Assembly (NCBI GenBank): GCA_019054805.1
Contig: JAHQIY010000018.1
Coordinates: forward strand, 186,001 to 250,000
Source of the DNA: Brachionus manjavacas
Lineage: Eukaryota > Rotifera > Eurotatoria > Ploima > Brachionidae
Reading direction: 5' to 3'
DNA: 64,000 nucleotides
Shown: piece after piece, positions 1 to 64,000 of the stretch
Position numbering within the stretch: the stretch's first letter is position 1
How the letters are laid out: every line of letters starts with the position of its first letter
Made by a program: the position numbers and the translations under genes
Notes under the pieces: model-generated
What the model was told of the DNA's origin: nothing
Seen by the model: the letters and a program-made list of their open reading frames with translations, nothing else
Databases searched by the model: none

Positions 1-1737
1 TTCCATTTAAAAAAATATGAATGAAAATCTCGAAACGACTCGATTTTATAGTCTTCTGGTGTTTAAGGTTGTAAAATGTGATCTACTTTTTTTTAGCAAT
101 AAATATTGAGTTTGTTTTGAAAGGAGAATGAAAAAATTATAATTTTATGCTTGTTGTTTTGTTTGGTGTTTAATTTGGAATGAGTGCGAGTGGTATATTT
201 TGGTGCACATGTCCAGAGCGTAATTTAGGGTGTAGAAAAATTATGATAATCTCAAATCGGGTGGAATTTTCTAGAATTTTTTCTTCGATTTGGCGGGGTT
301 TTCTTCCTACAGCTAGCATAAAGTGTTCCAATGTTTACCAATGTATTTTATATCGCACAATCAACATACCAAGCTAGATTTATTTTTAAGTCAGGATTTC
401 TTGAGAATTATTTTTAATTTTTATTTTTGGATTCATAATTAAAAAAAAGAAGCTGATTTTTAAAATTTATTTGAAAAAAAAATTCTCTACTGTGTCAAAA
501 TTTTTGGTTGATACTTTTTGGCCAAGTTGTATTTTACATATCCGTAAGTGTCTGATAAATGAAAATATTAAAAATGAATATAAATATAAAATAGAAATTC
601 AGAATATTAAAAAATCAAAATTTTAATATTTAAAATTTAATCTTTTTAAATATTACTTTTTAAAGAATATAAAAATAATTTCTCAATGAAAATTGACTTT
701 TTGACCCAAATTGACGTAAATTAAAGTAAATTTTTGTAAAAATCATTAATATTTTTATTCTAATACTAAATTTTATTTAAAAATAACAAAAAAATACAAA
801 AAAATTTAAATATTTATAAAGTTAATTTTTAATTTTCCGGATTTGTTGCTTATAAGCTGTTTGCTGCCTTGTCCCAGGCATCCTTGAAAGTCGATTCTTT
901 TGAAAAGAAGTACACAAGTGTGTCTTATCTGATCGTAAAAATCTAGTTTTTATTCACTTTAAAAAAATAAGTTCTGAACTATAAAACATTTAAAAAATCG
1001 GTCCTAATTAGAACCTGTGTTATTATATTACATAATTGAAAAAGAAATGCTAAATATTTAAAAATTAAATTTAAACTCTTAAATAGCAATTAAAAGTTAT
1101 ATTTTAATGATTTTTAAAAATCCATGAATATTTTCTAATATTTTTTGTGGAACATTTTCTGAAATATTATAGAAAAATATTTGAAACTATAAAATTATCT
1201 AAATATAAAAATGTATAATTACTAACTGATTTTTTTTCCTTAAATTTTTGTTTTCATAATGCTTTTCAATTCAAATGGGCACTAAAAAAATTAGAAATAT
1301 GTTATAGACACTTTCGATAGAGAGCAACTTTTTTTTAATAAAACTTTAATTAAAATTTATGGTAAATATAGTTGATTTACGGCACATAAAAATGATTTTG
1401 GAAATTCAATTAAATTATTGATAAAAGAAAAAAATAAGCGGATAAAAATAAAATTTTCATTTAATTCATGGTTTAAAAATATCATCGCTCAAACTTTAAA
1501 TGTGGTTTTTAATATTGATTAAAAAAAACAAGACCAGAAATAGGAAACAGTTCTAAAAATTTAAGAGAAAACATTTTTCTTTCTTATTTAAATGAATATT
1601 TTTGCTAAAAATTTAGAAAAAAGTTATTTTTGGTAATGCATGCAAAAGATTGGTTTTTTTAATAAAATAAAAAGAGAGAGTTAATCCTGAAAAACAAAAA
1701 TACTTCTTGACTACCAATATCAGTTTCTTAAATAGGA
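1..1737. other. AT-rich intergenic DNA
   Basis: Long A and T runs dominate and no recognisable exon, RNA gene or mobile-element end is visible. A 65-codon open frame at 180-377 (+) resembles no family I know and has no supporting neighbours. A slightly GC-richer patch at about 838-900 is too short to assign. The last part must contain the 5' UTR and promoter of the channel gene that starts at 1738, but no convincing TATA element or initiator stands out. Confidence 0.6.
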
Positions 1738-3138
1738 ATGAAAAGCATTTATTTAAAAAAGGTTAAAAAACAAGTCGAATCGAGCACCATACACGCCATT
1801 CCAAATGTTTTAAGGACCAGCAATTCAATTAGTAGAATTTTTTGGCTCGTGGCTTTTACCATTTCTTTTTCATTATGTATGTACTTGATTATTTCAATTA
1901 TAACCAGATATTTTGAGTACAAAGTAATTGTCAAAATGGAACTAGCGCAGTCATTTGATGAAGATTTTCCCGCAGTTACTTTTTGCAACTTAAATCCATT
2001 TGATTTCTCGCTGGAAGAAAACCGCGCTAGCGTGACGCAATTTCTAAATGAATCGTTTATATTTGGAAAAGAAATAAACAGCACAAATTGTCAAAAAAGA
2101 ATTAAATCTTCTTTAAATAAAGAACTTCCGGCTTTGAAAAAATTTAGCCTGGAAAAGATGCTGATTTTTTGTCAATATGATGGAACAGAATGCAATGTGA
2201 ATGATTTTGTTCTTCTAAACACACGATTGTTCGGAAGTTGCTACACTTTTAATTCAGGTAGAAATTCAAGCGGTCATAAAATTCCAATAAGAAAAAAAAC
2301 ACGACCTGAAATTGGAAGTGGTCTAGAAATAGAATTATTTATTGGTGCCCCTGAGTTTCATCCATGTTGGGAGTCAAGATATGGTGCCCTAGTTAGTGTG
2401 CATAATCAATCTTCAAGTCCGATATTTACAGAAGATGGCATGATGGTTCAAACTGGATCAGAAACAAATCTTATTTTGAATAAAGTAAACATTAAAAAAT
2501 TGTCCAAGCCATATAGCAATTGTGTTGAAAATTTGACCAACAAAAATGAGATTGATTCAGTTTATTTCAGAAACACATTCAATTCTATTGCTGAATACAG
2601 ACAAAATTGGTGCTCACTTAATTGTTTGACTAAAAGAACTATTGAGGAAAATATTAAAAAATGCAGTACTTTGAATTTTACAACTCAATTCGAAGAAACA
2701 AGTTGTATTAATGATTTCAAAGATCAATTAAAGCACACACAATTTTGCTATAATCAATGCCCGATAGAATGCGAACATTCTTTTTTCACTATTTTTAATA
2801 GTGTGGCAACTTTTCCCACCATATCCTATGCGTCATATCTATTGTCAAATGAAACTTTTAGATCAAAATATCCTTACCAAAACATAAGTATGGAACAGGT
2901 AAAAAAAAGTGTTGTATCATTTAATGTCTATTTTGACACAAACTTTAATCAACTGATTGAAGAAATACCGGAACAAGATTTTTTTTCTTTATTAGGAAAT
3001 TTAGGGGGACAACTAGGGCTTTTTTTAGGAGTAAGTATCCTAAGTTTTGGAGAAATATTCGAAATTTTTTTTGAACTCTCAATTTTAATTTACAGAACAA
3101 AATTTAAAAATAAAATTAATGAACAGCCGAAATTGTAG
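1738..3138 (+). CDS. DEG/ENaC-family sodium channel subunit (FaNaC/ASIC-like), single exon, 466 aa
   Basis: Trimeric plasma-membrane cation channel subunit; the family includes peptide-gated, acid-gated and mechanically gated sodium channels. Seen: an N-terminal cytoplasmic stretch with S-T-I-H-A-I-P at residues 16-22; TM1 at about 34-55; the post-TM1 signature FPAVTFCNLNPF at 77-88; a large Cys-rich extracellular domain with many N-x-S/T sites; then TM2 at about 417-450 with LLGNLGGQLGLFLGVS. The selectivity-filter G-x-S is G431-V432-S433, the degenerin position is probably S417, and the conserved TM2 Glu is E439. The length is usual for the family. The ATG is fixed by an in-frame TAA three codons upstream (TAA ATA GGA ATG). 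Odd: the conserved gating His-Gly is His-Ala here (H19-A20), and there are no introns although neighbouring genes have several. Ligand and exact subfamily cannot be read from the sequence. An AATAAA at 3260-3265 is a likely poly(A) signal. Confidence 0.93.
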   Translation: MKSIYLKKVKKQVESSTIHAIPNVLRTSNSISRIFWLVAFTISFSLCMYLIISIITRYFEYKVIVKMELAQSFDEDFPAVTFCNLNPFDFSLEENRASVTQFLNESFIFGKEINSTNCQKRIKSSLNKELPALKKFSLEKMLIFCQYDGTECNVNDFVLLNTRLFGSCYTFNSGRNSSGHKIPIRKKTRPEIGSGLEIELFIGAPEFHPCWESRYGALVSVHNQSSSPIFTEDGMMVQTGSETNLILNKVNIKKLSKPYSNCVENLTNKNEIDSVYFRNTFNSIAEYRQNWCSLNCLTKRTIEENIKKCSTLNFTTQFEETSCINDFKDQLKHTQFCYNQCPIECEHSFFTIFNSVATFPTISYASYLLSNETFRSKYPYQNISMEQVKKSVVSFNVYFDTNFNQLIEEIPEQDFFSLLGNLGGQLGLFLGVSILSFGEIFEIFFELSILIYRTKFKNKINEQPKL

Positions 3139-3473
3139 TTCTTAAAAATTAAATTAATCAAAAGAAAATGACAATTTATTGGATAAATGTTGAAGAATCT
3201 AAACTTAATTCATTTTAACAGAAAAAATAACAATTTTTTAATAAAATATTTTTAAAATGAATAAAATTAATTTTCTCCGTTAATGTTTTCCTTTAAAAAA
3301 ATAAAACATGTTTAAAGCCGGGTTAATTTACAATAGATTGACTTAAATAAAGAAATTCGAGTGATACTAAAAGACGTGAAATTCATTCTAACACGATAAT
3401 TTCAAACAAAAAAAAGTTTTATAACATTTTAACAAAACAAAATAATTTGGTAAATTATTTGGCAGCTTCGGGT
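3139..3473. other. 3' flank of the channel gene up to the satellite edge
   Basis: AT-rich spacer containing the channel gene's probable poly(A) signal (3260-3265). No gene is recognised. The satellite begins abruptly at about 3474, only about 335 bp after the channel stop codon, and I see no target-site duplication shared with the right edge near 45158. Confidence 0.6.
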
Positions 3474-3690
3474 AAATGAGGAGGGGCGGTGATGATGCAG
3501 ATTCCTAGCAGAATGATGATGCAGTTTTGTCGATAGCAAAGAAAAAGTTTATTTTGAAAAAAAAAGTCTATTAGACTTACAGCAAAAAAAGATTAAGATA
3601 AACATTCTTTGGTCAATTTATTTACAACAAATATTTTGAATAGAAAAAAATTATTTTCAAAAAAATGCAATACTGCTAACTCTACCATTG
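3474..3690. repeat. Truncated, rearranged first satellite unit (left edge)
   Basis: The array opens with only about 35 bp of the GC-richer module (aaatgaggagggg... to cctagc at about 3509). It then jumps, through an extra 'gatgatgcag' copy (3515-3524), into the A-rich module at 'ttttgtcgatagc'. About 330 bp of a normal unit are missing. Degenerate edge units are expected where unequal exchange cannot homogenise the array boundary. Confidence 0.8.
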
Positions 3691-5305
3691 GCCGGTCCCA
3701 AGTCCGGATGAGAAAATGAGGAGGGGCGGTGATGATGCAGATGCCTAGCGGCCGGGGCAAGGAGGCTTGCAAGCAAGAGCTAATGACATGTCTGGCAGAC
3801 CCTTAGTACTTAGTGAAAAAAGTTAAGTATCTTTTTTTGGATATGCTTGTTTCCATCTATAGATACGCTTGGTTTGTGGTTCCAAGCTAGTCTAAATAGT
3901 TGTCGAGTTCGCAGCCATTAAGTGCTCGGATGAGTGGCGCTGTTTATGATGAACGTCCCATAGTAACTTTGGCGGCAGATTGTTGAGTCGTTACCATACC
4001 GATGCCGGTCCCAAGTCCGGATGAAAAAATGGGAGGGAGACTAATCAGCACATAAATACCGAGTTTTGTTGATAGCCAAGAAAAAGTTTATTTCGAAAAA
4101 AAAGTCTATTAGACTTACAGCAAAAAAAGATTAAGATAAACATTCTTTGGTCAATTTATTTACAACAAATATTTTGAATAGAAAAAATTATTTTCAAAAA
4201 AATGCAATACTGCTAACTCTACCATTGGCCGGTCCCAAGTCCGGATGAGAAAATGAGGAGGGGCGGTGATGATGCAGATGCCTAGCGGCCGGGGCAAGGA
4301 GGCTTGCAAGCAAGAGCTAATGACATGTCTGGCAAACCCTTAGTACTTAGTGAAAAAAGTTAAGTTTCTTTTTTTGGATATGCTTGTATCCATCTATAGA
4401 TACGCTTGGTTTGTGGTTCCAAGCTAGTCTAAATAGTTGTCGAGTTCGCAGCCATTAAGTGCTCGGATGAGTGGCGCTGTTTATGATGAACGTCCCATAG
4501 TAACTTTGGCGGCAGATTGTTGAGTCGTAACCATACCGATGCCGGTCCCAAGTCCGGATGAAAAAATGGGAGGAGACTAATCAGCACATAAATACCGAGT
4601 TTTGTCGATAGCAAAGAAAAAGTTTATTTTGAAAAAAAGTCTATTAGAGTTACAGCAAAAAAAGATTAAGATAAACATTCTTTGGTCAATTTATTTACAA
4701 CAAATATTTTGAATAGAAAAAAATTATTTTCAAAAAAATGCAATACTGCTAACTCTACCATTGGCCGGTCCCAAGTCCGGATGAGAAAATGAGGAGGGGC
4801 GGTGATGATGCAGATGCCTAGCGGCCGGGGCAAGGAGGCTTGCAAGCAAGAGCTAATGACATGTCTGGCAGACCCTTAGTACTTAGTGAAAAAAGTTAAG
4901 TATCTTTTTTTGGATATGCTTGTATCCATCTATAGATACGCTTGGTTTGTGGTTCCAAGCTAGTCTAAATAGTTGTCGAGTTCGCAGCCATTAAGTGCTC
5001 GGATGAGTGGCGCTGTTTATTATGAACGTCCCATAGTAACTTTGGCGGCAGATTGTTGAGTCGTAACCATACCGATGCCGGTCCCAAGTCCGGATGAAAA
5101 AATGGGAGGGAGACTAATCAGCACATAAATACCGAGTTTTGTTGATAGCCAAGAAAAAGTTTATTTCGAAAAAAAAAGTCTATTAGACTTACAGCAAAAA
5201 AAGATTAAGATAAACATTCTTTGGTCAATTTATTTACAACAAATATTTTGAATAGAAAAAAATTATTTTCAAAAAAAAATGCAATACTGCTAACTCTACC
5301 ATTGG

Positions 5306-5321
5306 CCGGTCCCAAGTCCGG
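5306..5321. repeat. Module-boundary motif with self-complementary ends (occurs twice per unit)
   Basis: CCGGTCCCAAGTCCGG starts both modules in almost every unit; the second copy in this unit lies at 5619-5634. The ends CCGG/CCGG can pair as a small stem. It is also the site at which two units at about 41.75-42.38 kb appear to have recombined, so it acts as a short internal direct repeat. Confidence 0.85.
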
Positions 5322-5391
5322 ATGAGAAAATGAGGAGGGGCGGTGATGATGCAGATGCCTAGCGGCCGGGGCAAGGAGGCTTGCAAGCAAG

Positions 5392-5425
5392 AGCTAATGA
5401 CATGTCTGGCAGACCCTTAGTACTT
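5392..5425 (+). other. 5S-rRNA-like segment inside each satellite unit (tentative)
   Basis: AGCTAA (5392-5397), then GTCTGGC, then TTAGTACTT (5417-5425) occur in the same order and at nearly the same spacing as AGCTAAGC...GTCGGGC...GTTAGTACTTGG of eukaryotic 5S rRNA, the region of the internal Pol III promoter (25 versus 22 bases between the first and last blocks). The rest of 5S is not recognisable, so this may be a distant relic of a 5S gene or coincidence. Confidence 0.3.
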
Positions 5426-5617
5426 AGTTAAAAAAGTTAAGTATCTTTTTTTGGATATGCTTGTATCCATCTATAGATACGCTTGGTTTGTGGTTCCAAG
5501 CTAGTCTAAATAGTTGTCGAGTTCGCAGCCATTAAGTGCTCGGATGAGTGGCGCTGTTTATGATGAACGTCCCATAGTAACTTTGGCGGCAGATTGTTGA
5601 GTCGTAACCATACCGAT

Positions 5618-5845
5618 GCCGGTCCCAAGTCCGGATGAAAAAATGGGAGGGAGACTAATCAGCACATAAATACCGAGTTTTGTCGATAGCAAAGAAAAAG
5701 TTTATTTTGAAAAAAAAAGTCTATTAGAGTTACAGCAAAAAAAGATTAAGATAAACATTCTTTGGTCAATTTATTTACAACAAATATTTTGAATAGAAAA
5801 AAATTATTTTCAAAAAAAAATGCAATACTGCTAACTCTACCATTG
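5618..5845. repeat. Representative satellite unit: 228-bp A-rich module
   Basis: Runs from the second copy of the motif (5618) to the base before the next unit's first copy (5846). It is rich in A tracts of 5-9 bases, which carry most of the length differences between units. In most units it also has the 15-bp perfect dyad AAGTCTATTAGACTT (for example 5176-5190); this particular unit has one of the variants, ...TATTAGAGTT, that breaks the dyad. A-tract-rich DNA of this sort is usually bent and disfavours or phases nucleosomes, which is general knowledge rather than shown here. Confidence 0.85.
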
Positions 5846-8800
5846 GCCGGTCCCAAGTCCGGATGAGAAAATGAGGAGGGGCGGTGATGATGCAGATGCC
5901 TAGCGGCCGGGGCAAGGAGGCTTGCAAGCAAGAGCTAATGACATGTCTGGCAGACCCTTAGTACTTAGTGAAAAAAGTTAAGTATCTTTTTTTGGATATG
6001 CTTGTATCCATCTATAGATACGCTTGGTTTGTGGTTCCAAGCTAGTCTAAATAGTTGTCGAGTTCGCAGCCATTAAGTGCTCGGATGAGTGGCGCTGTTT
6101 ATTATGAACGTCCCATAGTAACTTTGGCGGCAGATTGTTGAGTCGTAACCATACCGATGCCGGTCCCAAGTCCGGATGAAAAAATGGGAGGGAGACTAAT
6201 CAGCACATAAATACCGAGTTTTGTTGATAGCCAAGAAAAAGTTTATTTCGAAAAAAGAGTCTATTAGACTTACAGCAAAAAAAGATTAAGATAAACATTC
6301 TTTGGTCAATTTATTTACAACAAATATTTTGAATAGAAAAAAATTATTTTCAAAAAAAAAATGCAATACTGCTAACTCTACCATTGGCCGGTCCCAAGTC
6401 CGGATGAGAAAATGAGGAGGGCGGTGATGATGCAGATGCCTAGCGGCCGGGGCAAGGAGGCTTGCAAGCAAGAGCTAATGACATGTCTGGCAGACCCTTA
6501 GTACTTAGTGAAAAAAGTTAAGTATCTCTTTTTGGATATGCTTGTATCCATCTATAGATACGCTTGGTTTGTGGTTCCAAGCTAGTCTAAATAGTTGTCG
6601 AGTTCGCAGCCATTAAGTGCTCGGATGAGTGGCGCTGTTTATTATGAACGTCCCATAGTAACTTTGGCGGCAGATTGTTGAGTCGTAACCATACCGATGC
6701 CGGTCCCAAGTCCGGATGAAAAAATGGGAGGAGACTAATCAGCACATAAATACCGAGTTTTGTTGATAGCCAAGAAAAAGTTTATTTCGAAAAAAAAAGT
6801 CTATTAGACTTACAGCAAAAAAAGATTAAGATAAACATTCTTTGGTCAATTTATTTACAACAAATATTTTGAATAGAAAAAAATTATTTTCAAAAAAAAA
6901 TGCAATACTGCTAACTCTACCATTGGCCGGTCCCAAGTCCGGATGAGTAAATGAGGAGGGGCGGTGATGATGCAGATGCCTAGCGGACGGGGCAAGGAGG
7001 CTTGCAAGCAAGAGCTAATGACATGTCTGGCAGACCCTTAGTACTTAGTGAAAAAAGTTAAGTATCTTTTTTTGGATATGCTTGTATCCATCTATAGATA
7101 CGCTTGGTTTGTGGTTCCAAGCTAGTCTAAATAGTTGTCGAGTTCGCAGCCATTAAGTGCTCGGATGAGTGGCGCTGTTTATGATGAACGTCCCATAGTA
7201 ACTTTGGCGGCAGATTGTTGAGTCGTTACCATACCGACGCCGGTCCCAAGTCCGGATAAAAGAATGGGAGGGAGACTAATCAGCACATAAATACCGAGTT
7301 TTGTTGATAGCCAAGAAAAAGTTTATTTCGAAAAAAAAAGTCTATTAGACTTACAGCAAAAAAAGATTAAGATAAACATTCTTTGGTCAATTTATTTACA
7401 GCAAATATTTTGAATAGAAAAAAATTATTTTCAAAAAAAAATGCAATACTGCTAACTCTACCATTGGCCGGTCCCAAGTCCGGATGAGAAAATGAGGAGG
7501 GGCGGTGCTGATGCAGATGCCTAGCGGCCGGGGCAAGGAGGCTTGCAAGCAAGAGCTAATGACATGTCTGGCAGACCCTTAGTACTTAGTGAAAAAAGTT
7601 AAGTATCTTTTTTTGGATATGCTTGTATCCATCTATAGATACGCTTGGTTTGTGGTTCCAAGCTAGTCTAAATAGTTGTCGAGTTCGCAGCCATTAAGTG
7701 CTCGGATGAGTGGCGCTGTTTATGATGAACGTCCCATAGTAACTTTGGCGGCAGATTGTTGAGTCGTAACCATACCGATGCCGGTCCCAAGTCCGGATGA
7801 AAGAATGGGAGGGAGACTAATCAGCACATAAATACCGAGTTTTGTCGATAGCAAAGAAAAAGTTTATTTTGAAAAAAAAAGTCTATTAGACTTACAGCAA
7901 AAAAAGATTAAGATAAACATTCTTTGGTCAATTTATTTACAACAAATATTTTGAATAGAAAAAAATTATTTTCAAAAAAAAAATGCAATACTGCTAACTC
8001 TACCATTGGCCGGTCCCAAGTCCGGATGAGAAAATGAGGAGGGGCGGTGATGATGCAGATGCCTAGCGGCCGGGGCAAGGAGGCTTGCAAGCAAGAGCTA
8101 ATGACATGTCTGGCAGACCCTTAGTACTTAGTGAAAAAAGTTAAGTATCTTTTTTTGGATATGCTTGTATCCATCTATAGATACGCTTGGTTTGTGGTTC
8201 CAAGCTAGTCTAAATAGTTGTCGAGTTCGCAGCCATTAAGTGCTCGGATGAGTGGCGCTGTTTATGATGAACGTCCCATAGTAACTTTGGCGGCAGATTG
8301 TTGAGTCGTTACCATACCGACGCCGGTCCCAAGTCCGGATAAGAGAATGGGAGGGAGACTAATCAGCACATAAATACCGAGTTTTGTTGATAGCCAAGAA
8401 AAAGTTTATTTCGAAAAAAAAAAGTCTATTAGACTTACAGCAAAAAAAGATTAAGATAAACATTCTTTGGTCAATTTATTTACAGCAAATATTTTGAATA
8501 GAAAAAAATTATTTTCAAAAAAAAATGCAATACTGCTAACTCTACCATTGGCCGGTCCCAAGTCCGGATGAGAAAATGAGGAGGGGCGGTGCTGATGCAG
8601 ATGCCTAGCGGCCGGGGCAAGGAGGCTTGCAAGCAAGAGCTAATGACATGTCTGGCAGACCCTTAGTACTTAGTGAAAAAAGTTAAGTATCTCTTTTTGG
8701 ATATGCTTGTATCCATCTATAGATACGCTTGGTTTGTGGTTCCAAGCTAGTCTAAATAGTTGTCGAGTTCGCAGCCATTAAGTGCTCGGATGAGTGGCGC

Positions 8801-11800
8801 TGTTTATGATGAACGTCCCATAGTAACTTTGGCGGCAGATTGTTGAGTCGTAACCATACCGATGCCGGTCCCAAGTCCGGATGAAAAAATGGGAGTGAGA
8901 CTAATCAGCACATAAATACCGAGTTTTGTCGATAGCAAAGAAAAAGTTTATTTTGAAAAAAAAAGTCTATTAGACTTACAGCAAAAAAAGATTAAGATAA
9001 ACATTCTTTGGTCAATTTATTTACAACAAATATTTTGAATAGAAAAAAATTATTTTCAAAAAAAAAATGCAATACTGCTAACTCTACCATTGGCCGGTCC
9101 CAAGTCCGGATGAGAAAATGAGGAGGGGCGGTGATGATGCAGATGCCTAGCGGACGGGGCAAGGAGGCTTGCAAGCAAGAGCTAATGACATGTCTGGCAG
9201 ACCCTTAGTACTTAGTGAAAAAAGTTAAGTATCTTTTTGGATATGCTTGTATCCATCTATAGATACGCTTGGTTTGTGGTTCCAAGCTAGTCTAAATAGT
9301 TGTCGAGTTCGCAGCCATTAAGTGCTCGGATGAGTGGCGCTGTTTATGATGAACGTCCCATAGTAACTTTGGCGGCAGATTGTTGAGTCGTAACCATACC
9401 GATGCCGGTCCCAAGTCCGGATGAAAAAATGGGAGGGAGACTAATCAGCACATAAATACCGAGTTTTGTTGATAGCCAAGAAAAAGTTTATTTCGAAAAA
9501 AAAAGTCCATTAGACTTACAGCAAAAAAAGATTAAGATAAACATTCTTTGGTCAATTTATTTACAACAAATATTTTGAATAGAAAAAAATTATTTTCAAA
9601 AAAAAATGCAATACTGCTAACTCTACCATTGGCCGGTCCCAAGTCCGGATGAGAAAATGAGGGGGGGCGGTGATGATGCAGATGCCTAGCGGCCGGGGCA
9701 AGGAGGCTTGCAAGCAAGAGCTAATGACATGTCTGGCAGACCCTTAGTACTTAGTGAAAAAAGTTAAGTATCTCTTTTTGGATATGCTTGTATCCATCTA
9801 TAGATACGCTTGGTTTGTGGTTCCAAGCTAGTCTAAATAGTTGTCGAGTTCGCAGCCATTAAGTGCTCGGATGAGTGGCGCTGTTTATGATGAACGTCCC
9901 ATAGTAACTTTGGCGGCAGATTGTTGAGTCGTAACCATACCGATGCCGGTCCCAAGTCCGGATGAAAAAATGGGAGGGAGACTAATCAGCACATAAATAC
10001 CGAGTTTTGTCGATAGCAAAGAAAAAGTTTATTTTGAAAAAAAGTCTATTAGAGTTACAGCAAAAAAGATTAAGATAAACATTCTTTGGTCAATTTATTT
10101 ACAACAAATATTTTGAATAGAAAAAAATTATTTTCAAAAAAAAATGCAATACTGCTAACTCTACCATTGGCCGGTCCCAAGTCCGGATGAGAAAATGAGG
10201 AGGGCGGTGATGATGCAGATGCCTAGCGGCCGGGGCAAGGAGGCTTGCAAGCAAGAGCTAATGACATGTCTGGCAGACCCTTAGTACTTAGTGAAAAAAG
10301 TTAAGTATCTCTTTTTGGATATGCTTGTATCCATCTATAGATACGCTTGGTTTGTGGTTCCAAGCTAGTCTAAATAGTTGTCGAGTTCGCAGCCATTAAG
10401 TGCTCGGATGAGTGGCGCTGTTTATGACTAACGTCCCATAGTAACTTTGGCGGCAGATTGTTGAGTCGTAACCATACCGATGCCGGTCCCAAGTCCGGAT
10501 GAAAAAATGGGAGGGAGACTAATCAGCACATAAATACCGAGTTTTGTTGATAGCCAAGAAAAAGTTTATTTCGAAAAAAAAAGTCTATTAGACTTACAGC
10601 AAAAAAAGATTAAGATAAACATTCTTTGGTCAATTTATTTACAACAAATATTTTGAATAGAAAAAAATTATTTTCAAAAAAAAAATGCAATACTGCTAAC
10701 TCTACCATTGGCCGGTCCCAAGTCCGGATGAGAAAATGAGGAGGGGCGGTGATGATGCAGATGCCTAGCGGACGGGGCAAGGAGGCTTGCAAGCAAGAGC
10801 TAATGACATGTCTGGCAGACCCTTAGTACTTAGTGAAAAAAGTTAAGTATCTTTTTTTGGATATGCTTGTATCCATCTATAGATACGCTTGGTTTGTGGT
10901 TCCAAGCTAGTCTAAATAGTTGTCGAGTTCGCAGCCATTAAGTGCTCGGATGAGTGGCGCTGTTTATGATGAACGTCCCATAGTAACTTTGGCGGCAGAT
11001 TGTTGAGTCGTAACCATACCGATGCCGGTCCCAAATCCGGATAAAAGAATGGGAGGGAGACTAATCAGCACATAAATACCGAGTTTTGTCGATAGCAAAG
11101 AAAAAGTTTATTTTGAAAAAAAAAGTCTATTAGACTTACAGCAAAAAAAGATTAAGATAAACATTCTTTGGTCAATTTATTTACAACAAATATTTTGAAT
11201 AGAAAAAAATTAATTTCAAAAAAAAATGCAATACTGCTAACTCTACCATTGGCCGGTCCCAAGTCCGGATGAGAAAATGAGGAGGGGCGGTGATGATGCA
11301 GATGCCTAGCGGCCGGGGCAAGGAGGCTTGCAAGCAAGAGCTAATGACATGTCTGGCAGACCCTTAGTACTTAGTGAAAAAAGTTAAGTATCTTTTTTTG
11401 GATATGCTTGTATCCATCTATAGATACGCTTGGTTTGTGGTTCCAAGCTAGTCTAAATAGTTGTCGAGTTCGCAGCCATTAAGTGCTCGGATGAGTGGCG
11501 CTGTTTATGACTAACGTCCCATAGTAACTTTGGCGGCAGATTGTTGAGTCGTAACCATACCGATGCCGGTCCCAAGTCCGGATGAAAAAATGGGAGGAGA
11601 CTAATCAGCACATAAATACCGAGTTTTGTTGATAGCCAAGAAAAAGTTTATTTCGAAAAAAAAAGTCTATTAGACTTACAGCAAAAAAAGATTAAGATAA
11701 ACATTCTTTGGTCAATTGATTTACAGCAAATATTTTGAATAGGAAAAAATTATTTTCAAAAAAAAAATGCAATACTGCTAACTCTACCATTGGCCGGTCC

Positions 11801-14800
11801 CAAGTCCGGATGAGAAAATGAGGGGGGGCGGTGATGATGCAGATGCCTAGCGGCCGGGGCAAGGAGGCTTGCAAGCAAGAGCTAATGACATGTCTGGCAG
11901 ACCCTTAGTACTTAGTGAAAAAAGTTAAGTATCTTTTTTGGATATGCTTGTATCCATCTATAGATACGCTTGGTTTGTGGTTCCAAGCTAGTCTAAATAG
12001 TTGTCGAGTTCGCAGCCATTAAGTGCTCGGATGAGTGGCGCTGTTTATGATGAACGTCCCATAGTAACTTTGGCGGCAGATTGTTGAGTCGTAACCATAC
12101 CGATGCCGGTCCCAAGTCCGGATGAAAAAATGGGAGGGAGACTAATCAGCACATAAATACCGAGTTTTGTCGATAGCCAAGATAAAGTTTATTTCGAAAA
12201 AAAAAGTCTATTAGACTTACAGCAAAAAAAGATTAAGATAAACATTCTTTGGTCAATTTATTTACAGCAAATATTTTGAATAGAAAAAAATTATTTTCAA
12301 AAAAAAAATGCAATACTGCTAACTCTACCATTGGCCGGTCCCAAGTCCGGATGAGAAAATGAGGATGGGGCGGTGATGATGCAGATGCCTAGCGGCCGGG
12401 GCAAGGAGGCTTGCAAGCAAGAGCTAATGACATGTCTGGCAGACCCTTAGTACTTAGTGAAAAAGTTAAGTATCTTTTTTTGGATATGCTTGTATCCATC
12501 TATAGATACGCTTGGTTTGTGGTTCCAAGCTAGTCTAAATAGTTGTCGAGTTCGCAGCCATTAAGTGCTCGGATGAGTGGCGCTGTTTATGATGAACGTC
12601 CCATAGTAACTTTGGCGGCAGATTGTTGAGTCGTAACCATACCGATGCCGGTCCCAAATCCGGATAAAAGAATGGGAGGGAGACTAATCAGCACATAAAT
12701 ACCGAGTTTTGTCGATAGCCAAGATAAAGTTTATTTCGAAAAAAAAAGTCTATTAGACTTACAGCAAAAAAAGATTAAGATAAACATTCTTTGGTCAATT
12801 TATTTACAGCAAATATTTTGAATAGAAAAAAATTATTTTCAAAAAAATGCAATACTGCTAACTCTACCATTGGCCGGTCCCAAGTCCGGATGAGAAAATG
12901 GGGGGGCGGTGATGATGCAGATGCCTAGCGGCCGGGGCAAGGAGGCTTGCAAGCAAGAGCTAATGACATGTCTGGCAGACCCTTAGTACTTAGTGAAAAA
13001 AGTTAATTATCTTTTTTGGATATGCTTGTATCCATCTATAGATACGCTTGGTTTGTGGTTCCAAGCTAGTCTAAATAGTTGTCGAGTTCGCAGCCATTAA
13101 GTGCTCGGATGAGTGGCGCTGTTTATGATGAACGTCCCATAGTAACTTTGGCGGCAGATTGTTGAGTCGTAACCATACCGATGCCGGTCCCAAGTCCGGA
13201 TGAAAAAATGGGAGGGAGACTAATCAGCACATAAATACCGAGTTTTGTTGATAGCCAAGAAAAAGTTTATTTCGAAAAAAAGTCTATTAGACTTACAGCA
13301 AAAAAAGATTAAGATAAACATTCTTTGGTCAATTTATTTACAACAAATATTTTGAATAGAAAAAAATTATTTTCAAAAAAATGCAATACTGCTAACTCTA
13401 CCATTGGCCGGTCCCAAGTCCGGATGAGAAAATGAGGAGGGGCGGTGATGATGCAGATGCCTAGCGGCCGGGGCAAGGAGGCTTGCAAGCAAGAGCTAAT
13501 GACATGTCTGGCAGACCCTTAGTACTTAGTGAAAAAAGTTAAGTATCTTTTTTTGGATATGCTTGTATCCATCTATAGATACGCTTGGTTTGTGGTTCCA
13601 AGCTAGTCTAAATAGTTGTCGAGTTCGCAGCCATTAAGTGCTCGGATGAGTGGCGCTGTTTATGATGAACGTCCCATAGTAACTTTGCCGGCAGATTGTT
13701 GAGTCGTAACCATACCGATGCCGGTCCCAAGTCCGGATGAAAAAATGGGAGGGAGACTAATCAGCACATAAATACCGAGTTTTGTCGATAGCCAAGAAAA
13801 AGTTTATTTCGAAAAAAAAAGTCTATTAGACTTACAGCAAAAAAAGATTAAGATAAACATTCTTTGGTCAATTTATTTACAGCAAATATTTTGAATAGAA
13901 AAAAATTATTTTCAAAAAAAAATGCAATACTGCTAACTCTACCATTGGCCGGTCCCAAGTCCGGATGAGAAAATGAGGGGGGGCGGTGATGATGCAGATG
14001 CCTAGCGGCCGGGGCAAGGAGGCTTGCAAGCAAGAGCTAATGACATGTCTGGCAGACCCTTAGTACTGAGTGAAAAAAGTTAAGTATCTTTTTTTGGATA
14101 TGCTTGTATCCATCTATAGATACGCTTGGTTTGTGGTTCCAAGCTAGTCTAAATAGTTGTCGAGTTCGCAGCCATTAAGTGCTCGGATGAGTGGCGCTGT
14201 TTATGATGAACGTCCCATAGTAACTTTGGCGGCAGATTGTTGAGTCGTAACCATACCGATGCCGGTCCCAAGTCCGGATGAAAAAATGGGAGGGAGACTA
14301 ATCAGCACATAAATACCGAGTTTTGTTGATAGCCAAGAAAAAGTTTATTTCGAAAAAAAGTCTATTAGACTTACAGCAAAAAAAGATTAAGATAAACATT
14401 CTTTGGTCAATTTATTTACAACAAATATTTTGAATAGAAAAAAATTATTTTCAAAAAAATGCAATACTGCTAACTCTACCATTGGCCGGTCCCAAGTCCG
14501 GATGAGAAAATGAGGAGGGGCGGTGATGATGCAGATGCCTAGCGGCCGGGGCAAGGAGGCTTGCAAGCAAGAGCTAATGACATGTCTGGCAGACCCTTAG
14601 TACTTAGTGAAAAAAGTTAAGTATCTTTTTTGGATATGCTTGTATCCATCTATAGATACGCTTGGTTTGTGGTTCCAAGCTAGTCTAAATAGTTGTCGAG
14701 TTCGCAGCCATTAAGTGCTCGGATGAGTGGCGCTGTTTATGATGAACGTCCCATAGTAACTTTGGCGGCAGATTGTTGAGTCGTAACCATACCGATGCCG

Positions 14801-17800
14801 GTCCCAAGTCCGGATGAAAAAATGGGAGGGAGACTAATCAGCACATAAATACCGAGTTTTGTCGATAGCAAAGAAAAAGTTTATTTCGAAAAAAAAAGTC
14901 TATTAGACTTACAGCAAAAAAAGATTAAGATAAACATTCTTTGGTCAATTTATTTACAACAAATATTTTGTATAGAAAAAAATTATTTTCAAAAAAAAAT
15001 GCAATACTGCTAACTCTACCATTGGCCGGTCCCAAGTCCGGATGAGAAAATGAGGAGGGGCGGTGATGATGCAGATGCCTAGCGGCCGGGGCAAGGAGGC
15101 TTGCAAGCAAGAGCTAATGACATGTCTGGCAGACCCTTAGTACTTAGCGAAAAAAGTTAAGTATCTTTTTTGGATATGCTTGTATCCATCTATAGATACG
15201 CTTGGTTTGTGGTTCCAAGCTAGTCTAAATAGTTGTCGAGTTCGCAGCCATTAAGTGCTCGGATGAGTGGCGCTGTTTATGATGAACGTCCCATAGTAAC
15301 TTTGGCGGCAGATTGTTGAGTCGTAACCATACCGATGCCGGTCCCAAGTCCGGATGAAAAAATGGGAGGGAGACTAATCAGCACATAAATACCGAGTTTT
15401 GTCGATAGCCAAGATAAAGTTTATTTCGAAAAAAAAAGTCTATTAGACTTACAGCAAAAAAAGATTAAGATAAACATTCTTTGGTCAATTGATTTACAGC
15501 AAATATTTTGAATAGAAAAAAATTAATTTCAAAAAAAAATGCAATACTGCTAACTCTACCATTGGCCGGTCCCAAGTCCGGATGAGAAAATGAGGAGGGG
15601 CGGTGATGATGCAGATGCCTAGCGGCCGGGGCAAGGAGGCTTGCAAGCAAGAGCTAATGACATGTCTGGCAGACCCTTAGTACTTAGTGAAAAAAGTTAA
15701 GTATCTTTTTTGGATATGCTTGTATCCATCTATAGATACGCTTGGTTTGTGGTTCCAAGCTAGTCTAAATAGTTGTCGAGTTCGCAGCCATTAAGTGCTC
15801 GGATGAGTGGCGCTGTTTATGATGAACGTCCCATAGTAACTTTGGCGGCAGATTGTTGAGTCGTAACCATACCGACGCCGGTCCCAAGTCCGGATAAAAG
15901 AATGGGAGGGAGACTAATCAGCACATAAATACCGAGTTTTGTCGATAGCCAAGATAAAGTTTATTTCGAAAAAAAAAGTCTATTAGACTTACAGCAAAAA
16001 AAGATTAAGATAAACATTCTTTGGTCAATTTATTTACAGCAAATATTTTGAATAGAAAAAAATTATTTTCAAAAAAAAATGCAATACTGCTAACTCTACC
16101 ATTGGCCGGTCCCAAGTCCGGATGAGAAAATGAGGGGGGGCGGTGATGATGCAGATGCCTAGCGGCCGGGGCAAGGAGGCTTGCAAGCAAGAGCTAATGA
16201 CATGTCTGGCAGACCCTTAGTACTGAGTGAAAAAAAGTTAAGTATCTTTTTTTGGATATGCTTGTATCCATCTATAGATACGCTTGGTTTGTGGTTCCAA
16301 GCTAGTCTAAATAGTTGTCGAGTTCGCAGCCATTAAGTGCTCGGATGAGTGGCGCTGTTTATGATGAACGTCCCATAGTAACTTTGGCGGCAGATTGTTG
16401 AGTCGTAACCATACCGACGCCGGTCCCAAGTCCGGATAAAAGAATGGGAGGGAGACTAATCAGCACATAAATACCGAGTTTTGTCGATAGCCAAGATAAA
16501 GTTTATTTCGAAAAAAAAAGTCTATTAGACTTACAGCAAAAAAAGATTAAGATAAACATTCTTTGGTCAATTGATTTACAGCAAATATTTTGAATAGAAA
16601 AAAATTAATTTCAAAAAAAAATGCAATACTGCTAACTCTACCATTGGCCGGTCCCAAGTCCGGATGAGAAAATGAGGAGGGGCGGTGATGATGCAGATGC
16701 CTAGCGGCCGGGGCAAGGAGGCTTGCAAGCAAGAGCTAATGACATGTCTGGCAGACCCTTAGTACTTAGTGAAAAAAGTTAAGTATCTTTTTTGGATATG
16801 CTTGTATCCATCTATAGATACGCTTGGTTTGTGGTTCCAAGCTAGTCTAAATAGTTGTCGAGTTCGCAGCCATTAAGTGCTCGGATGAGTGGCGCTGTTT
16901 ATGATGAACGTCCCATAGTAACTTTGGCGGCAGATTGTTGAGTCGTAACCATACCGATGCCGGTCCCAAGTCCGGATGAAAAAATGGGAGGAGACTAATC
17001 AGCACATAAATACCGAGTTTTGTCGATAGCCAAGATAAAGTTTATTTCGAAAAAAAAAGTCTATTAGACTTACAGCAAAAAAAGATTAAGATAAACATTC
17101 TTTGGTCAATTTATTTACAACAAATATTTTGAATAGAAAAAAATTATTTTCAAAAAAAAATGCAATACTGCTAACTCTACCATTGGCCGGTCCCAAGTCC
17201 GGATGAGAAAATGAGGAGGGGCGGTGATGATGCAGATGCCTAGCGGCCGGGGCAAGGAGGCTTGCAAGCAAGAGCTAATGACATGTCTGGCAGACCCTTA
17301 GTACTTAGTGAAAAAAGTTAAGTATCTTTTTTGGATATGCTTGTATCCATCTATAGATACGCTTGGTTTGTGGTTCCAAGCTAGTCTAAATAGTTGTCGA
17401 GTTCGCAGCCATTAAGTGCTCGGATGAGTGGCGCTGTTTATGATGAACGTCCCATAGTAACTTTGGCGGCAGATTGTTGAGTCGTAACCATACCGATGCC
17501 GGTCCCAAGTCCGGATGAAAAAATGGGAGGGAAACTAATCAGCACATAAATACCGAGTTTTGTCGATAGCCAAGATAAAGTTTATTTAGAAAAAAAAAGT
17601 CTATTAGACTTACAGCAAAAAAAGATTAAGATAAACATTCTTTGGTCAATATATTTACAACAAATATTTTGAATAGAAAAAAATTATTTTCAAAAAAGTG
17701 CAATTCTGCTAACTCTACCATTGGCCGGTCCCAAGTCCGGATGAGAAAATGAGGAGGGGCGGTGATGATGCAGATGCCTAGCGGCCGGGGCAAGGAGGCT

Positions 17801-20800
17801 TGCAAGCAAGAGCTAATGACATGTCTGGCAGACCCTTAGTACTGAGTGAAAAAGTTAAGTTTCTTTTTTGGATATGCTTGTATCCATCTATAGATACGCT
17901 TGGTTTGTGGTTCCAAGCTAGTCTAAATAGTTGTCGAGTTCGCAGCCATTAAGTGCCCGGATGAGTGGCGCTGTTTATGATGAACGTCCCATAGTAACTT
18001 TGGCGGCAGATTGTCGAGTCGTAACCATACCGATGCCGGTCCCAAGTCCGGATGAAAAAATGGGAGGGAGACTAATCAGCACATAAATACCGAGTTTTGT
18101 TGATAGCCAAGAAAAAGTTTATTTCGAAAAAAAAAGTCTATTAGACTTACAGCAAAAAAAGATTAAGATAAACATTCTTTGGTCAATTTATTTACAACAA
18201 ATATTTTGAATAGAAAAAAATTATTTTCAAAAAAAAATGCAATACTGCTAACTCTACCATTGGCCGGTCCCAAGTCCGGATGAGAAAATGAGGAGGGGCG
18301 GTGATGATGCAGATGCCTAGCGGCCGGGGCAAGGAGGCTTGCAAGCAAGAGCTAATGACATGTCTGGCAGACCCTTAGTACTTAGTGAAAAAAGTTAAGT
18401 ATCTTTTTTTGGATATGCTTGTATCCATCTATAGATACGCTTGGTTTGTGGTTCCAAGCTAGTCTAAATAGTTGTCGAGTTCGCAGCCATTAAGTGCTCG
18501 GATGAGTGGCGCTGTTTATGATGAACGTCCCATAGTAACTTTGGCGGCAGATTGTTGAGTCGTAACCATACCGATGCCGGTCCCAAGTCCGGATGAAAAA
18601 ATGGGAGGGAGACTAATCAGCAGATAAATACCGAGTTTTGTCGATAGCCAAGAAAAAGTTTATTTCGAAAAAAAAAGTCTATTAGACTTACAGCAAAAAA
18701 GGATTAAGATAAACATTCTTTGGTCAATTTATTTACAACAAATATTTTGAATAGAAAAAAATTATTTTCAAAAAAAAATGCGATACTGCTAACTCTACCA
18801 TTGGCCGGTCCCAAGTCCGGATGAGAAAATGAGGAGGGGCGGTGATGATGCAGATGCCTAGCGGCCGGGGCAAGGAGGCTTGCAAGCAAGAGCTAATGAC
18901 ATGTCTGGCAGACCCTTAGTACTTAGTGAAAAAAGTTAAGTATCTTTTTTGGATATGCTTGTATCCATCTATAGATACGCTTGGTTTGTGGTTCCAAGCT
19001 AGTCTAAATAGTTGTCGAGTTCGCAGCCATTAAGTGCTCGGATGAGTGGCGCTGTTTATGATGAACGTCCCATAGTAACTTTGGCGGCAGATTGTTGAGT
19101 CGTAACCATACCGATGCCGGTCCCAAGTCCGGATGAAAAAATGGGAGGGAGACTAATCAGCACATAAATACCGAGTTTTGTCGATAGCCAAGATAAAGTT
19201 TATTTCGAAAAAAATAGTCTATTAGACTTACAGCAAAAAAAGATTAAGATAAACATTCTTTGGTCAATTTATTTACAGCAAATATTTTGAATAGAAAAAA
19301 ATTATTTTCAAAAAAAAATGCAATACTGCTAACTCTACCATTGGCCGGTCCCAAGTCCGGATGAGAAAATGAGATGGGGCGGTGATGATGCAGATGCCTA
19401 GCGGCCGGGGCAAGGAGGCTTGCAAGCAAGAGCTAATGACATGTCTGGCAGACCCTTAGTACTTAGTGAAAAAAGTTAAGTATCTATTTTTGGATATGCT
19501 TGTATCCATCTATAGATACGCTTGGTTTGTGGTTCCAAGCTAGTCTAAATAGTTGTCGAGTTCGCAGCCATTAAGTGCTCGGATGAGTGGCGCTGTTTAT
19601 GATGAACGTCCCATAGTAACTTTGGCGGCAGATTGTTGAGTCGTAACCATACCGATGCCGGTCCCAAGTCCGGATGAAAAAATGGGAGGAGACTAATCAG
19701 CACACAAATACCGAGTTTTGTCGATAGCCAAGATAAAGTTTATTTCGAAAAAAAAGTCTATTAGACTTACAGCAAAAAAAGATTAAGATAAACATTCTTT
19801 GGTCAATTTATTTACAACAAATATTTTGAATAGAAAAAAATTATTTTCAAAAAAGTGCAATTCTGCTAACTCTACCATTGGCCGGTCCCAAGTCCGGATG
19901 AGAAAATGAGGAGGGGCGGTGATGATGCAGATGCCTAGCGGCCGGGGCAAGGAGGCTTGCAAGCAAGAGCTAATGACATGTCTGGCAGACCCTTAGTACT
20001 TAGTGAAAAAAGTTAAGTATCTATTTTTGGATATGCTTGTATCCATCTATAGATACGCTTGGTTTGTGGTTCCAAGCTAGTCTAAATAGTTGTCGAGTTC
20101 GCAGCCATTAAGTGCTCGGATGAGTGGCGCTGTTTATGATGAACGTCCCATAGTAACTTTGGCGGCAGATTGTTGAGTCGTAACCATACCGATGCCGGTC
20201 CCAAGTCCGGATGAAAAAATGGGAGGAGACTAATCAGCACATAAATACCGAGTTTTGTCGATAGCCAAGATAAAGTTTATTTCGAAAAAAAAAGTCTATT
20301 AGACTTACAGCAAAAAAAGATTAAGATAAACATTCTTTGGTCAATTTATTTACAGCAAATATTTTGAATAGAAAAAAATTATTTTCAAAAAAAAATGCAA
20401 TACTGCTAACTCTACCATTGGCCGGTCCCAAGTCCGGATGAGAAAATGAGATGGGGCGGTGATGTTGCAGATGCCTAGCGGCCGGGGCAAGGAGGCTTGC
20501 AAGCAAGAGCTAATGACATGTCTGGCAGACCCTTAGTACTTAGTGAAAAAGTTAAGTATCTATTTTTGGATATGCTTGTATCCATCTATAGATACGCTTG
20601 GTTTGTGGTTCCAAGCTAGTCTAAATAGTTGTCGAGTTCGCAGCCATTAAGTGCTCGGATGAGTGGCGCTGTTTATGATGAACGTCCCATAGTAACTTTG
20701 GCGGCAGATTGTTGAGTCGTAACCATACCGATGCCGGTCCCAAGTCCGGATGAAAAAATGGGAGGGAGACTAATCAGCAGATAAATACCGAGTTTTGTCG

Positions 20801-23800
20801 ATAGCCAAGATAAAGTTTATTTCGAAAAAAAAAGTCTATTAGACTTACAGCAAAAAAGGATTAAGATAAACATTCTTTGGTCAATTTATTTACAACAAAT
20901 ATTTTGAATAGAAAAAAATTATTTTCAAAAAAAAATGCAATTCTGCTAACTCTACCATTGGCCGGTCCCAAGTCCGGATGAGAAAATGAGGAGGGGCGGT
21001 GATGATGCAGATGCCTAGCGGCCGGGGCAAGGAGGCTTGCAAGCAAGAGCTAATGACATGTCTGGCAGACCCTTAGTACTTAGTGAAAAAAGTTAAGTAT
21101 CTTTTTTGGATATGCTTGTATCCATCTATAGATACGCTTGGTTTGTGGTTCCAAGCTAGTCTAAATAGTTGTCGAGTTCGCAGCCATTAAGTGCTCGGAT
21201 GAGTGGCGCTGTTTATGATGAACGTCCCATAGTAACTTTGGCGGCAGATTGTTGAGTCGTAACCATACCGATGCCGGTCCCAAGTCCGGATGAGAAAATG
21301 GGAGGAGACTAATCAGCACATAAATACCGAGTTTTGTCGATAGCCAAGATAAAGTTTATTTAGAAAAAAAAGTCTATTAGACTTACAGCAAAAAAAGATT
21401 AAGATAAACATTCTTTGGTCAATTTATTTACAACAAATATTTTGAATAGAAAAAAATTATTTTCAAAATAAAATGCAATACTGCTAACTCTACCATTGGC
21501 CGGTCCCAAGTCCGGATGAGAAAATGAGGAGGGGCGGTGATGATGCAGATGCCTAGCGGCCGGGGCAAGGAGGCTTGCAAGCAAGATCTAATGACATGTC
21601 TGGCAGACCCTTAGTACTTAGTGAAAAAAGTTAAGTATCTTTTTTTGGATATGCTTGTATCCATCTATAGATACGCTTGGTTTGTGGTTCCAAGCTAGTC
21701 TAAATAGTTGTCGAGTTCGCAGCCATTAAGTGCTCGGATGAGTGGCGCTGTTTATGATGAACGTCCCATAGTAACTTTGGCGGCAGATTGTTGAGTCGTA
21801 ACCATACCGATGCCGGTCCCAAGTCCGGATGAAAAAATGGGAGGGAGACTAATCAGCACATAAATACCGAGTTTTGTCGATAGCCAAGATAAAGTTTATT
21901 TCGAAAAAAAAAGTCTATTAGACTTACAGCAAAAAAGGATTAAGATAAACATTCTTTGGTCAATTTATTTACAACAAATATTTTGAATAGAAAAAAATTA
22001 TTTTCAAAAAAAAATGCAATTCTGCTAACTCTACCATTGGCCGGTCCCAAGTCCGGATGAGAAAATGAGGAGGGGCGGTGATGATGCAGATGCCTAGCGG
22101 CCGGGGCAAGGAGGCTTGCAAGCAAGAGCTAATGACATGTCTGGCAGACCCTTAGTACTTAGTGAAAAAGTTAAGTATCTATTTTTGGATATGCTTGTAT
22201 CCATCTATAGATACGCTTGGTTTGTGGTTCCAAGCTAGTCTAAATAGTTGTCGAGTTCGCAGCCATTAAGTGCTCGGATGAGTGGCGCTGTTTATGATGA
22301 ACGTCCCATAGTAACTTTGGCGGCAGATTGTTGAGTCGTAACCATACCGATGCCGGTCCCAAGTCCGGATGAAAAAATGGGAGGAGACTAATCAGCACAT
22401 AAATACCGAGTTTTGTCGATAGCCAAGATAAAGTTTATTTCGAAAAAAAAAGTCTATTAGACTTACAGCAAAAAAAGATTAAGATAAACATTCTTTGGTC
22501 AATTTATTTACAACAAATATTTTGAATAGAAAAAAATTATTTTCAAAAAAAAATGCAATACTGCTAACTCTACCATTGGCCGGTCCCAAGTCCGGATGAG
22601 AAAATGAGATGGGGCGGTGATGATGCAGATGCCTAGCGGCCGGGGCAAGGAGGCTTGCAAGCAAGAGCTAATGACATGTCTGGCAGACCCTTAGTACTTA
22701 GTGAAAAAGTTAAGTATCTTTTTTGGATATGCTTGTATCCATCTATAGATACGCTTGGTTTGTGGTTCCAAGCTAGTCTAAATAGTTGTCGAGTTCGCAG
22801 CCATTAAGTGCTCGGATGAGTGGCGCTGTTTATGATGAACGTCCCACAGTAACTTTGGCGGCAGATTGTTGAGTCGTAACCATACCGATGCCGGTCCCAA
22901 GTCCGGATGAAAAAATGGGAGGGAGACTAATCAGCACACAAATACCGAGTTTTGTCGATAGCCAAGATAAAGTTTATTTCGAAAAAAAAAGTCCATTAGA
23001 CTTACAGCAAAAAAAGATTAAGATAAACATTCTTTGGTCAATTTATTTACAACAAATATTTTGAATAGAAAAAAATTATTTTCAAAAAAAAATGCAATTC
23101 TGCTAACTCTACCATTGGCCGGTCCCAAGTCCGGATGAGAAAATGAGGAGGGGCGGTGATGATGCAGATGCCTAGCGGCCGGGGCAAGGAGGCTTGCAAG
23201 CAAGAGCTAATGACATGTCTGGCAGACCCTTAGTACTTAGTGAAAAAAGTTAAGTATCTATTTTTGGATATGCTTGTATCCATCTATAGATACGCTTGGT
23301 TTGTGGTTCCAAGCTAGTCTAAATAGTTGTCGAGTTCGCAGCCATTAAGTGCTCGGATGAGTGGCGCTGTTTATGATGAACGTCCCATAGTAACTTTGGC
23401 GGCAGATTGTTGAGTCGTAACCATACCGATGCCGGTCCCAAGGCCGGATGAAAAAATGGGAGGAGACTAATCAGCACATAAATACCGAGTTTTGTCGATA
23501 GCCAAGATAAAGTTTATTTCGAAAAAGTGTCTATTAGACTTACAGCAAAAAAAGATTAAGATAAACATTCTTTGGTCAATTTATTTACAACAAATATTTT
23601 GAATAGAAAAAAATTATTTTCAAAAAAAAATGCAATTCTGCTAACTCTACCATTGGCCGGTCCCAAGTCCGGATGAGAAAATGAGGAGGGGCGGTGATGA
23701 TGCAGATGCCTAGCGGCCGGGGCAAGGAGGCTTGCAAGCAAGAGCTAATGACATGTCTGGCAGACCCTTAGTACTTAGTGAAAAAAGTTAAGTATCTTTT

Positions 23801-26800
23801 TTTGGATATGCTTGTATCCATCTATAGATACGCTTGGTTTGTGGTTCCAAGCTAGTCTAAATAGTTGTCGAGTTCGCAGCCATTAAGTGCTCGGATGAGT
23901 GGCGCTGTTTATGATGAACGTCCCATAGTAACTTTGGCGGCAGATTGTTGAGTCGTAACCATACCGATGCCGGTCCCAAGTCCGGATGAAAAAATGGGAG
24001 GGAGACTAATCAGCACATAAATACCGAGTTTTGTCGATAGCCAAGATAAAGTTTATTTCGAAAAAAAGTCTATTAGACTTACAGCAAAAAAAGGTTAAGA
24101 TAAACATTCTTTGGTCAATTTATTTACAACAAATATTTTGAATAGAAAAAAATTATTTTCAAAAAAATGCAATTCTGCTAACTCTACCATTGGCCGGTCC
24201 CAAGTCCGGATGAGAAAATGAGGAGGGGCGGTGATGATGCAGATGCCTAGCGGCCGGGGCAAGGAGGCTTGCAAGCAAGAGCTAATGACATGTCTGGCAG
24301 ACCCTTAGTACTTAGTGAAAAAGTTAAGTTTCTTTTTTGGATATGCTTGTATCCATCTATAGATACGCTTGGTTTGTGGTTCCAAGCTAGTCTAAATAGT
24401 TGTCGAGTTCGCAGCCATTAAGTGCTCGGATGAGTGGCGCTGTTTATGATGAACGTCCCATAGTAACTTTGGCGGCAGATTGTTGAGTCGTAACCATACC
24501 GATGCCGGTCCCAAGTCCGGATGAAAAAATGGGAGGGAAACTAATCAGCACATAAATACCGAGTTTTGTCGATAGCCAAGATAAAGTTTATTTAGAAAAA
24601 AAGTCTATTAGACTTACAGCAAAAAAAGATTAAGATAAACATTCTTTGGTCAATATATTTACAACAAATATTTTGAATAGAAAAAAATTATTTTCAAAAA
24701 AAAATGCAATTCTGCTAACTCTACCATTGGCCGGTCCCAAGTCCGGATGAGAAAATGAGATGGGGCGGTGATGTTGCAGATGCCTAGCGGCCGGGGCAAG
24801 GAGGCTTGCAAGCAAGAGCTAATGACATGTCTGGCAGACCCTTAGTACTTAGTGAAAATGTTAAGTATATTTTTTTTGGATATGCTTGTATCCATCTATA
24901 GATACGCTTGGTTTGTGGTTCCAAGCTAGTCTAAATAGTTGTCGAGTTCGCAGCCATTAAGTGCTCGGATGAGTGGCGCTGTTTATGATGAACGTCCCAT
25001 AGTAACTTTGGCGGCAGATTGTTGAGTCGTAACCATACCGATGCCGGTCCCAAGTCCGGATGAAAAAATGGGAGGGAGACTAATCAGCACATAAATACCG
25101 AGTTTTGTCGATAGCCAAGATAAAGTTTATTTCGAAAAAAAAAGTCTATTAGACTTACAGCAAAAAAAGATTAAGATAAACATTCTTTGGTCAATTTATT
25201 TACAACAAATATTTTGAATAGAAAAAAATTATTTTCAAAAAAAAATGCAATACTGCTAACTCTACCATTGGCCGGTCCCAAGTCCGGATGAGAAAATGAG
25301 GAGGGGCGGTGATGATGCAGATGCCTAGCGGCCGGGGCAAGGAGGCTTGCAAGCAAGAGCTAATGACATGTCTGGCAGACCCTTAGTACTTAGTGAAAAA
25401 AGTTAAGTATCTATTTTTGGATATGCTTGTATCCATCTATAGATACGCTTGGTTTGTGGTTCCAAGCTAGTCTAAATAGTTGTCGAGTTCGCAGCCATTA
25501 AGTGCTCGGATGAGTGGCGCTGTTTATGATGAACGTCCCATAGTAACTTTGGCGGCAGATTGTTGAGTCGTTACCATACCGATGCCGGTCCCAAGTCCGG
25601 ATGAAAAAATGGGAGGAGACTAATCAGCACATAAATACCGAGTTTTGTCGATAGCCAAGATAAAGTTTATTTCGAAAAAAAGTCTATTAGACTTACAGCA
25701 AAAAAAGATTAAGATAAACATTCTTTGGTCAATTTATTTACAGCAAATATTTTGAATAGAAAAAAATTATTTTCAAAAAAATGCAATACTGCTAACTCTA
25801 CCATTGGCCGGTCCCAAGTCCGGATGAGAAAATGAGATGGGGCGGTGATGATGCAGATGCCTAGCGGCCGGGGCAAGGAGGCTTGCAAGCAAGAGCTAAT
25901 GACATGTCTGGCAGACCCTTAGTACTTAGTGAAAAAAGTTAAGTATCTTTTTTGGATATGCTTGTATCCATCTATAGATACGCTTGGTTTGTGGTTCCAA
26001 GCTAGTCTAAATAGTTGTCGAGTTCGCAGCCATTAAGTGCTCGGATGAGTGGCGCTGTTTATGATGAACGTCCCATAGTAACTTTGGCGGCAGATTGTTG
26101 AGTCGTTACCATACCGATGCCGGTCCCAAGTCCGGATGAAAAAATGGGAGGGAGACTAATCAGCACACAAATACCGAGTTTTGTCGATAGCCAAGATAAA
26201 GTTTATTTAGAAAAAAAAAGTCTATTAGACTTACAGCAAAAAAAGATTAAGATAAACATTCTTTGGTCAATTTATTTACAACAAATATTTTGAATAGAAA
26301 AAAATTATTTTCAAAAAAAAATGCAATTCTGCTAACTCTACCATTGGCCGGTCCCAAGTCCGGATGAGAAAATGAGGAGGGGCGGTGATGATGCAGATGC
26401 CTAGCGGCCGGGGCAAGGAGGCTTGCAAGCAAGAGCTAATGACATGTCTGGCAGACCCTTAGTACTTAGTGAAAAAGTTAAGTATCTATTTTTGGATATG
26501 CTTGTATCCATCTATAGATACGCTTGGTTTGTGGTTCCAAGCTAGTCTAAATAGTTGTCGAGTTCGCAGCCATTAAGTGCTCGGATGAGTGGCGCTGTTT
26601 ATGATGAACGTCCCATAGTAACTTTGGCGGCAGATTGTTGAGTCGTAACCATACCGATGCCGGTCCCAAGTCCGGATGAAAAAATGGGAGGGAGACTAAT
26701 CAGCACATAAATACCGAGTTTTGTCGATAGCCAAGATAAAGTTTATTTAGAAAAAAAAAGTCTATTAGACTTACAGCAAAAAAAGGTTAAGATAAACATT

Positions 26801-29800
26801 CTTTGGTCAATTTATTTACAACAAATATTTTGAATAGAAAAAAATTATTTTCAAAAAAAAATGCAATTCTGCTAACTCTACCATTGGCCGGTCCCAAGTC
26901 CGGATGAGAAAATGAGGAGGGGCGGTGATGATGCAGATGCCTAGCGGCCGGGGCAAGGAGGCTTGCAAGCAAGAGCTAATGACATGTCTGGCAGACCCTT
27001 AGTACTTAGTGAAAAAAGTTAAGTTTCTTTTTTTGGATATGCTTGTATCCATCTATAGATACGCTTGGTTTGTGGTTCCAAGCTAGTCTAAATAGTTGTC
27101 GAGTTCGCAGCCATTAAGTGCTCGGATGAGTGGCGCTGTTTATGATGAACGTCCCATAGTAACTTTGGCGGCAGATTGTTGAGTCGTAACCATACCGATG
27201 CCGGTCCCAAGTCCGGATGAAAAAATGGGAGGGAGACTAATCAGCACATAAATACCGAGTTTTGTCGATAGCCAAGATAAAGTTTAATTCGAAAAAATGT
27301 CTATTAGACTTACAGCAAAAAAAGATTAAGATAAACATTCTTTGGTCAATTTATTTACAACAAATATTTTGAATAGAAAAAAATTATTTTCAAAAAAATG
27401 CAATTCTGCTAACTCTACCATTGGCCGGTCCCAAGTCCGGATGAGAAAATGAGGAGGGGCGGTGATGATGCAGATGCCTAGCGGCCGGGGCAAGGAGGCT
27501 TGCAAGCAAGATCTAATGACATGTCTGGCAGACCCTTAGTACTTAGTGAAAAAAGTTAAGTATCTTTTTTTGGATATGCTTGTATCCATCTATAGATTCG
27601 CTTGGTTTGTGGTTCCAAGCTAGTCTAAATAGTTGTCGAGTTCGCAGCCATTAAGTGCTCGGATGAGTGGCGCTGTTTATGATGAACGTCCCATAGTAAC
27701 TTTGGCGGCAGATTGTTGAGTCGTAACCATACCGATGCCGGTCCCAAGTCCGGATGAAAAAATGGGAGGGAGACTAATCAGCACATAAATACCGAGTTTT
27801 GTCGATAGCCAAGATAAAGTTTATTTCGAAAAAAATGTCTATTAGACTTACAGCAAAAAAAGATTAAGATAAACATTCTTTGGTCAATTTATTTACAACA
27901 AATATTTTGAATAGAAAAAAATTATTTTCAAAAAAAAATGCAATTCTGCTAACTCTACCATTGGCCGGTCCCAAGTCCGGATGAGAAAATGAGGAGGGGC
28001 GGTGATGATGCAGATGCCTAGAGGCCGGGGCAAGGAGGCTTGCAAGCAAGAGCTAATGACATGTCTGGCAGACCCTTAGTACTTAGTGAAAAAAGTTAAG
28101 TATCTTTTTTGGATATGCTTGTATCCATCTATAGATACGCTTGGTTTGTGGTTCCAAGCTAGTCTAAATAGTTGTCGAGTTCGCAGCCATTAAGAATTGC
28201 TCGGATGAGTGGCGCTGTTTATGATGAACGTCCCATAGTAACTTTGGCGGCAGATTGTTGAGTCGTAACTATACCGATGCCGGTCCCAAGTCCGGATGAA
28301 AAAATGGGAGGGAGACTAATCAGCACATAAATACCGAGTTTTGTCGATAGCCAAGAAAAAGTTTATTTCGAAAAAAAAGTCTATTAGACTTACAGCAAAA
28401 AAGATTAAGATAAACATTCTTTGGTCAATTTATTTACAACAAATATTTTGAATAGAAAAAATTATTTTCAAAAAAAAATGCAATTCTGCTAACTCTACCA
28501 TTGGCCGGTCCCAAGTCCGGATGAGAAAATGAGGAGGGGCGGTGATGATGCAGATGCCTAGCGGCCGGGGCAAGGAGGCTTGCAAGCAAGAGCTAATGAC
28601 ATGTCTGGCAGACCCTTAGTACCTAGTGAAAAAAGTTAAGTATCTTTTTTTGGATATGCTTGTATCCATCTATAGATACGCTTGGTTTGTGGTTCCAAGC
28701 TAGTCTAAATAGTTGTCGAGTTCGCAGCCATTAAGTGCTCGGATGAGTGGCGCTGTTTATGATGAACGTCCCATAGTAACTTTGGCGGCAGATTGTTGAG
28801 TCGTAACCATACCGATGCCGGTCCCAAGTCCGGATGAAAAAATGGGAGGGAGACTAATCAGCACATAAATACCGAGTTTTGTCGATAGCCAAGAAAAAGT
28901 TTATTTCGAAAAAAAGTCTATTAGACTTACAGCAAAAAAAGATTAAGATAAACATTCTTTGGTCAATTTATTTACAACAAATATTTTGAATAGAAAAAAA
29001 TTATTTTCAAAAAAAAATGCGATACTGCTAACTCTACCATTGGCCGGTCCCAAGTCCGGATGAGAAAATGAGGAGGGGCGGTGATGATGCAGATGCCTAG
29101 CGGCCGGGGCAAGGAGGCTTGCAAGCAAGAGCTAATGACATGTCTGGCAGACCCTTAGTACTTAGTGAAAAAGTTAAGTATCTTTTTTTGGATATGCTTG
29201 TATCCATCTATAGATACGCTTGGTTTGTGGTTCCAAGCTAGTCTAAATAGTTGTCGAGTTCGCAGCCATTAAGTGCTCGGATGAGTGGCGCTGTTTATGA
29301 TGAACGTCCCATAGTAACTTTGGCGGCAGATTGTTGAGTCGTAACCATACCGATGCCGGTCCCAAGTCCGGATGAAAAAATGGGAGGAGACTAATCAGCA
29401 CATAAATACCGAGTTTTGTCGATAGCCAAGATAAAGTTTATTTCGAAAAAAAAAAAGTCTATTAGACTTACAGCAAAAAAAGATTAAGATAAACATACGT
29501 TGGTCAATTTATTTACAGCAAATATTTTGAATAGAAAAAATTATTTTCAAAAAAAAATGCAATACTGCTAACTCTACCATTGGCCGGTCCCAAGTCCGGA
29601 TGAGAAAATGAGATGGGGCGGTGATGATGCAGATGCCTAGCGGCCGGGGCAAGGAGGCTTGCAAGCAAGAGCTAATGACATGTCTGGCAGACCCTTAGTA
29701 CTTAGTGAAAAAAGTTAAGTATCTTTTTTTGGATATGCTTGTATCCATCTATAGATACGCTTGGTTTGTGGTTCCAAGCTAGTCTAAATAGTTGTCGAGT

Positions 29801-32800
29801 TCGCAGCCATTAAGTGCTCGGATGAGTGGCGCTGTTTATGATGAACGTCCCACAGTAACTTTGGCGGCAGATTGTTGAGTCGTAACCATACCGATGCCGG
29901 TCCCAAGTCCGGATGAAAAAATGGGAGGAGACTAATCAGCACACAAATACCGAGTTTTGTCGATAGCCAAGATAAAGTTTATTTCGAAAAAAAGTCCATT
30001 AGACTTACAGCAAAAAAGGATTAAGATAAACATTCTTTGGTCAATTTATTTACAACAAATATTTTGAATAGAAAAAAATTATTTTCAAAAAAATGCAATT
30101 CTGCTTACTCTACCATTGGCCGGTCCCAAGTCCGGATGAGAAAATGAGGAGGGGCGGTGATGATGCAGATGCCTAGCGGCCGGGGCAAGGAGGCTTGCAA
30201 GCAAGAGCTAATGACATGTCTGGCAGACCCTTAGTACTTAGTGAAAAAAGTTAAGTATCTATTTTTGGATATGCTTGTATCCATCTATAGATACGCTTGG
30301 TTTGTGGTTCCAAGCTAGTCTAAATAGTTGTCGAGTTCGCAGCCATTAAGTGCTCGGATGAGTGGCGCTGTTTATGATGAACGTCCCATAGTAACTTTGG
30401 CGGCAGATTGTTGAGTCGTTACCATACCGATGCCGGTCCCAAGGCCGGATGAAAAAATGGGAGGGAGACTAATCAGCACATAAATACCGAGTTTTGTCGA
30501 TAGCCAAGAAAAAGTTTATTTCGAAAAAAAAAGTCTATTAGACTTACAGCAAAAAAAGATTAAGATAAACATTCTTTGGTCAATTTATTTACAACAAATA
30601 TTTTGAATAGAAAAAAATTATTTTCAAAAAAAAATGCAATACTGCTAACTCTACCATTGGCCGGTCCCAAGTCCGGATGAGAAAATGAGGAGGGGCGGTG
30701 ATGATGCAGATGCCTAGCGGCCGGGGCAAGGAGGCTTGCAAGCAAGAGCTAATGACATGTCTGGCAGACCCTTAGTACTTAGTGAAAAAGTTAAGTATCT
30801 TTTTTTGGATATGCTTGTATCCATCTATAGATACGCTTGGTTTGTGGTTCCAAGCTAGTCTAAATAGTTGTCGAGTTCGCAGCCATTAAGTGCTCGGATG
30901 AGTGGCGCTGTTTATGATGAACGTCCCATAGTAACTTTGGCGGCAGATTGTTGAGTCGTAACCATACCGATGCCGGTCCCAAGTCCGGATGTAAAAATGG
31001 GAGGGAGACTAATCAGCACATAAATACCGAGTTTTGTCGATAGCCAAGATAAAGTTTATTTCGAAAAAAAAAAGTCTATTAGACTTACAGCAAAAAAAGA
31101 TTAAGATAAACATTCTTTGGTCAATTTATTTACAGCAAATATTTTGAATAGAAAAAAATTATTTTCAAAAAAATGCAATACTGCTAACTCTACCATTGGC
31201 CGGTCCCAAGTCCGGATGAGAAAATGAGATGGGGCGGTGATGATGCAGATGCCTAGCGGCCGGGGCAAGGAGGCTTGCAAGCAAGAGCTAATGACATGTC
31301 TGGCAGACCCTTAGTACTTAGTGAAAAAAGTTAAGTATCTATTTTTGGATATGCTTGTATCCATCTATAGATACGCTTGGTTTGTGGTTCCAAGCTAGTC
31401 TAAATAGTTGTCGAGTTCGCAGCCATTAAGTGCTCGGATGAGTGGCGCTGTTTATGATGAACGTCCCACAGTAACTTTGGCGGCAGATTGTTGAGTCGTA
31501 ACCATACCGATGCCGGTCCCAAGTCCGGATGAAAAAATGGGAGGGAGACTAATCAGCACACAAATACCGAGTTTTGTCGATAGCCAAGATAAAGTTTATT
31601 TCCGAAAAAAAAAAAGTCTATTAGACTTACAGCAAAAAAGATTAAGATAAACATTCTTTGGTCAATTTATTTACAACAAATATTTTGAATAGAAAAAAAT
31701 TATTTTCAAAAAAAAATGCAATTCTGCTTACTCTACCATTGGCCGGTCCCAAGTCCGGATGAGAAAATGAGGAGGGGCGGTGATGATGCAGATGCCTAGC
31801 GGCCGGGGCAAGGAGGCTTGCAAGCAAGAGCTAATGACATGTCTGGCAGACCCTTAGTACTTAGTGAAAAAGTTAAGTATCTATTTTTGGATATGCTTGT
31901 ATCCATCTATAGATACGCTTGGTTTGTGGTTCCAAGCTAGTCTAAATAGTTGTCGAGTTCGCAGCCATTAAGTGCTCGGATGAGTGGCGCTGTTTATGAT
32001 GAACGTCCCATAGTAACTTTGGCGGCAGATTGTTGAGTCGTAACCATACCGATGCCGGTCCCAAGTCCGGATGAAAAAATGGGAGGGAGACTAATCAGCA
32101 CATAAATACCGAGTTTTGTCGATAGCCAAGATAAAGTTTATTTCGAAAAAAGTCTATTAGACTTACAGCAAAAAAAGATTAAGATAAACATTCTTTGGTC
32201 AATTTATTTACAACAAATATTTTGAATAGAAAAAAATTATTTTCAAAAAAAAATGCAATACTGCTAACTCTACCATTGGCCGGTCCCAAGTCCGGATGAG
32301 AAAATGAGGAGGGGCGGTGATGATGCAGATGCCTAGCGGCCGGGGCAAGGAGGCTTGCAAGCAAGAGCTAATGACATGTCTGGCAGACCCTTAGTACTTA
32401 GTGAAAAAAGTTAAGTATCTTTTTTGGATATGCTTGTATCCATCTATAGATACGCTTGGTTTGTGGTTCCAAGCTAGTCTAAATAGTTGTCGAGTTCGCA
32501 GCCATTAAGTGCTCGGATGAGTGGCGCTGTTTATGATGAACGTCCCATAGTAACTTTGGCGGCAGATTGTTGAGTCGTAACCATACCGATGCCGGTCCCA
32601 AGTCCGGATGAAAAAATGGGAGGAGACTAATCAGCACATAAATACCGAGTTTTGTCGATAGCCAAGATAAAGTTTATTTAGAAAAAAAAGTCTATTAGAC
32701 TTACAGCAAAAAAGGATTAAGATAAACATTCTTTGGTCAATTTATTTACAACAAATATTTTGAATAGAAAAAAATTATTTTCAAAAAAAAATGCAATTCT

Positions 32801-35699
32801 GCTAACTCTACCATTGGCCGGTCCCAAGTCCGGATGAGAAAATGAGGAGGGGCGGTGATGATGCAGATGCCTAGCGGCCGGGGCAAGGAGGCTTGCAAGC
32901 AAGAGCTAATGACATGTCTGGCAGACCCTTAGTACTTAGTGAAAAAAGTTAAGTATCTTTTTTTGGATATGCTTGTATCCATCTATAGATACGCTTGGTT
33001 TGTGGTTCCAAGCTAGTCTAAATAGTTGTCGAGTTCGCAGCCATTAAGTGCTCGGATGAGTGGCGCTGTTTATGATGAACGTCCCATAGTAACTTTGGCG
33101 GCAGATTGTTGAGTCGTAACCATACCGATGCCGGTCCCAAGTCCGGATGAAAAAATGGGAGGGAGACTAATCAGCACATAAATACCGAGTTTTGTCGATA
33201 GCCAAGATAAAGTTTATTTCGAAAAAAATGTCTATTAGACTTACAGCAAAAAAAGATTAAGATAAACATTCTTTGGTCAATTTATTTACAACAAATATTT
33301 TGAATAGAAAAAAATTATTTTCAAAAAAAATTGCAATTCTGCTAACTCTACCATTGGCCGGTCCCAAGTCCGGATGAGAAAATGAGGAGGGGCGGTGATG
33401 ATGCAGATGCCTAGCGGCCGGGGCAAGGAGGCTTGCAAGCAAGATCTAATGACATGTCTGGCAGACCCTTAGTACTTAGTGAAAAAGTTAAGTATCTTTT
33501 TTTGGATATGCTTGTATCCATCTATAGATTCGCTTGGTTTGTGGTTCCAAGCTAGTCTAAATAGTTGTCGAGTTCGCAGCCATTAAGTGCTCGGATGAGT
33601 GGCGCTGTTTATGATGAACGTCCCATAGTAACTTTGGCGGCAGATTGTTGAGTCGTAACCATACCGATGCCGGTCCCAAGTCCGGATGAAAAAATGGGAG
33701 GGAGACTAATCAGCACATAAATACCGAGTTTTGTCGATAGCCAAGATAAAGTTTATTTCGAAAAAATGTCTATTAGACTTACAGCAAAAAAAGATTAAGA
33801 TAAACATTCTTTGGTCAATTTATTTACAACAAATATTTTGAATAGAAAAAAATTATTTTCAAAAAAATGCAATTCTGCTAACTCTACCATTGGCCGGTCC
33901 CAAGTCCGGATGAGAAAATGAGGAGGGGCGGTGATGATGCAGATGCCTAGCGGCCGGGGCATGGAGGCTTGCAAGCAAGATCTAATGACATGTCTGGCAG
34001 ACCCTTAGTACTTAGTGAAAAAAGTTAAGTATCTTTTTTTGGATATGCTTGTATCCATCTATAGATTCGCTTGGTTTGTGGTTCCAAGCTAGTCTAAATA
34101 GTTGTCGAGTTCGCAGCCATTAAGTGCTCGGATGAGTGGCGCTGTTTATGATGAACGTCCCATAGTAACTTTGGCGGCAGATTGTTGAGTCGTAACCATA
34201 CCGATGCCGGTCCCAAGTCCGGATGAAAAAATGGGAGGGAGACTAATCAGCACATAAATACCGAGTTTTGTCGATAGCCAAGATAAAGTTTATTTCGAAA
34301 AAAAAGTCTATTAGACTTACAGCAAAAAAAGATTAAGATAAACATTCTTTGGTCAATTTATTTACAACAAATATTTTGAATAGAAAAAAATTATTTTCAA
34401 AAAAAAAATGCAATTCTGCTAACTCTACCATTGGCCGGTCCCAAGTCCGGATGAGAAAATGAGGAGGGGCGGTGATGATGCAGATGCCTAGAGGCCGGGG
34501 CATGGAGGCTTGCAAGCAAGAGCTAATGACATGTCTGGCAGACCCTTAGTACTTAGTGAAAAAAGTTAAGTATCTCTTTTGGATATGCTTGTATCCATCT
34601 ATAGATACGCTTGGTTTGTGGTTCCAAGCTAGTCTAAATAGTTGTCGAGTTCGCAGCCATTAAGTGCTCGGATGAGTGGCGCTGTTTATGATGAACGTCC
34701 CATAGTAACTTTGGCGGCAGATTGTTGAGTCGTAACTATACCGATGCCGGTCCCAAGTCCGGATGAAAAATGGGAGGAGACTAATCAGCACATAAATACC
34801 GAGTTTTGTCGATAGCCAAGAAAAAGTTTATTTCGAAAAAAAAAGTCTATTAGACTTACAGCAAAAAAAGATTAAGATAAACATTCTTTGGTCAATTTAT
34901 TTACAACAAATATTTTGAATAGAAAAAAATTATTTTCAAAAAAAAATGCAATTCTGCTAACTCTACCATTGGCCGGTCCCAAGTCCGGATGAGAAAATGA
35001 GGAGGGGCGGTGATGATGCAGATGCCTAGCGGCCGGGGCAAGGAGGCTTGCAAGCAAGAGCTAATGACATGTCTGGCAGACCCTTAGTACTTAGTGAAAA
35101 AAGTTAAGTATCTTTTTTGGATATGCTTGTATCCATCTATAGATACGCTTGGTTTGTGGTTCCAAGCTAGTCTAAATAGTTGTCGAGTTCGCAGCCATTA
35201 AGTGCTCGGATGAGTGGCGCTGTTTATGATGAACGTCCCATAGTAACTTTGGCGGCAGATTGTTGAGTCGTAACTATACCGATGCCGGTCCCAAGTCCGG
35301 ATGAAAAAATGGGAGGGAGACTAATCAGCACATAAATACCGAGTTTTGTCGATAGCCAAGAAAAAGTTTATTTCGAAAAAAGTCTATTAGACTTACAGCA
35401 AAAAAAGATTAAGATAAACATTCTTTGGTCAATTTATTTACAACAAATATTTTGAATAGAAAAAAATTATTTTCAAAAAAAAAATGCAATAATGCTAACT
35501 CTACCATTGGCCGGTCCCAAGTCCGGATGAGAAAATGAGGAGGGGCGGTGATGATGCAGATGCCTAGAGGCCGGGGCAAGGAGGCTTGCAAGCAAGAGCT
35601 AATGACATGTCTGGCAGACCCTTAGTACTTAGTGAAAAAGTTAAGTATCTTTTTTGGATATGCTTGTATCCATCTATAGATACGCTTGGTTTGTGGTTC

Positions 35700-38600
35700 C
35701 AAGCTAGTCTAAATAGTTGTCGAGTTCGCGGCCATTAAGTGCTCGGATGAGTGGCGCTGTTTATGATGAACGTCCCATTGTAACTTTGGCGGCAGATTGT
35801 CGAGTCGTAACCATACCTTTGCCGGTCCCAAGTCCGGATGAAAAAATGGGAGGGAGACTAATCAGCACATAAATACCGAGTTTTGTCGATAGCCAAGAAA
35901 AAGTTTATTTCGATAAAAAGAGTCTATTAGACTTACAGCAAAAAAAGATTAAGATAAACATTCTTTGGTCAATTTATTTACAACAAATATTTTGAATAGA
36001 AAAAATTATTTTCAAAAAAAAAAATGCAATACTGCTAACTCTACCATTGGCCGGTCCCAAGTCCGGATGAGAAAATGAGGAGGGGCGGTGATGATGCAGA
36101 TGCCTAGAGGCCGGGGCAAGGAGGCTTGCAAGCAAGAGCTAATGACATGTCTGGCAGACCCTTAGTACTTAGTGAAAATAGTTAAGTATCTTTTTTTGGA
36201 TATGCTTGTATCCATCTATAGATACGCTTGGTTTGTGGTTCCAAGCTAGTCTAAATAGTTGTCGAGTTCGCAGCCATTAAGTGCTCGGATGAGTGGCGCT
36301 GTTTATGACTAACGTCCCATAGTAACTTTGGCGGCAGATTGTTGAGTCGTAACCATACCTTTGCCGGTCCCAAGTCCGGATGAAAAAATGGGAGGGAGAC
36401 TAATCAGCACATAAATACCGAGTCTTGTCGATAGCCAAGAAAAAGTTTATTTCGATAAAAAGAGTCTATTAGACTTACAGCAAAAAAAGATTAAGATAAA
36501 CATTCTTTGGTCAATTTATTTACAACAAATATTTTGAATAGAAAAAAATTATTTTCAAAAAAAAATGCAATTCTGCTAACTCTACCATTGGCCGGTCCCA
36601 AGTCCGGATGAGAAAATGAGGAGGGGCGGTGATGATGCAGATGCCTAGCGGCCGTGGCATGGAGGCTAGCAAGCAAGATCTAATGACATGTCTGGCAGAC
36701 CCTTAGTACTTAGTGAAAAAAGTTAAGTATCTTTTTTTGGATATGCTTGTATCCATCTATAGATTCGCTTGGTTTGTGGTTCCAAGCTAGTCTAAATAGT
36801 TGTCGAGTTCGCAGCCATTAAGTGCTCGGATGAGTGGCGCTGTTTATGATGAACGTCCCATAGTAACTTTGGCGGCAGATTGTTGAGTCGTAACCATACC
36901 GATGCCGGTCCCAAGTCCGGATGAAAAAATGGGAGGGAGACTAATCAGCACATAAATACCGAGTTTTGTCGATAGCCAAGATAAAGTTTATTTCGAAAAA
37001 AGTCTATTAGACTTACACCAAAAAAAGATTAAGATAAACATTCTTTGGTCAATTTATTTACAACAAATATTTTGAATAGAAAAATTATTTTCAAAAAAAA
37101 TGCAATTCTGCTAACTCTACCATTGGCCGGTCCCAAGTCCGGATGAGAAAATGAGGAGGGGCGGTGATGATGCAGATGCCTAGAGGCCGGGGCATGGAGG
37201 CTTGCAAGCAAGAGCTAATGACATGTCTGGCAGACCCTTAGTACTTAGTGAAAAAAGTTAAGTATCTTTTTTTGGATATGCTTGTATCCATCTATAGATA
37301 CGCTTGGTTTGTGGTTCCAAGCTAGTCTAAATAGTTGTCGAGTTCGCAGCCATTAAGTGCTCGGATGAGTGGCGCTGTTTATGATGAACGTCCCATAGTA
37401 ACTTTGGCGGCAGATTGTTGAGTCGTAACTATACCGATGCCGGTCCCAAGTCCGGATGAAAAAATGGGAGGGAGACTAATCAGCACATAAATACCGAGTT
37501 TTGTCGATAGCCAAGAAAAAGTTTATTTCGAAAAAAAAAGTCTATTAGACTTACAGCAAAAAAAGATTAAGATAAACATTCTTTGGTCAATTTATTTACA
37601 ACAAATATTTTGAATAGAAAAAATTTATTTTCAAAAAAAAATGCAATAATGCTAACTCTACCATTGGCCGGTCCCAAGTCCGGATGAGAAAATGAGGAGG
37701 GGCGGTGATGATGCAGATGCCTAGAGGCCGGGGCAAGGAGGCTTGCAAGCAAGAGCTAATGACATGTCTGGCAGACCCTTAGTACTTAGTGAAAAAAGTT
37801 AAGTATCTTTTTTTGGATATGCTTGTATCCATCTATAGATACGCTTGGTTTGTGGTTCCAAGCTAGTCTAAATAGTTGTCGAGTTCGCGGCCATTAAGTG
37901 CTCGGATGAGTGGCGCTGTTTATGATGAACGTCCCATTGTAACTTTGGCGGCAGATTGTCGAGTCGTAACCATACCTTTGCCGGTCCCAAGTCCGGATGA
38001 AAAAATGGGAGGGAGACTAATCAGCACATAAATACCGAGTTTTGTCGATAGCCAAGAAAAAGTTTATTTCGATAAAAAGAGTCTATTAGACTTACAGCAA
38101 AAAAAGATTAAGATAAACATTCTTTGGTCAATTTATTTACAACAAATATTTTGAATAGAAAAAAATTATTTTCAAAAAAAAAATGCAATACTGCTAACTC
38201 TACCATTGGCCGGTCCCCAGTCCGGATGAGAAAATGAGGAGGGGCGGTGATGATGCAGATGCCTAGAGGCCGGGGCAAGGAGGCTTGCAAGCAAGAGCTA
38301 ATGACATGTCTGGCAGACCCTTAGTACTTAGTGAAAAAGTTAAGTATCTTTTTTGGATATGCTTGTATCCATCTATAGATACGCTTGGTTTGTGGTTCCA
38401 AGCTAGTCTAAATAGTTGTCGAGTTCGCAGCCATTAAGTGCTCGGATGAGTGGCGCTGTTTATGACTAACGTCCCATAGTAACTTTGGCGGCAGATTGTT
38501 GAGTCGTAACCATACCTTTGCCGGTCCCAAGTCCGGATGAAAAAATGGGAGGGAGACTAATCAGCACATAAATACCGAGTCTTGTCGATAGCCAAGAAAA

Positions 38601-41100
38601 AGTTTATTTCGATAAAAAGAGTCTATTAGACTTACAGCAAAAAAAGATTAAGATAAACATTCTTTGGTCAATTTATTTACAACAAATATTTTGAATAGAA
38701 AAAATTATTTTCAAAAAAATGCAATACCGCTAACTCTACCATTGGCCGGTCCCAAGTCCGGATGAGAAAATGAGGAGGGGCGGTGATGATGCAGATGCCT
38801 AGCGGCCGGGGCAAGGAGGCTTGCAAGCAAGAGCTAATGACATGTCTGGCAGACCCTTAGTACTTAGTGAAAAAGTTAAGTATCTTTTTTTGGATATGCT
38901 TGTATCCATCTATAGATACGCTTGGTTTGTGGTTCCAAGCTAGTCTAAATAGTTGTCGAGTTCGCGGCCATTAAGTGCTCGGATGAGTGGCGCTGTTTAT
39001 GACTAACGTCCCATAGTAACTTTGGCGGCAGATTGTTGAGTCGTAACCATACCGATGCCGGTCCCAAGTCCGGATGAAAAAATGGGAGGGAGACTAATCA
39101 GCACATAAATACCGAGTTTTGTCGATAGCCAAGAAAAAGTTTATTTCGAAAAAAAAAGTCTATTAGACTTACAGCAAAAAAAGATTAAGATAAAAATTCT
39201 TTGGTCAATTTATTTACAACAAATATTTTGAATAGAAAAAAATTATTTTCAAAAAAAAATGCAATACTGCTAACTCTACCATTGGCCGGTCCCAAGTCCG
39301 GATGAGAAAATGAGGAGGGGCGGTGATGATGCAGATGCCTAGCGGCCGGGGCAAGGAGGCTTGCAAGCAAGAGCTAATGACATGTCTGGCAGACCCTTAG
39401 TACTTAGTGAAAAAGTTAAGTATCTTTTTTTGGATATGCTTGTATCCATCTATAGATACGCTTGGTTTGTGGTTCCAAGCTAGTCTAAATAGTTGTCGAG
39501 TTCGCGGCCATTAAGTGCTCGGATGAGTGGCGCTGTTTATGACTAACGTCCCATAGTAACTTTGGCGGCAGATTGTTGAGTCGTAACCATACCGATGCCG
39601 GTCCCAAGTCCGGATGAAAAAATGGGAGGGAGACTAATCAGCACATAAATACCGAGTTTTGTCGATAGCCAAGAAAAAGTTTATTTCGAAAAAAGTCTAT
39701 TAGACTTACAGCAAAAAAGATTAAGATAAAAATTCTTTGGTCAATTTATTTACAACAAATATTTTGAATAGAAAAAAATTATTTTCAAAAAAAAAATGCA
39801 ATACTGCTAACTCTACCATTGGCCGGTCCCAAGTCCGGATGAGAAAATGAGGAGGGGCGGTGATGATGCAGATGCCTAGCGGCCGGGGCAAGGAGGCTTG
39901 CAAGCAAGAGCTAATGACATGTCTGGCAGACCCTTAGTACTTAGTGAAAAAGTTAAGTATCTTTTTGGATATGCTTGTATCCATCTATAGATACGCTTGG
40001 TTTGTGGTTCCAAGCTAGTCTAAATAGTTGTCGAGTTCGCGGCCATTAAGTGCTCGGATGAGTGGCGCTGTTTATGATGAACGTCCCATTGTAACTTTGG
40101 CGGCAGATTGTCGAGTCGTAACCATACCTTTGCCGGTCCCAAGTCCGGATGAAAAAATGGGAGGGAGACTAATCAGCACATAAATACCGAGTTTTGTCGA
40201 TAGCCAAGAAAAAGTTTATTTCGATAAAAAGAGTCTATTAGACTTACAGCAAAAAAAGATTAAGATAAACATTCTTTGGTCAATTTATTTACAACAAATA
40301 TTTTGAATAGAAAAAATTATTTTCAAAAAAAATGCAATACTGCTAACTCTACCATTGGCCGGTCCCAAGTCCGGATGAGAAAATGAGGAGGGGCGGTGAT
40401 GATGCAGATGCCTAGAGGCCGGGGCAAGGAGGCTTGCAAGCAAGAGCTAATGACATGTCTGGCAGACCCTTAGTACTTAGTGAAAAAGTTAAGTATCTTT
40501 TTTGGATATGCTTGTATCCATCTATAGATACGCTTGGTTTGTGGTTCCAAGCTAGTCTAAATAGTTGTCGAGTTCGCAGCCATTAAGTGCTCGGATGAGT
40601 GGCGCTGTTTATGACTAACGTCCCATAGTAACTTTGGCGGCAGATTGTTGAGTCGTAACCATACCTTTGCCGGTCCCAAGTCCGGATGAAAAAATGGGAG
40701 GGAGACTAATCAGCACATAAATACCGAGTCTTGTCGATAGCCAAGAAAAAGTTTATTTCGATAAAAAGAGTCTATTAGACTTACAGCAAAAAAAGATTAA
40801 GATAAACATTCTTTGGTCAATTTATTTACAACAAATATTTTGAATAGAAAAAATTATTTTCAAAAAAATGCAATACCGCTAACTCTACCATTGGCCGGTC
40901 CCAAGTCCGGATGAGAAAATGAGGAGGGGCGGTGATGATGCAGATGCCTAGCGGCCGGGGCAAGGAGGCTTGCAAGCAAGAGCTAATGACATGTCTGGCA
41001 GACCCTTAGTACTTAGTGAAAAAAGTTAAGTATCTTTTTTTGGATATGCTTGTATCCATCTATAGATACGCTTGGTTTGTGGTTCCAAGCTAGTCTAAAT
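35700..41100. repeat. Higher-order repeat block, about 2.15-kb period
   Basis: A distinctive pair of neighbouring units recurs three times. One unit has 'gcggccattaag', 'cccattgtaac', 'gattgtcgag' and 'catacctttgcc'. The next has 'tgactaacg', 'catacctttgcc' and 'gagtcttgtcg'. The 'gagtcttg' marker sits at about 36421, 38578 and 40728, spacings of about 2157 and 2150 bp, that is four units. The intervening units differ between copies, so the block was amplified as a group and then partly overwritten. Confidence 0.8.
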
Positions 41101-41751
41101 AGTTGTCGAGTTCGCAGCCATTAAGTGCTCGGATGAGTGGCGCTTTTTATGACTAACGTCCCATAGGAACTTTGGCTGCAGATTGTTGAGTCGTAACCAT
41201 ACCGATGCCGGTCCCAAGTCCGGATGAAAAAATGGGAGGGAGACTAATCAGCACATAAATACCGATTTTTGTCGATAGCCAAGAAAAAATTTTTTTGAAA
41301 AAAAAAGTCTATTAGACTTACAGCAAAAAAAGATTAAGATAAACATTTTTTGGTCAATTTATTTACAACAAATATTTTGAATGGAAAAAAATTATTTTCA
41401 AAAAAAAATGCAATACTGCTAACTCTACCATTGGCCGGTCCCAAGTCAGGATGAGAAAATGAGGAGGGGCGGTGATAATGCAGATGCCTAGCGGCCGGGG
41501 CAAGGAGGCTTGCAAGCAAGAGCTAATGACATGTCTGGCAGACCCTTAGTACCTAGTGAAAAAAGTTAAGTATCTTTTTTTGGATATGCTTGTATCCATC
41601 TATAGATACGCTTGGTTTGTGGTTCCAAGCTAGTCTAAATAGTTGTCGAGTTCGCAGCCATTAAGTGCTCGGATGAGTGGCGCTGTTTATGATGAACGTC
41701 CCATTGTAACTTTGGCGGCAGATTGTTGAGTCGTAACCATACCGATGCCGG

Positions 41752-42377
41752 TCCCAAGTACGGATGAGAAAATGAGGAGGGGCGGTGATGATGCAGATGC
41801 CTAGCGGCCGGGGCAAGGAGGCTTGCAAGCAAGAGCTAATTACATGTCTGGCAGACCCTTAGTACTTAGTGAAAAAAGTTAAGTATCTTTTTTTGGATAA
41901 GCTAGTATCCATCAATAGATACGCTTGCTTTGTGGTTCCAAGCTAGTCTAAATAGTTGTCGAGTTCGCAGCCATTTAGTGCTCGGATGAGTAGCGCTGTT
42001 TATGATGAACGTCCCATAGTATTTTTGGCGGCAGATTGTTGAGTCGTAACCATACCGATGACGGTCCCAAGTACGGATGAGAAAATGAGGAGGGGCGGTG
42101 ATGATGCAGATGCCTAGCGGCCGGGGCAAGGAGGCTTGCAAGCAAGAGCTAATGACATGTCTGGCAGACCCTTAGTACTTAGTGAAAAAAGTTAAGTATC
42201 TTTTTTTGGAAAAGCTAGTATCCATCTATAGATACGCTTGCTTTGTGGTTCCAAGCTAGTCTAAAGTGTTGTCGAGTTCGCAGCCATTAAGTGCTCGGAT
42301 GAGTGGCGCTGTTTATGATGAACGTCCCATAGTTACTTTGGCGGCAGATTGTTGAGTCGTAACCATACCGATGCCGG
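41752..42377. repeat. Two short (313-bp) satellite units lacking the A-rich module
   Basis: Between about 41.75 and 42.38 kb the second boundary motif (gccggtcccaagtacggatga at about 41747, gacggtcccaagtacggatga at about 42060) leads straight into 'gagaaaatgaggagggg', the start of the GC-richer module, instead of into the A-rich module. Two successive units are therefore about 313 bp long. Both carry the private changes 'aagtacgg' and 'aagctagtatcc', so one shortened unit was probably made once and then duplicated. Confidence 0.85.
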
Positions 42378-45158
42378 TCCCAAGTCCGGATGAAAAAATG
42401 GGAGGGAGACTAATCAGCACATAAATACCGAGTTTTGTCGATAGCCAAGAAAAAATTTTTTTGAAAAAAAAAGTCTATTAGACTTACAGCAAAAATAGAT
42501 TAAGATAAACATTCTTTGGTCAATATATTTATAACAAATATTTTGAATAGAAAAAAATTATTTTCAAAAAAAAATGCAATACTGCTAACTCTACCATTGG
42601 CCGGTCCCAAGTCAGGATGAGAAAATGAGGAGGGGCGGTGATGATGCAGATGCCTAGCGGCCGGGGCAAGGAGGCTTGCAAGCAAGAGCTAATGACATGT
42701 ATGGCAGACCCTTAGTACTTAGTGAAAAAAGTTAAGTATCTTTTTTTGGATATGCTTGTATCCATCTATAGATACGCTTGGTTTGTGGTTCCAAGCTAGT
42801 CTAAATAGTTGTCGAGTTCGCAGCCATTAAGTGCTCGGATGAGTGGCGCTGTTTATGACTAACGTCCCATAGTAACTTTGGCGGCAGATTGTTGAGTCGT
42901 AACCATACCGATGCCGGTCCCAAGTCCGGATGAAAAAATGGGAGGGAGACTAATCAGCACATAAATACCGAGTTTTGTCGATAGCGAAGAAAAAGTATAT
43001 TTCGAAAAAAGTCTATTAGACTTACAGCAAAAAAAGATTAAGATAAACATTCTTTGGTCAATTTATTTACAACAAATATTTTGAATGGAAAAAATTATTT
43101 TCAAAAAAATGCAATACTGCTAACTCTACCATTGGCCGGTCCCAAGTCAGGATGAGAAAATGAGGAGGGGCGGTGATGATGCAGATGCCTAGCGGCCGGG
43201 GCAAGGAGGCTTGCAAGCAAGAGCTAATGACATGTCTGGCAGACCCTTAGTACCTAGTGAAAAAGTTAAGTATCTTTTTTGGATATGCTTGTATCCATCT
43301 ATAGATACGCTTGGTTTGTGGTTCCAAGCTAGTCTAAATAGTTGTCGAGTTCGCAGCCATTAAGTGCTCGGATGAGTGGCGCTGTTTATGATGAACGTCC
43401 CATAGTAACTTTGGCGGCAGATTGTTGAGTCGTAACCATACCGATGCCGGTCCCAAGTCCGGATGAAAAAATGGGAGGGAGACTAATCAGCACATAAATA
43501 CCGAGTTTTGTCGATAGCGAAGAAAAAGTTTATTTCGAAAAAAAAAGTCTATTAGACTTACAGCAAAAAAAGATTAAGATAAACATTCTTTGGTCAATTT
43601 ATTTACAACAAATATTTTGAATGGAAAAAAATTATTTTCAAAAAAAAATGCAATACTGCTAACTCTACCATTGGCCGGTCCCAAGTCCGGATGAGAAAAT
43701 GAGGAGGGGCGGTGATGATGCAGATGCCTAGCGGCTGGGGCAAGGAGGCTTGCAAGCAAGAGCTAATGACATGTCTGGCAGACCCTTAGTACTTAGTGAA
43801 AAAAGTTAAGTATCTTTTTTTGGATATGCTTGTATCCATCTAAAGATACGCTTGGTTTGTGGTTCCAAGCTAGTCTAAATAGTTGTCGAGTTCGCAGCCA
43901 TTAAGTGCTCGGATGAGTGGCGCTGTTTATGATGAACGTCCCATAGTAACTTTGGCGGCAGATTGTTGAGTCGTAACCATACCGATGCCGGTCCCAAGTC
44001 CGGATGAAAAAATGGGAGGGAGACTAATCAGCACATAAATACCGAGTTTTGTCGATAGCCAAGAAAAAGTTTATTTCGATAAAAAGAGTCTATTAGACTT
44101 ACAGCAAAAAAAGATTAAGATAAACATTCTTTGGTCAATTTATTTACAACAAATATTTTGAATAGAAAAAAATTATTTTCAAAAAAAAATGCAATACCGC
44201 TAACTCTACCATTGGCCGGTCCCAAGTCCGGATGAGAAAATGAGGAGGGGCGGTGATGATGCAGATGCCTAGCGGCCGGGGCAAGGAGGCTTGCAAGCAA
44301 GAGCTAATGACATGTCTGGCAGACCCTTAGTACCTAGTGAAAAAAGTTAAGTATCTTTTTTGGATATGCTTGTATCCATCTATAGATACGCTTGGTTTGT
44401 GGTTCCAAGCTAGTCTAAATAGTTGTCGAGTTCGCAGCCATTAAGTGCTCGGATGAGTGGCGCTGTTTATGATGAACGTCCCATAGTAACTTTGGCGGCA
44501 GATTGTTGAGTCGTAACCATACCGATGCCGGTCCCAAGTCCGGATGAAAAAATGGGAGGGAGACTAATCAGCACATAAATACCGAGTTTTGTCGATAGCG
44601 AAGAAAAAGTTTATTTCGAAAAAAGTCTATTAGACTTACAGCAAAAAAAGATTAAGATAAACATTCTTTGGTCAATTTATTTACAACAAATATTTTGAAT
44701 GGAAAAAATTATTTTCAAAAAAATGCAATACTGCTAACTCTACCATTGGCCGGTCCCAAGTCCGGATGAGAAAATGAGGAGGGGCGGTGATGATGCAGAT
44801 GCCTAGCGGCTGGGGCAAGGAGGCTTGCAAGCAAGAGCTAATGACATGTCTGGCAGACCCTTAGTACTTAGTGAAAAAAGTTAAGTATCTTTTTTTGGAT
44901 ATGCTTGTATCCATCTAAAGATACGCTTGGTTTGTGGTTCCAAGCTAGTCTAAATAGTTGTCGAGTTCGCAGCCATTAAGTGCTCGGATGAGTGGCGCTG
45001 TTTATGATGAACGTCCCATAGTAACTTTGGCGGCAGATTGTTGAGTCGTAACCATACCGATGCCGGTCCCAAGTCCGGATGAAAAAATGGGAGGGAGACT
45101 AATCAGCACATAAATACCGAGTTTTGTCGATAGCCAAGAAAAAGTTTTTTTTGAAAAA

Positions 45159-45288
45159 TGTCACCATCGCCTCGGTCACTATTGTCTTGAACCGTATCAT
45201 CATCTGATAGCCAATTTGACGTTTCCAAATATTCATGTAAATAGTAAGTCGGTGAATAGCTATTTGGTCTCTCGAGGTTATCTCTTAA
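45159..45288 (-). pseudogene. Coding-like exon cut off by the right edge of the satellite
   Basis: On the minus strand, a splice-acceptor-like 'attatag' at 45289-45295 is followed by 43 codons without a stop, beginning L-R-D-N-L-E-R-P-N and including W-L-S-D-D-D-T-V-Q-D-N-S. The base composition is clearly less AT-rich than the flanks. At 45158 the sequence turns abruptly into satellite and the frame soon ends. I do not recognise the protein. It could be the stump of a gene broken when the array formed, a captured fragment, or a chance open frame; no partner exon was found between it and the kinesin gene. Confidence 0.4.
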
Positions 45289-45835
45289 CTATAATTTCAT
45301 ATTTTGATTCCAAAACAGTTCTTGTTCTTCAGCATATCATGATTTTAAAAAAAGTCATTGAAAATATCGGTTACAAATTAATCAATTTTATTTTTTTCAT
45401 GCTATTGAATGAATTTAGAAAAAATGTCTAAAAAATTCTCATTTATTAATATAATAGCTTAATGTGTCATATTTACTAAAGATACAAGTTACGTCATATT
45501 TGCTCAGTGTTAGATTTAAAAAAAAAGTAAATTTTAAATTGTAAAATAATCATCAATACAGACTTTGAATTAGTTTAAAATTATAGAAAAAAAATTATAT
45601 ATTTTATATCCAGCATAAAATCGAGATTAAATAAAACATGGTCAAAGATTAGATAATAATTGAAGTGATAGAAGAAAAAGAAGAAGAGCGTCAAATCGAA
45701 TCAAATTTTGAGACCTCCAAACATGAAAAAAGGGCAAAAAGAAAAAAAAACCAAAGAAAAAAAATACAATAAAAATCAAGTTAATAAAAATTTTTTTTTT
45801 CTTTTTTTCTCAAGTAAACAAAATCGATTGATTGA
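45289..45835. other. AT-rich spacer between the array edge and the kinesin-13 gene
   Basis: Mostly low-complexity A/T; it holds the 3' UTR of the minus-strand kinesin gene. A possible plus-strand exon lies at 45653-45771: after 'aaagattag' a roughly 40-codon frame very rich in Glu and Lys runs to a TAA. It may be a chance product of A-rich DNA and is not called as a gene. Confidence 0.5.
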
Positions 45836-48166
45836 TTAATTTTTACGAAATTTCGGATTCTGAATAGTCTTGGATATCTTTTCCTCTTTGAGCATACCTT
45901 CCTTGAATAGAGCGAGCTTCTTCTGCAAATTAATCAACATGTTCATATTGTGATTGATCACATTGTCCAAACGAGTGGCATACTCTTCGCGGTCATAATC
46001 GACCACCTTGATAGTCTCTTCATAGATGCGCTCATACTCAGTGGTCCACTTGTGGTTGTCGCGGATTAAATCGCCATGCGACTCGAGCACTTGTTCCTCC
46101 ATGTCTTGGAGCTCGGCCAGCGTTTCCTGCAGATCATTCATAGCGTGTGACACATCATCTTCGCCCTCGTACTCCTCTTCTTCGTCCTCTTCATTTCCAT
46201 CACTGTACTTCAGCCTGTACTCTTCCTCTTCTTCGTTGTTCTCCTTCAAATTGACCTCGTCAGTGCCGAGCTCCTTGACTCGGTCCGCATAGCGCAGAGT
46301 GTTCAGCGTGTGCTCTACGTCGCTGTTGCCGGGCGAGATCATGGCAATCATGCACACTTTGGAATGCTCGCCAATGAACGAGTCTCTGAGCACCTTGGTG
46401 AGAGTGGAGCCGCGGAAGGGCACGTGAGCATCGCGTCTGCCCAGCGCGCGAATGCACTCCTTGAGCGCCAGCAAGGACTTGTTGATCTCGGCTCCTTCCA
46501 TTCTGGTGATGCGGTCCGACGACGAGGTGTCCTTGCCGCGCTCACTTCCGGCCAAGTCGATCAGCGACACTTTGCCGTGCTCTTTTTTGCTCTTGTTTCT
46601 GAGGATTATTTGAAAGACGGCGTGAGAGCGGGAGGAGTGCGCGTTGGCCGATGTGGTGCCCGATGTGCGAATGTTCATGCCGTACTGAATGCAGCCCAGT
46701 ACGTCCTCTACCGAGGTCAATATTTGCTCGCGCAGGTCCACCACTTGCACCTGGTTTTTGTGGTCTTCGAGCACGCGCAGCTTTTTCTTGTTGTTCAGCA
46801 GATCGTACACTTTGCCACAGTAGATCTCAAAAAATGTGCAATAGACTTCCAGTTGGTTCTTGAATTTGCCGTTCACTTGTTTGAACACGTCTCTGGCGGT
46901 CAGCGCGTATATACCCTTTGAGCAGTCCACATTTTTTTGACTAAAATCTCCCCCCATTGTCTAAAAAGAATAAATTTTTTGAAAAAAATTCTTATTTTTT
47001 TATTTTTATCAGTATTACAAAGGTTTTTCCACTCCCGGTCTGGCCATAGGCAAAGCACATGGCATTGCCGCCTTGGAAAATGTTGTTGACCAAGGGCTGA
47101 GCTGTGTAGCGGTAGACTAGGTCGTTGGACGTGCTCTCGTCGAACGCAAAGTCAAAGCGAAACTTCTGGTTGTCCAAATACTTGGTCAAGTCGACTTTGC
47201 ACTTGGGCAAGTGGACAAGACACAAGTCCTTGTTGGGCATGGTGATCACGTCAATGTCTTTTTTGGATATTTCCTTTTTGTTGATGGGCCGCTTGCGCAC
47301 ACACACACAAATGCGCATGTCCTGCACTGGCTCTGTGTTTGTGAGCCGGGTGAAGTCAAGCGAGGCGCGAAACTCAGTTATCATGTTGGCAAACTCCCAT
47401 GCTGGCACCGATGTGTCGATTTCGTTCAGCTTTTGTCTTTTTTCCTCTTGGGTTGCGCGACGCTGCTCGCGATTCTTCTTTATTTTTTCGATTTCTTTGA
47501 CCACATTGGACTTGCGGCGCATTTCTGAACCAGACAAAAAATTGAAAGAAAAAAAATTTAATTTTCATTTTAAAAAAATGTTTGCTTTGAAGAGACTGAC
47601 CATCGTTGTTGTTGTTGTTGTTGTTGACTTTTTTGTTTCGTTTGTCATCCATGGACTCTGAGTTTGGATAGAAGTCGGAAGAAGCGACTGTGTTGCGACT
47701 GGTCTGCGGCACAGGTTGCTGGAGCACAGTGCCAGGACCCTGGGTCTGTCTGTGCACAGGCCTCCTGCTGCCGTTCGCCTGACCATTCGTGTGTCCATTG
47801 ATGGTCGCTCCGTTATCTACTAATTTAGATTAGTTAAAGCAGACGCGGCCAGTTTAGGTTGGTTTACTTGAATTGGTGCCGGCAGCGGCCGCCACTCGGC
47901 TGTTTTTGGGCGCGAACAACGCGCTGTTCAAGGCGTAAATGGCCTCGAGCTCGATTTCCTTGCCCTTGGTCTCGTTCCTTTCGGACCACTCGACCGACAC
48001 TGAGCTCGAGCCCGGATGCACCTGCGTCACCACTGCTTGGTGAATGCGTCCTAAAGAGAAACATTTATTTTTACTTTATTTTTTTTTTCCCAAAAAGAAA
48101 AGGTGTACCATCGGAACGCTGGATGTTCACATTGACGCCTTCTCTGATACTTCCAAAATCAGCCAT
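45836..48166 (-). CDS. Kinesin-13 (KIF2/MCAK-type microtubule depolymerase), 5 exons, 696 aa
   Basis: Kinesin-13s use ATP to remove tubulin from microtubule ends, in spindle and cilium length control. Exons (minus strand): 48166-48109, 48050-47868, 47819-47601, 47524-47019 and 46960-45836; introns are 58, 48, 76 and 58 nt, and all joins keep frame. Residues 1-80 are the conserved N-terminal domain (GRIHQAVV, then [15 protein letters not shown]). An Asn-repeat linker follows, then a basic coiled neck (155-223, starting [13 protein letters not shown]). The motor spans about 224-553: [10 protein letters not shown], the kinesin-13 KVD finger at 263-265, P-loop GQTGSGKT at 314-321, switch I NAHSSRSH at 428-435, switch [10 protein letters not shown] at 457-464, and the class-specific KEC at 489-491. 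An acidic stretch (562-591) precedes a C-terminal coiled region. The length matches human KIF2A (about 706). Switch II reads S where KIF2A has N. Family assignment is very firm; which KIF2 paralogue is not resolved. Confidence 0.96.
47604..47625. repeat. Coding GTT/AAC trinucleotide microsatellite
   Basis: An uninterrupted (GTT)n run on the plus strand encodes a run of asparagines in exon 3 of the kinesin gene, in the linker before the motor neck. It is a likely length-polymorphic spot that should not disturb the motor. Confidence 0.85.
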
Positions 48167-48324
48167 TTTTCTTCTGATCTTTTTTTTGATTGTTTTTTTT
48201 CTCCAAAATTCGTAATAAATATTATTTTAAGCAATTTTTTAATTTTATTATTTTAATAGAAAAAAAAATTATTTTAAATTTCTAAATGTGAATAACAAAG
48301 AAAAGAGTAAGAACTAAGCGATGA

Positions 48325-48403
48325 ATGTGTCGCTTGGCGATCTGCAATGCTTATCACCAGCTCTTATTTGATTGACAATTGGTGGCGCCCAATCCAAGCG
48401 ACT
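48325..48403 (-). promoter_or_regulatory. Candidate kinesin-13 promoter segment (paired CCAAT boxes, GC-rich core)
   Basis: About 160-240 bp upstream of the kinesin ATG is a short GC-richer island in AT-rich DNA. It has a CCAAT on the plus strand (48389-48393), one on the minus strand (ATTGG, 48378-48382), a GGCGCC between them and a 9-bp inverted repeat GTCGCTTGG/CCAAGCGAC flanking. Opposed CCAAT boxes with a GC core are typical of cell-cycle gene promoters in other animals; the role here is inferred. Confidence 0.3.
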
Positions 48404-49872
48404 AAGCATGACATTTGGGCTGCATTTTTGGCAAAAAAAGAAAAGAAAAAAAATTTAAACGAAAAATTTAATTAAATTTATTGCAAGAAATAGATTTTTG
48501 CATGTAGTCTCAAGATTAATGAATGCAAATATTTGAATAAGTATGTGTGTGAGAGTGTGTGTGTGCGAGTGAGTGAAGATAAACTGAGCGCTAATAACCA
48601 GTTAATTCGAAAAAGTATACCCGCATGCAAATTCGAACAAGTGTGGCTAGGAACATTATGTGCACATTTTATATTCACGGCCTTGTTTACTTGAAACTAT
48701 AACAACGCCAATTTACCTCAATTGGTACGTAGTCAAGCACTTGCATTATTCCGCACAGACCTCAATTGTTAGGCCCAGTTTTTGCATTGTTGATGAATAT
48801 TTGAACAAGGATTAGTCATTTATTTAGAGACCTTGGGCACTATTTTAGCTCAAGCGCTTGCCATCTATTTGGCAAGCCTTTGCAAAATTCTCAAATGTGA
48901 TCGAAAAAAATTTCTCTTGTAACCTTGTCACCAACAATTTGCATAAAACTTGCTAATAATTTCAAAAATCTGCTCTAGTAATTAATGCTCTATTAATTTG
49001 GTAATAGTTAAATTTTTTAAATATTTCAACTTTTTTTTTGATAAAAATTTTAATTAATGAAAACTTAAATTTTTTGATTATTGACAATGCCAAAAATTGG
49101 CATTACTTTTATTTAGAAAAATGCAAAATTTAAATCGAAAATTGGTTAAAAAAATTTGATACTTTTTATCATTTTTAAGTTTGACCCCATGCAAAAATTG
49201 GATAGAATAAAGACAATTTTTAAATTTTTTTTTAGAGCATAGAGTGGTGCTAAAAATCGATTAAATTACATTTTTTACGGTAGATTTAGCAATGTTTATT
49301 TTTGATAATTTTAGAATAATTTGGTGAAAAAAGTTTCCAAATTTTGGGAAAATTTAATTTAAGAAAATAAAAAAAACTTCAATTTTATTGACTTATTTTA
49401 TGCACAAATTCTAATAAAATTTTCTCTTTTTGAATTCACTTCAGTTTTTTTAATAAAAAAATTAGTAATCAAAAAGTTACTTTTTGTGAATATTACCAAC
49501 TATGTTTTGCATTTTGGAATAATAAATAAATATCAGAAATTGAATTTTTTCAGAAAAACTATGAAGATATCGTAAATTTATCAAAAAAAGTGTTAAATAT
49601 TCATCATAGATTAATTTGGTGAAAATTGAATTTAAGAAAATATATGAAATTCTAATTTTCGCAACAAAAAGATAATTATTAAATAAATAATTTTGACAAA
49701 ACTGAACAGTTTTGGAAAATTGATGGTGTTCATAAATTGAGACTTACTAACATTAAAAAAAAATAAAAAATTTAGCTATTTATTCAAATTTTTGTCTAAA
49801 AAAATCTTTTAAATTGCGTAATTTTACACTTCTTTATAACTTTTTATATGGACTACATAAATTCTGCAAAAC
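48404..49872. other. AT-rich intergenic region with a short TG microsatellite
   Basis: No gene is recognised. A TG/GA-rich simple repeat occupies about 48541-48577 (gtatgtgtgtgagagtgtgtgtgtgcgagtg split by single changes). The remainder to 49872 is low-complexity A/T. Confidence 0.55.
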
Positions 49873-50990
49873 TAATTATTATTTTTATTTATTTGTTTTC
49901 TGTATCGAGCTAGAGCTCCATCGGAATAAATGGCAATCAAAATAAAATAAAATATGCCAATTTAAACTCTTAAATAGTGATGTTTTGTTGCACACTTGTG
50001 CAGACTTTTGCAGACTTTCTGCAGACTTCGCTATTACATCAATCAAGATTGATCTGATCTCCTAACGAATTATAGTTTGTTAATATTTCTTGCTGCGACA
50101 CCCTAACAAGAAGAATTTAACACATTTTTTTGGACTCTAACCATGTTGACCATTAGGCGATCTCTAATTATTTTTCCCAGAACCATTTGCATCAGCCTTG
50201 TGAATAAGTGTACTTGTCGATAATTTTAAGGTTCAATTCTGCTTCCTTTCTTGAATGAAATTCTATTTATACCATCAGGTATGGTGTTTATCAGTTAGGT
50301 GAATAAATTTTACTTTTTAGATTATAAATCATTTTTTTTCGATGGAAAAAAGAGTTTATTTTCCAATTTTTTAACTTTATTTTCTTGAAATTGCAAAAGC
50401 ATTTTTATTTTTTATTTTGATTATTTTGATTTTTCTGGGACCAAAGATTTCTTATTTGCAAAATGCATTCAATAGGTCTAAGATCAATTATTTTATTGAA
50501 ATTATACCATTCACTTAAAGTTTTTACTGTAAAATTTAATAAACTTATCAGAACCGTTTCAAGATCTTTATCAAAGATGCTTGATTTTGTATCATCTGGA
50601 AACATTTTGAAATTAAAATTTTTAAAAATGAATGGTAAATCATTCACAAATATAAGAAAAAGAAGAGGGTCTAAAACTGATCCCTGAGGGTCACCTAATT
50701 TTAGTTTTGTAGTTTTGGAAATTTCACTGCCTATTCTTACTTTCTGAGATCTATTTTCAAAAACATTTGAAAGAATGCCAACAGAAGAATTATCATGCCA
50801 TATTGAAAAAGTTTTAAAAGTAACATTCTTAAGTCAATTAACAAAGAAGCAGTTATATACTCATGGATGACAGTTTGACAAGAATGTCCAAAACCATGTT
50901 GAACATTAAAGAAAATCTTATTCTTAATCTTATTTGATGTTAAAATTTTTGAAAATGAATGGTAAATCATTCACATATATAAGAAAAATA
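49873..50990 (-). mobile_element. Degenerate non-LTR retrotransposon (LINE) debris with scrambled RT pieces
   Basis: On the minus strand, 50970-50410 reads as reverse transcriptase: a region like Q-H-G-F-x-x-G-x-S-C-Q-T (about 50905-50870), then K-V-R-I-G-S, G-D-P-Q-G-S-V-L-D-P-L-L-F-L-I-F-V-N-D-L-P (50695-50630), then F-P-D-D-T-K, the catalytic box with Pro where Ala is normal (F/Y-A-D-D). A second stretch at about 50290-50130 carries the earlier RT block (G-S-R-I-E-P, N-Y-R-Q-V, then G-K-I-I-R-D-R-L). In an intact element it should come before QHGF, so the order is permuted. The 3' end is probably at about 49945-49873, where a short unique tail runs into (AAATAAATAAAAATAAT). Several stops and shifts show that it is dead. 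Clade is jockey/CR1-like at best. Confidence 0.8.
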
Positions 50991-51867
50991 ATGAAAAAAT
51001 TTATCAATTCTTCATTTTTTGATCTAAGATAAATAAAAAAATTCTTCCTTTTTTTGATAAATTAAAATTAAAGTTAAAAGAATATATAAAAAATACTACA
51101 ACATAGTGTTGCATACTTATTTGCACCTTTTTTGCCAAAAACAAAAAAAATTTTAATGTAAAAAAAGGCAAAAAAATAAACATCAATTAGATTTAAATTG
51201 AAAATGGATTTAATTTACCTAAAAAAATAGAAAATGAAAATTTCATTTTAGGCAAAAAGGTGCAAATAAGTATGTTACTCTTGGTTGCAGCATTTTTTAA
51301 ATAAATTTTGCTATCTTTAATTTTAAATTATCAAAAAAGAAGGAAGAATTTTAGTTCAATTCGAATTGAATTTTACAACGCCCTATAACCTTCAAATTAT
51401 ATTTTTTTATAAAAAAAAATTCTAAATCTAGCTAAATTTAAACAATTAAATTAAAAAGAAATTGAAAAAAAATCGTGTATAAAAGTCTTGAAATAATTTT
51501 TGTTGAACTAAATGCCGCTCAAAATCAGAGCAAATTAAGAAATTTTTTTACAAAAAACTTAAAAAAATTAAATTAAATTAATTTAAATTCATTCATTAAT
51601 AGAAATTTTTTTTTAGAAAAATTAAAAAACCTTCAAATTTTTTGAAGCTTTGAAAAACAAAGAGATTTTTTTAAATTATTTAAAAAATTTATTTTAAAAT
51701 CCTTCATTTACTTGAAAAATTCGAAATTTTAATAACAAAAACTCAGTCTAAGCAAATAAAAGAATAACAAAATTTTGATGTTAATTTTTAATTTAAAGCT
51801 TTATTAAAAAACTCAAGCTAAATTTACATATAAATCAACATTTGCATAAAATAGTCTGGCATTCACT
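50991..51867. other. AT-rich spacer upstream of NDUFA12
   Basis: Low-complexity A/T DNA apart from the small inverted-repeat element at 51116-51270. The NDUFA12 promoter and 5' UTR must lie in the right part, but no distinct motif is visible. Confidence 0.5.
51116..51270. mobile_element. 155-bp MITE with TA target-site duplication (Tc1/mariner-like)
   Basis: The left end CTTATTTGCACCTTTTTTGCC (51116-51136, quoted less its last base: CTTATTTGCACCTTTTTTGC) is the reverse complement of the right end GGCAAAAAGGTGCAAATAAG (51251-51270), apart from one T in a run. Both ends are bordered by TA (51114-51115 and 51271-51272). The interior is A/T-rich and non-coding. TA duplication with short inverted ends fits a non-autonomous Tc1/mariner-superfamily element. 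Confidence 0.78.
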
Positions 51868-52338
51868 ATGACTAGCATTGTCCAAAACTTTCGACACCTT
51901 CTCCAATCGATAAAGCAAAACGGCGGCTTATACCGTTCAGTTCTTCAACTTTACCGAGTGGACGAAATTAAAGAAGGCGAATATATCGGAACAGACCGCA
52001 ATGGAAACAGATACTATCAAAACAAACGCTTTTTTGTCGGTAAGTCAAACTTGTTGATTAATTTTTTGATTTTAATTTAAATCTAAGGCAGGAGCAGATG
52101 GGTGATCTACAATGAAAAGTACGGAATGGACTACGATGGTACACATGTAGACCCTGAGTGGCACGGATGGCTACACTATGTTCGCGACGATCCGCCAACA
52201 ATCAAAGATCCCATCACCTACAAATGGGTAGATCCGAACCCGCAAGAAAACAAAACCGGCACTCCCCAAAACTACGTGCCGTACACCACCGTCAAGCCAA
52301 AAGTCGAAGCCTGGGTACCCAAGTCCAATAAACAATAA
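51868..52338 (+). CDS. NDUFA12: NADH dehydrogenase (complex I) accessory subunit NDUFA12, 2 exons, 140 aa
   Basis: Accessory subunit of mitochondrial respiratory complex I, on the matrix side near the Q/N-module junction, needed for late assembly. Exons 51868-52039 and 52088-52338 are joined across a 48-nt GT-AG intron (GTAAGT donor); the join makes F-F-V-G-R-S-R-W-V-I-Y. Family landmarks: L-Y-R-V-D near residue 30, E-Y-I-G-T-D-R-N-G-N-R-Y-Y, then P-E-W-H-G-W-L-H, D-D-P-P-T, and the C-terminal T-G-T-P-Q-N-Y-V-P-Y-T-T-V-K-P-K. Total 140 aa against 145 in human. No cleavable presequence is obvious, as expected for this subunit. AATAAA signals overlap or follow the stop (52327, 52334 and about 52383). 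It converges on the myotubularin gene, with only 165 bp between stop codons. Confidence 0.96.
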
Positions 52339-52503
52339 ATTAATTTTTATTTCTAAATGACTTTAATATTAAGATTCAAGTAAATAAAAAATTAGATTAT
52401 AAAATTTTGTCGAAATTTATTAATAATTACTAAAAAATAATTCTGGTAAAAATCAAGGTTTTAAATAAAAAAGAAAAAAGAAGCAATGTTTACATAAATA
52501 CAG
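52339..52503. other. Short convergent 3' intergenic spacer
   Basis: Only 165 bp separate the stop codons of NDUFA12 (+) and the myotubularin-related gene (-). Both 3' UTRs and poly(A) signals must fit or overlap here. Confidence 0.7.
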
Positions 52504-55500
52504 TTAAAATGATGTTTCGATGTGACCGTCATCGGTAATTCGCGTATTAGTCATTGTGGAATCATTTTTGATTAGTTTAATGATGTCGACATCGCTCATT
52601 TCGCCAAAATTGCCCGCTTCTTCTTTAGGAGGTTTTGGTGGCAGCGGAGGAGCTTGCCGAAAATGATCATTATCAATTGAATTGTAGGCATGATATCTTT
52701 CGACCCATCTTAGATAGCATCTTGACCAAAATTTAAGCATATACATTCTGTCACATGGTATCAGTATTGTTTTTTTTCTTTCGCTCTTAGCTCTGTTGAA
52801 ATGTTTATTGACAAAAAATGGAGCAGATTTTTCCAAATGTGCCAGCCAAAATTTGTTATTTTCAAAAAATAGTTCATTTAAAAAATCAACCCCGTCAGTG
52901 TTTTGAGTATTATTTTTTGAATGCATGTAGTCGAAAAACTCGGACATTCCATTAAAACTAAAAGTAAAAGACAGACCTGAGATTGAATAGTCCCATAAAT
53001 TGATTAAATAGAACTCGTTGAATTCAAACTCATTGGGATATTGGATCAAGAGTTGGAAGAGACAGTCCAAAAAGAACAAAAAAACTGGTGCTATTGTTTC
53101 GAGTTTTTTTTCTTCCTCTAAACTCGGACGCCTCTTGTCATTCGATTGGGTTTGGTAAAAACGCTGATAGAAGTTGTGTCCGGCCAAGAACCAGTCTTTT
53201 TGGATCAAATTCTCCAAGCCTGAAATTGTTCTGTACTTTGGATTGAGGCAAATTTTGGCAAGACTGGTCAGCACACAGGATATATCCATGTGAGAGCGGT
53301 ACTCTTCAATGAACACGTTTCGGTGACTTAAACTGTTGATTATTTTTGAAGTTAAGGCCAGAGTTTCCGATATGTGCTTCAACCACTTTGAACTGCTCAA
53401 TTTGCTGAGAAAATCTTCGTTTTCTTCTTGATAATCTTCTATTGATTCTTTATTAAAAATTGAAAAAGCTAAAGAAAAAAATAAAGAAAATAATTTTTAC
53501 TATAAGTGCATATATTGAACAGTTTTTGGTAGCTTGATTCAATTTTGTGATATGAAAATGGCACTTTTAACTTATAAAACTCATAATCTTGGTAGATTCT
53601 GTCCGAGATTTTTATACCATTTGGTCTTAAATTTTTGATTTTGTATTCTTCATCGCTTATCAATGAATTGTAGCTTAATATTTCAAAGAATAAATTAAAA
53701 ACTTAATTGAATTTAATATTTTCGTTTATGTTCCAATTAGTTATAAACAAAAAATTTTAATTAGATTATTTTTAAATATTAAAATTTATTTTAGATATTT
53801 CTTCAAAAGAATCATTTTTCAAAATAAACTATATTTTAAAATATGGAAAATGATTCAAAAAATGTGTTTTATTATTATCAAAGAAATATTTAATTAGTTT
53901 GTAAAGCTTGACATAAATTATAGCGAACATCAATATAATATAAGGGTCTATCTTTTTTTAAGCTTCGAAATATACTTTATTATCATTAAATAAAAAATAA
54001 AATTTAAATCTTATTTTAATATGAATATTTTTGTGATGAAAAAAAATTTCTTTTAAGAATTATTTTCAAGCACAATTTTTTTGTGTTAAATGTTTTTTTT
54101 TAAATACAATTTTTTGCGCTTAGAAGAAATCGAATTGTGTTAAGGGTTTTTTCATTGTGCTAATCAGAAATTGATTATGCTGAAATAATATTCCCATAAT
54201 ATAATATATTAAAAATATAATTTTATTAAAAAGATCAAATGATTTTGGGAGGAATGGAGTTTTTTTCTATTCAGATGAATTTTAATAATTTTTTTAACAG
54301 AAAAAATAACAATGTGAATGTGAAAACTTTGTACAAAAATTACAGTACAAAAAAATAAACTGAAATATTTGTTTTCCTTTATTGTAGTTAAGATTTTTTT
54401 TAGAAATTCGATGTACAAAAATTTTTTTGGGTTGTGAATTTTGTTTAGATTCGATCAAATTTCAATTTTCAATTCAGATAAACTTGAAAATCTTTTTTTA
54501 ATAAAAAAGATACAGTGCCGGAAATTAACTTGTCACATCATATCATATGATATCATTTGATATTAGATAACATGATCTGATATCAATTGATATCAGCTAA
54601 TATCATGAAAAAAAATTATTTTCATATTTTTACAAATAGAAATTCAAATTTTAATTGACCTGATATTGTCTGATATCAAATGATAATAGCTGATATCAGC
54701 TGATATGAGGAAAGTTTAAAAACATGATATTAAACGATATCAGATGATATGATGTGACAAGCTAATTTCCGACACTGTAGTTATTATAGTTATTAATAAA
54801 AGAGTTGAGATATTTTAAAAAAGTCAAATTTTTTTGAATGAAATTTTTGAATGTAAAATTTACTATGAAATGAGATTCTAAAAGAAAATTCTTCTATTCT
54901 TTTATTTTCAAAATAACACATGATCAAATTAAATATTTTTTATATCAATTATATTTATTGATTTTGTAGCTATTTGAAAATTCAAAATAAAAATCAAATT
55001 TTTTTTTGCTGTTGTACAATTTTTCTTATTAACTTTAAATCGAACCGATTAATTAGTTTTAAATATTTGAAGGTATGAAAAAATGCAATGTTTAAAATTA
55101 ATAAAAGAAAAATTAATTAGAGTTTCTTTGGTAATCTATTTACATTGAAAAAAAATGGTAACATTAAACGAATAAGTTTTAGCTTTATTGATTTATAACA
55201 AAATTCTTTTTTAAGTACAAGTAAAAGATAACTTTTTTTTAGTCCTTTTTACTTTTTTCATAATTACAGGACCATGTCCTAAACCTTTGATTGATTTAAA
55301 CTTATCTGATATCACTTTTAAAACGAGATTATAACATAATTTATAAGATAATTTTTAGTTCTAATTAAAACAATCTTATAATTTTTTACAATTAAAAAAT
55401 TCAAATTTGAAAAATTTTCGAACAATTTTTCTTTTTTTAGAGGAAAATACGACAAAATTTAATACGAAATTATTTATAGTAAAAAAGTTATTTTTTACTT

Positions 55501-57807
55501 GCAGAAGAAAAAAGGATCTTGTTATAAAACAATAAAACTATATATACTATGTTTAATGTAATCTATTTAATTTACGATGTAATTAGAGTGTAAAATTAAC
55601 TCAAATTTTTTGTTTTTAATACAAATTTTAAGCTTCACACTTTTTTCAAGCTTTTTCTTAAATTGTATGAAAATTTTTATAAAAAAGATTAAAAAATGCA
55701 CCAAGCATTAACTCGTATTAATTTTCATGTTTTTGTTTTTTGGAAACTAAATAAATAAAAAAATAAAAATGATAATTTTTAATGGATTTTTACAAACTTT
55801 TACTCGAAATTTTTAAAAGAACTCATATTAATTATTTGCAAGAAAAGGTAATAACAAATTTTGATTATCTTTAAATGTAAAATTTGATCTGAACTTAATG
55901 GTATTTAAAGTTATTTTAAACTTTAATTTTGTTTTATTTATTTTTATTCATTTAATCAAATATGTCGAAAGACCTGGCAATAGTAACTTTAAATGAATTG
56001 AATTAAAAAAAAATAATTTTTGTTATTAAAAATATTTTTAAATCTTCTATTTTCAAATAACAATTCATTTAAAACGATAAAATTCAAATTTTTCAAATTA
56101 AAAAATTCAAAAAGTTGTTTTCTAAAAGATTTTCATCTTAATTCTCAATATTTTTCATTATGAAAAAAAAACAATTAATTAATATTTGATATCAATAAAT
56201 AAATATTAAAAATATAATTTAATACAAATATTTAAATTTTCAATTATTGAATAAGCAAATATTTAAAAAAAAAATTATGTTTCCAAATGATCATCGAAGC
56301 TTAAATTATTGCCTGATCTACTTACTTTTTTAAAAGGATGTCTCCATCTTCGGGTCTGTTAGCAGCAGGAACCACAAACAACGAACATCCCGAATTGGTG
56401 TCAGCATATGACCAAATCTAAATAAAAAATAAAAATGATTTAATGATTTTTAAAAGATTATTTTACTGGGAATCCACTATTGGAAAAAGGATTGCTATTG
56501 CTCAAACTAGCCAGTAAAGGCAATTGAAACTGAACTGTTTGGTTGCCAGAACTAGTCGTTGATTTGGTAGATTTTGGTGAGGCACTTAACAAAGAGCCTA
56601 ATTTACCAAAACGCTTATCTTTGCCAGTGTTACTCAAATTGGAATCACTCTGAAACTCTTGTACATAATTTTCATTAACTACTATCCGTCTTTGCTTAAT
56701 CACTGTATTTACTTTTTCCGGAATGACCATGAACGGTGAACACCTTTAGGAAAAATAGAAAATCTTGCAAAATTTTCAAAAAAATCAAATCTCACATATC
56801 TATCCAAAATTTAGTGTCAAATTTAATGGTGCAACCATTTTTTACCTGCATGTAGTCATCTACACAACAGTCCAGCATGTCTTGTTTCAAGTGGGCTTCA
56901 CAAAAATACGAAAGCCGGTCCGATTCCGAATTTGATTGGAATTTTTTTCTTTCAACATTGGACACTATACTCTTTAGCCTGTTCTGAATGACCACTTGAG
57001 CACTCATACTTGACAGCATGTTCAGAAAATCAGCATTTTTCTCATTAAAAATAAATGCGATTGAAAAAAAATTTTTGCATTTTATAAATATTTCTCTAAT
57101 ATCATATCTTGAATCTAGCATTACTTTGAGTTTTTTGAATTTTTCCGGCGTATAGCCTTCAAAAAAGCATAGAATTAAATTAAAAAAAAATTCCATATCT
57201 TACAAGCCCTAATTTCATGAATAGAAGCCAAAGGTATTGAGATGGTGTGTAGAATTTTATGGTAGAACAATTGGAGTCTTTTGTCAACACAAAAAAGCGA
57301 GCTTTCTTTGATCAACTGGTCGGCTAGAGGCACAAATACAAGTCTGTAGTTGGTAAGAATGAGTCGTCCGTCCATGTAAACACTCTTGTTCCTAATATCC
57401 TTGCTCTGAGGTGAACCATTGAGAAAAGTATTTTCTGATTTAAGACACAGCACGTTTTTAATCTCGGACATGAGTTTTTCGTCCAAATTTTCCACCGGTT
57501 CCAAATCAGGATCAGCAAGATTGGGCAAGCTTGAAGAAGAGGGGATGTTTGGGAAATAAAATTGACTCTTTCCGGCAGGATCTGGCTCATTTCTAAAAGT
57601 ATGGATCGGACTGGCTCGTTCGTTGTCTTCGTCCAAAAGAGACGAGTCGTAGCTCTGGATGTCTTGGCCCTTTGCTGTCTCTTGAGTCATGCCTAAATCT
57701 GTCATGTATTCGTCAAGCTCATCGAAATTTGAGTTTTTGTTCGATTCGGTCTCGATAAATTCAAAATCGTCGCCAATTTCGGCATTTTTTGCCGTATTTG
57801 AACTCAT
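52504..57807 (-). CDS. Myotubularin-related pseudophosphatase (MTMR10/11/12 group), 6 exons, about 823 aa
   Basis: Inactive myotubularins bind active MTM/MTMR lipid phosphatases and tune their phosphoinositide 3-phosphatase activity and location. Exons (minus): 57807-57204, 57156-56796, 56743-56467, 56417-56326, 53673-53501 and 53468-52504; introns 47, 52, 49, 2652 and 32 nt. The 32-nt intron could instead use an in-frame acceptor 24 nt later (56 nt, 815 aa). Residues 1-110 are acidic and disordered, then a PH-GRAM domain from about 117 (YMDGRLILTNYRLVFVP at 144-160). The phosphatase-like domain includes F-P-I-W-S-Y, corresponding to the MTMR10 MPLWCWSHSNG region. In place of the C-x5-R catalytic loop it reads H-M-D-I-S-C-V (562-568), followed by K-Y-R-T-I-S-G and Q-K-D-W-F-L-A-G-H. 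Late landmarks are C-Y-L-R-W-V and a proline-rich PPLPPKPPK (776-784), a possible SH3 ligand. Family is certain; subgroup likely. Confidence 0.93.
53674..56325 (-). other. Long intron 4 of the myotubularin-related gene
   Basis: At 2652 bp this is by far the longest intron in the window. Exon 4 ends in phase 2 at a GTAAGT donor (56325), and exon 5 begins after 'ttgaaatattaag' (53674) with the matching single base. The peptide flow agrees with MTMR10, so no missing exon is required. The interior is A/T-rich and carries the MITE at 54513-54777. Confidence 0.75.
54513..54777. mobile_element. 265-bp MITE with TA duplication and long inverted ends (Tc1/mariner-like)
   Basis: The left end begins CAGTGCCGGAAATTAACTTG (54513 on). 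The right end, read on the other strand, begins CAGTGTCGGAAATTAGCTTG, and the match continues for about 50 bp through TCACATCATATCAT. TA dinucleotides border both ends (54511-54512 and 54778-54779). CAGTG ends plus TA are typical of Tc1/mariner. The interior is crowded with GATATC/TGATATCA palindromes, so almost the whole element can fold on itself. No coding capacity. Confidence 0.87.
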
Positions 57808-59692
57808 ATCCGCAAATATTTAAAAAAGTCTAAATTTTATTTGAAATAAATAAAAAATTATTAATCATAATTTTTGTCGGCTTGCAAATCATAATTCTAA
57901 AAATTGAGGTAAATAAACTACTTGTGGTTTTTATCTATTTGATTTGAATTTTATCTTTTGAATATTAAGTGATCCAATGCTATTTAATTAAATTTAAATA
58001 TTTTAAAAATTTAGTTACGAAATTTTCAGAATTATATTTATAAATTTTCAATATTAACAAATCTGAAATCTTAGAAATTATAATTTTTTTTTTCAAATTA
58101 TACAAAAATTAATTATTTAATTGATGAATTATTTTTTTCAGATTAATTAAAAAATAGATTTTCAAACGAAATTAAGGTCTTTTTTGAAATATTTTCAAAA
58201 ACGATTACTGTTGTTTTGTCAAAAATTTTTTTAAAAATTAAATTAGTTACATGGACTAATTACTAGTCCGCTAAAATCTTACTAAAATTTTGTTATCTAC
58301 TTGATTGAAAATTTCTTAAATTTAAATTAAATCGATTGTTATTTTGCGGAAAACAATTCAAGGCAAAATTTATTCGAAAGTAAATTTTAAAACCTGATAT
58401 TAAATTTAAATATTTTGAAAAAGTCGAATAAAAATAAAAGTTTAATTTTTTGCTTTTTTTAGTTAATGAATAAAAAATGTATTTAAATTTCTAGAAATTT
58501 ATTTTAATATTATTTTAAGAATTTTTTATATTTATTTGGAAATTTAATTTTTTACAGGTTATCACAATATTGGCTGTTAATAATATTTTTATCATTAAAA
58601 CGAGAAAAGAACCTCGCAGACTTTTATATGAAAAAATTGATTTTATAGCAAATTTTTTAAGAGTTAAGTTCTATCACAGATTGGAAAATCTATGTGATAA
58701 AATAATGGAATTTAATATGGGATCTGCTTTTTTTCTTACTTCTTTTTTTCTATTTTCTTACATCAGTAACTTAATATTTAATTTAGGCGGTTAATTTTTA
58801 TCAAATAAATTATTTCAATAGCAGTATAAATTTAAAAGTTTTATCAAAGTTAAAATTATTAATGTATTTTTGAAATATTTTCTAGTATTTTCACCTTTTT
58901 CTTTTTCAAATTAAATTTCTGCCACTTAAATTGCGACTTGATCGACATAGCAGACCTTTTTTATTTTTTTTGACACTAATTTAGTATTTTCAAAGTTTTT
59001 TTATTATTTTTTTTAAATGCTTGCGAGACTTAATATAAATTAAATAATCATAAATTAACGTAATAAACCAGAAATGATTGTCTTTGTTGAATTAAGAGAA
59101 AAAAGGTTATTGTTTAATTTATTTTTATTAAATAATTTAAATTAATTTATTATACTAATTAATTAAATGTATTTAATTGAAATATCATGTTTTGTCCAGA
59201 CATTAATTGGTTTGATACTCGAAATTCTTCAATTCTTACAACACTCAATTTCAATTAAAAAACTAAAATTTTGATTAAGTTGGGTTTAATTTACTGCATA
59301 GACCCTTACAATTTATTTCTACATTATAAATAATTTGTTTTTTTTAGATTGCCTAAATTGAAATTAGATTACTTAATTCGGCATATTTTTTTTACAATTT
59401 TTTTTAATTTAATTTACAATTCGATTTATTTAGGCAATTGATTGTAGAAAAAAAATAGATTAAGAAATTCGATTTGTAAAAAATAATCCCCCAGCCGACC
59501 AAACTAAAAATTACTCAATAGATCGACTAAAATTAAGAGAACCAATATTGGCTTGGATGGTAAAAGCAGTCACCCTGTACACTGAAAATTAGACGCGAAT
59601 CTTGGACTTAAAAGGTGAATACAATTAATTAAAAACAATAAGTTATGCTAAAAAAAAAGAGGCAGACTAAAAGCAAATTGTGACTACACGTT
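57808..59692. other. AT-rich intergenic DNA
   Basis: Very A/T-rich. One open frame at 58558-58794 (+), directly after an acceptor-like 'tttttacag', encodes a hydrophobic-ended peptide (V-I-T-I-L ... S-A-F-F-L-T-S-F-F-L-F-S) that I do not recognise; without partner exons it is not called as a gene. A short inverted repeat ATTGCCTAAAT/ATTTAGGCAAT sits near 59349-59440. Confidence 0.5.
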
Positions 59693-59814
59693 TTAGCAGA
59701 CGAGGCTTATAGGATATATAAAATTTGCTTTCATGGCCAAGTCGGCTAGTGTCGGGCTAAAAACTGCGTTTTTCAACTCCGACTCCAGATCGACTCGGCT
59801 CTGGCCGTTTGGTT
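59693..59814 (-). other. Orphan coding-like exon downstream of the ankyrin gene
   Basis: A polypyrimidine tract and 'ctctag' (minus strand) are followed by 40 open codons (P-N-G-Q-S-R-V-D-L-E-S-E-L ... D-L-A-M-K-A-N-F-I-Y) ending in TAA. Composition is distinctly less AT-rich than around it, which suggests coding. The acceptor phase needs a donor ending one base into a codon, and I find none in the last ankyrin exon. The opposite strand also has an ATG frame at 59733 with a TATA-like AT run just upstream. Function unknown. Confidence 0.3.
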
Positions 59815-60013
59815 CTAGAGAAAAAAAAACAAATATACAGTAACTAAAATACAAAAAGCCAAAATACAAAAAATAATAAAGAAAATAAAAAATAAAATTA
59901 AACAGAATATACGGAAAGAAATGAATAAACAAGTAAAATTTAAGTTCATTTCACATTCACAGCATACAAGGATTCTTTTTCTTTTTTTTTTTATTTTACA
60001 ATCCGGCACCTAA

Positions 60014-60607
60014 TCACGATCGCATTTTCACAAGCATATACGATATTGTGTTCAAATCATCCGGCTGGATGAAGTCGATGGCTTGGTGTCCGTCTGATGT
60101 GACAAAATTGGCGTTTGCACCACAATCGAGCAAATACCTATAAAAAAAAGTTTCTAAAATTTAAATTAAAAAAATTCACAATTTAATAAAATTTAATTTT
60201 TTCCTCAAAATTTTTTGAATTTAAATTTTTTTTACTTGATAACTTTAGAGTGTCCCATAAGACATGCCAGATGCAAGAATGAATAATTTTGCTCTTTGTC
60301 ATAGATGAAATTGACATCGAGACCATAGTCCAACATTTGTTTCACCATTCCAAGATTTCCATTGGTAATTGCTTTAAGAAGTTCGGCTAAATAGGAAGAT
60401 TAGTGCGTGGTAAAACTAGGAAAATGTGAGTTTACAGTAAGCAGGCGATAATTGTTCGTCATCGTCGCTAAAGCTAGTCTGTGAAGAGCTTCGTGTGGAA
60501 TATGCCAAGCTTAGACTACTTCCGGTCGAAGTAGAGTCTTCCAAATTGAAGTCTTTCACTGAATCGGATTTTTTGTTTACGGATAAACTAGTCATTATTT
60601 GAGCCAT
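60014..60607 (-). CDS. Small ankyrin-repeat protein, 3 exons, 148 aa
   Basis: Exons (minus) 60607-60436, 60386-60236 and 60137-60014, introns 49 and 98 nt, all joins in frame (447 nt). Residues 1-57 are Ser/Thr-rich and probably disordered (S-S-S-Q-T-S-F-S-D-D-D-E). Residues 58 to the end hold about two to three ankyrin repeats: E-L-L-K-A-I-T-N-G-N-L, then the diagnostic S-F-L-H-L-A-C-L-M-G-H and Y-L-L-D-C-G-A-N-A-N-F, then D-G-H-Q-A-I-D-F-I. The ATG at 60607 has an in-frame TAG 33 nt upstream; an extension from TTG at 60616 is not needed. Ankyrin repeats mean protein binding, but the partner is unknown. The length and layout recall small PP1-regulatory ankyrin proteins (PPP1R27-like), without enough matching residues to claim it. 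Confidence 0.82.
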
Positions 60608-60613
60608 GTTGAT

Positions 60614-62317
60614 CAACTTCTTAAAGCAATTTGTCTAAATTTTAATTTTAAGAAACAATTAAATTGCGTTTAAAATTTTTAAATTTGCATGGTATAAAAT
60701 TAGTTTTTGAGCGCGTCTTATGTAATTGTAAATGAATGTGTGTGTGTGTGAAGTAAAAAAGCATCTAGAAAATTTTAGAATTCCTTTTTAGTTACATTTG
60801 AGAGTGAGTGGTTCTTTCGGGCTTTTGATGAAAAAGGTTGTACGTAGACTAATAGTTTGTTTTACCTTGACTTGAAGAAATGAATTAAATTTTGAAAAGG
60901 CGCATAGCGCCACTATTTCTATAGAACACTGAATGATCTAAACGTGTTTAAAGCAATCATTTATTCACTTTTTAAATATTTTATTTATTTTAGGAGTTTT
61001 CAATGCATGCATTTAATTTTGAATAAAATAAAATTTTAATCCACAGATCAATTTATTTGATAGTTTTTTTATATATCTTTAACCAATTTGTATATGCTGT
61101 CAAACAATGGTATTCATAATTTAATTTTTAGATTCTTTAAAATTTAGTTTATTTTTTAAATGAGCAGTTATTTTCTAATTTTGTTTAAGTATAACTTGAA
61201 AAGTTAACATGAGATTTATTTTTTTAAATACTAGAAATAAACCTAACATTTGATAGTGTCTTTTCTAGTTCATCTTTTTGAACCTCTGGTGGCAAAAATT
61301 TTTTACATTTTTTTACACATCAATAGTTTTTCTGCTGGAAAAAAAATGTATCAAATATAAAAATGAGTAAAAAACCGAGGGTGAAGTTTGAATCAAAAAA
61401 ATTAGAATTAAACAAAATATTTTTAAAAAAATTTTCAGTGGTAAAATCAAAAAAAAAAGTTTTATTTATGTCAGAAAAAAGTCAAAAATCTGATTATTCA
61501 TCTAATTTAGTACTGCCGAAAAATGCAATCTATAACCTTTATAAAGCTTCAGTAAATATTCTACATTTTCAGAATTTTTCAGAAACCTGATTTAATGGTA
61601 TCAAAAAAAAATTATTGCAACCTTTTAGTGGCAGTAGATTTGACTTTTTCGAATAATTTTTATTAATTCAATTCTTTCTTAGAAAATCAAAAACTGATTG
61701 CGGACTCTAGATGAGGCCTTACAAGCGGTTCTTAATGAGTCCAGCCTCAAATTCTTGAAGATTTTAGCAAAATAAAATTTCCACGACTTGTGCAATACCT
61801 AACTTGGTTAGTCCACTTCAGGTTATTTTGAATAAAGGTACAAGATTTTTTTCTAAGGTTGTTTTAGCCACTTTCTAAAAAAGAAAAGTCATATTTTGGA
61901 TTTAACGCCTTGAATTTAATAATCGATTTCTACTTTTGATTTTATTTCAAGACAAATTCTTTAAAAATTACAAATAATCTTTCATTAAGACTTCAAAAAA
62001 TTGCAATAGATTGAATGAATTTGAGATTAGTTACTCTAAAGAAGAAAAAACCGAGGTGTTTTTATCTTAAATTTACAGTATTATGAAAGGTGATTTAAGA
62101 TATTTTCGGGACAATTGCAATGAATCTGAATAAACTAAAGATGGACTTAAATAATCATTTTTTAAAGTTTATTGTTACATTATTGATTTATTTTATGATT
62201 GTATTAATGCAAGATATGATGAATCCAATATTAATTCAACTAAAAATATATTTTTAATGATAAGTTAGATCAGCAAGTGATGTCTCGTAGTTTTAGGTAT
62301 TTTTCCGAATTTTTTTT
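60614..62317. other. AT-rich intergenic DNA
   Basis: No gene is recognised. It has a short TG microsatellite at about 60735-60750 and a small GC hairpin GGCGCATAGCGCC near 60900. A 75-codon Lys-rich open frame (61363-61590, +) looks like a product of A-rich composition. A GC-richer patch at about 61680-61830 may be further transposon remains but cannot be assigned. Confidence 0.5.
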
Positions 62318-62545
62318 ATGGAAAATTTACTTGCTGATTTAGATCTATGGTATCATTTCAAAAAAACATCACATTTTAATTATATTACAATTAAAAAAGA
62401 ACAAAAATTGCTCAGTTTTAATTTTTATTTTAAAACTTCATGTGAAGGAAATGTTTCCAATCATGTTTTTGTTATTCAGAATTTATCTTACTTTCCTTAT
62501 AAGTATTGCAAGTTCCGAGAGATCTTTTTCTGTATTAAAAAGTCC
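62318..62545 (+). mobile_element. hAT transposase relic (C-terminal dimerisation domain)
   Basis: The frame at about 62431-62545 reads M-F-P-I-M-F-L-L-F-R-I-Y-L, then I-A-S-S-E-R-S-F-S-V-L-K-S. The A-S-x-E-R-S-F-S-x-L-K string is the hallmark of the hAT C-terminal dimerisation domain. Just upstream in another frame (62318 on), L-A-D-L-D-L-W-Y resembles the block that normally precedes it, implying at least one frameshift. The rest of the transposase, its zinc finger and the terminal repeats are not recognisable, so this is a dead fragment. Confidence 0.7.
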
Positions 62546-62857
62546 TAATGTTCTGTATTAAAATGTTTCTGCAAAATTCACGTCATTTAAAAGCATTTAA
62601 TTCAACTGCAAAATTTAATTGCAGAGTTTTTGCAGAGACTTCTCTAATATTTAGCATGTTTTTTGCATTAGTTAGCATTTTGCAGAGAGATTTAATGAAG
62701 AGCTAAGATTATTCGAGCAGTAAATAAAATTATTTTACCCCAAAAAAAATTTTAAAAAGCAGTAAAATTAATTAATGTGCAGGAATAAAAAATAAAAGTG
62801 ATAATAACCTTAAGTTATCCGCTAAAAGAATGAAATGAACAGAAACTATACTTAAAT

Positions 62858-62941
62858 GAACCCAATAAAATGTATTTTGATCAGTTAATTGAATTATTAA
62901 ACCCAATAAAATGAATCTTGATCCGTAAATTGAATTATTAG
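62858..62941. repeat. Tandem duplication of about 42 bp
   Basis: The segment beginning 'aacccaataaaatg' and ending 'ttgaattatta' occurs twice back to back with a handful of differences (tattttgatcagtta versus aatcttgatccgtaa). It lies about 110-190 bp upstream of the FLYWCH-like reading frame. Confidence 0.75.
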
Positions 62942-62970
62942 TTAATAGTCCAATTATTTTCGGCCCTATC

Positions 62971-62978
62971 TATATAAA
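62971..62978 (+). promoter_or_regulatory. TATA-like element before the FLYWCH-like gene
   Basis: TATATAAA, preceded by a GC-richer 'cggccctatc', lies 70 bp upstream of the ATG at 63048, a plausible TATA-box position. It is suggestive only, since AT-rich DNA makes such strings common. Confidence 0.25.
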
Positions 62979-63047
62979 TGTCTTTCTTTTTCTGTAGTAA
63001 ATAAATTCAAATAATAAATTTTACAAAAATATATTTCATTAAATAAA

Positions 63048-63559
63048 ATGAGTGATGACGAGTATATGAATCGCAAGAGTCAGATTCTGAAGAAGTGGAA
63101 GAAAGAAACATACTCAAAAAACGAAGAGGGATTAATCGAGAATGGATATATGTGTATATGTTTGATGACAATGATGCTGCAGATTTGTGGTTAAATAATG
63201 AAACAAAATGGTCAAAAGAAGATACCTACAGCACAAATGATGGGGACAAAATTATATATCGCTGCAATTTAGTAAAACGTCTTGGTCCACAATGCGATGC
63301 AAAACTTATTCTTTTATTCAATGCTGATAATCTTAAAGCTACACGATTTGAAAGCGGCAATCGCACACATGACAAGATAATTAAACTCTGATAATTGGAA
63401 GAAAAACCAACCGCTAAGCCTGCTCGCAAACGAAAACAGACTGAAGTTACTGAAAATACTGATGAAATCAGTAATAAAAAGCCTAAAATAGGTGAAAATC
63501 AGGTAAGTGATTTAATTCTTAAAGCTAAAAGAGGACGTGGTAGACCTCGCAAAAATTAA
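63048..63559 (+). pseudogene. Broken FLYWCH/MULE-type zinc-finger protein gene with C-terminal AT-hook
   Basis: ATG at 63048 opens M-S-D-D-E-Y. An extra AT in TATAT shifts the frame, after which E-S-Q-E-S-D-S-E-E-V continues in the frame that carries the domain (63095-63391). The domain shows W-I-Y, a K-W-S, then Y-R-C-N-L-V-K-R-L-G-P-Q-C-D-A-K and a final H: the C...C...H pattern of FLYWCH/GCM-like zinc fingers found at the front of Mutator-like transposases and related host proteins. TGA TAA then interrupts the frame. Beyond it the same frame stays open for 54 codons with a nuclear-type basic stretch (A-R-K-R-K-Q) and an AT-hook core (R-G-R-G-R-P-R-K) before TAA at 63557-63559. It is either a decayed gene or a MULE fragment; no MULE catalytic domain follows. 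Confidence 0.65.
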
Positions 63560-64000
63560 TACTACTACTACATCCTACACTTCTTTTTTTTTTTAATTTT
63601 ACTTGATTTAAAAACTTTTTCTTTGAATAAAAAATACTTTTTCTGTTCAATAAAATTTATTTTTACTACCGCTTTTATTTTTTATTCTCACAGTTATAAC
63701 TATTTTTTGGTTCCTATTAATTATTTAATTTATGCTCATATAATTTAATATCCGTTTAATATTATTTATTACCCGTCCTTTAATGAAATACCATTCAAAA
63801 GTTATAAAAAAATACTTTTTGATCCTAAACTTCAAGATGTCAAAGGGAAAATCAAATTTTGAATAAAAAAAAAGAGATCATAAATCTAGCGACTTTCAAA
63901 TTTTTTTGAAAATCACCTAAATTTAGTTAAATTAACGTTAATTTACGTAAAAAAGCGTTAATAATCGTTTTTTTTGCCGGTAAAAACTTTTCATGAAAAC
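63560..64000. other. AT-rich flank
   Basis: The 3' side of the FLYWCH-like relic, with AATAAA-type signals near 63626 and 63650. Nothing else is recognised to the window end. Confidence 0.5.

Follow-up and report, generated by a model that had tools for sequence, protein, structure and literature searches.

A two-module tandem array in the window

The window, a 64,000-nucleotide stretch of a Brachionus manjavacas contig, contains a long tandem array on the + strand (3474..45158), whose limits at ~3,474 and ~45,158 were set by eye from the partial copies at both edges. Sorted by content, the array comprises 78 GC-richer A modules of 310–315 bp and 75 AT-rich B modules of 222–230 bp arranged head to tail, which agrees with an earlier note's description of about 77 copies of a two-module unit. 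A 20-bp motif marks the module boundaries and, with up to four mismatches allowed, occurs 154 times between 3,691 and 45,062, always on the + strand. The motif is exact in 140 copies, has one mismatch in 11 and two in 3, and its spacing is either 310–315 bp (78 intervals) or 222–230 bp (75 intervals). GC content is 0.47 in A and 0.31 in B, and pairwise identity is 98.7% for A (mean) and 97.4% for B (median); these values refer to the spacing-stage sets of 76 A and 77 B modules, which count as B two A copies of 313 bp whose core is altered. Across the 114-Mb assembly, the motif has 515 + 875 occurrences and the backwards-read motif, our control, has none, so its abundance is not a matter of chance.

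The array holds no notable open reading frame. Only two frames in or overlapping positions 3,400–45,200 reach 80 aa or more: a frame of 89 aa lies within the run of three A modules described below, and another, of 105 aa, spans the right edge. A protein-coding reading was rejected on that basis. A kinesin-13 exon neighbours the array; it matches unnamed proteins at 84–88% over 62–100% of the query, with Rotaria magnacalcarata at 73% over 63% and fish at 57% over 99%.

The boundary motif resembles the core of a type-P1 twister ribozyme

On present evidence, the boundary motif appears to form the core of a self-cleaving, twister-like ribozyme of type P1, with one such ribozyme at each module boundary. 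At E ≤ 0.1, an Rfam scan of positions 3,400–24,000 returned matches to only two families, 76 to twister and 38 to RAGATH-11, every one of them on the + strand; the scan of 45,200–64,000 returned no matches. The twister-P1 (RF03160) and RAGATH-11 (RF03148) models gave no signal in 14 of 14 control genomes. We term the twister-like sequence at the 5′ end of module A T5 and that at its 3′ end T3. In an example unit, T5 matches RF03160 at 4210..4266 (+ strand, 44.1 bits, E = 5.1e-8), with a predicted cut between U4214 and A4215 by the U-A rule in the available text of PMC5408937. The corresponding T3 match is at 4523..4578 (+ strand, 33.1 bits, E = 7.6e-5), with a predicted cut between U4528 and A4529 in a copy that is without one G of the 3′ core. 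One break in the A–B alternation is a triple-A run without B (about 41434..42406, + strand), whose inner two junctions, at 41747 and 42060, are hybrid twisters that combine the 5′ half of T3 with the 3′ half of T5.

The consensus carries the type-P1 core (UAA at the cut, GGUCCCAAG, CCGG, and 3′ GAGGG). A strict core pattern fits 115 of the 154 window copies; the scissile A is replaced by T in 8 of the 39 that deviate, and the deviant variants recur among copies. In ten chosen representative twisters, which are related by descent, pairing in P1, P2, and pseudoknot T2 is kept via two-sided changes, and pseudoknot T1 is invariant in all ten strings. The exceptions are a U-U at P2.4 in satellite T5, a G-A at P1.1 in satellite T3, and some outer P1 pairs. 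The two-sided changes in P1, P2, and T2 support folding of these sequences as ribozymes. At the level of whole predicted RNAs, folding is no better than for shuffles (z of −0.68, −0.84, and −0.56, one of the three folded stretches beginning 3–4 bases ahead of the predicted cut).

The array sequences share with RF03160 the core bases, P1, P2, P4, pseudoknots T1 and T2, and the U-A cut site. They differ from it in that P3 is a short junction, a form that the consulted portion of PMC5408937 gives for about 20% of twisters, and in that the L2/L4 pair of T2 is A-U in the satellites rather than the G-C of RF03160. They also score lower: all matches fall under the gathering score of 67.2 bits, a threshold of Rfam curation and not a structural feature, with a maximum of 51.4 bits overall and 45.2 in the scanned half of the window. 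None of the 62 genome-wide candidates scored, out of 4087, exceeds the cut-off. We therefore use the term twister-like for these sequences and do not assign them to RF03160.

Module A carries RAGATH-11

RAGATH-11 has 78 matches in the window, a count equal to that of the A modules. All are full length and above the gathering score of 79.4, at 86.5–105.3 bits; the match in the example unit (4383..4503, + strand) scores 104.3 bits. Within the window, variability in A is lowest in RAGATH-11 (0.0047). When satellite and dispersed A sequences are compared, the RAGATH-11 core reaches a score of 176, the maximum among shuffles being 28, and the stretch ahead of it scores no better than shuffles. Relative to RF03148, the distinguishing feature here is placement between two twisters in tandem repeats. 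We found no function for RAGATH-11 and no paper under that name in the literature searched, and two RAGATH-11 patterns had 0 matches in viral_contigs and genome_contigs, scans that may omit the window's own genome.

The cassette recurs with other linkers

The cassette of twister, variable stretch, RAGATH-11, and twister also occurs elsewhere in the genome, with unrelated linkers and as dispersed copies of ~403 bp. The earlier note proposed a search for one module without the other, and A occurs without this B in two settings: on contig C24, where it is paired with an unrelated ~328-bp linker, and in the dispersed copies, where the RAGATH-11 cassette has the same two-twister layout. Between the window and a second array (C18-left; consensus from 9 A and 13 B modules), consensus A is 99.7% identical and the B linker is 82.7% identical with 16 gap columns. 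Consensus A thus differs by 0.3% and consensus B by 17%. The earlier view of a modular unit whose parts behave differently is upheld. Between the window and C24, consensus A is 96.2% identical and the linker is at shuffle level. Intervals outside 285–335 bp for A and 200–345 bp for B were omitted from the array comparison.

The body of T3, which falls beyond the predicted released A RNA, matches in 40/40 or 39/40 bases between the window and C24. Across 19 dispersed copies, mean identity is 97.8% for the cassette, 98.2% for the T3 body, and 67% for the flanks; this set leaves out the copy at 1,004 of locus L036, whose T3 is without the 3′ core, and the 22-row listing of dispersed copies has at least one duplicated locus (L026 and L032 overlap). 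By a marker search, at least seven contigs carry dispersed copies, and in the single copies examined, both cassette ends are already twister-like. A tandem pair on C11 has motif spacings of 403, 372, and 402, the middle one being flanking sequence trapped between two cassettes. Because this second spacing is flanking sequence, it seems preferable to regard B as a replaceable linker and not as a fusion partner. A 26-base marker of B has 176 + 9 occurrences in the genome; among 100 matches listed, 98 are spaced as in an array and lie on C18, C32, and C33, and 2 are single places on C13 and C19. B was not found on its own among the 98 places with array-like spacing.

Homology among dispersed loci mostly covers 490–830 bp around the cassette; L030 and L029, for example, depart from this with 1,124 bp. 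Most copies have in common a left edge ~195 bp upstream; a clear right edge was not seen in 18 dispersed copies, and inspection by eye of four satellite-type loci revealed neither a target-site duplication nor a poly-A tail. At L036, 1,436 bp including flanks is copied at 99.7%, and some copies carry kilobases of flank, so some copies arose by DNA duplication. By eye, reverse-transcriptase-like frames are present in L037, at least 3 kb off the cassette, and in L044, within the cassette. A larger retroelement around the dispersed copies was considered and set aside, the homology being mostly 490–830 bp and the frames of L037 and L044 not being counted in. L044, in which twister and RAGATH-11 are ~2.4 kb apart, was also considered as an autonomous element and dropped once its sequence was read, which suggests an old cassette broken up by a truncated retrotransposon fragment and by further sequence that has inverted ends.

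A proposed self-cleaving cassette and its alternatives

We consider it probable, on sequence grounds, that the array is a series of tandem self-cleaving RNA cassettes, in which A carries RAGATH-11 between T5 at its 5′ end and T3 at its 3′ end, and B is a linker that changes quickly. In long + strand transcripts of the array, every intact twister would cleave at its U-A site, yielding a RAGATH-11 RNA of ~314 nt from A and a linker RNA of ~222–230 nt from B. In the example unit, the T5 and T3 matches predict an A RNA of 314 nt (4215..4528, + strand), and the adjoining twister matches predict an AT-rich B RNA of 222 nt (4529..4750, + strand). Both RNAs would carry a 5′-OH and a 2′,3′-cyclic phosphate and could be circularised by an RtcB-type ligase, with A as the conserved product. 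As to what A is for, we suggest only tentatively that it is a host or domesticated non-coding RNA, present in hundreds of copies, whose ends are made by its own flanking twisters rather than by processing enzymes and which is then circular, a natural counterpart of the engineered Tornado system. Other tandem RNA genes are likewise kept in many copies, a comparison drawn for A as a host RNA.

A selfish origin shares the cleavage step with this explanation and differs from it on the purpose of A. A retrozyme-like non-autonomous retroelement, the circular RNA of which is reverse-transcribed and reinserted with arrays as a by-product, has a substantial chance of being correct, if somewhat below even. 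The spread over at least seven contigs, the conservation of A but not of its flanks, and the common left edge ~195 bp upstream all fit such an element. The lack of a clear right edge in the 18 copies and of target-site duplications or poly-A tails at the four loci fits it poorly, as do the spread of some copies by DNA duplication (L036) and a ribozyme class other than that of retrozymes.

We regard as rather unlikely that the array is a relic, an ordinary satellite derived from a ribozyme-bearing sequence in which the ribozymes no longer matter and gene conversion keeps A alike. In its favor, 39 of 154 window copies miss the strict core, the recurrence of core variants indicates that homogenisation spreads them, and within the window variability is no lower in the ribozyme bodies (0.0096–0.0097) than in the middle of A (0.0078). 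Such a relic would not readily account for a T3 body kept in the dispersed copies and between the window and C24 while the adjoining linker is replaced, for pairing retained through two-sided changes, or for RAGATH-11 being the least variable part of A. The fusion proposed in the earlier note, in which two unrelated sequences were joined through a short direct repeat without an RNA role and then amplified, is very improbable. The modules do differ in composition yet have the motif in common, and A is found with other linkers; the motif, however, appears to be no chance direct repeat but a twister-like core. It lies inside a twister match that extends beyond it, and the flanking helices show paired changes. 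Joining through such a repeat is also contradicted by the dispersed copies examined, in which both ends of the cassette are already twister-like.

Relation to known ribozyme-bearing repeats

The closest known systems are the hammerhead retrozymes and, in working principle, the Tornado system. Transcripts of metazoan non-LTR retrozymes, which contain a type I hammerhead, self-process and are circularised, most likely by an RtcB-type tRNA ligase, according to the available text of PMC7229834. Retrozymes are tandem repeats of ~150–450 bp with a self-cleaving ribozyme, and the array has modules of 310–315 and 222–230 bp with twister-like matches. No type I hammerhead was detected in 3,400–24,000, where only twister-P1 and RAGATH-11 match at E ≤ 0.1, and we therefore do not file the array as a retrozyme, although it may work like one. 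Unlike non-LTR retrozymes, the array uses a twister-like class instead of the hammerhead, has units of two modules with two different ribozymes, and carries a conserved orphan RNA, RAGATH-11, in module A.

In Tornado, two twister ribozymes flank an RNA that is excised with RtcB-suited ends (PMC12118343, in the portion available), and the array cassette is likewise an RNA between two twister-like ribozymes with predicted ends of this type. Tornado is engineered, with residual ends intended to form a stem by pairing; the natural array copies keep most of T5 in the predicted A RNA. An excerpt of PMC7761336 mentions, as work in preparation, RTE retrotransposons that carry truncated twisters at their 5′ end. 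Both cases place twister-type ribozymes in repeated animal DNA, as a single 5′ ribozyme of a protein-coding element there and as paired, tandem, non-coding copies here. The rotifer satellites rotiSat1 and rotiSat2, with monomers of 154 and 143 bp, are also tandem arrays in a possibly related animal, and the word "ribozyme" has 0 occurrences in the main text of that report as available to us (PMC8447722). In the portions of the literature surveyed, those animal satellites that carry self-cleaving ribozymes are repeats of the hammerhead type. If our reading is correct, a twister-based array whose units hold two different ribozymes around a conserved structured RNA would extend the satellite-ribozyme pathway to another ribozyme class and provide a natural parallel to the Tornado design. 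It would also place the orphan RAGATH-11 in a unit with a testable product, and thus in a setting for assigning its function.

Architecture of the array and its neighborhood

The boundary motif, a 20-bp twister-like core, occurs 154 times on the plus strand between 3,691 and 45,062, confirming the satellite of two alternating modules described in an earlier note. The contrast in composition claimed there also holds, with a GC content of 47% in the RAGATH-11-bearing module A versus 31% in the AT-rich linker module B. Motif copies are spaced 310–315 bp (n = 78) or 222–230 bp (n = 75) apart, which sorts the 153 intervals into 78 A and 75 B modules, and a single run of three consecutive A modules lies at about 41,434–42,406. 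Counting partial copies, the array extends from about 3,474 to 45,158. It is adjoined by a kinesin-13 gene (45,836–47,564), and beyond this lie a reverse-transcriptase-like fragment recognized by eye and without a Pfam match (50,405–50,833) and a myotubularin-like phosphatase gene (52,504–53,496), all on the minus strand.

The assembly searched comprises 114.2 Mb in 61 contigs, and the window lies in it at G000:C18:186001-250000. A marker of B is periodic at about 561 bp in G000:C32:595982-598816 and 557 bp in G000:C33:603234-613830, and these places are probably more arrays of the same family. A separate locus (L049, G000:C21:119055-123401) carries a cytochrome-oxidase operon without introns, bacterial in look and encoding a 661-aa COX1; from this operon, its 1.22-Mb contig appears to belong to a symbiont or contaminant within the assembly.

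Twister-like and RAGATH-11 elements

The boundary motif matches the Rfam type-P1 twister model (RF03160), with E values of 5.1e-8 to 7.6e-5 in 3,400–5,200. Across roughly half of the array (3,400–24,000), twister and RAGATH-11 (RF03148) are the sole families at E ≤ 0.1, with 76 and 38 matches, respectively, and the sequence outside the array from 45,200 to 64,000 has zero Rfam matches. Four other 10-kb loci gave 60 matches, to twister and RAGATH-11 only (E ≤ 0.01). RAGATH-11 exceeds its gathering score in 78 full-length matches in the window, equal in number to the A modules. None of the twister matches seen reaches the twister gathering score of 67.2 bits (top, 51.4), likely because a short junction replaces stem P3, as one publication gives for about 20% of twisters (PMC5408937). 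The ribozymes at the 5' and 3' ends of A, T5 and T3, are unlike in sequence within one unit. The top twister match of the genome search (L009, G000:C20:632454-632530, minus strand; 47.5 bits) is solitary, with no satellite unit found around it by eye.

Genome-wide, the RAGATH-11 core occurs at 311 + 498 places with at most two mismatches, and its reversed pattern at none. A second, dispersed cassette form is 401–403 bp long (19 copies measured), and its 28-base marker stretch is present at 24 + 20 places. Common to this form and the satellite are the twisters and 95 bases of RAGATH-11 (94.7–98.9% in nine 10-kb loci); in the stretch from T5 to RAGATH-11, their alignment does not rise above shuffle level (the observed score is reached by 29 of 200 shuffles). 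Some dispersed copies lie within larger duplicated segments, such as 1,436 bp at 99.7% for locus L036. About 195 bp located 5' of T5 (e.g. L033:2547-2740) is common to most dispersed copies on contigs C9, C11, and C27 and has diverged in those on C12; it is possibly a promoter or element end. One cassette (L044:2400-5030), adjoining a zinc-finger gene, has its twister ≈2.4 kb from RAGATH-11; the gap holds inverted ends and an ORF resembling a reverse transcriptase, and the cassette is probably an old interrupted copy.

Evidence for and against ribozyme function

Pairing was compared in ten representatives chosen by hand among 61 distinct strings. Two-sided changes preserve pairing in stems P1 and P2: A-U or C-G at P1.1 and P2.3, C-G or G-C at P1.2 and P1.4, and C-G or U-A at P1.3, P2.2, and P2.4. 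The T2 pseudoknot pair likewise changes on both sides, being G-C in dispersed and C1 copies and A-U in satellites, and the T1 pseudoknot is invariant in all ten. Pairing fails at P2.4 (U-U) in satellite T5, at P1.1 (G-A) in satellite T3, and at several outer P1 pairs. The two-sided changes, in ten strings that share descent, are consistent with and offer evidence for a ribozyme fold. When the 5' P1 strand of one satellite ribozyme is set against the 3' strand of its partner, only 2/6 and 3/6 positions pair, and P1 would therefore not be restored in a circle made of either module by itself; in the dispersed form, 6/6 positions pair for the A circle, which would restore it. Because twisters can cleave without P1 (PMC5408937), P1 re-formation yields no firm conclusion.

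Other results speak against activity. Strict-core matches number 61/76 for T5 and 54/78 for T3 in the window (57/76 and 54/78 with a tighter pattern). In the comparison arrays, the T5 and T3 counts are 9/14 and 3/10 (C18-left), 17/17 and 9/17 (C18-mid), 15/15 and 11/14 (C44a), 15/17 and 11/17 (C44b), and 16/17 and 11/14 (C24); five further copies outside the window are of neither type, and one of them is strict. The scissile A is changed to T in eight window copies, losses recur in the 3' GGG, and the predicted RNAs fold no more stably than shuffles. Substitution in the window is 0.0096–0.0097 in the ribozyme bodies versus 0.0078 in the middle of A, and that the bodies are not less variable counts against activity. 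The RAGATH-11 core (0.0047) falls below the middle of A; the 5' part of T3 is highest (0.0256), followed by the B linker (0.0173).

Conservation of A and turnover of B

Consensus A of the window shares 99.7% identity with that of C18-left and 96.2% with that of C24. For the B linker, the alignment to C18-left has 16 gap columns and 82.7% identity, and the alignment to C24 does not beat shuffles. The remaining two-way comparisons give 100% for A and 99.5–100% for B, placing C18-left, C18-mid, and both C44 stretches in one family. As both modules alternate in the same units, this contrast favors constraint on A or exchange limited to A. The 19 dispersed cassettes have a mean identity of 97.8% (minimum, 95.0%). 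Their T3 body is 98.2% identical and the cassette flanks 67%. Because the A RNA that would be released does not include the T3 body, the copying of this RNA by itself does not account for how well the body is conserved.

Proposed mechanism and origin

A run of seven T lies within A in its satellite form and speaks against RNA polymerase III for this form, under a rule that we presume to hold. Plus-strand array transcripts would cut themselves at every intact twister, releasing an RNA of ≈314 nt with RAGATH-11 and a linker RNA of ≈222–230 nt, whose ends could be joined by RtcB-type ligases. RtcB has been shown to close the RNAs of hammerhead retrozymes into circles in vitro (PMC7229834), and the Tornado system builds on the same reaction with twisters (PMC12118343). 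For the present array, every step beyond the DNA anatomy is inferred. A review refers to work in preparation on RTE retrotransposons that bear a truncated twister at their 5' end (PMC7761336). In a search with most subscription papers outside its reach, and hence as weak evidence, we found no description of twister-bounded tandem arrays in an animal and no paper on RAGATH-11 by name; the parts of the RAGATH literature found concern RAGATH-18 or the bare name.

The dispersed copies examined have a twister at both cassette ends. In a tandem pair on contig C11, motif spacings are 403, 372, and 402, and the 372 spacing is flanking sequence caught between two cassettes. From this pair and the two-twister cassettes, B is best seen as such a linker, being replaced or quickly diverging. 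Junctions between A modules carry hybrid T3/T5 ribozymes, which suggests that exchange can take place at the ribozyme core. Overall, self-cleavage into RAGATH-11 and linker RNAs is the most likely mode of working of this array.
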